Shown here: positions 1 through 64,000 of the stretch, one piece after another
Position numbering within the stretch: position 1 is the stretch's first letter
Layout: each line of letters opens with the position of its first letter
Source: Streptomyces celluloflavus
Lineage (GTDB): Bacteria > Actinomycetota > Actinomycetes > Streptomycetales > Streptomycetaceae
DNA length: 64,000 nucleotides
Reading direction: 5' to 3'
Assembly (NCBI GenBank): GCA_000720995.1
Contig: JOEL01000001.1
Coordinates: 248,001 to 312,000 of the forward strand
The notes under the pieces: generated by a model
Databases searched by the model: none
What the model was told of the DNA's origin: nothing
The model's input: only the letters and a program-made list of their open reading frames with translations
Position numbers and translations under genes: made by a program

Positions 1-941
1 TCGGTATCGGTGTCACCGCCTACACCCTGGGCATGCGGCACGCCTTCGACGCCGACCACATCGCCGCCATCGACAACACCACCCGCAAGCTGATGAACGA
101 CGGCCAGCGCCCGCTGTCCGTCGGATTCTGGTTCTCCCTGGGGCATTCGAGCATCGTCTTCGGACTGGCCTTCCTGCTCTCGCTCGGCGTCAAGGCCCTC
201 GCCGGGCCGGTACGGGACGACAGCTCTCAGCTGCACGACGTCACCGGCCTGATCGGCACCACCGTCTCCGGCGTCTTCCTCTACGTCATCGCGGCGATCA
301 ACATCGTCATCCTCGTCGGGATCTGGCAGGTCTTCCGGCGGATGCGCGCCGGTGATTTCGACGAGGCGGCGCTGGAGGAGCACCTCAACAACCGGGGCTT
401 CATGAACCGCCTGCTCGGCCGCGTCATGAAGTCCATCACCAAGCCGTGGCAGATGTATCCGCTGGGCCTGCTGTTCGGCCTCGGCTTCGACACCGCCACC
501 GAGATCGCCCTGCTCGTCCTCGCGGGCTCCGGTGCCGCGTCCGGACTGCCCTGGTACGCCATTCTGTGCCTGCCCGTGCTGTTCGCCGCGGGGATGAGCC
601 TGCTCGACACCATCGACGGTTCGTTCATGAACTTCGCCTACGGCTGGGCCTTCTCCAAGCCGGTCCGCAAGGTCTACTACAACCTCACCATCACGGGCCT
701 GTCGGTCGCCGTCGCCCTGATCATCGGCACCGTCGAACTGCTCGGGCTGCTGGCCGAGAAGTTCGACCTGCACGGGGCCTTCTGGGACTGGATCTCCGGT
801 CTGGACCTCAACCTGATCGGGTTCGTCATCGTGGGCATCTTCTTCGCGACCTGGATCATCGCGATGGCGGTGTGGAAGTTCGGCCGCATCGAGGAGAAGT
901 GGACGGCGAACGTCCGCCCCGCCGACCGATCCGCGGAGTAG
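1..941 (+). CDS. Nickel/cobalt permease, NiCoT (HoxN/NixA) family, 5' truncated
   Basis: Integral membrane secondary transporter for Ni2+ or Co2+. The reading frame is open from base 3, so the start lies left of the window; about 312 residues are visible. The NiCoT signature H-x4-D-H is present as RHAFDADHIAAIDN near the visible N-terminus, followed by FWFSLGHSS and GLGFDTATEIALL, two more conserved family blocks. Seven or so hydrophobic segments are spread over the rest. The stop TAG at 939-941 is followed at once by a strong bidirectional hairpin. Metal choice between Ni and Co cannot be read from the sequence. Family call is firm. Confidence 0.93.
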   Translation, partial: GIGVTAYTLGMRHAFDADHIAAIDNTTRKLMNDGQRPLSVGFWFSLGHSSIVFGLAFLLSLGVKALAGPVRDDSSQLHDVTGLIGTTVSGVFLYVIAAINIVILVGIWQVFRRMRAGDFDEAALEEHLNNRGFMNRLLGRVMKSITKPWQMYPLGLLFGLGFDTATEIALLVLAGSGAASGLPWYAILCLPVLFAAGMSLLDTIDGSFMNFAYGWAFSKPVRKVYYNLTITGLSVAVALIIGTVELLGLLAEKFDLHGAFWDWISGLDLNLIGFVIVGIFFATWIIAMAVWKFGRIEEKWTANVRPADRSAE

Positions 942-951
942 CCGGGGCGGC

Positions 952-1007
952 GGGGTGAGGCGGCTCGTTCTCCCCTCAGCGGGAGGGGGGACGAGCCGCC
1001 TCACCCC
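952..1007. terminator. Bidirectional rho-independent-type hairpin
   Basis: Perfect 17-bp inverted repeat, left arm 952-968 (GGGGTGAGGCGGCTCGT) and right arm 991-1007, with a 22-nt loop. It lies between the convergent NiCoT gene and the ornithine-cyclodeaminase-family gene and can serve both. Confidence 0.9.
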
Positions 1008-1008
1008 T

Positions 1009-1947
1009 TTACGCGTCTTCTGCCGCGTCGGCCTCGTACGCGGCGCCGGCCACCACCAGGTCCTCCCACGCCATGCCGACGCTCTTGAAGAGCCGGGGGC
1101 GGGTCCGGTCCACGGTCGCGGCCCCGGTGGCCAGGTCGGCGAGCGGGATCAGCGCGGCCCGGTCGAGGCGGCCGGCGGCCAGCTCCGGGATGAGATCACC
1201 GGCTTCCCGTACGGCGGCGGCCCGGGACTCGACCACGACGGTGCAGCGGCGGACGGTGCCGCTGTCGACCTCGCGGGCGTCGGGTTCGTGGGATCCGACG
1301 GCCGTCACGGTGGCGTGCGGGGCGAGCAGGGCGCCGTCGAAGAGCGGGGTCCTCGCGGTGGTGCAGCAGGCGACGAGATCGGCGGTCGCGACGGCGGACG
1401 GATCACCGGGTGCGACGGGGAGCCCGGTGTCCCGGCGGGCGGTTTCGGCGAACCGCTCGACATGCGCGGGCGTGCGTCCCACGACGGTGACCCGGGTGAG
1501 CGGGCGGACCACCCGCAGCGCGTCCAGGTGGCCGCGCGCCTGGGGGCCGGTGCCGAACAGCACCAGATGGCCGGCTTCGGGGCCGGCGAGCAGGTCCACG
1601 GCGAGGGCGGATACGGCGGCGGTCCGTACGGTGGTCAGCTCGATCCCGTCCAGCAGGGCCAGCGGGGAGAGCGTCGGGGCGTCGAAGAGCAGGTAACGGC
1701 CCTGGACGCGGGCGAGTCCGGCGGCCGGATTGGCCGGGGCGACGGTGGCGATCTTGACGCCTGCGTACCGGCGCCGGTGCGCGGGCATGAGGAGCAACTG
1801 GCCGTGCTCGACCGGTACGACGGTGCGGGGCGGATCGGACTCCGGATCCGTTCCGTCCCGCAGGGCGGCGCGCAGTGCGCCGATCGCCGCGGCCATCGGC
1901 AGGGCACGCCGGAGTGCGGCCCCGTCGATGGTCCGGGGCGCGGTCAC
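1009..1947 (-). CDS. Ornithine cyclodeaminase/mu-crystallin family; probable delta1-pyrroline-2-carboxylate reductase
   Basis: NAD(P)H-binding protein of 312 aa. The Rossmann motif LVLFGTGPQARGH is at residues 128-140. Later segments KSVGMAWEDL and GATVDRTRPRLFKSVG are typical of the family. I placed the start at GTG 1947 because it overlaps the stop of the preceding epimerase as GTGA and removes an 80-residue arginine/proline-rich non-coding extension. In hydroxyproline gene clusters this family usually reduces delta1-pyrroline-2-carboxylate to L-proline (LhpI type), salvaging imines from 3-hydroxyproline or D-proline; true ornithine cyclodeaminase is less likely here. It is the last gene of the operon, ending in the 952-1007 hairpin. 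Substrate is inferred from context. Confidence 0.85.
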   Translation of the reverse strand: MTAPRTIDGAALRRALPMAAAIGALRAALRDGTDPESDPPRTVVPVEHGQLLLMPAHRRRYAGVKIATVAPANPAAGLARVQGRYLLFDAPTLSPLALLDGIELTTVRTAAVSALAVDLLAGPEAGHLVLFGTGPQARGHLDALRVVRPLTRVTVVGRTPAHVERFAETARRDTGLPVAPGDPSAVATADLVACCTTARTPLFDGALLAPHATVTAVGSHEPDAREVDSGTVRRCTVVVESRAAAVREAGDLIPELAAGRLDRAALIPLADLATGAATVDRTRPRLFKSVGMAWEDLVVAGAAYEADAAEDA

Positions 1948-2945
1948 AGGACGAATCCGGCGGGGAAGGGGTCCTCCGGGTCGCGGTGGAACTGGGCGGT
2001 GCCGGTGATCCACGCACGGCCCGTGATGGTGGGGGTCACGGTGGTGAGGTCGCCGAGCCGCCCCTCTTCGACCAGGCGGCCGGTGAAGTGCGTGCCGATG
2101 AACGACTCGTTGTCGAAGTCGGTGTCGAGGGTGAGTTCGCCGCGCGCGTGCAGCTGGGCCATCCGGGCGCTGGTGCCGGTACCGCACGGCGAGCGGTCGA
2201 ACCAGCCGGGGTGGATGACCATGGCATGCCGGGAGCGGCGGGCATCGGACCCGGGAGCGGCCAGATACACATGGTGGCAGCCGTTGATCTCGGGATTGCC
2301 GGGGTGGACGGGGCGGTCCTGTTCGTCGACGGCGGCCATGACGGCCAGACCGGCGTCGAGAATGCGCTGCTTCTCGGCGCGCTCGAACGGGATGCCCAGG
2401 GCCTCCAGCGGGACGATGGCGTAGAAGTTGCCGCCGAAGGCGAGGTCATAGGGGATGTCGCCCCAGGGCTCGACCCGTACCGTCCGGTCCAGTCCGAGCG
2501 CGAACGACGGCACATTGCGCAGGGTCACCGACTTCGCGGCCCCGTCCACCACCCGGACCTCGGCGACGACGAGTCCGGCGGGGGTGTCGAGACGGATGGT
2601 GGTGGTGGGTTCGGTGACCTCGACCATGCCGGTTTCGACGAGGACGGTGGCGACGCCGATGGTGCCGTGGCCGCACATCGGCAGACAGCCGGACACCTCG
2701 ATGTAAAGGACCCCGAAGTCGGCGTCGGGGCGGGTCGGCGGCTGAAGGATGGCGCCGCTCATCGCCGCATGCCCGCGGGGCTCGTTCATCAGGAACGTAC
2801 GGATGTGGTCGAGATGGTCGATGAAGTACCGGCGCCGGGCGAACATGGTGTCGCCGGGGATGACCCCGACGCCCCCGGTGATCACCCGGGTGGGCATCCC
2901 CTCGGTGTGCGAATCGACCGCGTGGAAGATCCGGTTGCTGCGCAC
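1944..2945 (-). CDS. 4-hydroxyproline 2-epimerase (proline racemase family)
   Basis: Cofactor-independent epimerase of 333 aa, the usual family length. Both catalytic cysteines are present: C91 in MCGHGT and C254 in SPCGTGT, so it should be a two-base epimerase and not a trans-3-hydroxyproline dehydratase, in which one Cys is replaced. The start GTG 2945 lies 4 nt after the stop of the upstream DapA-like gene and is preceded by GGAAGG. Expected reaction: trans-4-hydroxy-L-proline to cis-4-hydroxy-D-proline, feeding the dehydrogenase encoded by the neighbouring operon. Proline racemase or 3-hydroxyproline epimerase activity cannot be excluded by sequence alone, but the cluster content favours 4-hydroxyproline. 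Confidence 0.92.
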   Translation of the reverse strand: MRSNRIFHAVDSHTEGMPTRVITGGVGVIPGDTMFARRRYFIDHLDHIRTFLMNEPRGHAAMSGAILQPPTRPDADFGVLYIEVSGCLPMCGHGTIGVATVLVETGMVEVTEPTTTIRLDTPAGLVVAEVRVVDGAAKSVTLRNVPSFALGLDRTVRVEPWGDIPYDLAFGGNFYAIVPLEALGIPFERAEKQRILDAGLAVMAAVDEQDRPVHPGNPEINGCHHVYLAAPGSDARRSRHAMVIHPGWFDRSPCGTGTSARMAQLHARGELTLDTDFDNESFIGTHFTGRLVEEGRLGDLTTVTPTITGRAWITGTAQFHRDPEDPFPAGFVL

Positions 2946-2949
2946 GTGT

Positions 2950-3864
2950 CTACCGCAGTCCTTCCGCGAGGGCCTTCCCGGTGGCCTGCCGCACGCTCTC
3001 CTCGTGCTCCGGGGCCAGCGGCAGGCGCGGCTGCCGGCAGGGACCGCCGTAGCGGCCGGCGAGATCCATGCTGAGCTTGATCGCCTGCACGAACTCGATC
3101 CGCGAGTCCCAGCGCAGCAGCGGGTGCAGCGTCCGGTAGAGCGGCAGCGCGGTGGACAGGTCACCGGCGGACGCCGCCTGCCACAGTTCGACGCAGGCGC
3201 GCGGGAACGCGTTGGTGAAGCCCGACACCCAGCCCGGGGATCCGGCGGCCGCCAGCTCCAGCGCGACATCGTCGGCGCCGCACAGCACATCGAGTCCGGG
3301 GGCCAGTTCGGCGATCCGGTAGGTCCGGCGCACATCGCCGGAGAACTCCTTGACGGCGACGATCAGCCCTTCGCCGTACAGCTCGGCCAGCAGCTCCGGC
3401 ACCAGATCGACCTTGGTGTCGAAGGGGTTGTTGTACGCGACGACCGGCAGTCCGGCCCTGGCGACCTCACGGTAGTGCGCGACCACGGCACGCCGGTCCG
3501 CCCGGTAGGCGTTCGGCGGCAGCAGCATCACCGCACGGGCCCCGGCCGCACCGGCGTGTTCGGCCCACCGCCGCGCTTCGTCGGCGCCGTACGCGGCTAC
3601 CCCGGGCATCACGGTGAAGCCGGGGGTGTCCGCGGCCACCTCGACCGCGGTGGTCACTACACGGGCGCGCTCCTCGGGGGTGAGGGTCTGGTACTCGCCG
3701 AGCGAACCGTTCGGGGTGACGCCGTGACAGCCGTTCTCCGCGAGCCATCCGAGGTGTTCGGCATAGCCGTCGAAGTCCGCCGTCAGCTCGCCGGTCCGCG
3801 ACTCCCGCCACGGGAGCGCGGTCGCCACCAGTACTCCGTGCCACGGCTGTGCTTGCGCGTTCAT
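2950..3864 (-). CDS. DapA-family lyase; probable delta1-pyrroline-4-hydroxy-2-carboxylate deaminase
   Basis: Class I aldolase-fold protein of 304 aa. The Schiff-base lysine is K172 in VAVKEFSGD, the conserved tyrosine Y144 in VVAYNNP, and the carboxylate-binding block is PNGSLGEY (51-58). Start ATG 3864 has GGAGGT immediately upstream. Within a hydroxyproline cluster this family member (HypD/LhpG type) hydrolyses and deaminates the pyrroline product of the D-hydroxyproline dehydrogenase to 2-oxoglutarate semialdehyde. It is the first gene of a three-gene operon (lyase, epimerase, reductase). A perfect 17-bp palindrome lies 41 nt upstream of the start and probably controls the operon. The semialdehyde dehydrogenase that should follow in the pathway is not in the window. 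Confidence 0.88.
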   Translation of the reverse strand: MNAQAQPWHGVLVATALPWRESRTGELTADFDGYAEHLGWLAENGCHGVTPNGSLGEYQTLTPEERARVVTTAVEVAADTPGFTVMPGVAAYGADEARRWAEHAGAAGARAVMLLPPNAYRADRRAVVAHYREVARAGLPVVAYNNPFDTKVDLVPELLAELYGEGLIVAVKEFSGDVRRTYRIAELAPGLDVLCGADDVALELAAAGSPGWVSGFTNAFPRACVELWQAASAGDLSTALPLYRTLHPLLRWDSRIEFVQAIKLSMDLAGRYGGPCRQPRLPLAPEHEESVRQATGKALAEGLR

Positions 3865-3904
3865 GTGACCTCCACGGTTTGCGTATCCGGGACCACTGAG
3901 TCTG

Positions 3905-3921
3905 TGCAATGTTACATTGCA
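3905..3921. promoter_or_regulatory. Hyp-regulon operator copy 1 (perfect palindrome)
   Basis: TGCAATGTTACATTGCA, 8-bp arms around one base. It lies 41-57 nt upstream of the DapA-like start and, read on the minus strand, contains TAACAT, a TANNNT-like -10 element. The GT-n-AC core fits a GntR-type operator. Two related copies occur at 6968-6984 and 50053-50069. Confidence 0.75.
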
Positions 3922-3995
3922 TTGGCTCTCGGGGTGGGGTGAATCATGGGGTGTGAGGTGCAGGGGTGGGGTGGATGGAGCTTCTCAATCGCGCC

Positions 3996-5483
3996 TCAGC
4001 GGGCGGGCATTGACGACTCATCAGTTCCGGCGTCAGGGACGATGCCGGAGCCGGATTCGGGGTCCGCGCCGGGGTCGCCGGCGGCGAGGATGCCGAGCGG
4101 CAGCGGCTGCGCGATGGGCCGGCCGGCCATCCCCCGCAGTTCCTCCGCGGTCGCCTCACGTCCGGATCGTGCGGCGACCAGGCAGGCGGTGGCGTAACCG
4201 CAGACCCGTCCCTGGCACAGCCCCATACCGGGGCGCGCGTACAGCTTGACCGTGCGGGGGTCGGTCGCGCCCAGTTCCGTGACGGCCTCGGTGACGGTCC
4301 GCACGGTGACCTCCTCGCACCGGCACACCACGGTTTCGGGGCGCAGCCACCCCAGCCAGCCGGGGCGGACCGGAAACGCCCGATGCAGCGCGGCGGCGAA
4401 CTGCCGCTGTGCGGTACGCCGCCGCACCAGACGGCGGACCACCGCCGGGTCGGCGACGGCGGCGCCGACGGCCTGGGCGGCGTGCAGCCCGGCGAGTTCG
4501 CCCTCGGTCAGGGACAGGGCGGCGCCGCCGACGCCGCAGACCTCCCCGGCGAGGTAGACGCCGGGGGCCGAACCGCGCTGCCGGGCGTCGGCGGTGGCGA
4601 CCAGGCTGCCGTCGATATCGCGACGGGTCGCGCAGCCGAGCTGGAGCGGGATCTCGATCTGCGGGGTGAAGCCGTAGCCGACGGCGAGGGTGTCGCAGTC
4701 GAGCCGGCGCTCGCTGCCCGGTACGACCCGCCACCGGGCGTCGACGCGGGCCACCGTGACCCCGGTGACCTCGTCCTCGCCGTGCGCGGCGACCACGGCG
4801 GTGCGGGTCCGGTACGGCACGCGATGGCGCAGCAGCGTCCGCAGGAACCCCGCGCCCTCGGCGAGTTTCGCGGGATTAGCGGCCACGGTGAGCGGCTGCC
4901 GCACGAACGAGGCGGGCAGCCCGGCCTCGAAGACCCCGACCACGCGCGCGCCCGCCTCGGCGAGTCCGGCGGCGACGGCCGGAAGGAAGGGGCCGGTCCC
5001 GGCGACCGCAATCCGCCGTCCGGCGACCACACCGTGACCCTTCAGCAGCGCCTGCGCACCGCCCGCGGTGAACACCCCGGGCAACGTCCAGCCGGGGAAC
5101 GGGAGTTGGCGGTCGTAGGCGTCGGTGGCCACGACGACCGCGGTGCTCTCCACGACCTGCTCGGTCCCGTCGTGGAGGGTGTGTGTACGGAATCCGCCGG
5201 CCGTCCGCCCGGTATGCCAGACGGCGTGGCCGGGGAGGTGGTGGAGCCGGCCGGCGTGGGCGGCCAGTCCGTGGCGCAGTCGCTGGAAGGCGGCCCAGCC
5301 GTGGTGCGCCGCGCCCGTGTCGCCGGGGCGGTGGCGCCAGTACTGCCCGCCGACCCGCGGGCCCGCGTCGACCAGCGCGACCCGGGCGCCCGCGGCGGCC
5401 GCCGTGACCGCCGCCGCGAGACCGGCGGGGCCCGCGCCGAGCACCGCGAGATCGTACGGCCCGTCAGCACGCGAGGTCGTCAC
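3996..5483 (-). CDS. D-hydroxyproline dehydrogenase, FAD/BFD-[2Fe-2S] large subunit (HcnB-like)
   Basis: FAD-dependent oxidoreductase of 495 aa with N-terminal dinucleotide motif LAVLGAGPAGLAAAV and a C-terminal BFD-like [2Fe-2S] domain with C387, C389, C423 and C428 (VCRCEE ... GLCQGRVCG). This layout matches the HcnB/opine-oxidase subunit of heteromeric amino-acid dehydrogenases. Start GTG 5483 overlaps the end of the small ferredoxin-like subunit gene by 20 nt, so translation is probably coupled. It is the third gene of the operon D-amino-acid oxidoreductase, [2Fe-2S] subunit, large subunit. Expected job: pass electrons from cis-4-hydroxy-D-proline oxidation to the respiratory chain. Residues after about 460 are acidic and low-complexity. 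Confidence 0.87.
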   Translation of the reverse strand: MTTSRADGPYDLAVLGAGPAGLAAAVTAAAAGARVALVDAGPRVGGQYWRHRPGDTGAAHHGWAAFQRLRHGLAAHAGRLHHLPGHAVWHTGRTAGGFRTHTLHDGTEQVVESTAVVVATDAYDRQLPFPGWTLPGVFTAGGAQALLKGHGVVAGRRIAVAGTGPFLPAVAAGLAEAGARVVGVFEAGLPASFVRQPLTVAANPAKLAEGAGFLRTLLRHRVPYRTRTAVVAAHGEDEVTGVTVARVDARWRVVPGSERRLDCDTLAVGYGFTPQIEIPLQLGCATRRDIDGSLVATADARQRGSAPGVYLAGEVCGVGGAALSLTEGELAGLHAAQAVGAAVADPAVVRRLVRRRTAQRQFAAALHRAFPVRPGWLGWLRPETVVCRCEEVTVRTVTEAVTELGATDPRTVKLYARPGMGLCQGRVCGYATACLVAARSGREATAEELRGMAGRPIAQPLPLGILAAGDPGADPESGSGIVPDAGTDESSMPAR

Positions 5484-5787
5484 GGCCGGCTCCTTCCTGG
5501 GTCCTGACCAGGTCTCCCGGCGCGGCCTCGACCAGGCAGGCCCGCTGGTTCGGACGCCCGTTGACGGTGACCAGGCAGTCGAAGCAGACCCCGATGCCGC
5601 AGAACATCCCGCGCCCGGCGCCCGCGACCCGGGTGCGGCGCCAGGAGCGGTGCCCGGCGGCGAGGAGCGCGGCGGCGATGCTCTGGCCCGGCTCGGCCTC
5701 GATCGTCAGCTCGTCGAAGCGGAAGGGGAAGGACGGGCGGCGGGGGACGGCCGGCCCGCCCGCCCCGGCACGCGTATCGGTGCTCAT
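5464..5787 (-). CDS. Small [2Fe-2S] subunit of D-hydroxyproline dehydrogenase (HcnA-like)
   Basis: 107-aa protein with plant-type ferredoxin spacing C63-x4-C68-x2-C71-x12-C84 (FCGIGVCFDCLVTVNGR). The fold matches the small subunit of HcnABC and hydroxyproline dehydrogenase complexes. Start ATG 5787 overlaps the stop of the upstream oxidoreductase as ATGA, and its own end overlaps the start of the large subunit, so all three subunits should be made in a fixed ratio. The role is electron relay inside the complex. Confidence 0.88.
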   Translation of the reverse strand: MSTDTRAGAGGPAVPRRPSFPFRFDELTIEAEPGQSIAAALLAAGHRSWRRTRVAGAGRGMFCGIGVCFDCLVTVNGRPNQRACLVEAAPGDLVRTQEGAGRDDLAC

Positions 5788-6962
5788 ACGGTGGTCTCCT
5801 CGAACCGTTCCGGGCGGAAGGGGGCGAGATCCAGATCGGGCGCCGCCCCCGTGATGACCTGCGCGATCAGATGACCCGTTGCGGCGGACAGCCCGATCCC
5901 GGCGCCCTCGTGCCCGCAGGCGTGCAGCAGCCCGGGGGCGCGCGGATCGGCGCCGATCACCGGCAGATGGTCCGGGCAGTACGGCCGGAATCCCAGGTAG
6001 CTGCGCAGCAGTGCGACCTCGGCGAGGAACGGGAAGACCCCGATGGCCTGCGCGGCGAGTCTGCGCAGCACCGGCAGGGATACCGAACGGTCGAAGCCGA
6101 CCCGCTCCCGGCTGGCCCCGATCAGGACCGTGCCGGCCCGGGTGCCCTCGACCACGACGGAGGTCTGGAGCCCCGCGTCGCCGCTGGCGACATTGGCGAC
6201 GTACTCCGCGGTGTACACCTTGTGCCGCACCACCCGGGGCAGCGGCTCGGTGACCAGGATGAACCCCTTGCGGGGCAGGATGGGCAGCGGCACGCCCGCC
6301 AGCCCGGCCAGCTCGCCGCCCCAGGTGCCGGCGGCGTTGACGACCCGGCCGGCGGGGATCAGCGGTGCCGTGGCCGAGTCGGTACGGACGCCGGTGACGG
6401 CGCCACGACTGTCGCGTACGAACCCGGTGACCGCGGTGCCCGGCAGGACCGTGGCCCCGTGCTCCCGGGCGTGCCGCAGCAGCCGGGCCGTCGCCAGCAC
6501 CGGCTGGACCTGGCAGTCCTGCGGGTAGTACGCGCCGGCGGCCACCTCGGGCGTGATGTTCGGCTCCAGTCCGGTGACCTCGTCGCGGGAGACGTCGACC
6601 GCGTCGATACCGGCCGCGCGCTGGACGGCGGTCAGCTTCCGGAGCCCGTCGGCCGTCGCCGGCGAGGCGGCCACCATCACGCCGCCCTTCTCCTGGTACT
6701 CCAGCCGCTCCGCGCCCAGCGCCTGCGCGGTCCGCGCCCACAGTCGCGAGGACAGCAGCGCCAGTTCGAGTTCGGCTCCGGGCTCCTTGTCGGAGAGCAG
6801 GATGTTGCCCTCGCACGCCGCGGTGGTGGCGCCCCCGATCGCGCCCCGTTCGACCACGGTGACCCGCAGCCCCGCCGAGGTGCAGTGGTAGGCGCAGGCA
6901 GCGCCGACCATGCCCGCTCCGATGACGACGACGTCAGGAGACCGATTCGTCGAGCGATCCAT
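5784..6962 (-). CDS. FAD-dependent D-amino-acid (D-hydroxyproline) dehydrogenase, catalytic subunit
   Basis: DadA/glycine-oxidase-fold flavoprotein of 392 aa. The nucleotide-binding motif VVVIGAGMVGAACAY is at residues 11-25; a C-terminal block HACGHEGAGIGLSAATG binds the isoalloxazine in this family. It is the first gene of the dehydrogenase operon, so it is the likely catalytic subunit oxidising cis-4-hydroxy-D-proline to the pyrroline. The start ATG 6962 has no Shine-Dalgarno sequence, and the second hyp-type palindrome ends only 6 nt before it, which points to a leaderless mRNA (a CATTCT -10-like hexamer sits just upstream). A start further inside is unlikely because the dinucleotide motif begins at residue 11. 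Confidence 0.88.
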   Translation of the reverse strand: MDRSTNRSPDVVVIGAGMVGAACAYHCTSAGLRVTVVERGAIGGATTAACEGNILLSDKEPGAELELALLSSRLWARTAQALGAERLEYQEKGGVMVAASPATADGLRKLTAVQRAAGIDAVDVSRDEVTGLEPNITPEVAAGAYYPQDCQVQPVLATARLLRHAREHGATVLPGTAVTGFVRDSRGAVTGVRTDSATAPLIPAGRVVNAAGTWGGELAGLAGVPLPILPRKGFILVTEPLPRVVRHKVYTAEYVANVASGDAGLQTSVVVEGTRAGTVLIGASRERVGFDRSVSLPVLRRLAAQAIGVFPFLAEVALLRSYLGFRPYCPDHLPVIGADPRAPGLLHACGHEGAGIGLSAATGHLIAQVITGAAPDLDLAPFRPERFEETTV

Positions 6963-6967
6963 CGCAG

Positions 6968-6984
6968 TAGAATGTCACGTTGCA
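6968..6984. promoter_or_regulatory. Hyp-regulon operator copy 2
   Basis: TAGAATGTCACGTTGCA, 13 of 17 positions identical to the perfect copy at 3905-3921. It abuts the start codon of the dehydrogenase operon, so a bound repressor would sit directly on the promoter. Confidence 0.65.
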
Positions 6985-7149
6985 TTGCCCCGCGCCAGGG
7001 CCCGTACGGCAACCGGCCTACGGGCATCTGCCGTACCGCCGGGCCGAGTTGGGGCGGAGACGCCGGCAGGGCCGGGAGGTGCTGCCGGGAATCGCGGCGG
7101 TGGCCCCGGCGGGATTGTCAGTGCGGTCGGGCTCCGCGAACATGCCTCC

Positions 7150-7428
7150 ATGAGCCTGATGACCGATGGCAAAGCTCCTGGTCCGGTGCGCTTCTATCTC
7201 GCCTGTGACCGTGGCAAGTGCACCGAGAGAATCAGCTTTGACCTCGTGATCTCCGAGCCGCGGCCGGACGAAGAGGCGGACTTTCTCGGCCACATACTTC
7301 ACGAGGCCCACCACGCGGCCCCGCTCATCGCGGACCTGGGCTGGGTCTTCATCCAGGGCGGGGAAGGTTACTGGTGCCCCGCGTGCGCCGGCCCCACCCG
7401 CGACACCGGCACCCCCGACCCCTCGTAG
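7150..7428 (+). CDS. Small conserved-type protein with paired cysteines, function unknown
   Basis: 92-aa soluble protein. Two cysteine pairs, CDRGKC near residue 20 and WCPAC near residue 76, plus HILHEAHH, suggest a zinc-ribbon-like metal site. I do not recognise a characterised family. ATG 7150 and ATG 7159 are both possible starts and neither has a good ribosome site. It is monocistronic and followed by a perfect hairpin at 7445-7471, which supports it being a real gene. Confidence 0.6.
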   Translation: MSLMTDGKAPGPVRFYLACDRGKCTERISFDLVISEPRPDEEADFLGHILHEAHHAAPLIADLGWVFIQGGEGYWCPACAGPTRDTGTPDPS

Positions 7429-7444
7429 ACGCCCACACCAGGAC

Positions 7445-7471
7445 GGCGCCGGTCCTCATCGGACCGGCGCC
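7445..7471. terminator. Hairpin terminator
   Basis: 11-bp perfect arms GGCGCCGGTCC (7445-7455) and its complement (7461-7471) around a 5-nt loop, 17 nt after the small zinc-ribbon-like gene. Confidence 0.85.
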
Positions 7472-7855
7472 GCCCGCTGTCGGCGCGGAGCGGTGGCCCG
7501 GAACGGTGGCCCCGGGGGAGTGGTCCCCGAGCGCCGGTTCCCCTCGATCCGCCGAAAAGCGGATGACGGGCGCGGAACAGTTGTCGCGGCCGCTCGGAAA
7601 GTTCCGGCGGGAAAGTGAGTTCGCCGAATACAGGCACCAATGGCACAGGAAAAAATCCGTATTTCTCCCTCAATCGGGTGGACCGTCGGAATCGCCCTTC
7701 AAGAGACCTGCCCGCGCCCCTAAAGTCATGCCTCAGCACCGCATCACAGCGGAATTCCTCTCGCGTATCTGAAGCCGAGAGGCGCGGTCCGCGGGCGCCC
7801 GGGGCGCCCTGCCGGGCGTGGCCCAGAATTCCCGTTCCGAGGAAGGCACAGGGCA
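7472..7855. other. Intergenic leader before the antiporter
   Basis: 384 bp with no supportable gene. It is less GC-rich than its surroundings (for example 7600-7700) and probably holds the promoter and leader of the antiporter gene. I could not pick a clear -35/-10 pair. Confidence 0.4.
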
Positions 7856-9187
7856 TTGGCAGGTTCTTCGCTGGAAGCAATCGTGCTGGTCGACATCGCC
7901 GTCGTGCTGCTGATAGGAGTCGCTCTCGCACCGCTGCGGACCCGTCTGCGGCAGCCGGTGGTGGTCGGGGAGATCGCGGTCGGTGTGCTGCTCGGGCCGA
8001 GCGTGCTGGGCCTGCTGCCGGGGAATCTGCCGGCGAAGGTCTTCCCGGTCGAGGTGCGCAGCCACCTGTCGGTGATCGCCCAAGTAGGCATCGTCCTCTT
8101 CATGTTCGTGGCGGGCTGGGAACTCGAATTCCATTTGCTGCGTGGCCGGGTCCGCTCCGTACTCGCCATTACCGCGGCGTCCCTGACCGTGCCCTGCGCA
8201 CTGGCCTCCGCAGTGGCTTTCGCGCTCTTCGCGGGACATTCGAGTCTGGTGCCCGCCCATATCTCGCCGCCGCTCTTCATGCTCTTCATGGGCGTCGTCC
8301 TGTCGGTCAGTTCCCTGTCCGTGATGATCCGCATCCTGGGCGAGAACGGGCTCCAGGGCACCACCGCCGGCGCCATGGCCACCGCGTCCGGCGCGATCAC
8401 CGACCTCGTGGCGTGGTTCGCCTTCGTCTGCCTGATCACGGCGGCGCAGGGACTGAGCACCGGGAATCTGCTCCTCACCCTGGGCCGGGTCACGGCCTAC
8501 TCGCTGGCCATGGGCTTCGTCGTCCGCCCGGTCCTGCGCGCGCTGCTGCGCCGGGTCCACCCGCAGGGCGGACACTCGCTGTTGCTGATCTTCGCCGTCG
8601 GCAGCGGTGTCTTCGTGTCCGCGTGGTTCGCCACCTGCATCGGGATCCATGCCGTGATCGGGGCCTTCACGTTCGGCCTGGTCATGCCACGCGATCTGGA
8701 CCCCGCCGTGCGCCGGGCGATCGCGACGCCCCTGCACCATGTGGGAGCGCTACTGATCCCCGTCTTCTTCGGACTGACCGGCCTGTCCGTCGACATGGGC
8801 GCGCTCGGCTGGGGCGGAGCGCTGGCGCTCACCGCGTTCTTCGTCGTCTCGCTGGGCGGCAAATTCACCGGAACCGCGGTCACCGCGCGCCTGTTCCACC
8901 TGCCGTGGCGCGAAGCGGCGACCGTGGGCGTGCTGGTCAACAGCAAAGGGCTTGGCGAAGTCCTGATGCTCACCATGGGCCGGGAAGCGGGCCTCATCAA
9001 CGACCAGCTCTTCTCCGCGCTGTTCCTGACCGCGCTGCTCATGACCGCCTCCGTCAACCCGCTGGTACGACGCCTGACGCCGAAGGCCGGCAGTACGGAC
9101 CCCGGCGCCGCCGTCCCCGCGCAGCAGCAGGGACCGCACGCGGCCCCGGAGTTGAGCGACGACCACACCACCCGGGGCCCGACCTGA
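7856..9187 (+). CDS. Cation:proton antiporter, CPA2/Kef-type membrane domain
   Basis: 443-aa integral membrane protein with about 12 hydrophobic segments. The N-terminal block LRQPVVVGEIAVGVLLGPS and later GIVLFMFVAGWELE are hallmarks of Na+/H+ exchanger family CPA2; GIHAVIGAFTFGLVMP and NSKGLGEVLML carry the family's polar residues within membrane segments. There is no C-terminal TrkA-N domain, only about 40 polar residues. The start is TTG 7856 with GGAAGG 9 nt upstream; no better start fits. Exports Na+ or K+ in exchange for protons; the ion cannot be told from sequence. Similar exchangers occur next to antibiotic genes, but nothing here shows that. Confidence 0.9.
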   Translation: MAGSSLEAIVLVDIAVVLLIGVALAPLRTRLRQPVVVGEIAVGVLLGPSVLGLLPGNLPAKVFPVEVRSHLSVIAQVGIVLFMFVAGWELEFHLLRGRVRSVLAITAASLTVPCALASAVAFALFAGHSSLVPAHISPPLFMLFMGVVLSVSSLSVMIRILGENGLQGTTAGAMATASGAITDLVAWFAFVCLITAAQGLSTGNLLLTLGRVTAYSLAMGFVVRPVLRALLRRVHPQGGHSLLLIFAVGSGVFVSAWFATCIGIHAVIGAFTFGLVMPRDLDPAVRRAIATPLHHVGALLIPVFFGLTGLSVDMGALGWGGALALTAFFVVSLGGKFTGTAVTARLFHLPWREAATVGVLVNSKGLGEVLMLTMGREAGLINDQLFSALFLTALLMTASVNPLVRRLTPKAGSTDPGAAVPAQQQGPHAAPELSDDHTTRGPT

Positions 9188-9190
9188 GAC

Positions 9191-9228
9191 CGGGACAGGG
9201 CCGGCCGTGCGGGGCCGGCCCTGTCCCG
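9191..9228. terminator. Bidirectional hairpin terminator
   Basis: 16-bp perfect arms 9191-9206 and 9213-9228 with a 6-nt loop, between the convergent antiporter and nitrilase-family genes. Confidence 0.9.
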
Positions 9229-9260
9229 GGCGGTCGCGAGCGCCGCGGCCTGCCGCGCGG

Positions 9261-10055
9261 CTACAGGCGCCGGTTGGCCAGTACCGCGACGGCGCGGCGG
9301 ACACGGTCGGTCTCGGCAAGATCCACGTCGGCGGTGAGCAGATCCGGTGCCGCGCCCAGCCGGGCGCGTACGGTGCCGTCGGGGGCGGCCAGGAGGCTGT
9401 GGCCGATACCGGTCGGGGCCTTGGTGGGCAGTTCCGGATCGGCCAGCGGATCCGGGGCGGCGTGTCCGACGGCCGCCAGCCAGACCGTCGCGTCCAGGGC
9501 GCGGGCCCGCACCAGCAGTTCCCACTGCGCCAGCTTGCCGGGGCCGGCGCCCCAGGAGGCGGGCAGGACGCTGACGGTCGCCCCGGCGTCCGCGTGTGCC
9601 CGGAACAACTCGGGGAAACGCAGGTCGTAGCAGGTGCCCAGGCCGATACGGACCCCGTCGACATCGATGGTCACCACGCGGGTGCCCGGGGCGACGCTGT
9701 CGGACTCCCGGAACCCGAACGCGTCATACAAGTGAATCTTGTCGTAGGAGTCCTCCACGCCGGGCCCGGTGGCCAGCAGGGTGTTCACGACCCGGCCGTC
9801 CGGCGCGGGCGTGAACATACCGGCGACCACCGTCACCCCGGTCTCCCGGGCCACCGCCCGCACGCCCTCGGCCCACGGTCCGTCCAGCGGTTCGGCCACC
9901 GGACCGAGCGGCACCCCGAAGCGCACCATGGCCGCCTCGGGCAGCACCGCGAGCCGCGCCCCCGCGTGCGCCGCGCGGCGGACATGGTCCTGTACGGCCG
10001 CGAGGTTCTCCTCCGGGTCGGTCGATGCCGTCATCTGGCAGAGTGCGATGCGCAT
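9261..10055 (-). CDS. Carbon-nitrogen hydrolase (nitrilase superfamily)
   Basis: 264-aa amidase-type hydrolase with the full catalytic set: E40 (VLPEAAM), K106 (DKIHLYD) and C142 (GTCYDLRFPEL). This pattern is closest to omega-amidase/Nit2-like and aliphatic amidohydrolase branches, which cleave C-N bonds of small amides. Start ATG 10055 has AAGGAG 8 nt upstream. It stands alone with its own terminator. The substrate is not evident from neighbours. Confidence 0.9.
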   Translation of the reverse strand: MRIALCQMTASTDPEENLAAVQDHVRRAAHAGARLAVLPEAAMVRFGVPLGPVAEPLDGPWAEGVRAVARETGVTVVAGMFTPAPDGRVVNTLLATGPGVEDSYDKIHLYDAFGFRESDSVAPGTRVVTIDVDGVRIGLGTCYDLRFPELFRAHADAGATVSVLPASWGAGPGKLAQWELLVRARALDATVWLAAVGHAAPDPLADPELPTKAPTGIGHSLLAAPDGTVRARLGAAPDLLTADVDLAETDRVRRAVAVLANRRL

Positions 10056-10077
10056 GCGGCTCCTTCTCTCATGGTGA

Positions 10078-10115
10078 TCGATGATCCCCTCGTGATGACC
10101 GATGATGGACGATCG
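10078..10115. repeat. Degenerate 18-bp direct repeat upstream of the nitrilase gene
   Basis: On the minus strand ATCATCGGTCATCACGAG is followed after 3 nt by ATCATCGATCACCATGAG (15/18 identical, period 21 bp, two helical turns). It lies just before the ribosome site of the nitrilase-family gene and could be an operator. The rest of 10116-10384 shows no gene. Confidence 0.4.
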
Positions 10116-10384
10116 CTGATCCATTGTGGTCGGTGGTGGCCGGTGGCGACCGGTATCCGTGGTAGCACGACCGGGACTCGGCCCCCGTACGCGGTCGTGG
10201 CCGGGCATCGTCGCCCGCAGCCCGACGGCACTCCGGCGTCCACGTCGCGATCAGCCTCGCGCCCCGGCCGCACACCCGCAATGGTGACCACGGCGGTGGC
10301 GGCCGAAACGGACGCACATAGACACGAACCCGGCGGCGCCGGGCAGCCGTTGCCGTCCGGGGCGAGCCCGCCGCGCGCGGGCGC

Positions 10385-12772
10385 TCAGCCGGGCCAGGTC
10401 CAGTCGGCGACCTCGGGCAGGTCGGTGCCGTGCGCCCGGATCCAGGCATGGTGGCGGGTGCGGGCATCGGCCATCGCCTGGCGCAGCGCGACGGCGCGTA
10501 CCGCGAGGCCGGGGACCCGGTCCACGACGTCCATCACCAGCCGGTAGCGGTCCAGATCGTTGCGGACAACCATGTCGAAGGGCGTCGTGGTGGTGCCCTC
10601 CTCCTTGTACCCGCGGACGTGCAGATGCTGATGGCCCGCGCGGCGGTAGGCGAGCCGGTGGATCAGCCAGGGGTAGCCGTGATAGGCGAAGATGACCGGT
10701 CTGTCGCGGGTGAACACGGCGTCGTACTCGAAGTCCGGCATCCCGTGCGGGTGCGCGTCGCGCGGCAGCAGCCGGGTCATGTCGACGACATTGACCACCC
10801 GCACCGCCAGCTCCGGCAGATGGTGCCGCAGCAGACCGGCGGCGGCGAGCGTCTCCAGGGTGGGTACGTCGCCGGCGCAGGCCAGGACGACATCCGGTTC
10901 GCGGCTGCCGTCCTCGGTGCCCGCCCACGCCCAGCTGCCGACGCCGCGCGCGCAGTGGGCGCGGGCCTCGTCGAGCGTCAGCCAGTCGAAGCCCGGCTGC
11001 TTGCCGGCCACGATCACATTGACGTAGTCCCGGCTGCGCAGCGCGTGATCGGCCACCGACAGCAGGGTGTTGGCGTCCGGCGGCAGATAGACGCGCACGA
11101 CCTCGGGGCTCTTGTCCAGGATGTGATCGACGAAACCGGGGTCCTGGTGGGAGAAGCCGTTGTGGTCCTGCCGCCAGACATGCGAGGTGAGCAGGTAGTT
11201 GAGGGAGGCGATCGGGCGCCGCCAGGGCAGCCGGCGGGCGGTGCGCAGCCATTTGATGTGCTGGTTGACCATGGAGTCGACGATGTGCGCGAACGCCTCG
11301 TAGCTGGCGAAGAGCCCGTGGCGCCCGGTGAGGAGATAGCCCTCCAGCCACCCCTGGCACAGGTGCTCGGAGAGCACCTCCATGACCCGGCCGTCCCGGG
11401 CGAGGTGTTCGTCGGTGTCGAGGGTCTCGGCCTGCCACGCCTTACCGGTGGCCGTGTAGAGGGCGTCCAGGCGGTTCGAGGCGGTCTCGTCGGGGCCGAC
11501 GACGCGGAAGTCCCGGCGCTCGGCGGTGGCCGCCATGACGGCGGCCAGCAGACCGCCGAGCACCCGGGTGGGCTCGTGCAGGGCCGTGCCCGGCCGCTCG
11601 ACCTTCACCGCGTACCGATCCAGCGGCGGCACCGGCAGCTCCCGCAGCAGCAGACCGCCGTTCGCGTGCGGCGAGGCACCCAGCCGCCGCGCCCCCTCGG
11701 GTATGTACGCGAGGACCTCGGGCCGCGGCCGCCCCGCCGCGTCGAACAACTCGTCCGGCCGGTACGAGCGCAGCCACGCCTCCAGCTGCCGCAGATGGTC
11801 GGGGTTCTCGCGGACCTCGGACAGCGGGACCTGGTGGGCGCGCCAGGTCCCCTCGACGGGCACCCCGTCGACCTCGTGCGGGCCGGTCCAGCCCTTGGGT
11901 GTGCGCAGCACGATCGCGGGCCAGCGCGGACGGTCGCGCACCTCCTCGGAACGGGCCCGGCGCTGGATGTCGGCGATGCGGTCCAGCGCCTGGTCCAGCG
12001 CGGCGGCCATGGCGTCGTGCACCGCTGCCGGGTCGTCACCGGTGACGTGGATCGGGTTGTGGCCGTAGCCGCGCAGCAGTGCGTCGAGTTCGTCCTGGGG
12101 GAGCCGGGCGAGCACCGCCGGGTTGGCGATCTTGTAGCCGTTGAGGTGCAGGACCGGCAGTACGGCGCCGTCGTGCACCGGGTCGAGGAACTTGTTGGCG
12201 TGCCAGGACGCGGCGAGCGGCCCGGTCTCCGCCTCGCCGTCGCCGATCACACAGGTGACGACCAGACCGGGGTTGTCGAACGCCGCGCCGTAGGCATGGG
12301 TGAGGGAGTAGCCCAGTTCGCCGCCTTCGTGGATGGAGCCTGGGGTCTCCGGCGCGACATGACTGGGCACTCCGCCGGGAAAGGAGAACTGCCGGAACAG
12401 CTTCGCCATACCGGACCGGTCCCGGCTCACGTCCGGATAGGTGTCCGAGTAGGTGCCGTCCAGCCAGGAGTTGGCCAGCACGGCGGGGCCGCCGTGGCCG
12501 GGTCCCCAGACGCACAGCGCGTCCAGCGCACGTGCCCTGATGACGCGGTTGAGATGGGTGTACACGAGGTTCAGACCGGGCGTGGTGCCCCAGTGGCCGA
12601 GCAGCCGCGGTTTGACGTGCTCGGGGCGGAGCGGCTCCGCCAGCAGCGGATTGGCCAGCAGGTAGATCTGGCCGACGGCCAGGTAGTTGGCGGCACGCCA
12701 GTGGGCGTCCAGCGCCTGGAGTTCGGCGGGCTCCAGATGGCGCGGTGCGGCCGGCCTGGGGGCGTCGTCCAT
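10385..12772 (-). CDS. xfp: Xylulose-5-phosphate/fructose-6-phosphate phosphoketolase
   Basis: 795 aa, the normal length for the family. Thiamine-diphosphate enzyme cleaving xylulose-5-P (and often fructose-6-P) with phosphate to acetyl-P plus glyceraldehyde-3-P (or erythrose-4-P). Diagnostic blocks are [55 protein letters not shown] and, near the C-terminus, [17 protein letters not shown]. Start ATG 12772 is preceded by GGAGG at 6-nt spacing; the open frame upstream is arginine/proline-rich and not coding. Monocistronic; an acetate kinase partner is not next to it. Confidence 0.96.
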
Positions 12773-13311
12773 GCTGACCTCCTGGCGGGTGGCGGCTCTC
12801 CTCGGACGGTGGTGGCGGCTACGGCCTTCCGGGGAGCGTCCCGGGGGCCCACCGCTCCGGGCCGGCCGGGTGCGCACCGCCTCACCCGGCGCCGGCAGCG
12901 GTTCCGCCGCCCGCTCGCGGGAACGGCCCTGCGTACGAGGGCGATCGGGTGAATCCCGCCGGTACGGAGGCCGTACCGCCTCGGCGAAGCGGCCGACGCC
13001 GGTGCCGCACGTCACGGCGTCCGCGAGGTCCGCCCGCCGTACGCACCGGGCCGCCCCGGCGGAACCGGCCGGCCCGGCAGCTCGGTATCGCCCCCCCGGC
13101 CGCCGACCCGGCGGCGGTACCGGTCGTGCGCCCGCGGTGGCCGTATCCCCGGCCGGGCGGCACACTCACCTTGCGCCGGGCACGCCGCGCCCGCAACCGG
13201 ACCCCCGCCGCGCACGGCTCCGGACGGCGTGCCCCCGGCGGCGGGTTCCGGGGCCGCGACGGGGGGACGGACCGCCGTCGTCATGCCGGGCTCCCATTAC
13301 CGCCACACCTA
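12773..13311. other. Long divergent intergenic region (phosphoketolase / LPMO)
   Basis: About 540 bp of very GC-rich sequence with open frames in all six phases but no ribosome sites or protein family signal. It should hold the phosphoketolase promoter, which I could not place. The right-hand end runs into the LPMO promoter. Confidence 0.4.
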
Positions 13312-13349
13312 TTGACCGTGTGCTGTCAAGCGGTAAAGTCTAGACCAAT
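13312..13349 (+). promoter_or_regulatory. LPMO promoter with overlapping DasR-like site
   Basis: TTGACC at 13312-13317, a 16-nt spacer, then TAAAGT at 13334-13339. Over the -10 lies TAAAGTCTAGACCAAT (13334-13349), 11 of 16 matches to the Streptomyces DasR consensus (ASTGGTCTAGACCAST) with a perfect GTCTAGAC core. DasR is the GlcNAc-responsive repressor of chitin-use genes, so a site here fits the downstream chitin-active oxidase. The transcript would have a leader of about 195 nt. Confidence 0.7.
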
Positions 13350-13540
13350 TGGCGGGCGCGCTCGTGCGGCGCCGCATCCGGTGTCGGCGCCGGGCGGGGC
13401 GGGTGCGGGGTGTGCCGCCGTGGAAAACCTTCGCGTCACTTTCCCCACACCAACGAGGCCGCCCGGGGCGGATGCGCGCTCTCGCGCCGACGCCCGGTCT
13501 CCTGCTTTCGCGCGGCGGCCTCCACCGCGAAAGGGTTGTC

Positions 13541-14059
13541 ATGAACAGGAAAAGGAAGTTGGCCATGTCCGTCGGCGCGGGCCTGGCCCCCCTCCTCGTG
13601 ATGACGCTGCCGGTCAGCCCGGCGAGCGCGCACGGCTACATCGACTCGCCGCCCAGCAGGCAGGCGCAGTGCGCCGCGGGCACCGTCCAATGCGGCCCGA
13701 TCAAGTGGGAGCCGCAGAGCGTCGAAGGCCCCAAGGGACTGTCCAGCTGTAGTGGTGGCAACAGCCAGTTCGCCGATCTCGACGATGACGCCAAGGGCTG
13801 GAAGGTCACCCCGGTCGGCAGCACCACGACCTTCAACTGGACGCTGACGGCACGTCACTCCACCAGTACCTGGCAGTACTTCGTCGGCGGGCGGAAGGTC
13901 GCCGAGTTCAACGACGGCGGCGCGCAGCCGCCCGCGCACGTCTCGCACCAGGTCAACTTCGGCGGCATCACCGGCAAGCAGAAGGTCCTCGCGGTCTGGA
14001 ACATCGCCGACACGGCGAACGCCTTCTATGTCTGCGTGGACGTCAACATCGGCGGCTAG
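13541..14059 (+). CDS. Secreted AA10 lytic polysaccharide monooxygenase (chitin-binding protein)
   Basis: 172-aa precursor. Residues 1-30 are a signal peptide ending ASA; cleavage exposes H31, the copper-brace N-terminal histidine (HGYIDSPPSR), with H106 (TARHSTSTW) as the second histidine ligand. Six cysteines fit disulfides of small AA10 proteins. No carbohydrate-binding module is attached, so it is a compact single-domain enzyme of about 142 mature residues. It oxidatively cleaves crystalline chitin (or cellulose) outside the cell. Start ATG 13541 follows AAGGG. Regulation by DasR is suggested by the site over its promoter, and the window also encodes a GH19 chitinase. Confidence 0.95.
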   Translation: MNRKRKLAMSVGAGLAPLLVMTLPVSPASAHGYIDSPPSRQAQCAAGTVQCGPIKWEPQSVEGPKGLSSCSGGNSQFADLDDDAKGWKVTPVGSTTTFNWTLTARHSTSTWQYFVGGRKVAEFNDGGAQPPAHVSHQVNFGGITGKQKVLAVWNIADTANAFYVCVDVNIGG

Positions 14060-14073
14060 TCCGCCGTACCCGA

Positions 14074-14112
14074 CTCGTCGCCCCGTCGTGCCCACGGCCG
14101 CGGGGCGACGAG
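14074..14112. terminator. Hairpin terminator of the LPMO gene
   Basis: 12-bp arms CTCGTCGCCCCG (14074-14085) and its complement (14101-14112), starting 15 nt after the LPMO stop codon. Confidence 0.85.
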
Positions 14113-14267
14113 GCCGTGGCCGACCGCGGGCGCCCCACGCCGGCGTCGGCCACGGTCACCGGTTCCGGTCACCGTAGGACATCCGGGGGCGTGGACGGAC
14201 GCCCGCTCATCCGGCGGAGGCGAGGCCGGGTTTCGTGTACGAGCGGGGGCCGGGCAGGTACGGGCGC

Positions 14268-14339
14268 GCGCCGGGTTTGGTGTACGCGCCGGACTCCGTG
14301 TGCGCGCCGGGTTTGGCGTACGGCCGGGCTCGCGCGCAC
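14268..14339. repeat. Four tandem 18-bp repeats
   Basis: Units begin at 14268, 14286, 14304 and 14322. Units 1 and 3 differ at one base (GCGCCGGGTTTGGTGTAC and GCGCCGGGTTTGGCGTAC); units 2 and 4 are more diverged, and a further degenerate copy lies near 14222. The surrounding 14113-14756 has no supportable gene; long open frames there lack ribosome sites and translate to Arg/Pro-rich sequence. Confidence 0.6.
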
Positions 14340-14756
14340 GCCGGGATCCGTAGGCGAACCAGTTGGACACGCACCGGACTCCGCGTACAGGTGCGAGCCG
14401 CGCGGAGGGCCCGGCGGGTCCCTCCGCGAGCCGTTCCCGGTCGGCCCCGCCGCTCAGCTGCCGGAGCCGGATGCCCCTCCCGCACGCCGCCGCCGCTTCG
14501 CCCGGCGCCCCCAAGTCGGCGGAAAGAGGCGGAAATCGGCGGTGACGGTTCTCGGCGCGGGTGATCCGCCGGCCGGGGTGTGGAAGCGGGGAGGAACGGG
14601 CGCCGGACAGCAGAGGACCGGACGGGTCGCGCGTAGGTGCGCGGGGCCGCGCGGTCCCGCCGCCGGCCGGGGTGGACCCTGTCGGGTCCGGGAGGGGGAC
14701 CCGTTACGATCGCCCCAGTCATGGCCGTCGTACGTGGCCATCGCCGGGAGGAAGAG

Positions 14757-15704
14757 ATGGGCCTGTTCCGCCGAGGACCGAAGCGGGATCCGCGCGACCT
14801 CGCACGCGATGGGGAGTTCACCTTCTTCTCCGAGCGGGAGGGCGGCGTCTTCAGATCGCAGGTCCGGCAGGCGTTCGCCGAGCAGGGCCTGGAGGTCACC
14901 GCCTACGCGGGCGTGGTCACCGACTCGGCGGGCCGCCAGTTCGGCCTCGGCAACCTCGCGGCGGTGTGCCACCGCGACCGGCGCGGCGAGCGCAGCTGGC
15001 CGGCGCTGATCCGCGACCACGTCGGCAAGGTCCTGCGCACGATGGACGGCCCGCAGCCACTGGAGATCCTCACCGAGGACGAGATCCGGGCCTGCCTCTA
15101 TCCCCGCGTCGTCGCCCAGGAGACGCTGCCCGCCTCGGACTCCTTCCGGTACGGCGGTGAGCCGGCGCCGGGGCTGCGCGAGGTGCTCGCCCTCGACCTG
15201 CCCGAGGCGGTGCAGATGCTCAGCGAGGACTCGCTGACCGACCTCGGGGACGTGGCCGAACTGCGTATCCGGGCGATGAACAATCTGCGGGCGCTGCCCG
15301 TCGAGGGGCACGAGACGGTGCGGCGCGGCGACGGATCGGCGTTCGAGGTGCTGCTCGGTGACTCGTTCTTCACCGCGAGCCGGGTGCTGGTCCTGGACGA
15401 ACTGGTGCAGCGGATCACGGGCACCGGACTCACCGCGGACGGCGCGCTGGTCGCGCTGCCCTTCCGCCACCAGCTGGCCTTCCACCGCATCCAGGACGCC
15501 CAGGTCATCCCGGCGTTGCAGGCCATGGCGCAGTTCGCGGCGGCCGGGCACGAGGACGCGGCGGGCGCGATCAGCCCCAAGGTGTTCTGGTGGCGGCGCG
15601 GCGTGATGACCGCGCTGAGCGAGCCGGACGGCGACGGTCTGCGGGTGGTCGTGGACATGGACTTCCAGAGCATGCTGGAGCGGCTGGTCCAGGACGACGC
15701 CTGA
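14757..15704 (+). CDS. Conserved-type soluble protein, function unknown
   Basis: 315 aa, no signal peptide or membrane segment. Start ATG 14757 has GGGAGGAAGAG just upstream and is preferred over ATG 14721. The sequence is a regular alpha/beta protein with conserved-looking blocks GEFTFFSEREGGVFR, GLGNLAAVCHRD and VVVDMDFQSMLERLV. There is some resemblance in layout to DUF1444-type proteins, but I would not name a family. It is monocistronic and ends before the 15942-15979 hairpin. Confidence 0.75.
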   Translation: MGLFRRGPKRDPRDLARDGEFTFFSEREGGVFRSQVRQAFAEQGLEVTAYAGVVTDSAGRQFGLGNLAAVCHRDRRGERSWPALIRDHVGKVLRTMDGPQPLEILTEDEIRACLYPRVVAQETLPASDSFRYGGEPAPGLREVLALDLPEAVQMLSEDSLTDLGDVAELRIRAMNNLRALPVEGHETVRRGDGSAFEVLLGDSFFTASRVLVLDELVQRITGTGLTADGALVALPFRHQLAFHRIQDAQVIPALQAMAQFAAAGHEDAAGAISPKVFWWRRGVMTALSEPDGDGLRVVVDMDFQSMLERLVQDDA

Positions 15705-15941
15705 CTGCCCGGCCCTTGCCGGATCTCGGGGATCCGTCCCGGGTTCCTCCGGCGGACTTCTCCCGCGCGCGGCCTTCGGCGGCCTCAAGCGCGGTTCTGC
15801 CGGGGGCGATCCGCCCCGTTTCGCCGTTTCCGGGGCCCTGCCCGACGGCCCGTCTGTCCACCCGCCCGGCGGCCGGGAGAAAATTTCTCGCAGAATCTTC
15901 ACGGATCGGGAACCCGAGGTGCCGTATCCCCGTTTTCCCCA

Positions 15942-15979
15942 GTGAGGCCCCGCGTCATCCCCCGTGCGCGGGGCCTCAC
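15942..15979. terminator. Bidirectional hairpin terminator
   Basis: 13-bp arms GTGAGGCCCCGCG (15942-15954) and its complement (15967-15979). It lies between the unknown 315-aa gene and the convergent DUF779 gene. The remainder of 15705-16098 shows no gene. Confidence 0.85.
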
Positions 15980-16098
15980 CATCTCTTCCGCCGGACCGTT
16001 CCTCCCGCGCGGAACCGCCGCACTTCCCCGCGAGGCGCGGTGAATCACCGGTTGGCCACCACGTCAGACGGCGCACGCCGCAGGGCGTATTACGCCGC

Positions 16099-16539
16099 TC
16101 AGTCGCCGAGCCGGTCCAGTTCCTCCTCGGTGAGCAGCCGGGAGCGGACCAGGAAGCGGACGCCCTCGGGAGCCTCCAGGGAGAAGCCGCCGCCGCGCCC
16201 CGGTACGACGTCCACGGTCAGATGCGTATGCCGCCAGAGCGCGAACTGGTCCGCCGCCATCCAGAACTCCACCGGTTCCGCCATCCCCTCGACGGCCAGC
16301 CGCGCCAGCAGCACATCCGACGCTCCGGTACGGAAATCCCCGGCCGGGTAGCACATGGGGGCGCTGCCGTCACAGCAGCCGCCGGACTGGTGGAACATCA
16401 GCGGACCGTGCAGCTCCCGCAGCAGACACAGCAGTTCGGCGGCCGCGGTGGTGAGCGCCACCCGCGAGACCGGAGCGCCCCCCGCCGCCGCGCCATCGGG
16501 AACGGCGCCCTCCGGGGCGCCCGCGTCCGCGGCCGCCAT
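16099..16539 (-). CDS. DUF779 family protein
   Basis: 146 aa as annotated. The conserved core begins at RVALTTAAAELLCLLRELHGP and contains the family's cysteine cluster HQSGGCCDGSAPMCY, then FWMAADQFALWRHTHLTVDVVPG. DUF779 proteins are commonly encoded beside aldehyde dehydrogenases of the ExaC/AldB type and are thought to assist them; no such dehydrogenase is adjacent here. The start is uncertain: ATG 16539 gives a short Ala/Gly-rich lead-in, and ATG 16659 is also in frame, but neither has a clear ribosome site. Confidence 0.8.
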   Translation of the reverse strand: MAAADAGAPEGAVPDGAAAGGAPVSRVALTTAAAELLCLLRELHGPLMFHQSGGCCDGSAPMCYPAGDFRTGASDVLLARLAVEGMAEPVEFWMAADQFALWRHTHLTVDVVPGRGGGFSLEAPEGVRFLVRSRLLTEEELDRLGD

Positions 16540-16998
16540 CAGCGGACCGGCTTCCGCGCAGAGCGGCCGACCCGCAGGTTCTTCGTCCGATGTCCGTACA
16601 CGTATCGACTCCTCACTGACCGGCGCGAACAGCCGCGGTCGACGGATCCGAAGCGACATGACCCGGAACCGGCTCGGAAAGCCCGGCAGCGGCTCGGAAG
16701 CCGTTCGGAAGTGGCTCGGTACAGGCCCGGATCGTGCCCACGGGGGTGCCCGGGATGCGGCCACCCTATGCCGCGGGACGTTGCGAGGAGGTTGCGGACG
16801 AACGGCGCCCGGCACCGGCCGGGGGTGCGCGCGTACGAGGGCTGCCCCCTCCCCGCACGGTCCGTCGATCCGCGGCGGCCGGGCATCGGCCGCCGCCCCG
16901 CCCTCGTGTCCGCCAACGGAAGGGCCGTCGGCCGGGGTGGCGGGCGGGGTCGGCGCGTTGTGCGGAGGGGCGAGCCGCCGCCTGTCAGGCTGCCGGGC

Positions 16999-17295
16999 AT
17001 GATCTTTGCCTTCTCGATCACGCCGCTCGGGGTCGGCGAGCACGTCTCCGACTATGTGGCCGACGCGGTGCGCGTGGTGCGCGCCTCCGGTCTGCCGAAC
17101 CGCACCGATGCCCTGTTCACCTCCATCGAGGGCGAATGGGACGAGGTGCTGCCGGTGATCAAGCAGGCGGTGGACGCCGTGACCGCGCGGGCCCCGCGGG
17201 CCTCGCTCACCCTCAAGGCGGATCTGCGCCCCGGTGTCCGCGGCGGGCTGACCGGCAACGTCGAGAGCGTGGAGCGCCGCCTCGCGGGCGGTTGA
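16999..17295 (+). CDS. MTH1187-family (thiamine-binding-like) small protein
   Basis: 98 aa with the ferredoxin-like fold pattern of the MTH1187/YkoF-type family: FAFSITPLGVGEHVSDYVADAV at the N-terminus, then a helix and a final strand SLTLKADLRPG. Family members bind thiamine or its pyrimidine moiety in the cytosol. Start ATG 16999. It is isolated; no thiamine transport gene lies next to it, so its ligand is not supported by context. Confidence 0.82.
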   Translation: MIFAFSITPLGVGEHVSDYVADAVRVVRASGLPNRTDALFTSIEGEWDEVLPVIKQAVDAVTARAPRASLTLKADLRPGVRGGLTGNVESVERRLAGG

Positions 17296-17414
17296 GCACC
17301 GGCGGAACCGGGCTGCGGCTGCCGCCCGCCGTCCCCTCGTCCCCACTCGGCCTTCGGCGGGGACCGGCGGTGCGCGTATTCCTGGTTCGTCCCCGTCTCA
17401 CTGGTTGGCGGCAT

Positions 17415-17444
17415 TTGACATTAGCTTCCCTTATGGGAGATAAA
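17415..17444 (+). promoter_or_regulatory. Likely promoter of the DUF1684/peptide-ABC operon
   Basis: TTGACA at 17415-17420 and GATAAA at 17439-17444 (18-nt spacer) in an AT-rich island, about 70 nt before the DUF1684 start. The -10 match is moderate. Confidence 0.5.
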
Positions 17445-17512
17445 GAAGATCCTTTGGTTCAAGCTTCACCCAGCGTGGCCGCCGGCGTGGATGCTGACGA
17501 GTTTCTACGCGA

Positions 17513-18232
17513 ATGAGTGCCGCCATGCCCGACATAGCCAGTGCCAGCGCCCCCTGGGAAGCGTGGCGTACCGAGCGCCACCGCTCCGTCACCGCTCCCA
17601 CCGGCAACCTCGCCCTCGTCGAGACCCGCTGGCTCCCCGCCGGTGAACGTCCCGACCTCGACGCCGCCCGCACCGGGCAGCGCGAGTCCGTGACCGTCAC
17701 CACGGTCGCGCGGACCGGCATGATCACCGGCGAGGCCGAGCACGGCCTGCGCTTCTGGGACGCGGCCTCCCCGGCCATCGGCCACTTCGTGCGCACCGAC
17801 GCCTTCCCGTACGACCCCGCCTGGGTCCTGGAGGCCACCTACACCCCCGTCGAGGGCGCCCGCCGTGTCGCCTTCGAGCACATCCGGGACAACGGCGGCA
17901 CCCGCGACCTCGTCGTCCCCGGCGATATCGCGCTCACCGTCGGCGGCACCGACTACACGCTCAGCGCCTTCGACGACGACGGCACGCTGCTGCTCGTCTT
18001 CGGCGACCCGACCAACGGGGACACCACGTACGGCGCGGGCCGCTTCCTCTTCGTCCGGCACACCGGCGAAGGGCGGGTGCTCCTCGACTTCAACCGGGCC
18101 TTCGTACCGCCCTGCGGTTTCTCCGATCAGTACAACTGTCCGATGCCGCCGCGGCAGAACCGCTTCCACCTGCCCGTCGAGGCGGGCGAGAAGCTCCCGG
18201 TCTTCCGCGACGGCTACGCCGGCACCCACTGA
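17513..18232 (+). CDS. DUF1684 family protein
   Basis: 239 aa, cytosolic. The typical DUF1684 blocks are visible: WEAWRTERHRSVTAPTGNLALVETRWL at the N-terminus, FDDDGTLLLVFGDPTNGDTTYGAGRFL in the middle, and the C-terminal DFNRAFVPPCGFSDQYNCPMPP motif with its conserved cysteines. The biochemical role of the family is unknown. It is the first gene of an operon followed by an oligopeptide-type ABC importer (39-nt gap to the binding protein), so it may act on the imported compound. Confidence 0.88.
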   Translation: MSAAMPDIASASAPWEAWRTERHRSVTAPTGNLALVETRWLPAGERPDLDAARTGQRESVTVTTVARTGMITGEAEHGLRFWDAASPAIGHFVRTDAFPYDPAWVLEATYTPVEGARRVAFEHIRDNGGTRDLVVPGDIALTVGGTDYTLSAFDDDGTLLLVFGDPTNGDTTYGAGRFLFVRHTGEGRVLLDFNRAFVPPCGFSDQYNCPMPPRQNRFHLPVEAGEKLPVFRDGYAGTH

Positions 18233-18270
18233 CCGACCGCCCCGCAGCAGCACTCGTACAAAGGCACCCC

Positions 18271-19788
18271 ATGAAGCTCCGCAAGAAGCCCCTGTCCGCC
18301 GGCGTGCTCACCCTCGCCCTCGCCGTGACCCTCGCCGCATGCGGCGGCGGTGCGCACGGCGGCGGGGCGGCCAACGGCGCGTACGACAAGAACGCCACCG
18401 TCAACATCGGCTCGCTCTACGAGCCGCAGAACCTCGACAACACCGCGGGCGGCGGCCAGGGCGTCACCGAGGCGCTCAACGGCAATGTCTACGAGGGGCT
18501 GTTCCGGCTCACCGACGCGGGCAAGGTCGAGAAGCTGCTCGCCCAGGACTACAAGGTCAGCGGCGACGGGCTCACCTACACCTTCACCCTGCGCGACGGT
18601 GTGACCTTCCACAGCGGTAAGAAGCTCACCAGCCAGGACGTCAAGTACAGCCTGGAGAAGGTGCTCGCGAAGGACTCGCAGTCCGCGCGCAAGGCCGACC
18701 TCGAAGTCGTCAAGGACATCGCCACGCCCGACGCGAAGACCGTGCGGGTCACGCTCTCGAAGAAGTCGGTCTCCTTCGTCTACAACCTCTCCTACGTCTG
18801 GGTCATCAACTCCCAGGCCAAGGAGCTGAAGACGACCGAGGACGGCACCGGTCCGTACAAGCTGAACAAGTGGACGCGCGGCTCGGCCCTCAGCCTCGAC
18901 CGCTTCGCGGGCTACTGGGGCGACGCCGCCAAGAACAAGCAGGTCGTCTTCCACTACTACAAGGACGCGACCGCGCTGAACAACGCGCTGCTGACCAATG
19001 GCGTGGACGTGGTCACGAGCGAGCAGTCGCCCGACGCCCTCGACCAGTTCAAGTCCCAGCGGAACTACAAGGTCAACGACGGCAACTCGACGACCAAGCT
19101 GCTGCTCGCCTTCAACGACAAGGCCAAGCCGTTCACCGACGTCAAGGTCCGGCAGGCGGTCTCCGCGGCCATCGACGACAAGAAGCTCCTCGACTCCGTC
19201 TGGGGCGGCTACGGCAAGCTGATCGGCTCGATGGTGCCGCCCACCGACCCCTGGTACGAGGACCTGACCAAGGTCAACGCCTACGACGTCGACAAGGCGA
19301 AGAAGCTCCTGGCGGAGGCGGGGTACGCGAAGGGCTTCAGCTTCACGCTCGACACCCCGAACTACGACCCGCACCCCACCGTCGCCACGTTCATCAAGTC
19401 GCAGCTCGCCAAGGTCGGCATCACCGTCGAGATCAACACGATCACGCCCGACCAGTGGTACACGAAGGTCTACAAGAACCACGACTTCACGGCCACCTTG
19501 CAGGAGCACGTCAACGACCGCGATCTGGTCTGGTACGGCAACCCCGACTTCTACTGGGGCTACGACGACAAGCAGGTCCAGAACTGGATCGAGCAGGCCG
19601 AGCGGGCCTCGACCACCGACGAGCAGACCGAGCTGCTGAAGAAGGCCAACCGCAAGACGGCCGAGGACGCGGCGAGCGACTGGCTGTACCTGTACCCGCA
19701 GATCGTCGTCGCGAACAGCAAGCTGTCGGGCTACCCGGTCAACGGCCTCAACTCGCAGTTCTTCGCGTACAACATCGAGAAGCGCTGA
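18271..19788 (+). CDS. Solute-binding lipoprotein of a peptide-type ABC importer (SBP family 5)
   Basis: 505 aa. Lipoprotein signal with lipobox LAAC (C24) followed by a Gly-rich linker. Family 5 hallmarks: SLYEPQNLDNTAGG at the mature N-terminus, YTFTLRDGVTFHSGKKLTSQDVKYSLEK, and DVKVRQAVSAAIDDKKLL. Such proteins capture di/oligopeptides, nickel chelates or other small polar compounds outside the membrane. ATG 18271 starts 38 nt after the DUF1684 stop. The substrate is unknown; the operon carries a full set of two permeases and two ATPases. Confidence 0.93.
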   Translation: MKLRKKPLSAGVLTLALAVTLAACGGGAHGGGAANGAYDKNATVNIGSLYEPQNLDNTAGGGQGVTEALNGNVYEGLFRLTDAGKVEKLLAQDYKVSGDGLTYTFTLRDGVTFHSGKKLTSQDVKYSLEKVLAKDSQSARKADLEVVKDIATPDAKTVRVTLSKKSVSFVYNLSYVWVINSQAKELKTTEDGTGPYKLNKWTRGSALSLDRFAGYWGDAAKNKQVVFHYYKDATALNNALLTNGVDVVTSEQSPDALDQFKSQRNYKVNDGNSTTKLLLAFNDKAKPFTDVKVRQAVSAAIDDKKLLDSVWGGYGKLIGSMVPPTDPWYEDLTKVNAYDVDKAKKLLAEAGYAKGFSFTLDTPNYDPHPTVATFIKSQLAKVGITVEINTITPDQWYTKVYKNHDFTATLQEHVNDRDLVWYGNPDFYWGYDDKQVQNWIEQAERASTTDEQTELLKKANRKTAEDAASDWLYLYPQIVVANSKLSGYPVNGLNSQFFAYNIEKR

Positions 19789-19809
19789 CGCGGGGACCCG
19801 GATTCCGTC

Positions 19810-20778
19810 ATGACTCGGTACCTCGTACGGAGACTGGTGTTCCTGCTGGTCTCCCTCGCTCTCGCGAGCATCGTGCTCTTCGTGCTGCTGCGGATGCTGC
19901 CCGGCGATCCGGCGAACGCGCTCACCTCCGTGGGCGCCTCACCGGAGCAGATCGCCGCGGCCCGGCACTCCATCGGCTCCGACAGGCCGCTTCCCCAGCA
20001 GTTCGCCCACTGGATCGGCCAGTTGGCGGGCGGCGACCTCGGCACGTCCTTCGTCAGCTCGCTGCCGGTCGGCCCCGAGGTGGCGCAGCGCCTGAACGTC
20101 ACGGTGCCGCTGACCCTCTCGGCGTTCGTGCTCGCGGTCCTCATCGCGGTCCCGGCCGGCTTCCTCGCCGCGTACAAACGGCACACCTGGTACGGGGCTC
20201 TGCTCAACGGCGTCTCCCAACTGGGCATCGCGGTACCGGTGTTCTGGCTCGGCATGATCCTCATCGCCGTCTTCGCGCTCAACGCGGGCTGGCTGCCCTC
20301 GGGCGGCTTCCCGCAGGACGGCTGGGACGCGCCGGGTGACGCCATCAGCTCGCTGGTCCTGCCGGTCGTGACCGTGGCACTCGTGATGTCCGCCTCCCTC
20401 ATCCGCTACGTCCGCTCCGCCGCACTCGACGTGCTCGGCAGCGAATACCTGCGGACGGCGCGGGCCCTGGGGTCCTCGTTCGGGCGGGCCATGTGGCGGC
20501 ACGGGCTGCGCAACGCCGCCGTCCCGGTGATCTCGGTCCTCGGCATCGAACTCGCCTCGACGCTGCTCGGCGCGGTCGTCGTCGAATCCGTGTACGCACT
20601 GCCCGGCCTCGGCTCCCTGCTCGCCACGGGCATCGCCCAGCACGACTACCCCGTCATCCAGGGAGTGCTCTTCGTGTCGACACTCGCGGTACTGCTCATC
20701 GGCTTCGCCGCGGACCTGGTGCAGCGGATCGTCGACCCGCGGCTGCGCGGACGGCTCTCGGGAGGTGGGGTGCGGTGA
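19810..20778 (+). CDS. ABC importer permease, DppB/OppB type
   Basis: 322 aa, six membrane segments. N-terminal RYLVRRLVFLLVSLALASIVLFVLLRMLPGDPA is the OppB/DppB signature, and the EAA loop region SEYLRTARALGSSFGRAMWRHGLRNA contacts the ATPase. It lies 21 nt after the binding-protein gene; its stop overlaps the start of the second permease as GTGA. Confidence 0.94.
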   Translation: MTRYLVRRLVFLLVSLALASIVLFVLLRMLPGDPANALTSVGASPEQIAAARHSIGSDRPLPQQFAHWIGQLAGGDLGTSFVSSLPVGPEVAQRLNVTVPLTLSAFVLAVLIAVPAGFLAAYKRHTWYGALLNGVSQLGIAVPVFWLGMILIAVFALNAGWLPSGGFPQDGWDAPGDAISSLVLPVVTVALVMSASLIRYVRSAALDVLGSEYLRTARALGSSFGRAMWRHGLRNAAVPVISVLGIELASTLLGAVVVESVYALPGLGSLLATGIAQHDYPVIQGVLFVSTLAVLLIGFAADLVQRIVDPRLRGRLSGGGVR

Positions 20779-21599
20779 AGCGCCGCTCACCGACCCTGTG
20801 GACGGGGGCCGTGCTCGCCGGGCTCGTCGTGCTGCTCGCCCTCGTCTCGCTGGTTTGGCTGCCCTACGACCCCGCGGACACCTCGGGCGGCCGGCTCGCG
20901 GGCCCCGGTGACGGGCATCTGCTCGGCACCGACAAACTCGGGCGCGACCTGTTCACCCAGCTCATGACCGGATCGCGGATCGCCCTGGAGGCGGGCCTCG
21001 GCTCGGTACTGATCGCGGCGCTCATCGGCGTCACACTGGGCGTCCTCGCCGCGTACGCACAGGGCTGGTTCGACGACACCCTCTCCGCGCTGCTCGACAT
21101 CCTCATCGCTTTCCCGACGCTGCTGCTCGCCATGCTCATCGTCGCGGCGCGCTCGGCGACCCTCGGCTCCGCGATCCTCGCGATCGGCCTGGCGCAGAGC
21201 GCGGTGGTGGCGCGCCTCACGAGAATCCTGGTGAAGCGGGTGCTCGCTCAGGACTACATCACGGCGGCCCGCACATCCGGGACGTCCTGGCCCAGGATCA
21301 CCGCCGGACACGTCCTGCCCAACATCTGGCCCACGCTGGTCGTGAACCTGGCGCTCCAGTTCGGCCTCGCGGTGCTCGCCGAGGCGGGCCTGTCCTACCT
21401 GGGCCTCGGCGCGCCCCCGCCCAACGCCTCGTGGGGCCGCATGCTCCAGGAGGCGCAGGCGACCTTCACCACGGCGCCCGCGGGCGCACTGGCCCCCGGA
21501 GTCCTGCTCGTGCTGCTCGTCATCGGCGTGAACCTGATCGCGGACGGGCTGCGGGACGTACTGGACCCGACGACGCGGCGCGGAAGGGCGGCGGCATGA
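20775..21599 (+). CDS. ABC importer permease, DppC/OppC type
   Basis: 274 aa with GTG start at 20775 overlapping the previous stop. DppC signature LLGTDKLGRDLFTQLMTGSRIALEAG and the coupling-loop EAA motif (QDYITAARTSGTSWPRITAGHVLPN) are clear, and SYLGLGAPPPNASWGRML is typical of the C-terminal third. It forms the heterodimeric channel with the DppB-like protein. The stop overlaps the next start as ATGA. Confidence 0.94.
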   Translation: MKRRSPTLWTGAVLAGLVVLLALVSLVWLPYDPADTSGGRLAGPGDGHLLGTDKLGRDLFTQLMTGSRIALEAGLGSVLIAALIGVTLGVLAAYAQGWFDDTLSALLDILIAFPTLLLAMLIVAARSATLGSAILAIGLAQSAVVARLTRILVKRVLAQDYITAARTSGTSWPRITAGHVLPNIWPTLVVNLALQFGLAVLAEAGLSYLGLGAPPPNASWGRMLQEAQATFTTAPAGALAPGVLLVLLVIGVNLIADGLRDVLDPTTRRGRAAA

Positions 21600-22402
21600 G
21601 CGCGCTTCTGGAGGTACGGGACCTGACGATCCGTACGGGCACGGGGCGGGCCCTCGTCACCGGCCTCACCTTCTCCGTGGCGCGCGGCGAGCGCCTCGGC
21701 CTCATCGGGGAATCGGGCTCGGGCAAGTCCCTGACGACGCTGGCGGTGCTCGGCCTGCTGCCCGACGGCATGACCGCGAGCGGCAGTGTCGTACTCGACG
21801 GCACGCAGATCATCGGCGCGAGCGAGAAGACACTGGCCGGGGTGCGGGGACGCGGCGCGGCGATCGTCTTCCAGGAGCCGCTGACGGCCCTCGACCCCCT
21901 GATGCGGGTGGGGCGGCAGATCGCCGAACCGCTGCGCAGGAGGCGGGGCGTGACGGGCGCGGCACTGCGGCGCGCGGTCGCGGAGGCGCTGGAACGGGTC
22001 CGGCTGCCCGACCCGGCCCGTATCGCGCGCGCGTTCCCGCACGAACTCTCCGGCGGCCAGCGCCAGCGCGTCGCGCTCGCCATGGCACTCGCCTGCGACC
22101 CGGCGCTGCTGATCGCCGACGAGCCGACGACCGCCCTCGACGTCACCGTGCAGGCCGAGATGCTCGACCTCGTCGACACCCTCGTCCGCGAACGGGACAT
22201 GGCCGTGGCGTTCGTCAGCCATGACCTGGCCGTGGTGGCGCGGGTGACGGACCGGGTCCTGGTGATGAAGGACGGGCACGCGGTGGAGTCCGGGGACGTA
22301 CACGAGGTCGTGCGCGCGCCGCGCGAGGCGTACACCAAGGCGCTGGTGGACAGCGCACGGCAACTGGAATCGGCGCTGGATTCCTTCGGAGGTGCACAGT
22401 GA
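21596..22402 (+). CDS. ABC importer ATPase, DppD/OppD type
   Basis: 268 aa. Walker A GESGSGKS (38-45), Q-loop in VFQEPLTALDPL, signature LSGGQRQRV, Walker B LLIADEPTTALD and the H-loop SHD are all intact. Start ATG 21596 overlaps the permease stop. The C-terminal cysteine cluster of iron-sulfur DppD proteins is absent, and the protein ends soon after the YTKAL region, so it is a slightly short OppD. Confidence 0.93.
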   Translation: MSALLEVRDLTIRTGTGRALVTGLTFSVARGERLGLIGESGSGKSLTTLAVLGLLPDGMTASGSVVLDGTQIIGASEKTLAGVRGRGAAIVFQEPLTALDPLMRVGRQIAEPLRRRRGVTGAALRRAVAEALERVRLPDPARIARAFPHELSGGQRQRVALAMALACDPALLIADEPTTALDVTVQAEMLDLVDTLVRERDMAVAFVSHDLAVVARVTDRVLVMKDGHAVESGDVHEVVRAPREAYTKALVDSARQLESALDSFGGAQ

Positions 22403-23175
22403 CATCGTCGCCGGTGCTGGAACTGGACTCGGTGTCGTACGCGTACCGGGGGAGCGAGGCGGCCGTCGTCGCGGACATCTCGCTCGCGGTGACCGCCGGG
22501 CAGAGCCTGGCGCTGGTCGGGGAGTCGGGCGCGGGCAAGACCACGCTGCTGCGGATGCTGCTCGGCCTGGCCCGGCCCACGTCCGGCGAGGTCCGTTTCG
22601 ACGGGGACGCGCTGCGGCTGCGGGACCGGGAGCAGATGCGGCGGTTCCGGCGGAGCGTGCAGTGCGTCTTCCAGGATCCGTATGCGTCACTGGACCCGCG
22701 CCAGCAGGTGCGGCGGATCGTCGGCGAGCCGTTGCGGTCACTCAGGATCGCCTCCGGGGCGGCGGCCGGCGACCTCGTGGGCCGGGCCCTGGAACGGGTT
22801 GGACTGCCGGCGGACGCCGCCGACCGCTATCCGCACGAGTTCTCCGGCGGGCAGCGGCAGCGCATCGCCATCGCGCGGGCCACGGTCTGCGACCCGCGGA
22901 TCCTGCTCGCCGACGAACCGGTGTCGGCGCTGGACGTGACGACCCGGGTGAAGGTGGTCGACCTGCTGGCGGAGCTGAAGGAGACGACGGGGCTGACGGT
23001 GGTGATGGTCTCCCACGATCTGTCGGTGGTCGCCGCGCTCTGCGAACACACCGCCGTACTGGAACGGGGACGGGTGGTGGAGTCCGGCGCGACGCGGTCG
23101 GTACTGGGCGCGCCGTCGCACGGGTACACGCGCCGGCTGCTGTCGAGCGTGCCCCGCCTGCCGGTGGGGGGCTGA
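22399..23175 (+). CDS. ABC importer ATPase, DppF/OppF type
   Basis: 258 aa, GTG start 22399 overlapping the previous stop as GTGA. Walker A GESGAGKT, VFQDPYASLDPRQ (Q-loop), FSGGQRQRI (signature with Phe for Leu) and LLADEPVSALD are intact. Pairs with the DppD-like ATPase. It ends the operon; no clear terminator follows. Confidence 0.93.
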   Translation: MTSSPVLELDSVSYAYRGSEAAVVADISLAVTAGQSLALVGESGAGKTTLLRMLLGLARPTSGEVRFDGDALRLRDREQMRRFRRSVQCVFQDPYASLDPRQQVRRIVGEPLRSLRIASGAAAGDLVGRALERVGLPADAADRYPHEFSGGQRQRIAIARATVCDPRILLADEPVSALDVTTRVKVVDLLAELKETTGLTVVMVSHDLSVVAALCEHTAVLERGRVVESGATRSVLGAPSHGYTRRLLSSVPRLPVGG

Positions 23176-23670
23176 CCAGGGCGTTCCGGTCCGGCTGTGG
23201 TGCGTGGCCGTCCGGTAGCGGGCGGGGCGGTGTGGCGGGTGGGAGTGTCCGACCCCTTGCGTCCCGGGTATCCCGGCTGCCTCAGGTGTCCCGGTACGGG
23301 GGCGGCCGCTCGGGCCCGTGCCTGTCGGCGGCCCGGCTCCGGGTGAAGGGCGCGCAAACGTCACGTCAAAGCCACCGCCGGGAACGCCCAGGCACTCGAC
23401 CGCCCCGGCACCCGCTGGTAGAAGTCTCATGATGTCGGGAAACCTGCTCTTCCGGCCGAACGTGCCGATCAGGTAGGGGCGTTGCGGAGCGACTGCCGGA
23501 TCACTGCCGGAGCAGGGGCGGGTGACGAACCGGTCGCCGCACTCGGTGAGCCAACGCCATGGACCCCCTGTGCACGGGTCCGCTGCCGATGGGGGTTCGG
23601 CCCTGCGGAAGGGTACGGCCGCCGCCCCCACCGTGGCCGGCACACCACCCTTGGCGGTCGTCCCATCGAC
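23176..23670. other. Intergenic region without a supportable gene
   Basis: About 495 bp. A long minus-strand open frame crosses it but lacks a ribosome site and family signal. It probably contains the promoter of the small membrane protein gene that follows. Confidence 0.35.
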
Positions 23671-23683
23671 AGGGAGTCGGGCC

Positions 23684-24184
23684 ATGACGATCTACCAGCA
23701 CCTGCCCCATCCGCACATCACCGCACGGCATGCCCAGGGCCCGGTGAAGGTAGCCGATCAGCTCTCGCAGGGAAACGCGATCACCCGGTTCAACACGAAG
23801 GTCGCGATCCTGGTCACGCGGGCGGTCGGCAGCATGTGGTGCGCCTACGCCTTCGCGCTCTTCGACCTGATCAGTCTCCCGGACGCGATCCGCGGCGGTG
23901 CCGCGTCGGTCGTCTCCTGGGTGGCGCAGACGTTCCTCCAACTGGTGCTGCTGTCCGTCATCATGGTCGGCCAGAACGTCCAGGCCGCCGCGTCCGACAA
24001 GCGCTCGGAGGCGACGTTCCACGACGCGAGCGCGACCCTGCACGAGGTCGCGCACCTGCAGAGCCATCTCGCCGCGCAGGACGTCCTGCTGACCCGGATC
24101 GCGGAACAGCTCGGCCTCGATCCGGTACCGGTCATCGACACCCCCTCGGACGGCGAAGCGGCGGAACGGAACCTGCCCGGCTGA
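23684..24184 (+). CDS. Small membrane protein, function unknown
   Basis: 166 aa. Two hydrophobic segments, roughly residues 41-63 (VAILVTRAVGSMWCAYAFALF) and 80-97 (WVAQTFLQLVLLSVIMV), are followed by a charged helical tail rich in His, Ala and Asp. The pattern of a conserved N-terminal NxKVAxLVTRxVGSMW block resembles a family of small bacterial inner-membrane proteins, but I cannot name it with confidence. Start ATG 23684 has AGGGAG 7 nt upstream. Not obviously linked to its neighbours. Confidence 0.72.
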   Translation: MTIYQHLPHPHITARHAQGPVKVADQLSQGNAITRFNTKVAILVTRAVGSMWCAYAFALFDLISLPDAIRGGAASVVSWVAQTFLQLVLLSVIMVGQNVQAAASDKRSEATFHDASATLHEVAHLQSHLAAQDVLLTRIAEQLGLDPVPVIDTPSDGEAAERNLPG

Positions 24185-24583
24185 CGGCCGCCGGTGGGGC
24201 AGGGACGTGCCGGCTCGGCCGCATGGCGCAGCGTCAAACCTGCGCCAACAGCCGCCTGCGTCATTCGAGTTGACCGCTCGCCGAACGCTGAGCGGGCGGG
24301 AGGCGGCTGCGGGGGCGGCACCGCCACGTGATGCGGGCGTGCCAACGCGCCGCCATCGCGGCGGCTTCCGGAATTCCCCCACCGTCGTCGGCGCGGGCGG
24401 ATAGAGTTCTGGACCGGCCCGGGAACGGGCTCCCGGCCGTCGCGGTGACCGGCAGTTGCCGGACCGCGACGTCTTCCGCGAGATTCCTGCGCCGCCCCAT
24501 CACCCCATCCACTCATCGCCTCGTCGCCTGCTCGTGCGCCGACGCGTGCGTCGGCCGCGCCTGCTGCTTCCACCGAACCGCCT
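24185..24583. other. Leader region before the ABC exporter
   Basis: About 400 bp with no supported gene; open frames are Arg/Pro-rich. Expected to carry the promoter of the short ORF/exporter transcript, not resolvable by eye. Confidence 0.35.
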
Positions 24584-24599
24584 GGAGGCCGTTATCTCC

Positions 24600-24680
24600 G
24601 TGGACACCGATCAACCCGGCACCGCCCCAACGGACTTCGCGAACCCGCCCGTCTCCACCGTCCCGGCGAGGCGGGTATGA
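24600..24680 (+). CDS. 26-codon ORF translationally coupled to an ABC exporter
   Basis: GTG 24600 with GGAGG at 24584-24588 (11-nt spacing); the stop TGA overlaps the exporter's ATG as ATGA. The peptide starts MDTDQPGTAPTDFANPP and ends PARRV; it is hydrophilic and has no cysteine. It could be only a coupling leader that loads ribosomes for the exporter, or a small exported peptide. Codon use is GC-rich like real genes, but the length is too short for a firm call. Confidence 0.45.
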   Translation: MDTDQPGTAPTDFANPPVSTVPARRV

Positions 24681-26671
24681 GGTTCTGGCGGCGCCCGGCG
24701 CCGCGCCCGCTGCCCGTATCGCAGACCGAGAAGCTCCTCTTCGGCGGTGCCCTGCGCTACGACCTGCCCTTCACCCGGCACGAGAGGCCGTTGCTGCGCA
24801 TGGGGTTCTGGGCCATGGCCCGCCAGTTCCCGGCCATGGCCGCCGTCGTGGGCCGCGCCGCCTGGCAGGTCGATCCCCGGGCCCTGCTGACGCTGCTGGG
24901 GGCCGAGCTGGGGCAGGGCCTGACCCGGGCCTTCGGCCTGGTCGCCACCAACAGCGCCCTGGTGGCGCTCTTCGCCGCCGGCCCCACCGCGGACCGGCTG
25001 CGGCAGGCCCTGCCCGCGATTCTCGCGGTGAGCGCGGTGGCCGGTGCGGGCGCGCTGCTCTCCGCCGTGTCGGTGGGCGCCTCCGGCCGGCTGGAACCGC
25101 AGGTGGAACGGGTGTGCACGGCCCGGTTCTACGCCGGAGCCGTACGCATCGAGCTGGCCGCGCTGGAGGACAAGGACATCCACCGCACGCTGGCCGCCGG
25201 ACGGTTCGGCACCGACTCCATCCGCGTCATGCTCGGCTCCTCCATCACCGTCGTCAACGCCCTGATCGGCCTTGTCGCCTCGGCCGGAGTGCTGTTCCTG
25301 CTGCACCCGCTGCTGGTGGCCATGCTCGTGCTGATCGCCGCCCCCAAGGCGTGGGGCGCGGTGTTCACGGCCCGTCGGCGGTACGCGTCCCGGCAGGCGT
25401 GGCTCGAACACCGCCGGGCGATCGGCATCATCAGCAACGAGATCACCCGGGAGCAGCCCGCCGCGGAGATCCGGGTGCACGGCGCCGGACAACTGCTCGT
25501 CGACGCCTACACCGATATGTCCATCACGATGGAGGGCGAGCAACGGCGGCTGGCCCGCGCCCAGGCGACCACCCAGACCGTCGCCTCCGCACTCTCGGGC
25601 GCCGCCGCGCTCGCCGCGTACGCGGTGCTCTGGCTCCTGCTGACCTCCGGCGGGATGGCGCTGGCCGTCGCCGGCACCGCGGTCATCGCCGTCCGCGCGG
25701 CCGGCGCGAGCCTGACGGGGCTGGTCACCCAGGTCAACCGCCTCTTCGAAGAGACCCTGTACCTCAAGGATCTGGACGGCGCCTGCGAGCTGGCCGAGCG
25801 GCACGCCCTGCCCACCGGCGGCGTGGCGCTGCCCCGGCCGCTGGCGGAGATCCGGCTGGAGAACGTCTCCTTCACCTACCCGGGCGCGGAGACACCCGCA
25901 CTGCACGAGGTCAGCCTGACCATCCCGCAGGGCAAGGTCATCGCCCTCGTCGGCCGCAACGGCTCGGGCAAGAGCACCCTGTCCAAACTCGTCGCCGGAC
26001 TGTATCTGCCGTCGGACGGCACGATCCGGTGGAACGGCGTCGATGTGCGCGCCGCCGACCGGCAGGAGCTGTTCGACCAGGTCGGCCTCCTCGGGCAGGA
26101 CTTCCCCCGCTGGCCGATGACGGCCGCGGCCAATGTCCACATCGGCCGCAGCGCCCGACCCTTCGACCAGTCACGCGTGGAAAAGGCCGTCACCGAGGCC
26201 GACGCCGATGAGGTCATCGCCGCCCTGCCGCACGGCTGGCAGAGCCTGGTGATGAAGGGCTTCGAGCGCGGTACGCAGCTCTCCGGAGGGCAGTGGCAGC
26301 GCCTGGGCAGCGCCCGCGCCCGCTACCGGCAGGCGCCCCTGCTGATCGTCGACGAGCCCACCGCCGCCCTCGACCCGGACGCCGAGATCGAGGCATTCGA
26401 GGCCCTGCGTTCCCTCGCCGACCACGGCACCACGGTATTGCTGATCACCCACCGCCTGGCGGCGACGGCCAACGCCGACCACATCTACACCCTCGATCAC
26501 GGCCGGCTCATCGAGCAGGGCACCCACTCCGATCTCATGGCCCTGGAGGGAGGCAGCTACCGGCGCATGTACGAACGGCAGGCGGCCCAGTTCGCCATCA
26601 CGCCCCACCGTGCGGCCGTGCCCCGGCCCGACCGGCACCACGACACGGCCGCCCCACCCGCCTACGGCTGA
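24677..26671 (+). CDS. ABC exporter, fused membrane and ATPase domains
   Basis: 664 aa half-transporter. An N-terminal cytosolic stretch (1-45) precedes about five to six membrane segments (70-345), then the nucleotide-binding domain: Walker A GRNGSGKST (426-434), LSGGQ (535-539), LLIVDEPTAALD (Walker B, E560) and ITHR. The Q-loop and LSGGQ are intact, so it should hydrolyse ATP as a homodimer. Single exporters of this layout are often found beside RiPP or other peptide genes; here the only partner is the coupled 26-codon ORF. Its C-terminal 30 residues are Pro/His-rich. Substrate unknown. Confidence 0.9.
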   Translation: MRFWRRPAPRPLPVSQTEKLLFGGALRYDLPFTRHERPLLRMGFWAMARQFPAMAAVVGRAAWQVDPRALLTLLGAELGQGLTRAFGLVATNSALVALFAAGPTADRLRQALPAILAVSAVAGAGALLSAVSVGASGRLEPQVERVCTARFYAGAVRIELAALEDKDIHRTLAAGRFGTDSIRVMLGSSITVVNALIGLVASAGVLFLLHPLLVAMLVLIAAPKAWGAVFTARRRYASRQAWLEHRRAIGIISNEITREQPAAEIRVHGAGQLLVDAYTDMSITMEGEQRRLARAQATTQTVASALSGAAALAAYAVLWLLLTSGGMALAVAGTAVIAVRAAGASLTGLVTQVNRLFEETLYLKDLDGACELAERHALPTGGVALPRPLAEIRLENVSFTYPGAETPALHEVSLTIPQGKVIALVGRNGSGKSTLSKLVAGLYLPSDGTIRWNGVDVRAADRQELFDQVGLLGQDFPRWPMTAAANVHIGRSARPFDQSRVEKAVTEADADEVIAALPHGWQSLVMKGFERGTQLSGGQWQRLGSARARYRQAPLLIVDEPTAALDPDAEIEAFEALRSLADHGTTVLLITHRLAATANADHIYTLDHGRLIEQGTHSDLMALEGGSYRRMYERQAAQFAITPHRAAVPRPDRHHDTAAPPAYG

Positions 26672-26779
26672 CGCGGGACCGTGGCCGCCGTACAGCGCGT
26701 CCGCGCGGTCTGCGACGGCTCGAAGTCCGACGGGGCGGGCATCGGTCGGTCCGGCCCTGGCGACGTGCCTACGGCGGTG

Positions 26780-26810
26780 GGCGGTGCGGGAGGTCGCCCC
26801 CCGCACCGCC
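26780..26810. terminator. Bidirectional hairpin terminator
   Basis: 11-bp arms GGCGGTGCGGG (26780-26790) and its complement (26800-26810), 9-nt loop, between the exporter and the convergent chitinase. Confidence 0.85.
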
Positions 26811-26831
26811 CGGTTCCGGCAGCGGCGGAGA

Positions 26832-27548
26832 TCAGCAGGACAAGTTGCCGCCGGCGTCGGTGCCGAGGACGCCGACGAACTTCTCGTAGAGGTTGATGCG
26901 GTCCTGGCGCTCGTTCGGGTTCTTGCCGTTGCACTCCAGGGCGCCGTTGATGCTCCGGATCGTCTCACCGAAGCCCTTGTTGTTGACCATCGCGTCGTGC
27001 GGGGTCATGGTGCCGGCGCCCTTCTGGGTGTTCCAGAACCACAGGCCGGTCTTCCACGAGACGGCGGCGTCCTTTTCCACCTTGTACGGGTCGTGCAGCA
27101 GGTCGATGCCCAGGGCGTCACCGGCCGCCTTGTAGTTGTAGTTCCAGCTCAACTGGAGCGGGCCGCGCCCGTAGTAGGCGCTCTCCCCGGCCGGACAGTC
27201 GTAGGACTTCGATTTGTCGCAGTAGTGACTGTAGTTGCTGGTGTTCTGCTCGACGATGTACTTCAGACCGCCGGTCTCGTGGCTGACGTTGGCGAGGAAG
27301 GCCGCCGCCTCCCGCTTCTTGGTCGTCTCGCTGCCGGTGGTGGCGAAGCCGGGGTAGGCGCTCAACGCGTCGGTCAGGCCCTTGTAGGTGTAGAAGGCGT
27401 TGCGGCTCGGGAACATCTTGTCGAACTGGGACTGGCTGACGACGAACGCGGCGGAGGGGGCCTCGGCACCGGTGGCGGCCGTGGCGGACAGCTGCGGGGA
27501 CAGCGCGAACAGGCTCACGGCGACGGCTATGACGCGACGTACGGACAT
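26832..27548 (-). CDS. Secreted GH19 chitinase
   Basis: 238-aa precursor. Signal peptide about 1-28, then a single GH19 catalytic domain starting AAFVVSQSQFDKMFPSRN. The two catalytic glutamates are E91 (NVSHETGG) and E100 (YIVEQN), nine residues apart as in bacterial ChiG/ChiC enzymes, and the substrate-cleft motif YYGRGPLQLSWNYNY is present. No chitin-binding domain is attached. It hydrolyses chitin outside the cell and can act with the AA10 LPMO at 13.5 kb. Start ATG 27548 has AAGGAG upstream. A clear DasR site was not found in its AT-richer upstream region. Confidence 0.95.
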   Translation of the reverse strand: MSVRRVIAVAVSLFALSPQLSATAATGAEAPSAAFVVSQSQFDKMFPSRNAFYTYKGLTDALSAYPGFATTGSETTKKREAAAFLANVSHETGGLKYIVEQNTSNYSHYCDKSKSYDCPAGESAYYGRGPLQLSWNYNYKAAGDALGIDLLHDPYKVEKDAAVSWKTGLWFWNTQKGAGTMTPHDAMVNNKGFGETIRSINGALECNGKNPNERQDRINLYEKFVGVLGTDAGGNLSC

Positions 27549-27895
27549 TCTCCAACTCCTTCTACGACAAGGACGAACCCCGGAGAGCGGCCGATCCGGA
27601 CGGACCGGCGCTCCGAAGTAAGGAAGAAATAAGCGTCTCGCGTATTTTTCGGGATATTAACGGCAATGGAGCTAAACCACTCTTTCGATACCGGAGCGGG
27701 GCGGTTCCGGCGGTGAGGTTCTGGCGAAGCGTCAGAAAAAGTTGGCGTCGGGCGGCGTGGTGCCGAGCCGCTGCTGGTTGCATCCCGGCGCACTGGCAAG
27801 AAGCGCCGACGTAAGGCGGGCGGCCGACTACCGGCGGGGGTCGCGCCATGCCTGCCTTGTCTGCCGCCGCTGTGGCCGCGTGGCGGTGCCGGAGG
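27549..27895. other. AT-richer upstream region of the chitinase gene
   Basis: 347 bp, unusually AT-rich around 27610-27690, as expected of a promoter region for the minus-strand chitinase. On the minus strand AGTGGTTTAGCTCCATT looks like a degraded TGG-n7-CCA palindrome but has the wrong spacer for DasR. No gene seen. Confidence 0.4.
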
Positions 27896-28447
27896 TCACT
27901 GGCGAGGTGATCGCCATTCGGAGGCGAGGATCCCCCAGATCTGCTTGTCGTGGCGGGTACCGCCGTAGGGCCAGTACTCGCGCCGTACGCCCTCAAGTGT
28001 CATTCCGAGCCGCTCGGCCACCGCGGAGCTGCGCGCGTTGTCGGCCCGGCAGTGCCACTCGGCGCGGTGCATCCCCCGGGAGGCGAACGCCCAGTCCAGC
28101 AAGGTGCGGCACGCCTCGGTGATCAGGCCGTGGCCCTCGGCGGCCGGTTCCAGCCAGCAACCGATCTCGCAGGAACCCCAGGTGGAGTCGAAGTCCACGA
28201 ACAGCACGCCGCCGACCAGCGTGCCGTCGAGCCAGATGCCGTAGAGGCGGGCGCCGTCCGCGGCCTGGCGCTCGGCGTACCGGCGCAGTGTGGCCCGCGC
28301 CCCGTCGAGATCGTCGGTGACGAACGCCGGCCCGACCCACGGCCGGATGTGTTCGCGAGCCCGGTCGAGATGGGTGGCGAATTCCTCGGCGTGCCATACC
28401 TCAAGGGGGCGGAGGCGGGCGTTGTCCCGCAGCGGAAGGGAGAACAT
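27896..28447 (-). CDS. GNAT N-acetyltransferase, RimJ/RimL type
   Basis: 183 aa. Typical RimL-like order: N-terminal LRDNARLRPLEVWHAEEF, central VGGVLFVDFDSTWGSCEIGCWLEPAAEGHGLITEACRTLLDWAF (acetyl-CoA binding region), and AEWHCRADNARSSAVAERLGMTLEGVRR near the end. Acetylates an N-terminal or small-molecule amine with acetyl-CoA. Start ATG 28447 has GAGG 6 nt upstream. It is divergent from a TetR gene 67 nt away and may be its target. Confidence 0.9.
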   Translation of the reverse strand: MFSLPLRDNARLRPLEVWHAEEFATHLDRAREHIRPWVGPAFVTDDLDGARATLRRYAERQAADGARLYGIWLDGTLVGGVLFVDFDSTWGSCEIGCWLEPAAEGHGLITEACRTLLDWAFASRGMHRAEWHCRADNARSSAVAERLGMTLEGVRREYWPYGGTRHDKQIWGILASEWRSPRQ

Positions 28448-28492
28448 GATGACCTCGCAGTGACAGCACTCAAGCATTTACACAACAAGCGT

Positions 28493-28509
28493 TACGGTTA
28501 TGTACCGTA
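28493..28509. promoter_or_regulatory. Palindrome at the TetR start, probable auto-operator
   Basis: TACGGT-TATGT-ACCGTA, perfect 6-bp arms with a 5-bp spacer. It overlaps ATG 28500, so it is likely promoter DNA and the TetR start is more likely ATG 28515. Confidence 0.55.
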
Positions 28510-28514
28510 GCAGC

Positions 28515-29135
28515 ATGCCACGTACCAAGGGTGACCACGAGGCCCGTCGTCGGGACGTCTCCGAGGCGGTCTGGCGGGTGTTGGCCGCGCACGGCTTCGG
28601 CGGACTGACCCTGCGCGCCGTCGCCGCCGAGCTCGACGCGACCACCGGCCTGCTGACCCACTACTTCCCCGCCAAACGCGACCTGGTTGCGCACGCCCTC
28701 GACCTGCTCGAACGGCGAACCGCCGCCCGCCCCCGGCGCCCGGCCGGGAAAGGCGTGTCCGCCGTGCGGGCCGCGCTGCTGGACGTCCTGCCGCTGACCG
28801 CCGAGGCCACCGACAGCAACCGGATCTGGGTGTCCTCCTGGGACACCGCGCTCGCCGACCCCGCACTGAGCGGCGACTACGCCCGCAAGTACGCGCAGAG
28901 CCGCGACAAGCTCCGCGAGCTGGTCGCCGCAGCCCAGCAACTCGGCGAACTGCCCGCCGGAGACCCGGCGCGCATCGCGGCCGGCGCCCAGTCCTTCGTC
29001 CTCGGCCTGGTGGTACAGGCCCTGTTCGACCCCGCGGCGTTCCCACTGCACCACCAGGTCGAACTCCTTGACGACTACCTGGCCACACTGGCCTCCCCGC
29101 CCTCATCGAGCGGCGATCACGTGGCTCCTGCCTGA
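28515..29135 (+). CDS. TetR-family transcriptional regulator
   Basis: 206 aa from ATG 28515 (ATG 28500 is in frame but sits inside a palindrome). The N-terminal helix-turn-helix reads AVWRVLAAHGFGGLTLRAVAAELDATTGLLTHYFPAKRDL, the classic TetR DNA-binding block; the C-terminal domain GAQSFVLGLVVQALFDP is of the BetI-like TetR_C type. No ribosome site is visible, suggesting a leaderless transcript. Divergent from the GNAT gene, which is its likely target. Confidence 0.88.
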   Translation: MPRTKGDHEARRRDVSEAVWRVLAAHGFGGLTLRAVAAELDATTGLLTHYFPAKRDLVAHALDLLERRTAARPRRPAGKGVSAVRAALLDVLPLTAEATDSNRIWVSSWDTALADPALSGDYARKYAQSRDKLRELVAAAQQLGELPAGDPARIAAGAQSFVLGLVVQALFDPAAFPLHHQVELLDDYLATLASPPSSSGDHVAPA

Positions 29136-29560
29136 CAGCTGATAGCCGACAGTTGACGGCCGGGCGTTTTCAGTGGAGTTGGGCGGGACTCGTGTCCCTT
29201 CCGTCAGGAGTCCGCATGCCGGCCAACGGGCTGTCATGAGTACGTAGTTGGCCTCGCCGTATGCCGATGTCGAACTCGCCGTCGCGTCCGGCGGGCCGTT
29301 CGGCCGGGGATGGCTTGCGCCCGAAGGGTCGGCGATTCCGGGAGGCCGGCTCCGGCGGAGTCAGCTGGCCGGTCGGCGTCCTGGTCACAAGTGCGCGTGC
29401 TACGGCTTCCTGGCCCGCGACGCCGCCGACGCCCTGGAGCGGTGGGTATCTCGTGGATCGCCCCCGTGCTCCTCCTCGCGATGTGAACCCGTCGGGCCGC
29501 ACCCCCGTATGCGATCCTCGGTTCGTCGCGGAGGCGGGACGGGCGGGGAAGGTGGACCGG
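29136..29560. other. Intergenic region without a supportable gene
   Basis: 425 bp. Open frames run through from the kinase frame but lack a ribosome site. No terminator or palindrome stands out. Confidence 0.35.
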
Positions 29561-30217
29561 ATGCTGGTGACGCTGACCGGAGGGGCCGGTGCCGGGAAGA
29601 CGACGCTGGCGACCGCACTGGCGGCCACGGCCTCCCGGGCCCCCGTGCGGGTCTTCCACGGCGACGACTACTACTTCGGCACCCCCGAGCGCGGGGTGTG
29701 GATGCCGGATGAGGCCGGGGTGCCGCGGCTGGATGTCGGCGATCCCCGCTCGATGGACCTCGGGCGTCTCGGTCACGATGTGGACGCCGCGCTGACCGCC
29801 ACCTCCGTCGTCATCGTCGACGGCCTGTTCGCCCGCCGTGTCACCCTGACGGCGCCGTGCCCGCGCTTCGACGTCTTCGTCGACCTGCCGGCCGACCTCC
29901 GCCTGGCCCGGAAGATCCAGCGCAAGTGCCTGCGGGACGGCTTCCCCCTCGACGTCCTCCTGCGGAACTACCTGAACCACCGGCGCACGGCTCACGAGAA
30001 GTACGTCGAACCCGTACGCCACGACTGCGACTTGATCGTTGACGGAGGCGCCGCCGCCGACGTGCTGGCCCGGCGGATCTGGACAGAGGCGACGGGCAAG
30101 GGACTCACCCGCCACGCCGATTCCGGTCAGCAGCCGGGAACTGCGCCGCAGCCCGAAGCGTGCGCCGCTCCCGACGGCCGGCAGGTTGTTCGCGCTCCCC
30201 GGACGACGGCGCGCTGA
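29561..30217 (+). CDS. Uridine kinase-like P-loop phosphotransferase
   Basis: 218 aa. P-loop TGGAGAGKTTLATAL is at residues 6-20; FHGDDYYFG and a DG (IVDGLFA) motif resemble uridine/pantothenate kinase-type folds, and RKIQRKCLRDGFPLDVLLRNY supplies the lid arginines. Start ATG 29561 follows a purine-rich site. About 40 residues after the kinase domain (LTRHADSG onward) look disordered. Substrate could be uridine or another nucleoside or small alcohol. Monocistronic. Confidence 0.82.
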   Translation: MLVTLTGGAGAGKTTLATALAATASRAPVRVFHGDDYYFGTPERGVWMPDEAGVPRLDVGDPRSMDLGRLGHDVDAALTATSVVIVDGLFARRVTLTAPCPRFDVFVDLPADLRLARKIQRKCLRDGFPLDVLLRNYLNHRRTAHEKYVEPVRHDCDLIVDGGAAADVLARRIWTEATGKGLTRHADSGQQPGTAPQPEACAAPDGRQVVRAPRTTAR

Positions 30218-30306
30218 ACCACAGGCGTCCGGCACCCCGTACCCCTGGACGCCCGGAACCCCCCCCGCGCTAATCTCACCCAGCCGTATTCACGGATGTA
30301 CTGAAT

Positions 30307-30322
30307 GTTCATGTTGATGAAC
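30307..30322. promoter_or_regulatory. Palindrome upstream of the PL14-like lyase
   Basis: GTTCAT-GTTG-ATGAAC, perfect 6-bp arms, 48 nt before the start codon, in the only AT-rich stretch of the spacer. A candidate operator for an unknown regulator. Confidence 0.45.
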
Positions 30323-30369
30323 GTCGGTACGGACAGATCCGCTCACCCCCCTGAGCTCCGAGGAGTGCG

Positions 30370-31305
30370 ATGTCTGTTTCCTTCCGCCGCCGTGTCACGG
30401 GGGAGCGTCGCCGCTCCGGCCGTGGCTCGCTCCTGGCCGCCTGCGGTGCTCTGGCCTGTGCCGGTGTGGTGGGCGTCGGTCTGCTGGGCGCGGCCCCCGA
30501 TGGGCCTGTCGCCCCCGCCGCCTCCGGGGTCGACGCCGCCTTCGGGTCCGGTCCCTGGAGCGGGCAGTTCTCCGGCTACGGGTCCGGCGCCTGGAAGAAG
30601 TCCTGGGGTGTGGCCTCCTCGGGTGCCTGGGGTTCGTCCCAGCTCAAGGGCGTCAAGGATGCCTCCGTCCCGGGTGACGGTTCCGCGCTCCAGGTCACCT
30701 ACGGTGCGGGCTCGTCGGCGAACTCCTGCTCCGACTGCCCCAATCCGGGCGGCGGGCAGTTCTACACCCAGCTCGGCGCGATCGGCCGGAGCGACCTGGC
30801 CAAGTCCGCCACACTGGACCTGAAGTACGGGCTCAAGCTCCCCGCCGGCTTCGATTTCGGCAAGGGCGGCAAGTTGCCGGGCCTGTACGGCGGCAAGATC
30901 GGTGCGGAGTCCGGCGGCAACCACGGCCGCGGCTGGTCCACCCGCTATATGTTCCGCGCCAAGTCCCACCCCGACGACGGCGAGGTCTACCTCTACACGC
31001 CCACCAATTCCGGCCCCACCGGCTACGGCGTCGACGTGGGCCTGGGGTCCTGGCGGTGGCTCGCCGACGGCGGCTGGCACACCGTCGAGCAGCTGGTGAA
31101 CCGGACCACCGGCGACGTCACCGTCTGGTACGACGGCAAGCAGGCCCTCGTCGCCAAGGGCACCGCTTCCGGTATCTCCGGTATCGACTTCGGCGGTGTC
31201 TTCTTCTCCACCTTCTTCGGCGGCCATGACACCAGTTGGGGTCCGAAGAAGACGGAGCGGGCGGAGTTCGCGGACTTCTCGCTGTCCGCCTCGGTCCAGC
31301 ACTGA
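30370..31305 (+). CDS. Secreted polysaccharide lyase, PL14-like
   Basis: 311-aa precursor. A twin-arginine-like and hydrophobic N-terminus (RRRVTGERRR ... LLAACGALACAGVVGVGLLG) is followed by a Gly/Ser-rich beta-sandwich. The block LPGLYGGKIGAESGGNHG and FRAKSHPDDGEVYLYTPTN match what I know of alginate/glucuronan lyases of family PL14 and fungal relatives. Such enzymes cut uronic acid polymers by beta-elimination. ATG 30370 has GAGGAG upstream. It ends in a nested hairpin shared with the convergent methyltransferase. Substrate not determinable. Confidence 0.78.
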   Translation: MSVSFRRRVTGERRRSGRGSLLAACGALACAGVVGVGLLGAAPDGPVAPAASGVDAAFGSGPWSGQFSGYGSGAWKKSWGVASSGAWGSSQLKGVKDASVPGDGSALQVTYGAGSSANSCSDCPNPGGGQFYTQLGAIGRSDLAKSATLDLKYGLKLPAGFDFGKGGKLPGLYGGKIGAESGGNHGRGWSTRYMFRAKSHPDDGEVYLYTPTNSGPTGYGVDVGLGSWRWLADGGWHTVEQLVNRTTGDVTVWYDGKQALVAKGTASGISGIDFGGVFFSTFFGGHDTSWGPKKTERAEFADFSLSASVQH

Positions 31306-31310
31306 GACCG

Positions 31311-31376
31311 CCGCGGGTAGCCGCGATGGCTACGGGGCGGGCGCACCCGCCCCGTAGCGATCATGCCTACCCGCGG
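31311..31376. terminator. Nested bidirectional terminator
   Basis: Inner 13-bp arms GCTACGGGGCGGG (31329-31341) and complement (31346-31358) with a 4-nt loop; outer 10-bp arms CCGCGGGTAG (31311-31320) and complement (31367-31376). The outer right arm includes the stop codon of the minus-strand methyltransferase. Confidence 0.88.
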
Positions 31377-32095
31377 CGGAAGAGCGCCGTCCACAGGAAC
31401 GGTTCGCCGAAATAGGGCGACTCGGGCGGTTCGTCGCGCATGCGGCGCAGCTCGATCTCCGTCAGGTCGGAGAAGATCCAGCGCAGGGACTCCGGTGTGT
31501 AGGCGAGGCCGCCGTGGAGGCGGGCCCGGCGGTAGAAGGCCGGGTCGGGGAGTTCGGATCCCATCGCTCCCGACGCGAAGCAGGTGAGGGCGAGATGGCC
31601 GCCGGGGGACAGGACCTGTTCCACAAGGGCGAGATAGCTGATGCGGCGGTGGGGCGGCAGGTGGTGGAAACAGCCCGAGTCGTAGATCAGGTCGTACGGG
31701 CCGCCCAGTTCGGTCGCGGTGAGGTCGAAGATGTCGCCGCAGTGGAACTGGATGTCGGCGCCGGCCTCGCGGGCGCGCTCCCCGGCCCAGCCGATGGCCG
31801 CCGGGGAGAGGTCGACGGCGTCCACCCGGAACCCCAGGGACGCCAGATGGAGAGCGTTGCGGCCCGGACCGCAGCCCAGATCGAGGGCCCGGCCTGGAGC
31901 GAGCAGGCTTCGGTCGAGGTACGAGACCAGGTTCTCGTCCGGCTTCGCCACGAAGAACGGCACCGGTCTGGAGCGGTCGGTGTAGAAGTCGTCCCACCAG
32001 GTGGCCGCACCGGCCGTCCAGCGGTCGGCCTCCGGCGCGAACAGGCCGTCCAGGAGCCGCAGCACATCATCGACCGTGCGGATGTTCCGGTCCAT
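31367..32095 (-). CDS. SAM-dependent methyltransferase, class I
   Basis: 242 aa. SAM-binding motif I is ALDLGCGPGRNALHLASLG, followed by VDAVDLSPAAIGWA and DLIYDSGCFHHLPPHRR (motif IV). The pattern with GCFHHLPPHRR is close to TehB/thiopurine-type methyltransferases that detoxify small acceptors, but the target is unknown. ATG 32095 is preferred over an in-frame TTG one codon upstream; AAAGGGGA precedes it. Monocistronic. Confidence 0.88.
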   Translation of the reverse strand: MDRNIRTVDDVLRLLDGLFAPEADRWTAGAATWWDDFYTDRSRPVPFFVAKPDENLVSYLDRSLLAPGRALDLGCGPGRNALHLASLGFRVDAVDLSPAAIGWAGERAREAGADIQFHCGDIFDLTATELGGPYDLIYDSGCFHHLPPHRRISYLALVEQVLSPGGHLALTCFASGAMGSELPDPAFYRRARLHGGLAYTPESLRWIFSDLTEIELRRMRDEPPESPYFGEPFLWTALFRRG

Positions 32096-32492
32096 CAAGT
32101 CCCCTTTCCCGATGCGGGGACGGTACGGCTGAACGAGGTGAAAGACCAGGTCAGGCCCTGTCGGGCAAGGGGCACAGGGAGGGGTGGAGAGGTCCGGACG
32201 GGGATGGGCGGGCCCTCACCCGCGACCCTGCCCACGCGGGCGGCCACGCCCCCGTCGAAGGCTGTCAGCGGGGCATTCCGGGCGGCGCTCAGGCAGGTTT
32301 CGGGGGCGATTCCGATCCGGGGGGAGAGGGATTGGGTCCCGCGACCGGCCGTGCCGCGTTCCGGGGGAGAGACGGGGCTTCTCCCGCGTACAACTCCGCG
32401 AAGCGTAGAGGCGTAGAGGCGTGGCCCGGCCACGCGCAGAATGACGGAGGCGGAACGACCGGAGACCCCGACACGGCCCCAGCCCGCCAGCC
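32096..32492. other. Intergenic region between methyltransferase and mgtA
   Basis: About 400 bp. No gene supported. Should contain the methyltransferase promoter (read leftward). Confidence 0.35.
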
Positions 32493-32537
32493 ACACCGCC
32501 GGTGGGCCGGTCCCGAGGACCAACCCACCGGCGGTGT
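32493..32537 (-). terminator. Hairpin terminator of mgtA
   Basis: 14-bp arms ACACCGCCGGTGGG (32493-32506) and complement (32524-32537), 17-nt loop, 28 nt beyond the mgtA stop codon on the minus strand. Confidence 0.85.
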
Positions 32538-32564
32538 CCGCGTACGCGGTGCGTACCGCGGGCT

Positions 32565-35348
32565 CTACAGCCAGCTGTGGTAGCGGCGGATGTACCAGGT
32601 CTTCACGACCTGGGTGAGCGCGCAGTAGGCGAGGAGCGTCCCGATCAGCCACGGGAAGTAGCTCATCGGCAGCGGCTCCATCGACAGCGCCGGTGCCAGC
32701 GGTGAGAACGGCAGGAAGATGCCGAATGCCATGATCGCGCCGGTGAGCAGCAGCACCGGCAGCGAGGCCCGGGACTGGATGAAGGGGATCTTCTGGGTGC
32801 GGATCATGTGCACGATCAGCGTCTGGGAGAGCAGTCCCTCGATGAACCAGCCGGACTGGAACAGGGTCTGCTCCGCGCCGGTGTTCGCGCTGAACACATG
32901 CCACATCACCAGGAAGGTGGTGATGTCGAAGATCGAGCTGATCGGACCGATACGGATCATGAACCGGCCGATGCCCCTGGCGTCCCAGGTCCGCGGCTTG
33001 CGCAGATACTCCTTGTCCATCCGGTCCCAGGGGATGGACAGCTGCGAGATGTCGTAGCAGAGGTTCTGCACCAGCAGGTGGATGGCGAGCATCGGCTGGA
33101 AGGGGATGAAGGCCGAGGCGATCAGCACCGAGAAGACGTTCCCGAAGTTCGAGGAGGCCGTCATCTTGATGTACTTGATGGTGTTGCCGAAGGTCTGACG
33201 CCCCATCAGGACGCCCTGCTCCAGGACGGTCAGGTCCTTCTCCAGCAGGATGATGTCCGCGGACTCCTTGGCGATGTCGACCGCGGTGTCCACCGAGATG
33301 CCGACGTCGGCCTCGCGCAGCGCCGCGGCGTCGTTGATGCCGTCGCCGAGGAACCCGACGGTGTGCCCGTCCGCCTTGAGGGCGCGCACGATCCGGGCCT
33401 TCTGGACGGGGTTGACCTTGGCGAACACCGAGGTCGTACGGGCCAGTTGGATCAGCTGCACATCGTCGAGGCCGTCGATCCGGGCGCCGGTGACGACGCT
33501 GCCCACATCGATGCCCACATCGGCGCAGACCCGGGCGGCGACCAGCTCGTTGTCGCCCGTGATGACCTTGACGGCCACCCCGTTGTCGGCGAGCGCCTTC
33601 AGCGCCTCGGCCGCGTCCTGCTTCGGCGGGTCGAGGAAGGCGAGGAAGCCGACCAGGGTCAGCTCGGCCTCGTCCCGTACGGAGTAGGCGTCGCGCAGGG
33701 CGGGCATCGTGCGGGTCGCGACGGCCAGCACCCGCAGCCCCTCGCGGTTGTGGTTCTCGCTGACCATCGTGGCGTGCGCGCGCAGCTGCTCGGTGAGCGG
33801 GACGCGCTCGCCGCGGTCCACCATGTGCGTGCACAGGTCGAGGACCTCCTCCACCGCGCCCTTGGTGATCAGTACGTGCTCCTGGACGCCGGCCGCGGCA
33901 CCGCCGAACTCGTTGCGGCGCAGGACCACGGACATCCGCCGGCGGGCGAAGTCGAAGGGGATCTCGTCGACCATGGTGAAGCGGGTGTCGACGACAACCT
34001 CTTCGGCCTCGTCCACGCGGTCGATGACCGCCTGGTCCATGAGGTTGCGCAGCCCGGTCTGGAAGTGGCTGTTGAGGTAGGCGTATTCGAGGACCTCGTT
34101 GTCCTCCTTGCCGTGGACGTCGAGGTAGCGGTCCAGGACGATCCGGTCCTCGGTGAGGGTGCCGGTCTTGTCCGTGCACAGCACGTCCATACCGCCCAGA
34201 TTCTGGATGGCGTTGAGCTGCTTGACGACGACCTTGTGCTTGGACATCGCGACCGCGCCGCGCGCCAGGTTCGCGGAGACCACCATCGGCAGCATCTCGG
34301 GGGTCAGCCCGACCGCGACGGAGATCGCGAAGAGGAACGCCTCGTCCCAGTCGCCCTTGGTGAAGCCGTTGACGGCGAACACGACCGGGACCATGACCAG
34401 CATGAAGCGGATCAGCAGGAAACTGACCTTCTTCACGCCGATGTCGAAGCTGGTCTGCGGACGGTTGCCGACCAGCGCCCCGGCCATCGACCCGAAGTAG
34501 GTGTCGGCGCCGGTGGCCACGACCACGCCGGTTGCGGTACCCGAGGTCACGGACGTGCCCATCAGGCAGAGGTTGTCGGCCTCGACCGGGTCGCCGGTCT
34601 CGTGCTGGCCGAGGTCATCGGCGCGGGTGTCGGCCTTGGTGACCGGCAGCGACTCGCCGGACAGGGCGGCCTGACTGACCATCAAGTCCTTGGCCGTGAG
34701 CAGCCGCAGGTCGGCGGGGACCATATCGCCGGCCGCGAGCCGGACCAGGTCACCGGGGACGACCTGCTCCATCGGGACTTCTTCGGTCGTCGCCTTGGAA
34801 CCGGTGTCGTCACGGCGCTGTACCGCGGTGGTCGTGGTCACCAGCGCCTTGAGCGCCTCGGCGGACTTGGTGGAGCGGAACTCCTGCCAGAAGCGGAGCA
34901 GTCCGCTGACGCCGATCATCACGGAGAGGATGACGACGCCGGGGTCCGCCGGGTCCTGCCAGTACATCACCGCCGCCAGCACGATCAGCACGGCGATGAA
35001 CGGATTCCAGAAGGATTTGACCAGCTGGGCCGTCCAGTGCGGCGGCTTCTCGTGCACCACGGTGTTGTTGCCGTGGCGCACCAGACGCTCACAGACCTGG
35101 TCCTTGCGCAGCCCCCGGTGGCTCGCTTCGAGCGTCTGGAGGACTTCGCGGGCCGGCTGCGCGCTGAACTGGGCGAGCCGCGCGCCCACTTCGCGGGTAC
35201 GGGTCTCCAGCTCGGCGGCCTTGCGCTCGCGGCGGGAGCGGGCGGGTGCGACAGGGGTGTCGTGATTTTCGGGGGTCTCGTGGTTCTTGTGGTTCCGGTT
35301 GTTGTCGCCCGGCGGAGCCAGGCGTACCGATGGGATCTGCTTGTTCAT
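32565..35348 (-). CDS. mgtA: Magnesium-importing P-type ATPase (P3B, MgtA)
   Basis: 927 aa. After a polar N-terminus, the cation-ATPase N domain (LQTLEASHRGLRKDQVCERL) is followed by two membrane segments, the actuator motif (SGES), the phosphorylation site DKTGTLT and the hinge GDGINDA. MgtA-specific sequence includes FWNPFIAVLIVLAAVMYWQD, VGLTPEMLPMVVSANLARGA and the C-terminal MTASSNFGNVFSVL. It imports Mg2+ at the cost of ATP in the plasma membrane. Start ATG 35348 has GGGAGG just upstream. The mRNA carries a leader of about 190 nt downstream of an 18-codon Pro-rich ORF, which suggests control by transcription attenuation. Confidence 0.95.
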   Translation of the reverse strand: MNKQIPSVRLAPPGDNNRNHKNHETPENHDTPVAPARSRRERKAAELETRTREVGARLAQFSAQPAREVLQTLEASHRGLRKDQVCERLVRHGNNTVVHEKPPHWTAQLVKSFWNPFIAVLIVLAAVMYWQDPADPGVVILSVMIGVSGLLRFWQEFRSTKSAEALKALVTTTTAVQRRDDTGSKATTEEVPMEQVVPGDLVRLAAGDMVPADLRLLTAKDLMVSQAALSGESLPVTKADTRADDLGQHETGDPVEADNLCLMGTSVTSGTATGVVVATGADTYFGSMAGALVGNRPQTSFDIGVKKVSFLLIRFMLVMVPVVFAVNGFTKGDWDEAFLFAISVAVGLTPEMLPMVVSANLARGAVAMSKHKVVVKQLNAIQNLGGMDVLCTDKTGTLTEDRIVLDRYLDVHGKEDNEVLEYAYLNSHFQTGLRNLMDQAVIDRVDEAEEVVVDTRFTMVDEIPFDFARRRMSVVLRRNEFGGAAAGVQEHVLITKGAVEEVLDLCTHMVDRGERVPLTEQLRAHATMVSENHNREGLRVLAVATRTMPALRDAYSVRDEAELTLVGFLAFLDPPKQDAAEALKALADNGVAVKVITGDNELVAARVCADVGIDVGSVVTGARIDGLDDVQLIQLARTTSVFAKVNPVQKARIVRALKADGHTVGFLGDGINDAAALREADVGISVDTAVDIAKESADIILLEKDLTVLEQGVLMGRQTFGNTIKYIKMTASSNFGNVFSVLIASAFIPFQPMLAIHLLVQNLCYDISQLSIPWDRMDKEYLRKPRTWDARGIGRFMIRIGPISSIFDITTFLVMWHVFSANTGAEQTLFQSGWFIEGLLSQTLIVHMIRTQKIPFIQSRASLPVLLLTGAIMAFGIFLPFSPLAPALSMEPLPMSYFPWLIGTLLAYCALTQVVKTWYIRRYHSWL

Positions 35349-35539
35349 GGCAAACCTCCCTCCGTGCGAACGGGCATGGCGAAGCACGCCCCGCGCACAG
35401 AGATGATTTCGGGCAGGCCGAAGGAGCGGCCGGCACCAGAAGGAAAAGGGAAAGAATGGCGGTGGGTGCCGCCGGGTGAATCACCTGGGAGAGCAGCCCT
35501 CAGAAACCCGGGAAAGGGCAGGGCGTATCGCTGATGCGA
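35349..35539 (-). promoter_or_regulatory. mgtA 5' leader between leader ORF and start codon
   Basis: 191 nt of leader RNA (minus strand) with several possible stems, for example GGCGG/CCGCC around 35459-35475 and a GGGC-rich stem near 35366-35398. No M-box riboswitch core was recognised by eye. In enteric mgtA the equivalent region switches between structures when the Pro-rich leader peptide stalls. Confidence 0.4.
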
Positions 35540-35596
35540 TCAGCGAGCGGAGACGCTGCGGCCAGGGAAACCGTCGGGACTCGGACTCGGACTCAT
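35540..35596 (-). CDS. Proline-rich 18-aa leader peptide upstream of mgtA (MgtL-like)
   Basis: MSPSPSPDGFPGRSVSAR, ATG 35596, stop TGA 35540-35542. The ribosome site GAGGAGG (35605-35611) at 8-nt spacing is among the strongest in the window. Four prolines in the first 11 residues and a charged tail resemble the Salmonella/E. coli MgtL leader, whose translation reports low Mg2+ and proline supply to mgtA transcription. The frame is open further upstream (to 35785), but only this internal ATG has a ribosome site. Function is by analogy. Confidence 0.65.
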   Translation of the reverse strand: MSPSPSPDGFPGRSVSAR

Positions 35597-35674
35597 CCCG
35601 AACACCTCCTCGGGTCGCGGCGGAATGATGCGGCCAGGCATGGCCGCGATTAGTGAGTCATATGCGCGGTGAAG

Positions 35675-35680
35675 TGTCAA
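35675..35680 (-). promoter_or_regulatory. Candidate -35 element of the mgtA leader promoter
   Basis: TTGACA on the minus strand in an AT-rich patch (35640-35700). No clean -10 at 17-18 nt; TCACTA or ACTAAT (18-20 nt spacing) are possible. Confidence 0.4.
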
Positions 35681-35715
35681 CCGGGGATAAGTGGCAGCCG
35701 TCGCCCTCGAAGCCT

Positions 35716-35735
35716 TTAGGGACTTTAGTCCCTCG
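35716..35735. promoter_or_regulatory. DosR/DevR-like box
   Basis: TTAGGGACTTTAGTCCCTCG matches the DosR consensus TTSGGGACTWWAGTCCCSAA at 16 of 20 positions, with a perfect AGGGACT-TT-AGTCCCT palindrome (35718-35733). It lies between mgtA (minus) and the small plus-strand genes and could serve either side. Confidence 0.65.
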
Positions 35736-35943
35736 TGATCGGGACGTCCGGCTGTTGAGCGGCGGGAATATACGTCTACCGTCAATGGCGAGAAGCGTTC
35801 CGCATGCCCCTGGGAAGGAGGTGTGATCGATGGATCACAGTCCGAGTTGCCGACAACTCACGCACTGCACCCTTTCACCCCTTCCCGGTACGCGCTGACG
35901 CATTCCGCGCACTCCGCGTGCCGCCCCTCCCCGGGAGGCCGCC

Positions 35944-36273
35944 ATGAGCCGTACATCCCCTCAGCAGCAACTGCCGCTGCCCACCCTCTGTCTCGTCGTG
36001 AACGGGATCCCCACCACCTATCTGCTGGAAGATCCCGGCACCGGGCCGTATGCCGCGTCCCTGCCGGACGGAGCCGTCTACGATCTGCGCATCCACGCCG
36101 CCTGGGTGCTCGCCCGGCAGGGCCATCGCACCTCCTGGCTGGCCACCCATCTCGGCCTGCCGCGCCCCGTGGCCCGCGCGATCGTCACCACGGCCCGCCC
36201 CACCCCGGGGCCGCCCCGCCTGCCGGCCGACCGCGCGTTCGGCCTCAACTACTTTTCCCCCTGGGGCGGTTGA
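35944..36273 (+). CDS. Hypothetical 109-aa protein
   Basis: Start ATG 35944 with GGGAGG at 7-nt spacing. A soluble protein with a beta-rich first half (LPTLCLVVNGIPTTYLLEDPG) and a helical second half (AAWVLARQGHRTSWLATHLGLPRPVARAIV) that looks like a small helix-turn-helix-type fold. I do not recognise a family. It is the first plus-strand gene after the DosR-like box and is followed 32 nt later by another small gene. Confidence 0.6.
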   Translation: MSRTSPQQQLPLPTLCLVVNGIPTTYLLEDPGTGPYAASLPDGAVYDLRIHAAWVLARQGHRTSWLATHLGLPRPVARAIVTTARPTPGPPRLPADRAFGLNYFSPWGG

Positions 36274-36305
36274 GCCGCCCCTCGCAGAACTCAGGAGGTA
36301 GCGCC

Positions 36306-36578
36306 ATGGCGTTCATCACCTTCTTCCACCGTCCGTCCCTCCGACTCGCGCGCCGCGAGGCGGCAGCCGTGCGCGCGCACCGCGTCTGGCGCCGCCTGGC
36401 CGACGCCCCGGTGACCGCCAACCCCGTATCGCAGGCCCTGAACGACCGCGCCGGCCGCCGTCGCCCCGTCGCCCCGCCGCGCTCGGATGCGTCCCGCCGG
36501 GCCGCCCCGCGTCCGGAACGTCGGCGCGATCCCGCCGAGGACCAGCCGGCCGATCGGCCACTTCCGGCCCTGCTGTGA
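36306..36578 (+). CDS. Hypothetical 90-aa Arg-rich protein
   Basis: ATG 36306 with AGGAGG upstream, 32 nt after the preceding gene. N-terminal MAFITFFHRPSLRLARREAAAVRAHRVWRRLADAPVT forms a predicted amphipathic helix; the C-terminal half is Arg/Pro-rich and likely disordered. No family recognised. The good ribosome site is the main support. Confidence 0.5.
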   Translation: MAFITFFHRPSLRLARREAAAVRAHRVWRRLADAPVTANPVSQALNDRAGRRRPVAPPRSDASRRAAPRPERRRDPAEDQPADRPLPALL

Positions 36579-36747
36579 CCGGGCGCAGCGGCAGCCGCCG
36601 CAGACGGCCGGCCGCTGGAGCCCGCCGGCGGCACGCGTCCGTCCGGACGCGATGACTCCGGGGGCTGGAGAGCTATGGGGATCGCGGTGTGCGGTCCCCG
36701 ACGGGAGCCCGGCCTCGGGCTTCCCTCTCCGGCCCGCGAGGAGGATC

Positions 36748-36852
36748 ATGGAAAGCGACATATATCCGCATCTGCCCCGCCTTCCTGCCCGTGCACCCCT
36801 CGGGCGGCAAGGCCGGCAGTCATCGCCATCGCGGAGGCGCGACCATGCGTAA
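36748..36852 (+). CDS. Short ORF (34 aa) overlapping the DUF1059 start
   Basis: ATG 36748 with GAGGAGG at ideal spacing; stop TAA 36850-36852 overlaps the start of the DUF1059 gene (ATG 36845) by 8 nt. Peptide begins MESDIYPHLPRLPARAPLG and ends Arg/Ser-rich. It may be a leader that couples translation to the next gene, or a small protein of its own. Confidence 0.5.
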   Translation: MESDIYPHLPRLPARAPLGRQGRQSSPSRRRDHA

Positions 36853-37036
36853 GGTCATGGACTGCAGGGACTACCCCAGTGAATCGCACTGCTCCCTGAC
36901 CATCGCGGGTGAGGAAGAGGAAGTCATGCAGGCGGCCGCCCAGCACGCCGTCGCCGTGCACGGCCACCAGGACACTTCTGAGTTCCGCACCACGCTGCGC
37001 GGCATGCTGAAGGACGAGGTGCCGCAGCACGCCTGA
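36845..37036 (+). CDS. DUF1059 family small protein
   Basis: 63 aa, a complete DUF1059 protein: MRKVMDCRDYPSESHCSLTIAGEEEEVMQAAAQHAVAVHGH, with the conserved cysteine pair (C7, C17) and the helical AxxHAVxxHGH segment. Family members are small stress-linked proteins of unknown biochemistry. GGAGG precedes ATG 36845. Context (DosR-like box, mgtA, small unknowns) suggests a low-oxygen or stress group. Confidence 0.85.
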   Translation: MRKVMDCRDYPSESHCSLTIAGEEEEVMQAAAQHAVAVHGHQDTSEFRTTLRGMLKDEVPQHA

Positions 37037-37266
37037 TCTCCAGGACTCACGACCCGAGGATGTAATTGGCGCGGTTTGAGGGTGTCTCGTGTCGGCAGGG
37101 GGTCGGCCCGTCGGCGTTCGGGCGGCGAGCGGGGTAAGGGCGGCTGGTCGTGACCACGCACGGTGACGGCCAGTGCACGCCCACCGGGTGAGAGGTGCTC
37201 TCCGGACGGCACGTGCATCGGGCGAGGAGCGTGCGCGGGGCGCCCCCTCGGTAGGGCGACCGGGCT

Positions 37267-38217
37267 TTACCGGCCAGTGCCGTGCGCCGGCCAGGTCGGT
37301 CCGGCAGTGCCGGGGACGGGGGCGAGGCGGTAGTTGTCCCCTTCGGAGACGACGAGGCCGGCGGTCGGGGGTGGGAAGTGGCTGCCCAGGAGCAGGACTT
37401 CGGTGTCGGCGAGCGCGGCGAGGAGGTCGCGGCGGCTGCGGGTGGCCTGGGCGGCATCGAAGTCCACGCAACTGGTGATGTTGGGCTGGTGCAGCTGTAC
37501 GGGGTGGTGGACGCAGTCGCCCGTGACGACGGCCGACCGGCCGCCGCTGCGGAGCTCCACGGCGACCTGACCCGGGGTGTGCCCGGGGGTGGGCAGCAGA
37601 CGGATGCCGGGGGCCACCTCGGCGCCCGCGTCCGGTACGTCGATCAGGTCGAGCAGACCGGCGTCGCGGACGGGGTGGACGGAGTCGCGGAACATCTGCC
37701 GACGGGGCCCGTCCAGGTCCGTTCCCGCCCAGTGGTCCCATTCGGCGCGGGACGTCAGGTACCGGGCGTTAGGGAAGGTGGGGACCCAAGTCCCGCCGTC
37801 GTCACGGGTGTTCCAGCCGACGTGGTCGGTGTGCAGATGGGTCAGGATGACCAGGTCGACGCTCTCGGGCGGGAAGCCCGCCCCGGTGAGCCGCCGGAGA
37901 TACGCGGTGTCCAGGTGGTGCCAGGCCGGGTTGGCCCGGGTCTTGCCGTTGCCGATCCCGGTGTCGATCAGGACGCGCAGGCCGTTCGCCTCGACGGCGA
38001 AGCTGTGGCTGGACAGATGCAGCACACCGGTGGGGCCGGCGAAGTGCGGCCGGAGCCACGGGGCGCCGCCCACGGTGCCGGGGGTGGCGGCGGGCAGCAG
38101 CCAGGGGCCGGTCTGCGGTGGGAGCGCCGCTTCGTCGATGCGGTGCACGAGCAGATCGCCCACGGCCCAGGTGGGTGCCGGGCCGCCGGAGGCGTGCGGG
38201 GGGAGGGGCTGGGTCAT
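37267..38217 (-). CDS. MBL-fold metallohydrolase
   Basis: 316 aa. Metal-binding motif HLHTDHVGW (HxHxDH), then the histidine PTPGHTPGQV, the aspartate GDCVHHP and final SHFP. This is the arrangement of lactonase-like (AHL lactonase/phnP-type) members of the beta-lactamase fold, which open cyclic esters or amides. Start ATG 38217 has GGGAGA 5 nt upstream; ATG 38232 is in frame but lacks a ribosome site. It is divergent from the AtzG/AtzE-like pair across a region with inverted repeats, so the two transcripts are probably co-regulated. Confidence 0.88.
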   Translation of the reverse strand: MTQPLPPHASGGPAPTWAVGDLLVHRIDEAALPPQTGPWLLPAATPGTVGGAPWLRPHFAGPTGVLHLSSHSFAVEANGLRVLIDTGIGNGKTRANPAWHHLDTAYLRRLTGAGFPPESVDLVILTHLHTDHVGWNTRDDGGTWVPTFPNARYLTSRAEWDHWAGTDLDGPRRQMFRDSVHPVRDAGLLDLIDVPDAGAEVAPGIRLLPTPGHTPGQVAVELRSGGRSAVVTGDCVHHPVQLHQPNITSCVDFDAAQATRSRRDLLAALADTEVLLLGSHFPPPTAGLVVSEGDNYRLAPVPGTAGPTWPAHGTGR

Positions 38218-38245
38218 GACGTCTCCCGTCATCTAAAGCGGATTC

Positions 38246-38288
38246 TTTGCGTTAGTGGACGGTATGCCGTAGGGTCCGGTAACGCAAA
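38246..38288. promoter_or_regulatory. Inverted repeats in the MBL / AtzG divergent promoter
   Basis: TTTGCGTTA (38246-38254) and its exact complement TAACGCAAA (38280-38288), 25 nt apart. The similarity extends outward (CTAAA...CTTTGCGTTA on both sides), giving two mirrored elements of about 22 bp, one per divergent promoter. A related TTCGCGTTA lies at 40039-40047 before the TetR gene. Confidence 0.6.
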
Positions 38289-38344
38289 TAAAGAGCTTTT
38301 AGGGGTGTGTGCCGCACACCCCTACGTGGCGAAGGGACGCACCG

Positions 38345-38566
38345 ATGACCACCGCAGATCTCTCCCCGCAGGAGGTGGCCCGCCAGGCCCTGCGGGCCGG
38401 CATCCCCCTGGAGGCGGAGCGGCTCGACCTGGTGACCGCCACGGCGAACCACATCCGGCGCGTCATCGGCACCCTGCGCGCGCTGGACCTCGACGAGACC
38501 GCTCCGGCCGCGGTGTACGACGCCGCTCACCTCGTGGGGGAGGGGCGGAACGATGCGGCCGTATGA
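38345..38566 (+). CDS. DUF4089 / AtzG-like small subunit
   Basis: 73 aa. The compact helical protein (LDLVTATANHIRRVIGTLRALDLDE) belongs to the DUF4089 family, whose member AtzG forms a tight complex with the amidase AtzE. It overlaps the amidase gene by 14 nt, exactly the gene order of AtzG-AtzE. Start ATG 38345. It likely stabilises the amidase that follows. Confidence 0.82.
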   Translation: MTTADLSPQEVARQALRAGIPLEAERLDLVTATANHIRRVIGTLRALDLDETAPAAVYDAAHLVGEGRNDAAV

Positions 38567-39950
38567 GCTGTCGCTCGCCGACGCGGCGCAGGCGATCGCG
38601 TCCGGGGAACTCTCGCCGGTGGAACTGACCGACTCCGTCCTGGCGCGGATCGAGGCGGTGGAGGGGAGCCTGGGCGCCTTCGTCGCGGTCTTCGCGGACG
38701 CCGCGCGGCAGGCGGCCGGGCAGGCGGAACGGGACATCGCGGCCGGCGCCCACCGCGGTCCGCTGCACGGTATCCCGATGGGCCTCAAGGACCTCATCGA
38801 CGTCCAGGGGCTGCCGACCACGGCCAGTTCCCGGGTGCGCGAGCACCACACGGCCCGCCGGGACAGTACGGTCGCGGCGCGGCTCCGGGACGCCGGGGCC
38901 ATCCTGCTGGGCAAGACCCACACCCATGAGTTCGCCTACGGGCTGACGACCCCGCAGACCGGCAACGCATGGGCTCCCGAGCGGGTGGCCGGCGGGTCCA
39001 GCGGCGGATCGGCGGTGGCCGTCGCGGCGGGTGAGGCGACCTTCGCCCTGGGGACGGACACCGGCGGCTCGATCCGGGTCCCCTCGGCGCTGAACGGCGT
39101 CCTGGGGCTCAAACCCACCTATGGGCTCGTCTCCCGGCGCGGTGTGACGCCCTTGTCCTGGTCCCTGGACCACGTCGGCCCGATCACCCGTACCGCGCGG
39201 GACGCCGAACTTGTACTCGCCGCCCTCGTCGGGCCTGATCCGGGCGGCCCGGCCTCGCCGTACGTGCCGCCGTCCGGCCGCCCGCACCGCACCGGCGGGG
39301 ATCTCACCGGGCTGCGCGTCGGCGTCCCCCGCAACCACTTCTTCGACCGGGTCGCGCCCGAGGTGGCGAAGGCCGTCCGCGGCGCCCTCGCCGACCTGGC
39401 CGGACTCGGGGCCGTGCTCGTGGACATCGACATCCCGATGGCCGAGTACCTCCAGGCCACCCAATGGGGGCTCATGGTGCCCGAGGCCACCGCCTACCAC
39501 CAGCGGACGCTGCGCTCGTCCCCCGAGCTGTACGGCCCCGACGTGCGCGTCCTGCTGGAAGCCGGCGAACTCGTACCGACGGGCGACTATCTGCGCGCCC
39601 AGCGTTCCCGCACCCTCATGCGGCGGGCGTGGGCGCGGCTGTTCGACGAGGTCGACATCATCGCCGCGCCGACGGTGACCTCCACGGCCGCCCGCCGCGA
39701 TCAGCAGACGGTGCGCTGGCCGGACGGATCCGAGGAGAGCGTGTCCGACAGCTACGTCAGGCTGTCGGCGCCGGCGAACATCACGGGCCTGCCGTCGCTC
39801 TCCCTGCCCGTCGGCCTCGACGGTGCGGGGCTGCCGATCGGCATGCAGCTCATCGGCGGACCGTTCGCCGAAGCCGCGCTGCTGAGCACCGGACGGATCT
39901 ACGAGGAGGCCAGGGGAGCCGCCCCGCGCCTGGCCCCCGTCGCCGCGTGA
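38553..39950 (+). CDS. Amidase-signature hydrolase, AtzE-like
   Basis: 465 aa. The Ser-cisSer-Lys triad is K79 (PMGLKDLID), S149 (GGSSGGS) and S173 (DTGGSIRVPSA). AtzE hydrolyses 1-carboxybiuret in cyanuric acid breakdown; relatives cleave other small linear amides. With the DUF4089 partner directly upstream this is an AtzG/AtzE-type complex, but no cyanuric acid hydrolase is nearby, so the natural substrate is open. ATG 38553 overlaps the DUF4089 gene. The divergent MBL hydrolase could open a cyclic amide or lactone that this enzyme then cleaves (inference). Confidence 0.9.
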   Translation: MRPYELSLADAAQAIASGELSPVELTDSVLARIEAVEGSLGAFVAVFADAARQAAGQAERDIAAGAHRGPLHGIPMGLKDLIDVQGLPTTASSRVREHHTARRDSTVAARLRDAGAILLGKTHTHEFAYGLTTPQTGNAWAPERVAGGSSGGSAVAVAAGEATFALGTDTGGSIRVPSALNGVLGLKPTYGLVSRRGVTPLSWSLDHVGPITRTARDAELVLAALVGPDPGGPASPYVPPSGRPHRTGGDLTGLRVGVPRNHFFDRVAPEVAKAVRGALADLAGLGAVLVDIDIPMAEYLQATQWGLMVPEATAYHQRTLRSSPELYGPDVRVLLEAGELVPTGDYLRAQRSRTLMRRAWARLFDEVDIIAAPTVTSTAARRDQQTVRWPDGSEESVSDSYVRLSAPANITGLPSLSLPVGLDGAGLPIGMQLIGGPFAEAALLSTGRIYEEARGAAPRLAPVAA

Positions 39951-40017
39951 CCCGGCACCGGCCCCGGCGCCTCCCCGCCCCGGCCGGGCGCGCCAGGGGA
40001 GGCAGGGAGGTGCCGGG
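39951..40017 (+). terminator. Hairpin terminator after the amidase
   Basis: Outer 9-bp arms CCCGGCACC (39951-39959) and complement (40009-40017), inner 8-bp arms GCCTCCCC (39969-39976) and complement (39996-40003). Confidence 0.75.
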
Positions 40018-40038
40018 GCCGCCGGGCCGAGCAATTAA

Positions 40039-40047
40039 TTCGCGTTA
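40039..40047 (+). promoter_or_regulatory. Operator half-site before the TetR gene
   Basis: TTCGCGTTA, one mismatch from the TTTGCGTTA arms at 38246-38288, inside TTAA-TTCGCG-TTAA and 3 nt before ATG 40050. Consistent with autoregulation by the downstream TetR protein. Confidence 0.45.
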
Positions 40048-40049
40048 AG

Positions 40050-40631
40050 ATGCTGGGTATGAGCCCAAGAGCAGCGGCCCGCCCCGGAGGGCGCAGCGCC
40101 CGCGTTCAGCAATCGGTGCACACGGCGGTGCGCGAACTCCAGGCCGAACACGGCCGCGACGATCTCACCGTCCCGCAGATCGCCGCGCGCGCCGGCGTCA
40201 CCCCGTCGACGGTCTACCGCCGCTGGGGGAGCCTGAGCGAACTGCTGTCGGACGTCGCGGTGGAGCGGCTGCGCCCGGAAGCACAGCCGGCCGACCACGG
40301 GAATCTGCGCGAGGACCTGGAGCACTGGGCCGCCGACTTCCTGGAGGAGATGTCCTCCCCGCCGGGGCGCTCCTACATCCGCGACGCGCTCTCCGGTGAT
40401 CCGGACGGCAGCAACGCCGGACAGTGCTCCGGCTACGCCGTCGAACAGGTCACCACCATCCTCCACCGCGCCGCGGAGCGCGGTGAGGACGTGCCGGACA
40501 CCGACACCGTCATGGACCACATCGTGGCCCCGCTGATGTACCGCATCCTCTTCCGCCCGGGGCTCCTCGACCCGCGCTACGCCCGCGATCTGGTCACCAC
40601 CGTCTTCTACCGGCTCATGCCGCTGCCGTGA
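40050..40631 (+). CDS. TetR/AcrR-family regulator
   Basis: 193 aa. DNA-binding domain AVRELQAEHGRDDLTVPQIAARAGVTPSTVYRRWGSLSELLSD; the C-terminal part (AVEQVTTILHRAAERGEDVP ... VAPLMYRILFRPG) is the TetR_C ligand-binding type. The start may be ATG 40050 or ATG 40059; no ribosome site is seen, suggesting a leaderless message. It likely regulates itself and the MBL / AtzG-AtzE divergent pair, given the shared half-site. Confidence 0.88.
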   Translation: MLGMSPRAAARPGGRSARVQQSVHTAVRELQAEHGRDDLTVPQIAARAGVTPSTVYRRWGSLSELLSDVAVERLRPEAQPADHGNLREDLEHWAADFLEEMSSPPGRSYIRDALSGDPDGSNAGQCSGYAVEQVTTILHRAAERGEDVPDTDTVMDHIVAPLMYRILFRPGLLDPRYARDLVTTVFYRLMPLP

Positions 40632-40668
40632 CACGGCCGCCCGCCGGCCGACCGCCCCGCCCCCGTCG

Positions 40669-40923
40669 TCACTCCGGCCGGCCCTGACCGGCGGGCACGC
40701 CGCCGTCCAGTCCCGACACGGAGGCAGGGTCCGGTGCGGGCCGGGGTGTCCCCGGCGACGGCACCACCTCCGGTGCGGGGGCCGAGCCGACCACCGGACC
40801 GATCGCGCACGACGACGTCGTCACCACGTACCTGACCCGGTGGTCCAGCACCCCGATCAGCGCCGCGCCCGCGGTGAGGGGCAGGGCTGCGCCCGTCCTC
40901 CGCAGTGTTGACTGCCCCTGCAT
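40669..40923 (-). CDS. Hypothetical 84-aa protein
   Basis: Open frame from ATG 40923 with strong third-position GC. N-terminal RRTGAALPLTAGAALIGVLDHRVRYVV could be one membrane or signal segment, followed by a Pro/Gly-rich tail. No good ribosome site and no family recognised, so it may be a chance frame in GC-rich spacer. Confidence 0.35.
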   Translation of the reverse strand: MQGQSTLRRTGAALPLTAGAALIGVLDHRVRYVVTTSSCAIGPVVGSAPAPEVVPSPGTPRPAPDPASVSGLDGGVPAGQGRPE

Positions 40924-41052
40924 CCGGGCAGGGGCGTACAAATGCACCGCGACCACCCTCGGCACCGCGGCGACGGACCACCGGCGCCGGAGATCTGAGG
41001 CGGCCCCGCCCGCTCGGGGGCCGGGGCCGCCCCGCCCCCTGACGGCGCCCGC

Positions 41053-42351
41053 TCAGCCGGTCCCCTGTGCGGAGAAGAGCGCGGTGATGCCCAGGCCGCC
41101 GGCGATGCCCAGCATGGCCAGGCCCCGGGCGCCGAGCGGGGTGTCGGCGGCCGGGGCGCGGACGAGCTGGCTGAACAGGCGGGTCACCAGGATCGCGCCG
41201 GAGGCGCCGAAGGGGTGGCCGAGGGCGAGGGCGCCGCCGTCGAGGTTGACCCGTTCGTCCGCGATGCCGAGCGCGTCCAGCGAGGCGAGGACCTGGGAGG
41301 CGAACGCCTCGTTGAACTCGATGCGTTCGACCGTGGCCGGTACGGGACCCCCGGGACCGGCGCAGCCCGGGACGCCGGCGGCGAGGTCGGGGCGGCGGGC
41401 CAGCAGCCGCCGGGTCGAGGCGATCGGACCGGTGCCCAGCAGGTTCGGGTCCACCCCGGCGCTGCTCGCGTCGACGAAACCGAGCACGCGCCGGTGGCCG
41501 AGCGCACGGGCCACCGACCGGCTGGTGACCAGGACCATGGCCGCACCGTCGTTCAGCGGACAGGAGTTGCCCGCGGTGACCGTGCCCTCGCCGGGTGCGG
41601 CGAAGAGCGGACGCAGGGCGGCCAGCGCGGTCGGCGAGGTGTCGGGGCGCGGGCACTCGTCGGCGGTGACGGTGCCGCGGCCCGTCCGCACCGGGGTGAT
41701 CTCGGCGGTGAAGCGGCCGTTCTCCCGGGCGTCGACCGCGCGCCGGTGGCTGCGCAGGGCGAACGCGTCCTGCCTGCGGCGGGTGATGCCGTAGTGCCGG
41801 GCGACGTTCTCCGCGGCCACCCCCATATCGGGGTCCCCCACCGACTCCGGGGCGAACCGGGCCCGTGCGTAGAACTCCGGGAGGGCACCCGGGCGTGCGG
41901 GCTGCCGCACCCGCCAGGGGGCGGTGCTCACACTCTCGCCGCCACCCGCGAGATAGACCTCACCGGCCCCGGCGGCGACCAGTCGGCAGGCGAGGACGAT
42001 CGCCTCCAGACCGGAGCCGCACTGCCGGTCCACGGTGACGCCGGGGACCTCGGCCGGCAGTCCCGCCTCCAGCGCGGCCAGCCGCGCGAGGTTGCCGCCA
42101 CCGCCGGCCGCGTTGCCGACGATGACGTCGCAGACCCGCGCGGGCTCGGCGCGGGAGTCGGCCAGCACGTCCCGGATCACGGCCGCGACCAGCTGGTACG
42201 CCTCGACCCCGGCCAGCGAGCCGGCCGCCCGGCCGATGGGGGTGCGGCGGGCGGCGACCACCACCGGCTGCCGGTCGTCGGGGAGTTCGCCGGGTCCGGC
42301 GGCCTCAGCCACGGGGCCCGTCCGGGAGCGGGACGATCCGTGCGTCGTCAT
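41053..42351 (-). CDS. Thiolase-family protein with Gly at the C-terminal catalytic Cys position
   Basis: 432 aa. Nucleophile C111 (VDRQCGSGLEA), NEAF block (IEFNEAFASQV) and H379 (GGALALGHPFGASGA) are intact, but the normal C-terminal CxG motif reads MLGIAGGLGI, with G415 where the proton-transferring cysteine should be. Condensing or thiolytic activity may therefore be altered or lost. It is the last gene of the BioYNM operon, behind an acyl-AMP ligase; the same trio (bioY, ligase, thiolase) occurs as yhfUTS in Bacillus subtilis. Start ATG 42351 overlaps the ligase end by 47 nt; GTG 42312 is an alternative. Confidence 0.88.
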   Translation of the reverse strand: MTTHGSSRSRTGPVAEAAGPGELPDDRQPVVVAARRTPIGRAAGSLAGVEAYQLVAAVIRDVLADSRAEPARVCDVIVGNAAGGGGNLARLAALEAGLPAEVPGVTVDRQCGSGLEAIVLACRLVAAGAGEVYLAGGGESVSTAPWRVRQPARPGALPEFYARARFAPESVGDPDMGVAAENVARHYGITRRRQDAFALRSHRRAVDARENGRFTAEITPVRTGRGTVTADECPRPDTSPTALAALRPLFAAPGEGTVTAGNSCPLNDGAAMVLVTSRSVARALGHRRVLGFVDASSAGVDPNLLGTGPIASTRRLLARRPDLAAGVPGCAGPGGPVPATVERIEFNEAFASQVLASLDALGIADERVNLDGGALALGHPFGASGAILVTRLFSQLVRAPAADTPLGARGLAMLGIAGGLGITALFSAQGTG

Positions 42352-43879
42352 GGGCGATCCACTCCTCGATCCGGCTCCGTGCGATCTTGCCGCTCGATGT
42401 CAGCGGCCAGGTGGCAAGCGTGAAGAAACGGCGGGGGACCATATAGCGCGGTAACACGGTGCCGCAGAGTTCGCGTACCGCGGCCTGGCTCAGTCCGTCC
42501 GTACCGGGCCCGGAGACGACGGCGACCAGCGCCTGGCCCAGATGGTCGTCGGGTACCGAGGTCACCACCGCCGTGTCGATCCGGGCCAGCCGGACGAGGG
42601 CGTTCTCCACCTCGGACGGATAGACGTTCAGGCCCCCGGTGATCACCATGCCGCCGCGGCCGACGAGATGGAGCCGGCCGTCCGCCGTGAGCCGGCCGAT
42701 GTCCCCGACGGTGGACCAGCCCCCTTCGGTGCGGAAACCGCCCTCGCCCCACACATAGCCGTCGCACACCAGAGGGCTGCGCACATGCACCATGCCTGTC
42801 GCGCCGCGCGGTACGGGCACCCCCTCGGCATCGCGGATCTCCAGCGTGACGGAGGGGAAGGCCGTGCCGACATCGCGGGCGGCCGTTGCCGGGCCGGGGG
42901 AGCCGACGGTGACGAAGCCGAGTTCCGAGGCGCCGTAGTACTCCCGTATCCGCGCCTCGGGCAGCAGCGCGCCGACGGGCGCGAGCAGCCGCGGGGGGAG
43001 CTTGGCGCCGCCGCTGACCACCGCCTTGACGCCGGTGAACCGTCGCGCCGGGCCGTCCGCGGCGCCGCCGGCGGCCGCGCAGAGCGCGCTGAGCATGGTC
43101 GGCACCACGATCAGCCGGCGTACGGATGCCGCCGCCAGCAGCCGCAGCACCGCCCCGGCGTCGAACCTGCTCAGCCCGTGGAAGGCCGCCCCGCTCTCCA
43201 GGCACTCCGCCAGTGCGTAGAGGCTCAGGCCGTGGGCCAGCGGTCCCGGCGCGAGCGTGGACTGCTCGGCGTCCAGGCCCCAGACCCGTCGGCCTGCGGC
43301 GAGGCTGATCCGCCAGGAACCGCGGGTCCGGTGGAAGGCGTGCGGCAGACCGGAGGTCCCGGAGGTGAAGCCGACGAAGAAAGGGGCGGCGTCGTCGCCG
43401 GGCAGCAGATGTTCCGCCGGGGCCGCCCCGGACCAGCCGTCCCGCCATCTCTCGTACGTGCCAGGGGTGGTGTCGCCGTCGGCGGTCAGTGTCCGGATGC
43501 CGAGGCGGTCTGCCACGGCGTGCAGCGCGTCCTGTCCGGCCGCGAGGACCAGCAGATCGGGGCGGAGCCGGTCCAGTACGGCGGCGGTCTGCTCCGTGCC
43601 CCACTGCGGGTCGAGGACGGCGCAGACACCGTCACCCGCGGTCGCACCGGTGAACAGTTCGGCGAAGACCGGGTGGTTGCCCGTGCCGATGGCCAGCAGT
43701 CGGGCGCCCGTCGGCAGCCACTCGCGGCGGCCGGCGGGGACGGTCCGCAGTCCGGCCGCCACCGCGGCGGCCCGGTCGGCAAGTTGGCGATGGGTCAGCA
43801 CCCGCCCGTCCAGGACGAAGGCGGGCTCCTCCTGGCGCGGTCCCGCCGCGGTCCGCGCGACCCGATGTGCCACCGGCAT
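42305..43879 (-). CDS. AMP-dependent acyl-CoA synthetase/ligase
   Basis: 524 aa ANL-superfamily enzyme. The P-loop-like motif FVGFTSGTSGLPHAF, the A5 block EYYGASELGFV, the A7 aspartate (STVGDIGRL) and the C-terminal lysine block LTSSGKIARSRI are intact, so it should adenylate a carboxylate and load it onto CoA. In the BioY operon the likely substrates are pimelate-like or other short acyl acids (inference). Start ATG 43879 has GAGGTGAG at 7-nt spacing, 6 nt after the bioY stop codon. Confidence 0.9.
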   Translation of the reverse strand: MPVAHRVARTAAGPRQEEPAFVLDGRVLTHRQLADRAAAVAAGLRTVPAGRREWLPTGARLLAIGTGNHPVFAELFTGATAGDGVCAVLDPQWGTEQTAAVLDRLRPDLLVLAAGQDALHAVADRLGIRTLTADGDTTPGTYERWRDGWSGAAPAEHLLPGDDAAPFFVGFTSGTSGLPHAFHRTRGSWRISLAAGRRVWGLDAEQSTLAPGPLAHGLSLYALAECLESGAAFHGLSRFDAGAVLRLLAAASVRRLIVVPTMLSALCAAAGGAADGPARRFTGVKAVVSGGAKLPPRLLAPVGALLPEARIREYYGASELGFVTVGSPGPATAARDVGTAFPSVTLEIRDAEGVPVPRGATGMVHVRSPLVCDGYVWGEGGFRTEGGWSTVGDIGRLTADGRLHLVGRGGMVITGGLNVYPSEVENALVRLARIDTAVVTSVPDDHLGQALVAVVSGPGTDGLSQAAVRELCGTVLPRYMVPRRFFTLATWPLTSSGKIARSRIEEWIAHDDARIVPLPDGPRG

Positions 43880-43885
43880 CCGTGC

Positions 43886-44467
43886 TCACCTCGGTTCGAT
43901 CGGATAGGAGCGCCGTACGTGGTGCGCGACGGCCGCCGCGACCGCCGCCTTGAGCGTGTCCCCGATCGCGAAGTAGGCGGCGCCGAGGGCGGCCTTCCCG
44001 ATTCCCAGGCCCGTGGTCATCGACGTCCACGGGACACCGACGGCGTAGACGACGAGGAGTCCGCCGACGAGGCAGGCGGCGAAGTGGGCGGCCAGCGACG
44101 TGAGGCGGCCGCCGGCCCGTACCGCGAACCGCTTCACCAGCCACCCGGTGACGAACGCGCCGGGGATCCAGCCCAGCAGATACCCGCCGGTCGGCCCCGG
44201 GATCACACCCAGTCCGCCCCGGCCGCCGGAGAGCACCGGCAGTCCGAGCACGGTCAGCAGCACGACCAGGGCGCAGGCACCGGCGCCGCGTACGGGACCC
44301 AGCACCGCTCCCGCGAGCATCACGCCCAGCGTCTGCAAGGTGACCGGCACCGGAATGACCGCGATGCTGACCGGTGGGAGCAGCCCCAGCGCGACGATGA
44401 CCGCGCAGAACAGGGCGATCAGCACCAGGTCCTGAGTGCTCATGGGGCGTCGGGTGCGTACGGTCAT
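43886..44467 (-). CDS. bioY: Biotin transporter S component BioY
   Basis: 193 aa, six membrane segments. BioY blocks: LIALFCAVIVALGLLPP, IPVPVTLQTLGVMLAGAVLGPVRGA, LPVLSGGRGGLGVIPGPTGGYLLGW and VPWTSMTTGLG near the end. It binds biotin and docks with EcfT and the ATPase in the membrane. Start ATG 44467 overlaps the stop of bioN as ATGA. A complete bioYNM set makes this a dedicated biotin ECF importer. Confidence 0.95.
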   Translation of the reverse strand: MTVRTRRPMSTQDLVLIALFCAVIVALGLLPPVSIAVIPVPVTLQTLGVMLAGAVLGPVRGAGACALVVLLTVLGLPVLSGGRGGLGVIPGPTGGYLLGWIPGAFVTGWLVKRFAVRAGGRLTSLAAHFAACLVGGLLVVYAVGVPWTSMTTGLGIGKAALGAAYFAIGDTLKAAVAAAVAHHVRRSYPIEPR

Positions 44468-45120
44468 CCGGGTGCCTTTCCGCTGAGCCGGTCGTCACGG
44501 TCGGGGTGCCGGGAGCGGGCCGGCGGGTAGCAGCGGGCGTCGATGGCGGCCGCGATGTCCTCCGCCGACCTCAGCACCCGGATCACCAGGGGCACGACGA
44601 GCGCGAGCGGACTGCCCCGCAGCCCGCGCGCCGCCTGGGCCTCCCGGATCTCCTGGAACTGCTGGAACACCTCCGGGATGAAGCGCAGCGCCAGCGACAC
44701 GGCGAGCGCGACGGCCGGCGCGTTCACCAGCCCCGCCCGGTCCAGTGGACGCAGCATCACCTCCAGTACGCCCTGGAGTTCGGAGGTCCGGGTGGTGAGG
44801 GTGACGCTCAGCGCGGTCAGCAGCAGGATGACCAGACGCAGTCCCACGACGAGCGCCGCGTGCCCCGACTCGCTTAGGGCGGCGACCGCCACCACGGCGG
44901 CCAGGACCCACAGCGGGCCGCGCAACTGGCGGGCGAGCTGCTCCCGGGGGGCCCGTACGGTCAGCAGCAGGACCAGTGCGAGGCCGGCGGCCGGGCCGAG
45001 CAGCGTCACGGACCTGGTGAGGAACACGGCCACACCGCACAGCAGCAGCACCGCCAGCTTCCACCCGGCCGGGACCCGGTGCAGCGGCGAGGTGCCGGGC
45101 ACGTACAGGGACATCCTCAT
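44464..45120 (-). CDS. bioN: ECF transporter transmembrane T component BioN
   Basis: 218 aa, five or so membrane segments. Coupling helices are QQFQEIREAQAARGLRG (first Ala-Arg-Gly motif) and EDIAAAIDARCY (second motif with Cys for Gly). Links the S component BioY to the ATPase. ATG 45120 overlaps the bioM stop as ATGA, and its end overlaps bioY, so the three transporter genes are translationally coupled. Confidence 0.93.
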   Translation of the reverse strand: MRMSLYVPGTSPLHRVPAGWKLAVLLLCGVAVFLTRSVTLLGPAAGLALVLLLTVRAPREQLARQLRGPLWVLAAVVAVAALSESGHAALVVGLRLVILLLTALSVTLTTRTSELQGVLEVMLRPLDRAGLVNAPAVALAVSLALRFIPEVFQQFQEIREAQAARGLRGSPLALVVPLVIRVLRSAEDIAAAIDARCYPPARSRHPDRDDRLSGKAPG

Positions 45121-45794
45121 GAGTGGTGCGCCACGTACCAGGGGACGGCGGTCCGCGGCGGGCCGTCGTACGCGATGCGGCCCGCGTCGAGGACCAGTAC
45201 CCGGTCGAAGCCGTCGAGCAGACCGAGGTCGTGGGTCAGGACGACGGCCTGCTGCGGCAGGGCGGCGATCACGGCCCGGAGCCGATTGCGGTTGCGCAGG
45301 TCCAGCAGGGTGGTCGGCTCGTCGAACACCACCGTCTCCGGTCGCATGACCAACACCGCGGCCAGCGCGACGAGTTGCTTCTCGCCGCCGCTGAGGGCAT
45401 GGCTGGGCCGGCCGGCCAGTGCGGCGATGCCGAGATCCGCCAGTTGCTCGCGGACCCGGCCGGGTATCTCCTTACGGGGCACGCCGGTGTTCCGCAGCCC
45501 GAAGGCCAGGTCCTCCTCGACGAGGGGCAGGACGATCTGGTTGTCCGGGTTCTGGAAGACGAAGCCCACCCGGCGGCGGATCCGGCGGGCGTCCGTCGCC
45601 GTGTCGTCCGCCCCGACCAGGACCGTTCCCGCACTCGGCAGGACCAGACCGTTGAGCAGCCGGGCGAAGGTGCTCTTGCCGGAACCGTTGGCGCCGATCA
45701 CGCCGATCCGCCGCTCGGTCAGTTCGACGCTGACGGCGTCCAGTACCGTGCGCGGGCCGAACCGTACGGACACACCGTCCAGGGCTATCCGCAC
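45117..45794 (-). CDS. bioM: ECF transporter ATPase BioM
   Basis: 225 aa. Walker A GANGSGKST, Q-loop FQNPDNQIV, signature LSGGEKQ, Walker B VVFDEPTTLLD and the H-loop LTHD are intact. Start GTG 45794 comes 2 nt after the thioesterase stop; the longer upstream frame is not coding. Powers biotin uptake with BioN and BioY. Confidence 0.93.
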   Translation of the reverse strand: MRIALDGVSVRFGPRTVLDAVSVELTERRIGVIGANGSGKSTFARLLNGLVLPSAGTVLVGADDTATDARRIRRRVGFVFQNPDNQIVLPLVEEDLAFGLRNTGVPRKEIPGRVREQLADLGIAALAGRPSHALSGGEKQLVALAAVLVMRPETVVFDEPTTLLDLRNRNRLRAVIAALPQQAVVLTHDLGLLDGFDRVLVLDAGRIAYDGPPRTAVPWYVAHHS

Positions 45795-45796
45795 GG

Positions 45797-46243
45797 CTAC
45801 CGGTCCCCGGTCCCGGGCCGTGGGGCGGCGGGCTCCGGGGCGGGAGGCACGGCGGCGAGGGCGTCGCGGGTCGGCGCGGGCACGGGGCGGGGCCGGCCGG
45901 TCTTCTTGTCGACGCAGACCCAGACGACCTCGGCCCGTGCGACCGGCGCCCCGTCCCCGGCGCGTACCACCGCGGCGGAGAAGGTCAGACTGCTGGTGCC
46001 GATCCGCCGCACGCCCGCGCTGATGTCCAGGAGGTCGTCGAAGCCCGCCGCACCCTCGTAGCAGAGCTCGATCTTCTTCACGTGGTAGACGACGCCGTGG
46101 GAGTCGGCCCGGGGGTCGAAACGATCGGAGAGGCCCGCCTCGCGGAGGAACTCGTTGATCGCGGTCTCCGCGTAGGAGCAGTAGACGCCGTTGTGCACAT
46201 GACCGTGCATGTCCACATCGGAGAACGGAACTCGCTGCCGCAC
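45797..46243 (-). CDS. Acyl-CoA thioesterase, 4HBT hotdog (YbgC-like)
   Basis: 148 aa. Active-site block VPFSDVDMHGHVHNGVYCSYAETAINEFL places the catalytic Asp at D11, as in 4-hydroxybenzoyl-CoA thioesterase and YbgC/FadM. Start GTG 46243 follows a GGGGGG site. It is the first gene of the thioesterase-bioM-bioN-bioY-ligase-thiolase operon, so it probably releases an acyl group made or handled by the ligase/thiolase pair. The last 30 residues are Pro/Ala-rich. Confidence 0.88.
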   Translation of the reverse strand: MRQRVPFSDVDMHGHVHNGVYCSYAETAINEFLREAGLSDRFDPRADSHGVVYHVKKIELCYEGAAGFDDLLDISAGVRRIGTSSLTFSAAVVRAGDGAPVARAEVVWVCVDKKTGRPRPVPAPTRDALAAVPPAPEPAAPRPGTGDR

Positions 46244-46348
46244 GAACCCCCCGCTCGCCGTGTAGGGTCACGGGCGGCCCGGGCCCGTGCGCACAGCACC
46301 GTACCCAGACCGCCACCACACTGTCACCACCATGTGAGGACTTCGCCG

Positions 46349-47350
46349 ATGTCCCGAAGCCTCCGAGGCATCGTCAGGGAGTTCGGTCCCGCCGCCCAGG
46401 TGGTCGGCACGGAGCGCTACGAACCCACCCGGCCGGGGCCCGGACAGGTGGCCGTCCGCATGGTGCTGGCGAGCATCAACCCCTCCGACCTGGTGACCAT
46501 CTCCGGTGCGTACGCCTCCCGCACCGTGCTGCCGTTCGTGCCCGGTTTCGAAGGCGTCGGGGTGGTCGAGGAGACCGGCCCCGGGGTGCGGGACCTCCGG
46601 GCCGGACAGCGGGTGCTCCCGCTCGGCAGCGCGGGCGCCTGGCAGCAGACCAAGGTCACCGACAGCCGGTGGTGCCTGGCCGTCCGACCCGAGCTCACCG
46701 ACGAACAGGCCGCCACCGCGTACATCAACCCGCTCACCGCGCTGCTGATGACCCGGCACCATGTGCTGGACACCGGGGCCGAGGTGGTCGCGGTCAACGC
46801 CGCCGCCTCCGCCATCGGCCGGATGCTGATCCGGATGCTCAACCGGGCGGGGATCCGGCCCATCGCCCTCGTCCGCCGGCCGCACAGCCTGGCGCGGCTC
46901 GCCGGCACCGAGCTGACCGCCGCGGTGTGCACCGCCGACCGTCCGGCGGGGGAGGCCCTGCACGAGATCACCCGGGGTCGCGGTCTCGATGTGGCACTGG
47001 ACGCGGTGGGCGGTACGGAGGGCGCGGAACTCGGCCGCGCGCTGGCCGCCGGCGGCACCCTGGTGCACTACGGCCTGCTCTCCGGACAACCGCTGCCACC
47101 GCAGTTGCCGGCCGAGCGGCGCGATGTGCGGATCGTCCTGTTCCGGCTCCGGGACTGGGTGCACACCGTTCAGGCCGAGGCCCCGGACCGGCTCGCCGAC
47201 GCCCTGGCCGAGGTCTTCGGCCTGGTGCTGGACGGCACGGCCGCCTCGCAGGTGGCGGGCGTGTACCCGCTGTCCGCCGTACGACAGGCGCTGGAGCGGG
47301 ACGCGGCACCGGGACGGCGGGGGAAGGTGCTGTTGCGCCTCACCGAGTGA
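46349..47350 (+). CDS. MDR-family reductase, MECR/quinone-oxidoreductase-like
   Basis: 333 aa. Medium-chain dehydrogenase fold without the catalytic zinc ligands. VLASINPSDLVTISGAY and NAAASAIGRMLIRMLN resemble mitochondrial-type trans-2-enoyl thioester reductases (MECR/ETR1), which use NADPH. Start ATG 46349, 21 nt after a hexamer-rich spacer and divergent from the thioesterase operon by about 105 nt. An enoyl-CoA reductase here would complement the acyl-CoA genes across the promoter (inference). Confidence 0.85.
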   Translation: MSRSLRGIVREFGPAAQVVGTERYEPTRPGPGQVAVRMVLASINPSDLVTISGAYASRTVLPFVPGFEGVGVVEETGPGVRDLRAGQRVLPLGSAGAWQQTKVTDSRWCLAVRPELTDEQAATAYINPLTALLMTRHHVLDTGAEVVAVNAAASAIGRMLIRMLNRAGIRPIALVRRPHSLARLAGTELTAAVCTADRPAGEALHEITRGRGLDVALDAVGGTEGAELGRALAAGGTLVHYGLLSGQPLPPQLPAERRDVRIVLFRLRDWVHTVQAEAPDRLADALAEVFGLVLDGTAASQVAGVYPLSAVRQALERDAAPGRRGKVLLRLTE

Positions 47351-47504
47351 ACGGCCGGCCACCGGCGGTGCGGTGCGCGCCCGCCCGACGGGACCGTGCT
47401 CGTCCGGCGGCGATGCCCGGGGCCGGTCGCGTTCGCCCGGCATCACGTCCGGTACCCCGCAGACCGGCGGTGCCGCCGTGGCGACGGCGACGCGCCCGCC
47501 GTGG

Positions 47505-49100
47505 TCAGTCCCGTCTGGCAAGGACGGCGCGGAGGACCTCGGCGAGCGTCGCGGCCGGGTCCGGCGCGGCGGACGGGCTGCGCCAGGCGACGAAACCGTC
47601 CGGGCGGACGAGTACCGCACCGTCGGCGTCGATGCCGTGCGCCGTCTCACCGTCCTCGACGTCGATGTCCGCGCCGAGGACGTACGCCCGGACCGCCACG
47701 CCCATCGCGGCACCGAGGTCCTTCGCGGTCCCGGCCCATCCCTGGCCGTCGTGGCCGGCCAGGAGGACGAAAGTCTCGCCGTACAGGTCGAGGGTGGAAC
47801 CGCCGTCCGCGGTCGGCCGGTGCGGTGCCCGCGTGCCGGGTTGCGCACGCAGCTCGACGGCGCGGATCGGGGCGGTCTCGCGGTTGCCGGGCACGGCCGC
47901 CGAGGCGTACCGGAAGCCCATCGTCACCGCCGAGTAGTCGAGCAGCTCCACCTGCGCGCCACCGGCCATCCGGTCGCCGAACCGGGCGAACGCCTGCCGC
48001 ATGGCGAGCTCACCGTAGGGCCGCCGCTCGGCGTCGTAGGTGTCGAGCAACCCGGGACCGGCCCACCCGGTGAGGACGGCGGCGAGTTTCCAGGCCAGGT
48101 TGTGGACGTCCTGGATCCCGGTGCTCCCGCCGAACCCGCCCGTGGGCGGCTGGCTGCGGGCGGCGTCCCCGGCCAGGAACACCCGGCCCGAGCGGTACGA
48201 ACGCGCGACCCGGGCGCCGACCGGGAAGCCGAGCACGGTCACGTCGGTGCCGGGTATCTGGGGCAGCAACGAGACGTCGACCCCGTCCAGTCCGGACGCC
48301 TCCCGCACCATCCCCGCCACGCGCTCGGCGGTGAAGTCCGCCACCGACTCGTGCCGCGGGTCGTACCCGGTGCTGAACAGCCAGCGCGAGCCCGCGGCGT
48401 CGTGCGGCATCACCGCGCTGAACGGGCGCGGCTTCTGCAGGTAGACGATGCCGATACTGCGGCCGCGCACGGCGGCCGAGAGGTCCGCGTCGACGATCGC
48501 CGTGATCGTGTGGAACAGCTCTCCCGGCCCGTCGGTCTCGATCCCCAGCCATGCGCGGATCCGGCTCCTCGACCCGTCGGCCGCGATGACGTAGTCCGCG
48601 CGGATCACTTCCTCGTCGCCGCTCGCGCGGTCCCGGACGGTCACCGTGACACCGTCGGCGTCCTGGTCCAGAGAGGTCATCTCGGTGAAGTGCCGGATAT
48701 CGGCGCCGAGTTCGCGGGCGCGGTCGCGCAGCAGGAGTTCGAGCCGGTCCTGGTCGATCCCCGCGTTGGCCGATGGGCTGAAGGCGCGGGGGTCGATGAA
48801 CTCCGTGTGGCTGGCCTCCTCCACCGGTTCGTACTCGTCCGCGAGCGTGTTCGCCCGCAGTGGCACGAAGCCGACGTCCTCGCCGCGGAAGCTCTCCTTG
48901 CGGATCGCCGGACCGAGCCCGACCTGGCGGAAGACCTCGACGGTCCGCGGTGTGATGCCGCGCAGCCTCGGGTGTAAGAGCAGGTCGGGATGGCGCTCCA
49001 CCACCGTTGCCCGGATGCCCTGGTGGGCGAGGAAGACGGCGGCGCTCAGCCCGGTGAGGGCGCCTCCGACGACAAGTACCTGAGTCTTCTGCTGATGCAT
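47505..49100 (-). CDS. FAD-dependent aromatic/polyketide monooxygenase (bldA-type TTA codon)
   Basis: 531 aa class A flavin hydroxylase. GxGxxG variant VLVVGGALTGLSAAVFLA at the N-terminus, the NADPH-contact DG motif VIAADGSRSRIR, and the GD motif VFLAGDAARSQPPTGGFGGSTGIQDVHNLAWKL; the thioredoxin-like C-terminal domain matches PgaE/RdmE-type enzymes that hydroxylate aromatic polyketides or detoxify aromatic drugs. Leu42 is encoded by TTA (48975-48977), the rare codon read by bldA tRNA. Start ATG 49100 has no ribosome site; the promoter ends at it, so the mRNA is probably leaderless. Divergent from a TetR gene that likely represses it. Confidence 0.92.
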   Translation of the reverse strand: MHQQKTQVLVVGGALTGLSAAVFLAHQGIRATVVERHPDLLLHPRLRGITPRTVEVFRQVGLGPAIRKESFRGEDVGFVPLRANTLADEYEPVEEASHTEFIDPRAFSPSANAGIDQDRLELLLRDRARELGADIRHFTEMTSLDQDADGVTVTVRDRASGDEEVIRADYVIAADGSRSRIRAWLGIETDGPGELFHTITAIVDADLSAAVRGRSIGIVYLQKPRPFSAVMPHDAAGSRWLFSTGYDPRHESVADFTAERVAGMVREASGLDGVDVSLLPQIPGTDVTVLGFPVGARVARSYRSGRVFLAGDAARSQPPTGGFGGSTGIQDVHNLAWKLAAVLTGWAGPGLLDTYDAERRPYGELAMRQAFARFGDRMAGGAQVELLDYSAVTMGFRYASAAVPGNRETAPIRAVELRAQPGTRAPHRPTADGGSTLDLYGETFVLLAGHDGQGWAGTAKDLGAAMGVAVRAYVLGADIDVEDGETAHGIDADGAVLVRPDGFVAWRSPSAAPDPAATLAEVLRAVLARRD

Positions 49101-49106
49101 ACCAAC

Positions 49107-49135
49107 AGAATCAATCGCTTGGATGAGCTTGTCAA
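49107..49135 (-). promoter_or_regulatory. Promoter of the FAD monooxygenase
   Basis: On the minus strand TTGACA (49130-49135), a 17-nt spacer and GATTCT (49107-49112), ending 6 nt before ATG 49100, so transcription should start at or next to the start codon. Confidence 0.7.
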
Positions 49136-49147
49136 TCAGATGGATGA
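49111..49147. repeat. 16-bp direct repeat, probable TetR operator
   Basis: TCAATCGCTTGGATGA (49111-49126) and TCAATCAGATGGATGA (49132-49147), 13/16 identical, period 21 bp. It spans the -35 and spacer of the monooxygenase promoter and the space up to the TetR promoter. Confidence 0.6.
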
Positions 49148-49181
49148 TTAAGTTAACCGGTCGGATGGCAGAATCCTGGCC

Positions 49182-49871
49182 ATGACCAGTGAGAAGAGGG
49201 CCGCGGACGCACGGCGGACGACGCGGCGGGCGCCGGCCGCGCACGAGCGGCAGCGTGACCCGGAGCGCACCAAGGCGCTGATCCTCGACGCCGCGACCGA
49301 GGAGTTCTCCGCCAAGGGCTTCGCCGGCGCCCGGGTGGCCGAGATCGCCGCCCGCGCCGGCGTGAACCAGCAGCTCATCACGTACTACTTCGACGGCAAG
49401 GCGGGCCTGTACCGGGAGATCGGCCGACGATGGCGGGCCTACGAGAGCCAGGCGTTCCCCGACGACATGGACTACGCCGAGATGATCAAGAGCTATGTGC
49501 GGGTGAGCGTCGACCCCCGTCTCGGCGGGCGCCTCCTCGCCTGGGAAGGTCTCGCCGACACCGGCGAGGACGACGAGGAGGAAGCGGCCGAACGCAACGC
49601 CCGGCTGCGACACGAGGTGGCGGTGATCCGCGAGCGCCAGCTGGCCGGCGAACTCGACGACCGGTTCGACCCGGCCGCACTGCTGCTCATCACGATGAGC
49701 ACGGCGAACGCGCTGACGGTCTACCCCCAGCTGGCCCGCGGCCTGTTCGGCGCCGACGCGAGCTCTCCCGAACTGGTCGAGCACTACGCCGAACAGCTCG
49801 CCCTCCTGATCGGCTGCCTCACGGGCGGCGGCTCCGGTCTGGCGGGTGGCGGCTCGGGTCAAGCCGACTGA
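49182..49871 (+). CDS. TetR-family transcriptional regulator
   Basis: 229 aa with a long basic N-terminal arm, then the helix-turn-helix RTKALILDAATEEFSAKGFAGARVAEIAARAGVNQQLITYYFDGKAGLYREI. The C-terminal domain is of the UidR/TetR_C type and it ends in a Gly/Ser-rich tail. Start ATG 49182 lacks a clear ribosome site. It is divergent (81 nt) from the FAD monooxygenase and likely controls that gene and itself through the direct repeat between them. Confidence 0.9.
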   Translation: MTSEKRAADARRTTRRAPAAHERQRDPERTKALILDAATEEFSAKGFAGARVAEIAARAGVNQQLITYYFDGKAGLYREIGRRWRAYESQAFPDDMDYAEMIKSYVRVSVDPRLGGRLLAWEGLADTGEDDEEEAAERNARLRHEVAVIRERQLAGELDDRFDPAALLLITMSTANALTVYPQLARGLFGADASSPELVEHYAEQLALLIGCLTGGGSGLAGGGSGQAD

Positions 49872-50052
49872 TCTTGGGCTGCGGGGCGGGGGAGGGTGCG
49901 GCCTCCGTCCCGACGGCGCGGCCTGTTCAGTAGTTCTTCGGTTTCGGCTCCGTGCCGACGTGCCGTGTCCGACTTCGGCGCTATGGCCCCAACGTCCCGC
50001 CATCACACGGAACATGACGAGGCGGAGCGCGTCGCCGCGCGAGCTGTAACAT

Positions 50053-50069
50053 AGTAATGTGAAATTGCA
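50053..50069. promoter_or_regulatory. Hyp-regulon operator copy 3, upstream of the Xaa-Pro peptidase
   Basis: AGTAATGTGAAATTGCA, 13 of 17 identical to the perfect palindrome at 3905-3921, in the only AT-rich patch of the spacer and 117 nt before the start codon. Confidence 0.6.
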
Positions 50070-50097
50070 CTGACCCTGTACGCGTTCCGACGCACCC

Positions 50098-50165
50098 GCC
50101 GACGCACCTTCCGTTCAACCCTCCGCAGCACCTTTCCTTGCACCCTCCGCCGCACCTTCCGCTCG
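50098..50165 (+). repeat. Degenerate pyrimidine-rich repeats in the peptidase leader
   Basis: Three spaced copies of a CCGACGCACCTTCCG-like element (about 50098, 50122, 50149) in the leader RNA. Function unknown. The rest of 49872-50186 contains no gene. Confidence 0.4.
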
Positions 50166-50186
50166 CGTCCTCTTCAGGGAGCCCTC

Positions 50187-51575
50187 GTGACCGAAGCCGT
50201 TGCCCACCCCGCTCCGGCGTTGCACACCGGCAGCCATGACCTGCCGGTCTCCGCCGAGTTGTCCCGCTTCATGGCGAGCGCCTGGGCCTCGTCCACCCTC
50301 CCCGACTCCGCGCGGGTCGCCGCGTACGCCGTCACCCCGGCGCGCCGGGACCGGCTCTCAGCCCACTTCCCCGGCGAGCGGCTGATCATCCCGGCCGGTG
50401 AGCTCACCGTCCGCTCCAACGACTGCGACCACCGGTTCCGCCCGCACAGCGCCTACGCCTGGCTGACCGGTCTGACGGGGGAGGACCAGGCCGGTCACGT
50501 CCTGGTCCTGGAGCCCTCGGGCCCGCACGGGCACGAGGCGGTGCTCCACCTGCGGCCGCGTTCACCGCGCGTCGACGGCAACGAGGAGTTCTACCGGGAC
50601 CGGCGCTACGGCGAGTTCTGGGTCGGGCGCCGCCCCGACCTCGCCGAGGCGGAACGGCTCACCGGCCTCCGCTGCGCCCACCTGGACACCTTGGGCACCC
50701 CGACGGGGCGGAACGCCGCCACCGACGCCGAACTGGCCACCGCCCTCTCGGAACTGCGCCTGGTCAAGGACGCCTGGGAGGTCGAGCAGCTCCAGCTCGC
50801 CGTCGACCACACCACCACCGGGTTCGAGGACGTGGTCCGGGCCCTGCCGGGCGCGCTCGCACACCCGCGCGGAGAGCGCTGCGTCGAGGGGGTCTTCGGT
50901 CTGCGGGCCCGCGCCGAGGGCAACGGCACCGGCTACGAGACCATCGCGGCCTCCGGCGCCCACGCCTGCGTCCTGCACTGGATCCGCAACGACGGACGCC
51001 TGAACCGCGACGAACTGCTCCTCCTCGACGCGGGGGTGGAAACCGACAGCCTCTATACGGCCGACATCACGCGCACCCTGCCACTCTCCGGCCGCTTCGA
51101 CCCCGTTCAACGCCAGGTGTACGAAGTGGTGCTGGCGGCCCAGGAGGCGGGAATCGCGGCGCTGCGTCCCGGCGCCAGCTTCCGCGACTTCCACCGGGCC
51201 GGTATGCGGGTCATCGCGGAAGGGCTGGCCGACTGGGGCGTGCTCAAGGACGCCGACGGCGATGCGCACCGCCGCTACACCCTGTGCAGCAGCGGCCATA
51301 TGCTCGGCCTGGACGTCCACGACTGCGCCAAGGCACGGGCCGAGACATACCTGGACGGCGTTCTGGAGGAGGGCCAGGTCCTCACCGTGGAGCCCGGCCT
51401 CTACCTCCAGCCGGACGACGAAACCCTCCCGGCCGAACTGCGCGGTATCGGCGTACGGATCGAGGACGACCTCGTCATCACACCGGACGGCGCCCGCCTG
51501 ATGTCGGGCGCGCTGCCGCGTACGGTCGCCGGCATCGAAGAATGGATGGGCACTCTGCTCGAAGGCAAGAGCTGA
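50187..51575 (+). CDS. Xaa-Pro aminopeptidase/prolidase (M24B, PepP-type)
   Basis: 462 aa. N-terminal creatinase-like domain, then the pita-bread catalytic domain with all five metal ligands: D281 (LLLDAGVE), D293 (YTADITR), H371 (SSGHMLGLDVHD), E402 (TVEPGLY) and E426 (GVRIEDD). It cleaves N-terminal X-Pro or X-Hyp bonds in the cytosol. Start GTG 50187 has GGGAG upstream. The upstream site shared with the hydroxyproline catabolic operons suggests it supplies them with free proline/hydroxyproline from collagen-like peptides. Confidence 0.93.
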   Translation: MTEAVAHPAPALHTGSHDLPVSAELSRFMASAWASSTLPDSARVAAYAVTPARRDRLSAHFPGERLIIPAGELTVRSNDCDHRFRPHSAYAWLTGLTGEDQAGHVLVLEPSGPHGHEAVLHLRPRSPRVDGNEEFYRDRRYGEFWVGRRPDLAEAERLTGLRCAHLDTLGTPTGRNAATDAELATALSELRLVKDAWEVEQLQLAVDHTTTGFEDVVRALPGALAHPRGERCVEGVFGLRARAEGNGTGYETIAASGAHACVLHWIRNDGRLNRDELLLLDAGVETDSLYTADITRTLPLSGRFDPVQRQVYEVVLAAQEAGIAALRPGASFRDFHRAGMRVIAEGLADWGVLKDADGDAHRRYTLCSSGHMLGLDVHDCAKARAETYLDGVLEEGQVLTVEPGLYLQPDDETLPAELRGIGVRIEDDLVITPDGARLMSGALPRTVAGIEEWMGTLLEGKS

Positions 51576-51938
51576 AGGTCGGCCTGGAGCCGGGCTGTCA
51601 CCCCTGCTCGCCATGTGCGGGGCCGTCACTCCGGCTCGGGTGTTCCCCACCGAGATCCCCGGGGGCCACTGGGGTGGGGGCACGGGCAGAGCATACTCAC
51701 CGCGGCGTTCCTGCACTTCCTGGGAGCCCCTCAGCCGTCCCAGACGTCGTAATCCAGCAATTCTTCAACACCGCCAAAGCCGGAGCGCCGATGGCCAACG
51801 GGCCATCGGCGCCCTGCTTGCAGTGCGCATCTCGGCCGGATCGAACCCAGCCGGGTCGGCTCAGCCGACCTTGAAGTTGTCGTCCATCAAGTGAGCAGCG
51901 CTGCTCGGGAGGGCAATGAGCTGGGCTCCGCGGACGCT
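51576..51938. other. Spacer with bidirectional hairpin
   Basis: About 360 bp without a supported gene, less GC-biased than neighbours around 51740-51900. The only clear element is the hairpin 51785-51812. Confidence 0.4.
51785..51812. terminator. Bidirectional hairpin terminator
   Basis: 12-bp perfect arms GCGCCGATGGCC (51785-51796) and complement (51801-51812), 4-nt loop AACG, between the convergent peptidase and methyltransferase genes. Confidence 0.8.
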
Positions 51939-52811
51939 TCACGCAGTCGACGTAGGTGCCGGTTCAGCGGGGGCATTCCACCAGACGAAGACCTCGGTGC
52001 TCGGCCGGCGTTCGGAGAACCGGCCCGACGGGGAGGCTTCCCGCAGTAGTCGACGCAGGTCTGCCTCGAAGTCGTCGCGGCGCGGACCGAACAGGTGCGG
52101 AGCCGAGAACGACATCGAGAACACCCCCGCGACGACATCGGCACACGTCCGCGTCAGTGCCTGTCCGCCGGGAACGACATGACGCTGCGGACCGGAGAAT
52201 CCCGCCCGGGTGAGAACGGTGGCCTCACCGTCGGGTGTTCCCTGTGGCAGTACGCCCCGGCCGGCTCGTCGCACCGGTCCGAGATAGTGCCTGACCAACT
52301 CCTCCATTGCCGTATAGGGCACCGCCGGATGCGGAAGGCCGTCGACGGTTCGGGTCTCCGTCTTCAGGTCCGAGACGTGCACCAGCGCTCCGCCGGGCTG
52401 GAGCATGTCCCGGACGGTTGCCGCCACCAGGTCCTGGTCCATCCAGTGGAAGGACTGGCCGAAGGTCGCGACGGTGAACGTACCGAGTCCTGCGGGCAGA
52501 TCCTCGGCCCGAGCTTGCACCCACTGCGTCTTCCCGGTCACCCCGCGCTCGGCGGCTTCGCGAGTGGCTTCGGCGATCATCCCGCTGTCCGGGTCCACGC
52601 CGACGACATCGCTGAACAAGTGCGCCAGGCTCAGGGCAAGGGTGCCCGGTCCGCATCCCACGTCGATGAGGCGTCCTCGCCTGTCGAGCTTCAGAACCTC
52701 GGCGAGCACGTCCGCCAGCCCGGGGGCGTAAGGCAGCCTGCCGCGCCGGTAGTAGGGGGCCGTACCCGAGAACAAGGTGTCGTCCCACTCCCAGTCGGCA
52801 GCCATGTCCAC
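51939..52811 (-). CDS. SAM-dependent methyltransferase, class I
   Basis: 290 aa. Motif I LIDVGCGPGTLALSLAHLFSDVVGVDPD, then WVQARAEDLP and FGQSFHWMD (Methyltransf_11 type, close to UbiE/biotin-synthesis-like small-molecule enzymes). Start GTG 52811 (with AGGGG upstream) or ATG 52805. A short basic tail follows the fold. Acceptor unknown. Monocistronic, using the hairpin at 51785-51812. Confidence 0.87.
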   Translation of the reverse strand: MDMAADWEWDDTLFSGTAPYYRRGRLPYAPGLADVLAEVLKLDRRGRLIDVGCGPGTLALSLAHLFSDVVGVDPDSGMIAEATREAAERGVTGKTQWVQARAEDLPAGLGTFTVATFGQSFHWMDQDLVAATVRDMLQPGGALVHVSDLKTETRTVDGLPHPAVPYTAMEELVRHYLGPVRRAGRGVLPQGTPDGEATVLTRAGFSGPQRHVVPGGQALTRTCADVVAGVFSMSFSAPHLFGPRRDDFEADLRRLLREASPSGRFSERRPSTEVFVWWNAPAEPAPTSTA

Positions 52812-53202
52812 TTACCACCCCTCACAGAGATCACGTGCCTATCAGGCGGCTCGACGATGCCACGGCCTACGACTTGATCGGGGTTGAGGCGCTTCGTTCA
52901 CGGAAGGGGCAACGCGGCTGACAGAGGCGCCGGTATATCCGGTATATGGGGACTGGCTTCCCGGCGTGATGTAGATCCGGGCGAATCGTCGGCTCAGGTG
53001 TGGTGTGTCGTGGCGAGGCAGAGTGCTTTGGGGTCGATCGACGGTGTGCGCCGCAGGTTCGCAGGACGAGGATCGGATTCGCCGCATCGCGATCTCGGGG
53101 AAGGCCGCAAGGTGGTGGCGGACTTGAGCGGGGCTGCCCTCTCGTCCGCTGGAGCGCCGGAGATTAGCCTGCGCTCATGGCCGAGTCAGCCCCCGATCCT
53201 CG
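52812..53202. other. Spacer with a short direct repeat
   Basis: About 390 bp without a supportable gene. CCGGTATAT is directly repeated at 52932-52940 and 52941-52949, upstream of the minus-strand methyltransferase. Codon-like GC bias is weak here, unlike in real genes. Confidence 0.4.
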
Positions 53203-54468
53203 TCAGCGGTCATTGACCAACCGACTCCGGCCGGGCCCGGTGCGGAGGGCGAAGGCCGTCGAGTTCGGCGGGGCAGATGTCCTCGTGAGTGGGTCTTGAG
53301 GGCTCGCGGGAGCGGAACGTCGAGGCCGGGCGCATCCCCCGGCATGAGACGTCGATACGCCGGGTTGACCACCCGCTTCGGTCAGCTCCCGCTGAAACGC
53401 CCGCCCGCGCTGACCCACGCCCTGCCCGTCGGCACTCCACCGTCGCCGGTGCTGGTCAATCCGGCCTACCAGGAGCAGTGGCGGCCGAGCCCGGGGGAGC
53501 CCTGCGCAGACCTGTTGGCGTGCGATCGGGGAGAGGCTCGGCCTGACCCGGAAGATCCGGCCCCAGACCCCGCGGCCGGCCATGCCGCCGTAGGTGTGCA
53601 TGCCCTCGTAGAGGACGACCAGACCGCGTGCCTGCTCGGCCAGCTCGTCGTCGCGCAGGCCGAGCCAGCCGCCGATGTTGGCGAAGCTGTCCTTCTTCGC
53701 GGACATGGTGGCGCCGTCGGTGAGATCGCACATCGCGCGCAGGATGCCGGCGATGCTCCGGCCGGACCAGCCCGGTTCGCGTGACTTGACGAAGTACGCG
53801 TTCTCCACGGCACGGGCCGCGTCGAGGATGACCTTGATGCCGTGGCGCAGGGTGAGTTCGCGGACCCGGGCGAGGCATTCCATGCTGATCGGCTGCCCGC
53901 CTGCCATGTTCACCGGGGCTCCGACGCAGACGTACGGGATGGTGTCCGCGCCTGCCTCGCGGATCAGTGCCGCCAGCTTCGTGATATCGACGTCGCCCTT
54001 GAAGGGGCTCTCGTCGGCGGGGTCGTGCGCCTCGTCGACGATGACGTCGTGGAAGGTGCTGCCGTTGAGTTCCGGATGTGCGCGGGTGGTGGTGAAGTAC
54101 ATGTCGCCGGGTAGGCGATGGCCGGGCCGGATCAGGCAGCGGGAGAGGATGTTTTCCGCGCCGCGGCCCTGGTGGACGGGGATGGCGTGCTCGTATCCGT
54201 AGTACGCGCGGACGGTGTCGCGCAGCCGGTAGAAGCTGCTCGCGCCGCAGTACGACTCGTCGCCGCGGAACATCGCGGACCACCGGCGGTCGGACATGGC
54301 GCTGGTGCCGGAGTCGGTGAACAGGTCGATATACACGTCCTCGGCGCGCAGCAGGCACGGGTTGTAGGCGGCGGCGCGGAGGGCGGATTCGCGCTCGGCG
54401 TGGGTGGTGGTCCGGATCGGTTCCACCATCTTGATGCGCCAGGGCTCCGCGGGGTGGGCGGCCGTCAT
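53203..54468 (-). pseudogene. Tyrosine phenol-lyase/tryptophanase family, C-terminal third degenerate
   Basis: Open frame of 421 codons from ATG 54468. Residues 1-299 are a clean beta-eliminating lyase: EPWRIKMVEPIR, DLFTDSGTSAMSD, FYRLRDTVRAYYGYEHAIPVHQGRGAENIL, and the PLP-lysine block MSAKKDSFANIGG (K258/K259). After MHTYGGMAGR (about 53572) the sequence loses family similarity in this frame; scraps such as GRAFQRELTEAG (normal family: a QxxYLGxxLxEAG region) remain, and other frames carry further fragments. Family proteins are about 460 aa with a C-terminal domain needed for the active site, so this is likely a decayed gene with small indels; a sequencing error is possible. Third gene after two O-methyltransferases. 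Confidence 0.72.
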
Positions 54469-54529
54469 GAGTGCTTCTTCTCGCAATGGGAGGGGAGGGG
54501 AACGAGGGCCATATGCCCCTGGGAGACGG

Positions 54530-55576
54530 CTACTTGATGCCGGTGATGATCCCGTGCGGCGTCCAGGAGGCCGCGGACTTGCGGGTGATGGCGGCCCGGT
54601 CGAAGCCTGCCTCGTGCAGCCAGTGCTCGTACTGGTGCCAGGAGTAGATCATGCCGCCGCGGGCGGGGAGCGAGGCGAAGTAGACGCTGTCCAGAGCTGC
54701 CATGAGCGGGCCTTCACCCCGGTCGTCGGAGACCGAGCTGAAGATGATCAACCGGCCGCCCTCGGGCAGCGCCTCGTACGCGCGCCGCAACAGGGCGACG
54801 TTCTCCTGCGGCTCCCAGATGACCAGTTGGTGGGCGAACAGCACGCAGTCGGCGTCCGTCGGGAAGGGATCGCGGAACATATCGCCTTCGCACAGGGTGA
54901 TCCGGTCGGTGAGGCCCTGGTCCGCGATCCGTTTGCGGGCGATGGCGACGGTGGCCGGGATCTCCAGAATGGTGATGTGCAGGTGGGGGTGGGCGCGGGC
55001 GAGGGCGATGGCGTTCACCGCGTCGCCGCCCCCGACGTCGAGGAACCGCCGGACCGCGGCGAAGCCGCCGTTCGCCAGCAGGAACGGATTCGACAGCTCC
55101 GACCAGGCGCGCATGTACCGGTAGAAGACGCGCTCCAGGTCCGGATTCTCCGCGAACCGGTGGTACAGGTCGCGGCCGGTGCCGGGGATGCGGCGCAGGC
55201 CCACGTTGGTGTTCTGCCGCAGGGATTCGGTGAAGTCGGCCTGGGCCTCGTAGACGATGTGGGCCTCGAAGGCCACCACGCTCGTGAAGTGGGCCCACCG
55301 GCCGTCGGCGAAGAGCTCCTTGATCGCCGGGGCGTTGCGGTAGCGGCCGTCCTCGTGGGCGGTCAGGCCGAGCGAGGTCGTGCCGAGCAGCAGGATGTCG
55401 GTGGCGCGTGGGGCCAAGGAGAGTTCCGCGCCCACCTGTGCCTTGTCGAGGTCCGGATTCTCCCGCAGCAGCTCGAACAGACCGAGTTCGCAACCGGAGT
55501 TGAGGCACTGGAAGGCGGCATGCCCGAAGAGCACGGGCGTCAGGTGGTCCAGAGTCCGCAGCGGAATCGTGGTCAT
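54530..55576 (-). CDS. SAM-dependent O-methyltransferase (AOMT family)
   Basis: 348 aa. N-terminal dimerisation helices (LDHLTPVLFGHAAFQCLNSGCELGLFELL) precede the Rossmann domain with motif I RFLDVGGGDAVNAIALARAHP and FAHQLVIWEPQENVALLRRAYEALPEGG. Acetylserotonin/hydroxyneurosporene O-methyltransferase-type enzyme of secondary metabolism, methylating a small hydroxylated molecule. GGAGAAGG precedes ATG 55576. Second gene of the OMT-OMT-lyase set; 40 nt after the first. Confidence 0.9.
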   Translation of the reverse strand: MTTIPLRTLDHLTPVLFGHAAFQCLNSGCELGLFELLRENPDLDKAQVGAELSLAPRATDILLLGTTSLGLTAHEDGRYRNAPAIKELFADGRWAHFTSVVAFEAHIVYEAQADFTESLRQNTNVGLRRIPGTGRDLYHRFAENPDLERVFYRYMRAWSELSNPFLLANGGFAAVRRFLDVGGGDAVNAIALARAHPHLHITILEIPATVAIARKRIADQGLTDRITLCEGDMFRDPFPTDADCVLFAHQLVIWEPQENVALLRRAYEALPEGGRLIIFSSVSDDRGEGPLMAALDSVYFASLPARGGMIYSWHQYEHWLHEAGFDRAAITRKSAASWTPHGIITGIK

Positions 55577-55616
55577 GGTGCCTTCTCCAGGTCGGGGGAT
55601 CAGGGGGCGAGGCGGG

Positions 55617-56642
55617 TCAGGGCCGGGCCTTGCGCGCCACGAGTGCGGCGGTGGTGGGTGCCCCGTCGAGAAGGGAGCCACGCTCGGTCCGCAGACCCAC
55701 CTCCCGCAGCCAGGATGTGTACTCGGCCGCCGTGTAGTTGCGCCCCCACGCCTCGACCAGCATGTTGAGGCTCATCAGCGCGGCCGGCGCGGGGCCGCGC
55801 TTGTCGTCGCCGACGAAGGATTCGCAGATGATCAGGGTGCCGTCCGCCGGCAGGGCGTCGGCGCAGATGGCCAGGATGCGCCGGGCGTCCGCCTCGTTCC
55901 AGTCGTGCAGGATGTTGGAGAGGAGCACGGTGTCGTGGCCCTCGGGGAGCCGGTCGGCGAAGAAGTCCCCGGCGACGAACGGGATGCGGTCCGCCAGGCC
56001 CGCCGCGGTGATCCGGGTGCGCGTGAGGTCGCAGACGAATGGCAGGTCGAAGATGGTGACCCGGACTCCGGGGTGGTGCCGGCACAGCTCCACCGCGAAC
56101 GCGCCCCCGCCGCCGCCCACGTCCAGGACGCGCCGGATGGCCGTGAAGTCCAGTTTCTCGGCGACCCTGCGGGCACTGAACGCGGACAGTGTGTACCTGC
56201 CCTCCCAGAAGAACTCCACCATGACCGGGTCGTCCGGCGCGAAGAGCGACTCCTGCCGCTCGGCGTCCCAGGTGACGGGATAGTTGCCGCGCAGTGAGTC
56301 CGCGAGCTTGAGGTACGCGGGGTACTCGTGGCGGTCCACGACGGCCACCCGGCCGCCGAAGTAGTACGGCTTGCCGCGGACGAGGAACTCCTGGGACAGC
56401 TCCGTGTTCGTATAGGTGCCCGAGTCGTCGAGGTGCAGCAGTCCCAGCGCGGTACAGGCGGTCAGCAGGAGTTCGGCGGGCCGCTCGTCGATGCCGTGCC
56501 GCTCGGCGAAGCGGGGCACCGTGGTACTGCTGCCGGACAACTCGGTGAACACTCCGAGGTCGGTGGCCAGGGCCAGTGCCTTGAAGGCGTGCACGCCGAA
56601 GGTGAGGTTCAGCAGGGGGAGCGGGACGACCTGGGAATTCAT
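55617..56642 (-). CDS. SAM-dependent O-methyltransferase (AOMT family)
   Basis: 341 aa, homologous in layout to the neighbour at 54530 (LLNLTFGVHAFKALALATDLGVFTEL at the N-terminus). Motif I RRVLDVGGGGGAFAVELCRHHP, then VLLSNILHDWNEADARRILAICADALPADG, the usual catalytic His block (HDW). First gene of the set; ATG 56642 has GGAGG. Together the two methyltransferases and the lyase fragment look like the remains of a small aromatic secondary-metabolite cluster. Confidence 0.9.
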   Translation of the reverse strand: MNSQVVPLPLLNLTFGVHAFKALALATDLGVFTELSGSSTTVPRFAERHGIDERPAELLLTACTALGLLHLDDSGTYTNTELSQEFLVRGKPYYFGGRVAVVDRHEYPAYLKLADSLRGNYPVTWDAERQESLFAPDDPVMVEFFWEGRYTLSAFSARRVAEKLDFTAIRRVLDVGGGGGAFAVELCRHHPGVRVTIFDLPFVCDLTRTRITAAGLADRIPFVAGDFFADRLPEGHDTVLLSNILHDWNEADARRILAICADALPADGTLIICESFVGDDKRGPAPAALMSLNMLVEAWGRNYTAAEYTSWLREVGLRTERGSLLDGAPTTAALVARKARP

Positions 56643-57216
56643 GGCAGTCCTCCGGACCTCGGACGACGGAGTGTGCACGGGCTGTGTGCACGGGCTCACG
56701 GCTTCGCGGCCTTCCGCGTACGGGGGAACGACCGGTCAGCCGTTCAGCCGTCGTGGTCCGCGGAGGACTCCGGCAGACCTGTGTCCGGGTGGCCGCGGCG
56801 GATTTCCGGGAACGCCGTTTTTCCCGCGGCGGGCTCCGGACGTGTCGGCCATGGACGTGTCCGCCATCCGGGCGACCGTGGTGCGGGCTGCGTCCCGTCG
56901 ACGGCGGACGGACGGAAAGCCGGACGGAAAGCCGGACTGACAGCCAGTCCACCACGGCCGCCCCCGTGCCGCCACCGGGAGCGGAGGCCGGCCCGGCGAC
57001 TTGCGGCGCGCGGGCCGCACCCGGACGGCGTCCTGGCGGGGAGTGCCCCGGCCCGGGGAGTTCGCCGCGCCGTGTGCGACCCCGGCTCCCGGGGGCGGGC
57101 ACCCGGTGACCTGGCCGCCGGGCCGCCGTACGGCCGGGCCGGCCGGGTACGACGACGCGTACCGGCCGCCCGCCGGGTGCCGGTGCCGCGATGGCGGCCC
57201 AGTCGATGGCGGCGGC
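56643..57216. other. Intergenic region with tandem 12-bp repeat
   Basis: 575 bp without a supported gene. GACGGAAAGCCG is repeated in tandem at 56911-56922 and 56923-56934, with a degraded third copy. Promoter of the O-methyltransferase operon should lie near 56660-56760 but is not obvious. Confidence 0.4.
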
Positions 57217-57774
57217 CTACTTGATGACGGCGTTGGCCATGGCTATCAGTACGCCGAGCGTCGCATCGGCGAAACCGAAGAGCAGGGTCGCTCTCCGGCG
57301 GTACCCCAGCCGTCGTGCGGAGACGACGCCCCAGACGAGCAGGAGCGCGGTGTTGAGGGTCAGCCCGGTCGCGGTGACCGGTGGCTCGGGCCAGTCGGAC
57401 GCACCGGCGGCGATCAGCAGCAGGACGGTGGGCAGACACCCGGCGATCAGCGGCCATTCACCGAACAGGGTGCGGGCCAGCCGGTTCCAGCGGTGGCTGT
57501 CCGCACCGTGCTGATCGGACGTCATGTGGTGGGCGTAGCCGTGGGCGAGCGCGGAGGTGACCGCCGTCATCATGATCCACGCGGCGTGCTGGTAAGGGAC
57601 GTATACGTCTCCCTCGGAGTGGAGGGCGGCGAGCAGGGCGCTGGCCAGCACGGTGCCGTAGACGCCGCCGAAGATCAGGCCCGCGCCGGAGGCAGGCGGG
57701 ACACCGCCCGGCCGGCCGGGCGCGGGCTGGTCGGGACGGCGGCGGTGGTCCGTATCGGCGTGGTGCTGAGGCAT
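57217..57774 (-). CDS. Multi-pass membrane protein, function unknown
   Basis: 185 aa. About five hydrophobic segments: AGLIFGGVYGTVLASALLAAL, AAWIMMTAVTSALAHGYAHH, WPLIAGCLPTVLLLIAA, TLNTALLLVWGVVSA and TLLFGFADATLGVLIAMANAVIK. The HGYAHHMTSDQHG loop is His-rich. Family not recognised. Start ATG 57774 with AGGAT upstream. The promoter region carries 11-bp direct repeats (57798-57819), suggesting control by an OmpR-type response regulator. Confidence 0.75.
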   Translation of the reverse strand: MPQHHADTDHRRRPDQPAPGRPGGVPPASGAGLIFGGVYGTVLASALLAALHSEGDVYVPYQHAAWIMMTAVTSALAHGYAHHMTSDQHGADSHRWNRLARTLFGEWPLIAGCLPTVLLLIAAGASDWPEPPVTATGLTLNTALLLVWGVVSARRLGYRRRATLLFGFADATLGVLIAMANAVIK

Positions 57775-57797
57775 GCAGACGATCCTGCGGGTCCCGA

Positions 57798-57825
57798 CCT
57801 GAAGAGAACCTGAGGATTCTGAAGG
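57798..57825. promoter_or_regulatory. 11-bp direct repeats, OmpR-type response-regulator-like site
   Basis: CCTGAAGAGAA (57798-57808) and CCTGAGGATTC (57809-57819), then TGAAGG. The 11-bp phasing is typical of tandem response-regulator sites. 23 nt upstream of the membrane protein start. Confidence 0.45.
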
Positions 57826-58041
57826 TTCGGACGGGGTCTTCAGGAAGTGCGCGGGGGCGCGGAGAGGAGGGCCGCTCACGGGCCTTGAGCCGGCCCCTCC
57901 CGTTCCTCTTCCTGTTTCCCGGCGCGCACCGCCCCCGGCAAACCCGGAGGCGGCCCGGACGCCCCACTCGTGAACCGGCCCGCCGGGACGGAACCGCCCG
58001 GCCCGTAGCCGGCGCACCCCGCCCGGCCCCGCGCCGCCTGC

Positions 58042-59085
58042 TCAGTGCACGCGGGCGAGGGCCTCGGGCCCCACCGGATGTGCGGGCTCCCGCCCGTCCA
58101 GGAGCCGGCGGACCTCGTCGGCGGCGCTCGCCCCGAGACGGAGCCGGCCCTCGGCCGTGCCCGCCGCCTGGTGCGGGGTGAGCAGCACATTGGGCAGGGT
58201 CCGGAAGGGGTGGTCCACCGGGAGCGGCTCCGTGTCGAAGACGTCGATCGCCGCGTCGAGCCGTCCGCCGCGCACCTCGGCGAGCAGCGCCTCCTCGTCC
58301 ACGAGCCAGGAGCGCGCGGTGTTCACCAGGCCCGCCCCGTCCGGCATCGAGGCCAGCCGCCGCGCGTCGAGGAGCCGCCGGGTCGCCGCGGTCGCGGGCG
58401 CGTGCACCGCCACCACCCGGCTGCCCCGCAGCAGCCGGCCGAGCGAGACCCGGCGTACGCCCAGCCGCGCCGCCTCCTCGGCGTCGAGGAAGGGGTCGCT
58501 GACCGAGACCCGGGCACCCAGGGCGCGGACCAGCTCGATATAGGCACGGCCGGTGCGCGAGGCGCCGATCACCCCGATCTCGCTCCCGTGGATCTCGTGC
58601 CGGGGCGGGGCCGTGCTCGCGCTCTCCCAGTCCGCGCCGGAGCGCAGCGCGTGATCGAAACGGTGCACGCGATGCAGCAGCGCGAGCGTGAACGCGAGCG
58701 CGACCTCGGCGACCGGGCGGGCCATCGCGTCCCCGGCCTGCGTCACCCGGATGTTCCGCGCGAAGACCTCGGGCGCGACATAGGGCGCCACCGCGGACCC
58801 CGTGTGCGCCACGAGCGCGAGCCGGTCCCCGGCGGCCAGCAGCGCGCCGGTCAGCCGCGGAGTGCCCCACGAGGTGATCAGGGCCCGCGCTCCGGGCAGG
58901 GCCGCGGCCAGCGCCGCCGCGTCCGTGTGGGCGTCCAGCACGGTCAGCTCCGCGGCGGACTCCAGCGCCGCCCACACCTCGGGGGCGAAGAACGCGGTGC
59001 GCAGCCGCGGCGGTACGGACACCACGACCCGCGGCCGGTCCCGCCCCGCGGCGCCGGGCCCCGGGCGGTCACGAGAGCCAGGCAT
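58042..59085 (-). CDS. D-isomer-specific 2-hydroxyacid dehydrogenase family
   Basis: 347 aa. NAD-binding core EIGVIGASRTGRAYIELVRALGARVSVSDPF (Ala in the usual GxGxxG), then the conserved catalytic residues in VVAVHAPATAATRRLLD (Arg-like loop), NTARSWLVDEEAL, DVFDTEPLP and the catalytic His in LLTPHQAAGT. Reduces a 2-oxoacid or oxidises a D-2-hydroxyacid with NAD(P). Start ATG 59085 overlaps the DapA-like gene by 17 nt. Last gene of the sugar operon; probably handles a 2-keto acid intermediate. Confidence 0.88.
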   Translation of the reverse strand: MPGSRDRPGPGAAGRDRPRVVVSVPPRLRTAFFAPEVWAALESAAELTVLDAHTDAAALAAALPGARALITSWGTPRLTGALLAAGDRLALVAHTGSAVAPYVAPEVFARNIRVTQAGDAMARPVAEVALAFTLALLHRVHRFDHALRSGADWESASTAPPRHEIHGSEIGVIGASRTGRAYIELVRALGARVSVSDPFLDAEEAARLGVRRVSLGRLLRGSRVVAVHAPATAATRRLLDARRLASMPDGAGLVNTARSWLVDEEALLAEVRGGRLDAAIDVFDTEPLPVDHPFRTLPNVLLTPHQAAGTAEGRLRLGASAADEVRRLLDGREPAHPVGPEALARVH

Positions 59086-60148
59086 CGCGGTGCTCCGCCA
59101 CGAAGGTGTCGTCGGTCAGCCACGGATAGGCGGCGCTGACCCGCGTCAACTCCTCGGCCTGGCCCGGGGAGAGCGTCTCCTGCGGGTCCAGACAGCGGAT
59201 GTCGTCCAGCAGTCCCTGGCGGCGCAGCACCTCGTGGACCCCGGCGATACAGCCCCGGAACGCGCCGCGCACGTCGAACACCGCGCCGTTGGCGTCGGTC
59301 AGTTCGGTCCGCCGCGCGAGGCAGCGCGCCATCGCCTCGGCATCGCCCTCCCGGGCCCGGCGCAGCTCCGCGAAGAGCCGCACGGCGGCGTGGGTCCACA
59401 CCGCCCACTGGCCGAGCAGTCCGCCCGCCAGCCGGCGCCGCCGTCCGCCGGCGGTCGTGTACGAGGTGAGGAGGTCCCCGATGATGTCGTCGTCGTTGCC
59501 CGTGTAGAGGGTCACCTCGTCCGCCCGGTCGGCCCGCGCCACGGCCCGGACGACGTCGGCGGTGCGGTAGCGGTCGAAGGGGGCGATCTTCACGGCGGCC
59601 GTCGAGGGGAGGTCCGCGAACGCCGACCAGAAGTCCGGTGACAGGTACCGGCCGCCCACCGCCTCCTGGAGGTAGAAGCCGATCACCGGCAGGACCTCGC
59701 CCACCGCGCGGGCCCGGTCCAGCAGGCCCTTCTCGTCGGCGCCGGGCACGGCCGGGCTCAGCAGGACCGCGTCGTAGCCCAGCGACGCGGCGAGTTCGGC
59801 CTCGGCGACGGCCTGCGCGACGTAGCCGCACGCGCCCGCGACCTTCACGACCGGGCGCCCCGCCTCGGCGCGTACGGTCTCGGCGGCGAGTTCCAGCACC
59901 GGTGCGAGCAGGCCCACTTGCGGTTCCCGGATGGCGAACTGCGTGGTGTGCACGCCCACCGCGATCCCGCCGGCCTCCGAGGCCAGGTAGTAGCGGGTCA
60001 GGGCGCGCTGGCGGCGCTCGTCGAGGCCGCGTGCGGGCGTGAGGGCGAGGGGGTGGGCGGGGATCACCGTGCCCTGCGCGAGCAGGTCCAGTGCGGAGGT
60101 GGCGGCGGGGCCCCCGCCGGGCGGCGGGGTGGGGGAGGAGAGGGACAT
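59069..60148 (-). CDS. Dihydrodipicolinate synthase-family aldolase/lyase
   Basis: 359 aa, longer than DapA. TIM-barrel layout with conserved Tyr (VIGFYLQEAVGG) and Schiff-base Lys (TAAVKIAPFDRYRT). Family members in sugar operons cleave 2-keto-3-deoxy sugar acids to pyruvate or a hydroxypyruvate-like product and an aldehyde. ATG 60148 is 8 nt after the epimerase stop; a GGAAGG is somewhat distant. Substrate unknown. Confidence 0.85.
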   Translation of the reverse strand: MSLSSPTPPPGGGPAATSALDLLAQGTVIPAHPLALTPARGLDERRQRALTRYYLASEAGGIAVGVHTTQFAIREPQVGLLAPVLELAAETVRAEAGRPVVKVAGACGYVAQAVAEAELAASLGYDAVLLSPAVPGADEKGLLDRARAVGEVLPVIGFYLQEAVGGRYLSPDFWSAFADLPSTAAVKIAPFDRYRTADVVRAVARADRADEVTLYTGNDDDIIGDLLTSYTTAGGRRRRLAGGLLGQWAVWTHAAVRLFAELRRAREGDAEAMARCLARRTELTDANGAVFDVRGAFRGCIAGVHEVLRRQGLLDDIRCLDPQETLSPGQAEELTRVSAAYPWLTDDTFVAEHRDAWLS

Positions 60149-60156
60149 GGCGCGGT

Positions 60157-61239
60157 TCAGAACCTTCCGTCGCGAGTCTGGAACTTGGTGGGCCGGCCGG
60201 ACAGCGGCAGCCCCCGGCGCAGCCAGTCGGCCTGCCAGTGGACGAGGGTGCGCAGCGGTACGCCGGGGTAGCCGAAGAGGGCGTGGCACCGGCTCGCGTC
60301 GGACAGCAGCGCGGTCGGCGCCTCGGTCCCGGTCAGGACCGGCGGCCGGCCCAGCTCGTGGCCGAACCACTCCGCGATCCGCCGTACCGAAGCGGTCTCC
60401 GGCCCGGTCAGGTTCAGCGTGAAGCCCTCTCCGGTGGTCGCGTGGCGCAGGGAGCGCAGGGCCACCTCGTTCGCGTAGCCCTGCCATACGACGTTGGCGT
60501 GGCCGGTGGTCAGGTCCACGGGTTCACCGGCCCGGACCCGGGCCCCGATGTCCGCGAGCACCCCGTACCGCAGGTCGACCGCGTAGTTGAGACGGATCAG
60601 GGCGACCCGCGCGTCCCGGGTGAGGGCCGCGTGCTGGAAGACGCGTTCACGCCCCAGGCAGGACATCGCGTACTCGCCGACCGGCGCCACCGCGTCGTCC
60701 TCGGTGCTGCCGCCGGAGCCGATCGGTACGAGCGGATAGACGTTGCCGGTCGAGAAGGCGGCGATCCGCGCCCCGGACCAGCGCCGCGCCACCCGGTCGG
60801 GCATCGCCGCGTTGACGGCCCACGCGTGCGCGGGCGCCCCGCTGGAGCCGAACTTGGCGCCCACCATGAACACCACGTTGCCCGCGTCGGGCAGCGCGGT
60901 GAGGTCGGCGTCCGGGTCCATCAGGTCGAACGCCACGGTGCGGACGCCGTGTTCGGCGAGCCGCTGCGCGGCGGCCGGATCGGACCAGCGCGACACCGCG
61001 TGCACCGTCACATCCCCGCGCCCGGCTTCGTCGAGCGCGCGCCGGGCCAGCCGGCACAGGCTCGGCCCCATCTTCCCGCCGGCGCCCAGCACCAGCAGGT
61101 CGCCCTCCAGCGCGGCCAGATCGCGGACCAGCGCGGGGGAGGGGGCGGTGAGCCGCTCCTCCAGCGCGGCTTCGCTCGGGAACCCGGGGCCGGTGCCCGT
61201 CAGTTCATCCGGCGGGGGAAGTACTGCGGAAGGAGTCAT
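60157..61239 (-). CDS. NAD-dependent epimerase/dehydratase (SDR) family
   Basis: 360 aa. Rossmann motif LVLGAGGKMGPSLCRLARRAL (GxGGxxG), FSTGNVYPL and a YAMSCLGRE stretch near the active site in place of the usual YxxxK. The lack of the classic catalytic Lys suggests an atypical SDR. NLTGPETASVRRIAEWFGHELG is typical of the C-terminal domain. ATG 61239 has AGGAG. Likely oxidises, dehydrates or epimerises the imported sugar or sugar acid. Confidence 0.82.
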   Translation of the reverse strand: MTPSAVLPPPDELTGTGPGFPSEAALEERLTAPSPALVRDLAALEGDLLVLGAGGKMGPSLCRLARRALDEAGRGDVTVHAVSRWSDPAAAQRLAEHGVRTVAFDLMDPDADLTALPDAGNVVFMVGAKFGSSGAPAHAWAVNAAMPDRVARRWSGARIAAFSTGNVYPLVPIGSGGSTEDDAVAPVGEYAMSCLGRERVFQHAALTRDARVALIRLNYAVDLRYGVLADIGARVRAGEPVDLTTGHANVVWQGYANEVALRSLRHATTGEGFTLNLTGPETASVRRIAEWFGHELGRPPVLTGTEAPTALLSDASRCHALFGYPGVPLRTLVHWQADWLRRGLPLSGRPTKFQTRDGRF

Positions 61240-61248
61240 GTGAGGTTC

Positions 61249-62199
61249 TCATCCCTTGATTCCGGACGTCGTGACGCCCTCGGTGAAGTAGCGCTGCCCG
61301 ACGAGGTAGGCGGCGAAGATCGGTACGAACGCGATGACGGAGCCGGACAGGACGACGTTGAGCGGCACGTTCTGCTGCTGGAGCGAGGCGATGCCGACCG
61401 TCAGGGTGCGCATATCGGTGGACTGGCCGATGACCAGCGGCCACAGGAAGTCGTTCCAGTGCCACAGGAAGACGAACACGCCGAGCGTCGCGAGGATCGG
61501 CTTGAGCAGCGGCAGCACGATCCGGTAGAAGATCTGCCACTCGCCGCACCCGTCCAGCCGGGCCGCCTCGAAGAGTTCGTCGGGCAGGCTCCGCACGAAC
61601 TGGCGCATCAGGAAGACCGCCTGGGCGTTGGCGAGGGTGGGGATGATCAGCCCCCAGTAGGTGTCGACCCCGCCGAGCTTCGCGATCATGGCGAAGGTCG
61701 GGATCATCGTGACGTGGTACGGGACCATCACCATGGACAGGAACGACCAGAACATCGCCTCCCGGCCGGGGAACCGCTTCTTCGCGAAGGCGTAGCCGGC
61801 CAGCGCGGCGAGCAGCAGCACCCCGACCACCGAGACCAGCGAGTACACGAGGGTGTTGAGCAGCCAGCGCGGCACGCTCTGCGCGCCGAGCACCGTGCCG
61901 TACGCCTCGCCGGTGAGCGGCCAGGGCAGGAGGCTGCCGGGGAACTCGACGGCCGCGGACGGCTTCAGGGAGAGCACGACCATCGCGTAGAACGGGAAGA
62001 CCGTCACGAGCGCGGCGAGGGTCAGCAGCACGCCCCGGACGATCCGCCCGCCGCGGGTGCCGCGCATCGCGTGCGGTACGCCGTCCCGTTCGGCGGCCCG
62101 GCGCCGCGCGCGCTCGGCCCGGCGCCCGGTGCGGTCCGGGCCCGGCGGGGCGGGCGCGGGCGGTGTGTGCGGTGTCCGCTCGGCGGAGGCGGTGGTCAT
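61249..62199 (-). CDS. Carbohydrate ABC importer permease, MalG type
   Basis: 316 aa. After a polar N-terminus there are six membrane segments. EAA loop: PDELFEAARLDGCGEWQIFYRIVLPLLKP. The start LTLAALVTVFPFYAMVVLSLKP and end FTEGVTTSGIKG are MalG hallmarks. ATG 62199, 2 nt after the MalF stop. Pairs with MalF-like permease; no ATPase gene is in the operon, so a shared MsiK-type ATPase is likely, as is usual in Streptomyces (inference). Confidence 0.94.
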   Translation of the reverse strand: MTTASAERTPHTPPAPAPPGPDRTGRRAERARRRAAERDGVPHAMRGTRGGRIVRGVLLTLAALVTVFPFYAMVVLSLKPSAAVEFPGSLLPWPLTGEAYGTVLGAQSVPRWLLNTLVYSLVSVVGVLLLAALAGYAFAKKRFPGREAMFWSFLSMVMVPYHVTMIPTFAMIAKLGGVDTYWGLIIPTLANAQAVFLMRQFVRSLPDELFEAARLDGCGEWQIFYRIVLPLLKPILATLGVFVFLWHWNDFLWPLVIGQSTDMRTLTVGIASLQQQNVPLNVVLSGSVIAFVPIFAAYLVGQRYFTEGVTTSGIKG

Positions 62200-62201
62200 G
62201 G

Positions 62202-63107
62202 TCACTGGTCCTTCCCGATGACGAGCCGCTGGACCAGTGCGACCACGAGGGTCAGCACGAACAGCGCGACCCCGATGGTCGCGGCGTAGCCCAGGTCGAA
62301 GTACTTGAAGCCCGCGTCGTAGAGCTGGAAGACGAGCGTGTAGCTCGCGTTGGCGGGGCCGCCGCCGGTCATCGTGTAGATCGCGTCGAAGACCTGGAAG
62401 GAGGAGGTGGTCTCGAGGACGGCGAGGAAGAACAACGCGGGCCGCAGCTGCGGGAGTACGAGGTACCGGAACCGCTGCCAGGGTCCCGCGCCGTCGGTCA
62501 GCGCGGCCTCCTCCAGCTCGCGCGGGATGTCCTGCATGCGCGCGAGCAGGATGAGCATGCCGTAGCCGAAGCGGGACCAGACCCCGACGATCGCGAGGGC
62601 CGGGAGCACGAAGACGTCGTCGCCGAGCCACCCCGAGTCGGAGAGGCCCAGCCAGCTCACGAACGTCGCCCAGGGGCCGCCGGTGGAGAAGATCCACACG
62701 AAGACCGTCGCGGCGAGGACGAGGGAGGTGACGACCGGCAGGAAGAACACCGAGCGGAACAGCTTGGCGCCCCGGAAGGCCCGCCGGGTCAGCAGGGCCA
62801 GCGCCACCGAGGCGAGCAGCGTCCCCGGCACGGCCATGACCGTGTAGAGGACGGTGACCTTGAGGGAGCTCCAGAACAGCGGGTCGTGCCACAGGCGGAT
62901 GAAGTTGTCGAGGCCGATGAAGTGCCCGCCGCCGGTGAGCGAGTAGTCGGTGAAGCTCATCAGCACACCGGCGATGCCGGGGCCGAAGCGGAAGGCGAGG
63001 AAGAGGAGGAAACAGGGGAGGACGAAGAGCAGGCCGATCCGGGCCTCGCGGCGTGCCTGCGGCCCGCTGCGGCGGCCCCGGCGCCCGGGTTCCGCGACGA
63101 CTGCCAC
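62202..63107 (-). CDS. Carbohydrate ABC importer permease, MalF type
   Basis: 301 aa, six membrane segments, ARIGLLFVLPCFLLFLAFRFGPG at the N-terminus and the EAA loop RELEEAALTDGAGPWQRFRYLVLPQLRP. Ends with FDLGYAATIGVALFVLTLVVALVQRL. Start GTG 63107 has AAGGAG. Second gene of the operon after the binding protein. Confidence 0.94.
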   Translation of the reverse strand: MAVVAEPGRRGRRSGPQARREARIGLLFVLPCFLLFLAFRFGPGIAGVLMSFTDYSLTGGGHFIGLDNFIRLWHDPLFWSSLKVTVLYTVMAVPGTLLASVALALLTRRAFRGAKLFRSVFFLPVVTSLVLAATVFVWIFSTGGPWATFVSWLGLSDSGWLGDDVFVLPALAIVGVWSRFGYGMLILLARMQDIPRELEEAALTDGAGPWQRFRYLVLPQLRPALFFLAVLETTSSFQVFDAIYTMTGGGPANASYTLVFQLYDAGFKYFDLGYAATIGVALFVLTLVVALVQRLVIGKDQ

Positions 63108-63164
63108 GGGGACTCCTTACGGGGTGGTACGGGGAGGGTGAGGGGGAGGTGGTGGCGGGGCGGG

Positions 63165-64000
63165 TCAGCGGCCGAGCATCGCGTCGGCCGCGGTCGCGGC
63201 CGTGCGCAGCGCGTCCTCGGGGGACTTCTTGCCGAGCAGCGCCGCCTGGATCTCGGGGCCCAGCAGCCCCATCACCTCACGGGACTTGGCCGCCAGCGGG
63301 CCGGCGGCCATGCTCGGCAGCGTCTTGGACACCGCGCTCTGGAGGGGGTCACCCGGGTACAGGTCCTTCGCGGAGCGGCGGGCCGGGAAGTAGCCGGCCT
63401 CCTTCTCCAGGCCCGCCGCGTTCGCCGGCTCGGCCACGAAGTCGATCCACTCGCCGGCCGCCTTGGTGTTGCCGCCCTTGAGCAGGGACAGCGCGCCCAC
63501 GGTCCCGTAGCCGACCGACTTGACGTCCTTGAGCGGCGGCAGCACGACGGTGTTCGCCTTGCCCCAGAAGGGTTCGACGTCGGCGGGGGTGTTCTGCCAG
63601 GTGCAGGCGACCTTGCCCCGGGCGACGGGGGTCTGCTCCAGCTTCGGGGTGGTCGTCACCATGTCGCGGTCGGTGTAGCCGCCGTCCACGAGCTTCTTCA
63701 GATACGTGAGGGCCTTGACGCCCGCCGCGTCGGCGAAGGCGGTCTTCTTGTCGTCCTTGCCGAAGACGTCCCCGCCCGCCTGCCACAGCAGCGGATAGAA
63801 GGTCAGGTTCAGGGTCTGCTGGGTGTCGCCGCTGTAACTCGTCGCGTAGTAGCCCTTCTCCTTGAGCCGGGGCGCGAGCCGTGCGAGGTCCTCCCAGGTG
63901 CCCGGGTACTGCTGCTCGCCGATCGCCGTGAACACCCGCTTATCGCAGATCAGCGGGTTGCCGCTGGTCAGTACGGGGGTGCCGAGGGTCTTGCCGTCGG
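63165..64000 (-). CDS. Sugar-binding protein of an ABC importer, N-terminus beyond window
   Basis: SBP family 1 (maltose-binding-like). The frame is open to the right edge, so the lipoprotein signal lies outside; 278 codons are visible. Typical motifs: GTWEDLARLAPRLKEKGYYATS, FYPLLWQAGGDVFGKDDKKTAF, KLEQTPVARGKVACTWQNT, LSLLKGGNTKAAGEWIDFVAEPANAAG and FPARRSAKDLYPG. First gene of the operon; captures the sugar or sugar acid outside the cell. Ligand unknown. Confidence 0.92.
   Translation of the reverse strand, partial: DGKTLGTPVLTSGNPLICDKRVFTAIGEQQYPGTWEDLARLAPRLKEKGYYATSYSGDTQQTLNLTFYPLLWQAGGDVFGKDDKKTAFADAAGVKALTYLKKLVDGGYTDRDMVTTTPKLEQTPVARGKVACTWQNTPADVEPFWGKANTVVLPPLKDVKSVGYGTVGALSLLKGGNTKAAGEWIDFVAEPANAAGLEKEAGYFPARRSAKDLYPGDPLQSAVSKTLPSMAAGPLAAKSREVMGLLGPEIQAALLGKKSPEDALRTAATAADAMLGR

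Follow-up and report, generated by a model that had tools for sequence, protein, structure and literature searches.

Putative HypR-type operators upstream of hydroxyproline operons and an M24B Xaa-Pro aminopeptidase in Streptomyces celluloflavus

The HypR protein of Streptomyces coelicolor A3(2) (SCO6294) binds the box TGC(A/C)ATGTCAC and acts as repressor of the hydroxyproline operon as well as of a collagenase (Kotowska et al. 2019, PMC6608401). The footprint, the repression, and the induction by L-Hyp are published for this species (PMC6608401). Three of the seven HypR-bound fragments show either no effect of the hypR deletion or no promoter activity (PMC6608401)—hence, the box alone is no proof of regulation. 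The words "prolidase" and "aminopeptidase" do not occur in the main text of PMC6608401, and a peptidase such as the one described here lies outside the S. coelicolor regulon as published there. The HypR regulons of Proteobacteria, reconstructed by genome comparison, include OCD-family genes in some taxa (Leyn et al. 2016, PMC5343134). As described in these texts, HypR regulons begin at free hydroxyproline and leave open the step from collagen peptide to free hydroxyproline.

Hydroxyproline operons and peptidase of the window

The window consists of 64,000 nt of Streptomyces celluloflavus (GCA_000720995.1, JOEL01000001.1, 248,001–312,000 of the forward strand). It carries two hydroxyproline operons on the reverse strand and an M24B peptidase on the forward strand, and Pfam agrees with the gene families assigned to all three in a preliminary description of this DNA. 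The first operon begins with a DHDPS-family lyase (2950–3864; Pfam DHDPS 3.9e-41), in a gene order as in relatives and a probable 1-pyrroline-4-hydroxy-2-carboxylate deaminase. It is followed by a 4-hydroxyproline epimerase of the proline racemase family (1944–2930; Pro_racemase 1.4e-124), which scores 337 bits against the NCBIfam 4-hydroxyproline epimerase with its cut-off of 376. The third member is an OCD/mu-crystallin protein resembling Delta1-pyrroline-2-carboxylate reductase (1009–2187; OCD_Mu_crystall 3.6e-45); its top NCBIfam matches are pyrroline-2-carboxylate reductases, under cut-off, and its ORF is listed from 2187 with the real start probably near 1947.

The second operon encodes a D-hydroxyproline dehydrogenase of three subunits: a DAO-family subunit (5784–6962; Pfam DAO 3.8e-67), a small [2Fe-2S] subunit (5464–5787; Fer2_4 1.8e-24), and an FAD/NAD oxidoreductase subunit with a BFD-like [2Fe-2S] domain (3996–5483; Pyr_redox_2, Fer2_BFD). 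All NCBIfam matches of the dehydrogenase are below cut-off, so its substrate is suggested by gene position. Among the matches listed from 121 genomes, the DAO subunit has none above 70% outside its own genome, the best full-length one being 66%, so that this sample offers no close orthologue of the dehydrogenase by which to follow the two operon sites. All four steps of the predicted catabolic set are encoded in the genome, with epimerase, dehydrogenase, and deaminase in the window and an aldehyde dehydrogenase on contig C13.

The peptidase (50187–51575, forward strand) is an aminopeptidase P-like M24B Xaa-Pro aminopeptidase with the Pfam domains AMP_N and Peptidase_M24. Its metal ligands D281, D293, H371, E402, and E426, plus H378, are invariant in 80 of 80 orthologues. 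Originally termed a prolidase, it is by sequence nearer to aminopeptidase P, to which its nearest solved structures belong, and cleavage of X-Pro and X-Hyp is predicted. Against the NCBIfam PepP equivalog NF008131 it scores 189.6 bits, below the cut-off of 465. A second close M24B copy on contig C32 (59% over residues 176–459) belongs to a separate lineage. The upstream neighbour of the peptidase is a TetR gene on the same strand (49182–49871). This TetR was discarded as a shared regulator, since at 20 + 12 relative loci no ORF matched it at E ≤ 1e-15 among the two best matches listed per ORF.

Upstream sites and the 29-bp element

The three sites named in the preliminary description are found at their coordinates, and they are the only positions at 13/17 or better on either strand of the whole window. 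The site at 3905–3921, TGCAATGTTACATTGCA, is a palindrome with perfectly complementary 8-bp arms and lies, by coordinates, 41 to 57 bp upstream of the start codon of the lyase (ATG, 3864). By inspection, it contains TGCAATGTTAC, which agrees at 10/11 with the published HypR box (PMC6608401). The degenerate palindrome at 6968–6984, TAGAATGTCACGTTGCA, has 13/17 identity to the first site and is located 6 to 22 bp ahead of the start codon of the dehydrogenase operon (ATG, 6962), with TGCAACGTGAC on its reverse strand likewise at 10/11 to the box by inspection; similarity and position point to a putative operator. The third site, AGTAATGTGAAATTGCA at 50053–50069, also has 13/17 identity to the first.

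A conserved element of 29 bp describes the peptidase site better than a copy of the 17-bp palindrome does. This putative operator, GTAACATAGTAATGTGAAATTGCACTGAC (50046–50074, forward strand), includes the third site and lies by coordinates 113 to 141 bp upstream of the peptidase start codon (GTG, 50187). The mean major-base frequency is 0.966 within the 29-mer versus 0.605 and 0.553 in the flanks, a sharp island of conservation, on which the 17-bp palindrome was rejected as its full description.

Absence of the motif upstream of orthologous peptidases had been named as the outcome that would speak against a shared regulon, and the opposite was found. Of 80 orthologues in named genomes, 79 carry the element upstream with a score of at least 24/29, and in 50 of the 80 it is identical; a reversed control reaches at most 19/29. 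The sole exception, L155, scores 22/29. Among the 30 closest peptidase homologues of a genus sample, two are without the 29-mer and four score only 22–23; a palindrome-type site takes its place at the L020 peptidase, and neither 29-mer nor palindrome is found upstream of the L039 peptidase. An untargeted scan of 121 genomes yielded 58 copies in 39 genomes and none of the reversed pattern. All but one of these copies (57/58) adjoin the peptidase, a colB M9 collagenase, a peptide-binding (importer) lipoprotein, or a hydroxyproline dehydrogenase.

Regulators and assignment of the sites

It is very likely that HypR-family (GntR + FCD) repressors use the three sites as operators and that the peptidase belongs to a collagen/hydroxyproline regulon, which is dispersed in this genome and clustered in many relatives; S. 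avidinii (L153) and S. virginiae (L159) are examples with an intact cluster. The 79 orthologous sites, the 57 copies at genes of this kind, and the clustering together support the membership first proposed for the peptidase. A GntR-class regulator had been expected outside the window, and the genome encodes two HypR-like proteins with Pfam GntR and FCD domains (L005:6552–7256 and L009:3797–4510), HypR1 on contig C13 and HypR2 on contig C20. Neither these nor the C13 aldehyde dehydrogenase is found in the window by tblastn at E ≤ 1e-4, in keeping with the reported lack of a regulator and a semialdehyde dehydrogenase there. Elsewhere in the genome lie three or more M9 collagenases and another set of hydroxyproline genes. 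The intergenic site between HypR2 and colB agrees with the peptidase site at 27/29 and is the nearest to it. A box scan of the genome gave six matches, among them C5, C10, and C44; beside similar sites on C8, C12, and C71, no recognisable hydroxyproline or collagen gene is present among the listed ORFs.

With two HypR-like regulators in the genome, the regulator class stands, and one palindrome read by one regulator is unproven. A serious alternative, with somewhat less than an even chance, is that two circuits exist: HypR1 would act on the palindromic sites (the window operons and the C13 locus) and HypR2 on the 29-bp element (peptidase and colB), the sites being alike through paralogy rather than as parts of one regulon. 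HypR1 and HypR2 fall on distinct branches of the HypR tree—which leaves out SCO6294 and holds one very long row (L270_7890)—and the close likeness of the peptidase site to the site at HypR2 fits such a division. However, the DNA-binding region is near-invariant over 91 HypR proteins, with the winged-helix region largely above 97% conserved, a HypR1-type gene adjoins the L123 peptidase with its 27/29 element, and the L020 peptidase carries the palindrome-type site.

It is unlikely that the peptidase is a bystander, that is, that the element is the operator of a divergent gene for a collagenase, an importer, or the lyase operon, with which the peptidase merely shares an intergenic region. At 23 of 24 sampled peptidase sites, the element lies between the peptidase and a divergent colB or importer gene, and a divergent lyase gene is present at six of 12 further loci, so the element may serve the divergent gene. 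Yet the window copy, the only one of the 24 without a divergent collagenase or importer partner, is still 29/29 behind the same-strand TetR. At L124–L126, moreover, the peptidase heads a series of dehydrogenase and lyase genes on its own strand, in line with functional membership.

Still less probable is a core-promoter element or the site of another regulator, unrelated to HypR. The element is only poorly palindromic and exceeds the published box in length, and its conservation reaches an upstream TGTGA in most relatives. On its reverse strand, however, TGCAATTTCAC and TACTATGTTAC agree with the HypR box at 10/11 and 9/11, 13 bp apart, and 10/11 is attained by 0.275% of 20,000 shuffles. Moreover, its copies mark hydroxyproline and collagen genes and co-occur with HypR genes, being present in 39 of 98 HypR-bearing and 0 of 23 HypR-less genomes (HypR-bearing being defined by a best E of about 1e-60 or lower, a cut-off set by the authors; as the genomes are related, p-values on these counts overstate their independence). 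As to a core promoter, a sigma-70-type scan of 49870–50200 found none. Chance likeness of three short sequences, to which the mere 13/17 identity of the two weaker sites might point, is scarcely credible with three sites observed versus a mean of 0.08 (maximum 2) in 100 first-order Markov simulations and a peptidase site conserved across species.

Proposed regulon and comparison with known systems

In the favoured reading, HypR1 and/or HypR2 would occupy the sites and repress until hydroxyproline or a derived metabolite builds up and lifts the repression; HypR2 would be the likelier regulator of the peptidase. Secreted M9 collagenases would degrade collagen to short peptides that enter the cell, where the M24B aminopeptidase would cleave before Pro or Hyp and release free hydroxyproline. 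Epimerisation, oxidation, and deamination would turn this into 2-oxoglutarate semialdehyde, from which an aldehyde dehydrogenase would form 2-oxoglutarate.

A wider proposal, about evenly poised between right and wrong, is that Streptomyces and Kitasatospora possess a full collagen-to-2-oxoglutarate regulon. Paralogous HypR repressors would bind a double operator that hardly varies: two HypR boxes, 13 bp apart, joined in most relatives by the conserved TGTGA at 20 bp from the inner box. They would jointly control the secreted collagenase, the uptake of oligopeptides, an aminopeptidase P dedicated to peptides from collagen, and the oxidation of hydroxyproline. In the S. celluloflavus genome, the importer lipoprotein has a best match of 41% and no close orthologue. 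A different M24B peptidase (46–51% identical) lies beside hydroxyproline genes in other lineages, which points to an ancient pairing or to one with two separate origins. Five of the 20 loci fetched (L266–L270) were preselected for M24B near hydroxyproline genes and eight of the 20 tabulated, so these loci give no rate. The outcome is a precise, testable regulon map, made up of the 29-bp operator plus five classes of genes, with the peptidase as named candidate enzyme for collagen peptides such as Gly-Pro-Hyp. Control of both peptidase and peptide importer by this operator would close the gap between peptide and hydroxyproline.

A prolidase within a hydroxyproline regulon had been put forward as a new collagen-use module. 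For S. coelicolor, the regulon and its collagenase link are on record (PMC6608401), so the addition is the peptidase/importer arm. In the open-access literature searched, with many journals outside its coverage, neither an Xaa-Pro peptidase or peptide importer as members nor a second HypR paralogue or the 29-bp operator was found, and no listed title points to a peptidase in a hydroxyproline regulon.

The peptidase shares AMP_N, M24, and the metal ligands with aminopeptidase P (PepP, MEROPS M24B; PDB 5wze, 4pv4, 1a16) and scores below the NCBIfam equivalog cut-off. The HypR system of Proteobacteria (S. meliloti) resembles the present one by a GntR-family HypR over epimerase, oxidase/dehydrogenase, deaminase, and semialdehyde dehydrogenase genes, whereas the passages on its targets in PMC5343134 name no peptidase or collagenase. 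The S. coelicolor regulon, as published, has in common with it the GntR/FCD regulator, the box, the hydroxyproline operon genes, and the M9 collagenase target. Compared with that regulon, the proposed one adds the Xaa-Pro peptidase and the peptide importer, and it differs by two HypR paralogues in this genome and by the near-invariant 29-bp element.

Sites and genes in and around the window

The three sites of the preliminary description are confirmed by reading the sequence at 3905, 6968, and 50053–50069. No other place in the 64-kb window, on either strand, reaches 13/17 identity to TGCAATGTTACATTGCA; 100 first-order Markov simulations gave a mean of 0.08 such places and a maximum of 2. The first two lie upstream of two minus-strand hydroxyproline operons—lyase–epimerase–OCD (3864–1009) and dehydrogenase (6962–3996)—and by inspection match the HypR box at 10/11 positions. 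The third precedes the plus-strand gene of a predicted M24B Xaa-Pro aminopeptidase (50187–51575; hereafter, the peptidase). The gene families named earlier agree with Pfam: DHDPS, Pro_racemase, OCD, Pyr_redox/BFD, Fer2, and DAO families in the two operons, and AMP_N plus Peptidase_M24 in the peptidase. Among the matches listed, the best full-length match of the dehydrogenase at 5784–6962 in the other genomes of a 121-genome sample is 66%, and on this comparison the window operons seem to form a lineage of their own.

A regulator and a semialdehyde dehydrogenase had been described as missing from the window, and tblastn with HypR1, HypR2, and the aldehyde dehydrogenase of contig C13 indeed finds no match there. 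These components exist elsewhere in the genome (8.68 Mb, 193 contigs; the window is C1:248001–312000), as other contigs carry both regulators, collagenases, and the aldehyde dehydrogenase. On C13, the M9 collagenase gene colA is accompanied by the GntR/FCD regulator HypR1, by a second set of hydroxyproline genes, and by an aldehyde dehydrogenase gene in divergent orientation; the enzymes this contig has in common with the window are 47–71% identical. Sites precede both colA and hypR1 and are found, too, in the stretch that separates the dehydrogenase gene from the aldehyde dehydrogenase gene. The hypR1 site is TACAATGTCAC on the reverse strand—the same as the footprint core in Streptomyces coelicolor. 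This hydroxyproline locus (L005, C13:50000–69000) is more complete than that of the window and has two proline-racemase-family genes. C20 (L009) carries a second GntR/FCD regulator, HypR2, 67% identical to HypR1 and divergent from the M9 collagenase gene colB, and C14 (L008, C14:83000–91000) a third M9 collagenase gene, colC, with TGCAATGTTAC upstream. All three collagenases feature the HEXXH motif. Next to colC in L008 (3625 and upstream of 7305) stands a LysR gene, with TGCAATGTCAC approximately 135 bp upstream, which may belong to the regulon too. Exact matches to TRCMATGTSAC are also present at C5:141169, C10:5000, and C44:54980.

The element upstream of the peptidase

The third site is part of a 29-bp candidate operator (50046–50074) that is identical to the HypR2/colB site at 27/29 bp. 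Its reverse strand features TGCAATTTCAC (10/11 to the HypR box) and TACTATGTTAC (9/11), 13 bp apart; 0.275% of 20,000 shuffled 29-mers reach 10/11. A search of GTDB genomes with the peptidase gave 400 relatives. The best 80 were taken further (76 from Streptomyces, three from Kitasatospora, and one labelled Actinobacteria bacterium), and the 29-mer was scored as the best match in the approximately 450 bp upstream of each. The preliminary description had counted absence of the motif upstream of orthologous peptidases against its proposal; the motif is present at 24/29 or better in 79/80 loci, with scores of 29 in 50 loci, 24–28 in 29, and 22 in one, and the reversed 29-mer never exceeds 19 in the same loci. 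The mean major-base frequency is 0.966 within the element; in the flanks of 50 bp, it is 0.605 and 0.553. Starting 8 bp upstream of the element, a TGTGA is 92–98% conserved in the 80 relatives; at this place the window reads CGCGA (50038–50042). Among the 30 closest peptidase loci of a genus sample, 24 score at least 24 and four score 22–23; L020 carries the palindrome-like TGCAATGTGACATTACA in place of the element, and L039 neither the element nor a substitute.

An untargeted search of 121 genomes with the 29-mer, allowing up to three mismatches, yields 58 matches, distributed over 39 genomes; the reversed control yields none. All 58 were inspected: 57 adjoin a peptidase orthologue (24 sites), colB, a peptide-binding lipoprotein gene, or a hydroxyproline dehydrogenase gene, and the remaining one, at a contig end (L091), has no assignable neighbour. 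The lipoprotein gene adjoins OppB/OppC-like permease genes in L114; no close orthologue of it was found in the window genome (best 41%). The element occurs in 39/98 HypR-bearing and 0/23 HypR-less genomes (Fisher p = 4.6e-5). Most genomes with a peptidase orthologue (27/34) carry it as well (p = 1.2e-11). Both p-values are too small because the genomes share descent.

Within 10 kb of the 80 peptidases, some of whose loci end at a contig edge, are found a dehydrogenase (63), epimerase (61), lyase (61), colB (61), HypR (45), and importer lipoprotein (23). In relatives, the peptidase forms part of this cluster. The order in L113 and L115 is peptidase–element–colB–dehydrogenase subunits–lyase–epimerase–HypR2, and a second element precedes the importer gene. 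Between HypR2 and this second element, divergent from the importer, lies a 5'-nucleotidase-like gene (L113:11983–14106, with Pfam 5_nucleotid_C and Metallophos; L115:13039–14871). In L124–L126, the peptidase is the first of a series of genes on one strand that continues with dehydrogenase and lyase genes and, in L124 and L125, includes the epimerase. In six further loci (L193, L197, L199, L205, L208, and L210), a lyase–epimerase operon, with an OCD gene in four, lies across the element from the peptidase and faces it; this is the order of the 3864–1009 operon of the window. The window genome has the cluster of its relatives in dispersed form. The main caveat for membership of the peptidase is that the element is usually shared with a divergent gene: at 23 of the 24 peptidase sites of the 121-genome search, it is common to a collagenase or importer gene in divergent orientation. 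The window copy is the exception, since its upstream gene is a same-strand TetR gene, and is still 29/29 despite having no divergent partner.

A different M24B protein, 46–51% identical to the peptidase, adjoins hydroxyproline genes of other lineages (L266–L270), and a HypR box TACAATGTCAC lies between divergent dehydrogenase and M24B genes at L267:10072–10172. These loci were chosen because their coordinates suggested the pairing; hence, they establish its occurrence and not its frequency, and may hint at independent support.

Enzyme and candidate regulator

Among solved structures, those nearest to the peptidase are of aminopeptidase P, and prolidases come next; it scores below the NCBIfam PepP cut-off. 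Five residues which we take, by homology to Escherichia coli aminopeptidase P, to be metal ligands, and a presumed second active-site histidine, are present in 80/80 orthologues. Aminopeptidase P cleaves X|Pro bonds, and peptides of the Gly-Pro-Hyp type are the products to be expected from such collagenases.

Of the two regulators, HypR2 would be the likelier one to control the peptidase, as the best second match to the 29-mer in the genome sits at the HypR2/colB locus. A tree built from 91 HypR proteins groups the HypR1 branch (five rows) with HypR2 (66 rows) in one clade, separate from 19 rows of other loci. In five of the latter whose gene tables were inspected (L267–L269, L275, and L276), hypR is next to the epimerase gene, just as SCO6294 and SCO6293 of S. 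coelicolor are neighbours by number. Across all 91, the winged-helix stretch, with SATPVREAMLDL and NKGF in it, is largely more than 97% conserved. A HypR1-type gene adjoining a peptidase with a 27/29 element in L123, together with the palindrome-like site of L020, argues for overlapping specificities of HypR1 and HypR2.

Relation to published HypR regulons

According to the available portions of Kotowska et al. 2019 (PMC6608401), HypR of S. coelicolor is a FadR-type GntR regulator whose protected region includes TACAATGTCAC, and which binds further fragments with similar sequences. Its repression extends to the hydroxyproline operon, to a collagenase gene, and to a gene for a 2-oxoglutarate decarboxylase/dehydrogenase. 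In vivo, L-hydroxyproline acts as an inducer of transcription; in vitro, it leaves HypR binding unaffected (PMC6608401). Three of the seven bound fragments described there show no change or no promoter activity; hence, a HypR box alone is not proof of regulation. HypR serves solely as a control protein in the available portion of PMC13170358.

The preliminary description had held that a prolidase within a hydroxyproline regulon would be a new collagen-use module. Judged by these portions of PMC6608401 and the fit of the box, the regulon itself is already known, and the proposed addition to it is the peptidase. It is not among the targets reported there, "prolidase" and "aminopeptidase" have zero occurrences in the main text, and no title found in the open-access literature—many journals being outside this scope—names an Xaa-Pro peptidase or a peptide importer as a member of a hydroxyproline regulon. 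The HypR regulons of Proteobacteria are likewise described without a peptidase in the available portion of Leyn et al. 2016 (PMC5343134). Compared with these systems, the peptidase would extend the published circuit, with strong support from genome comparison, and would make a useful, testable addition to it.
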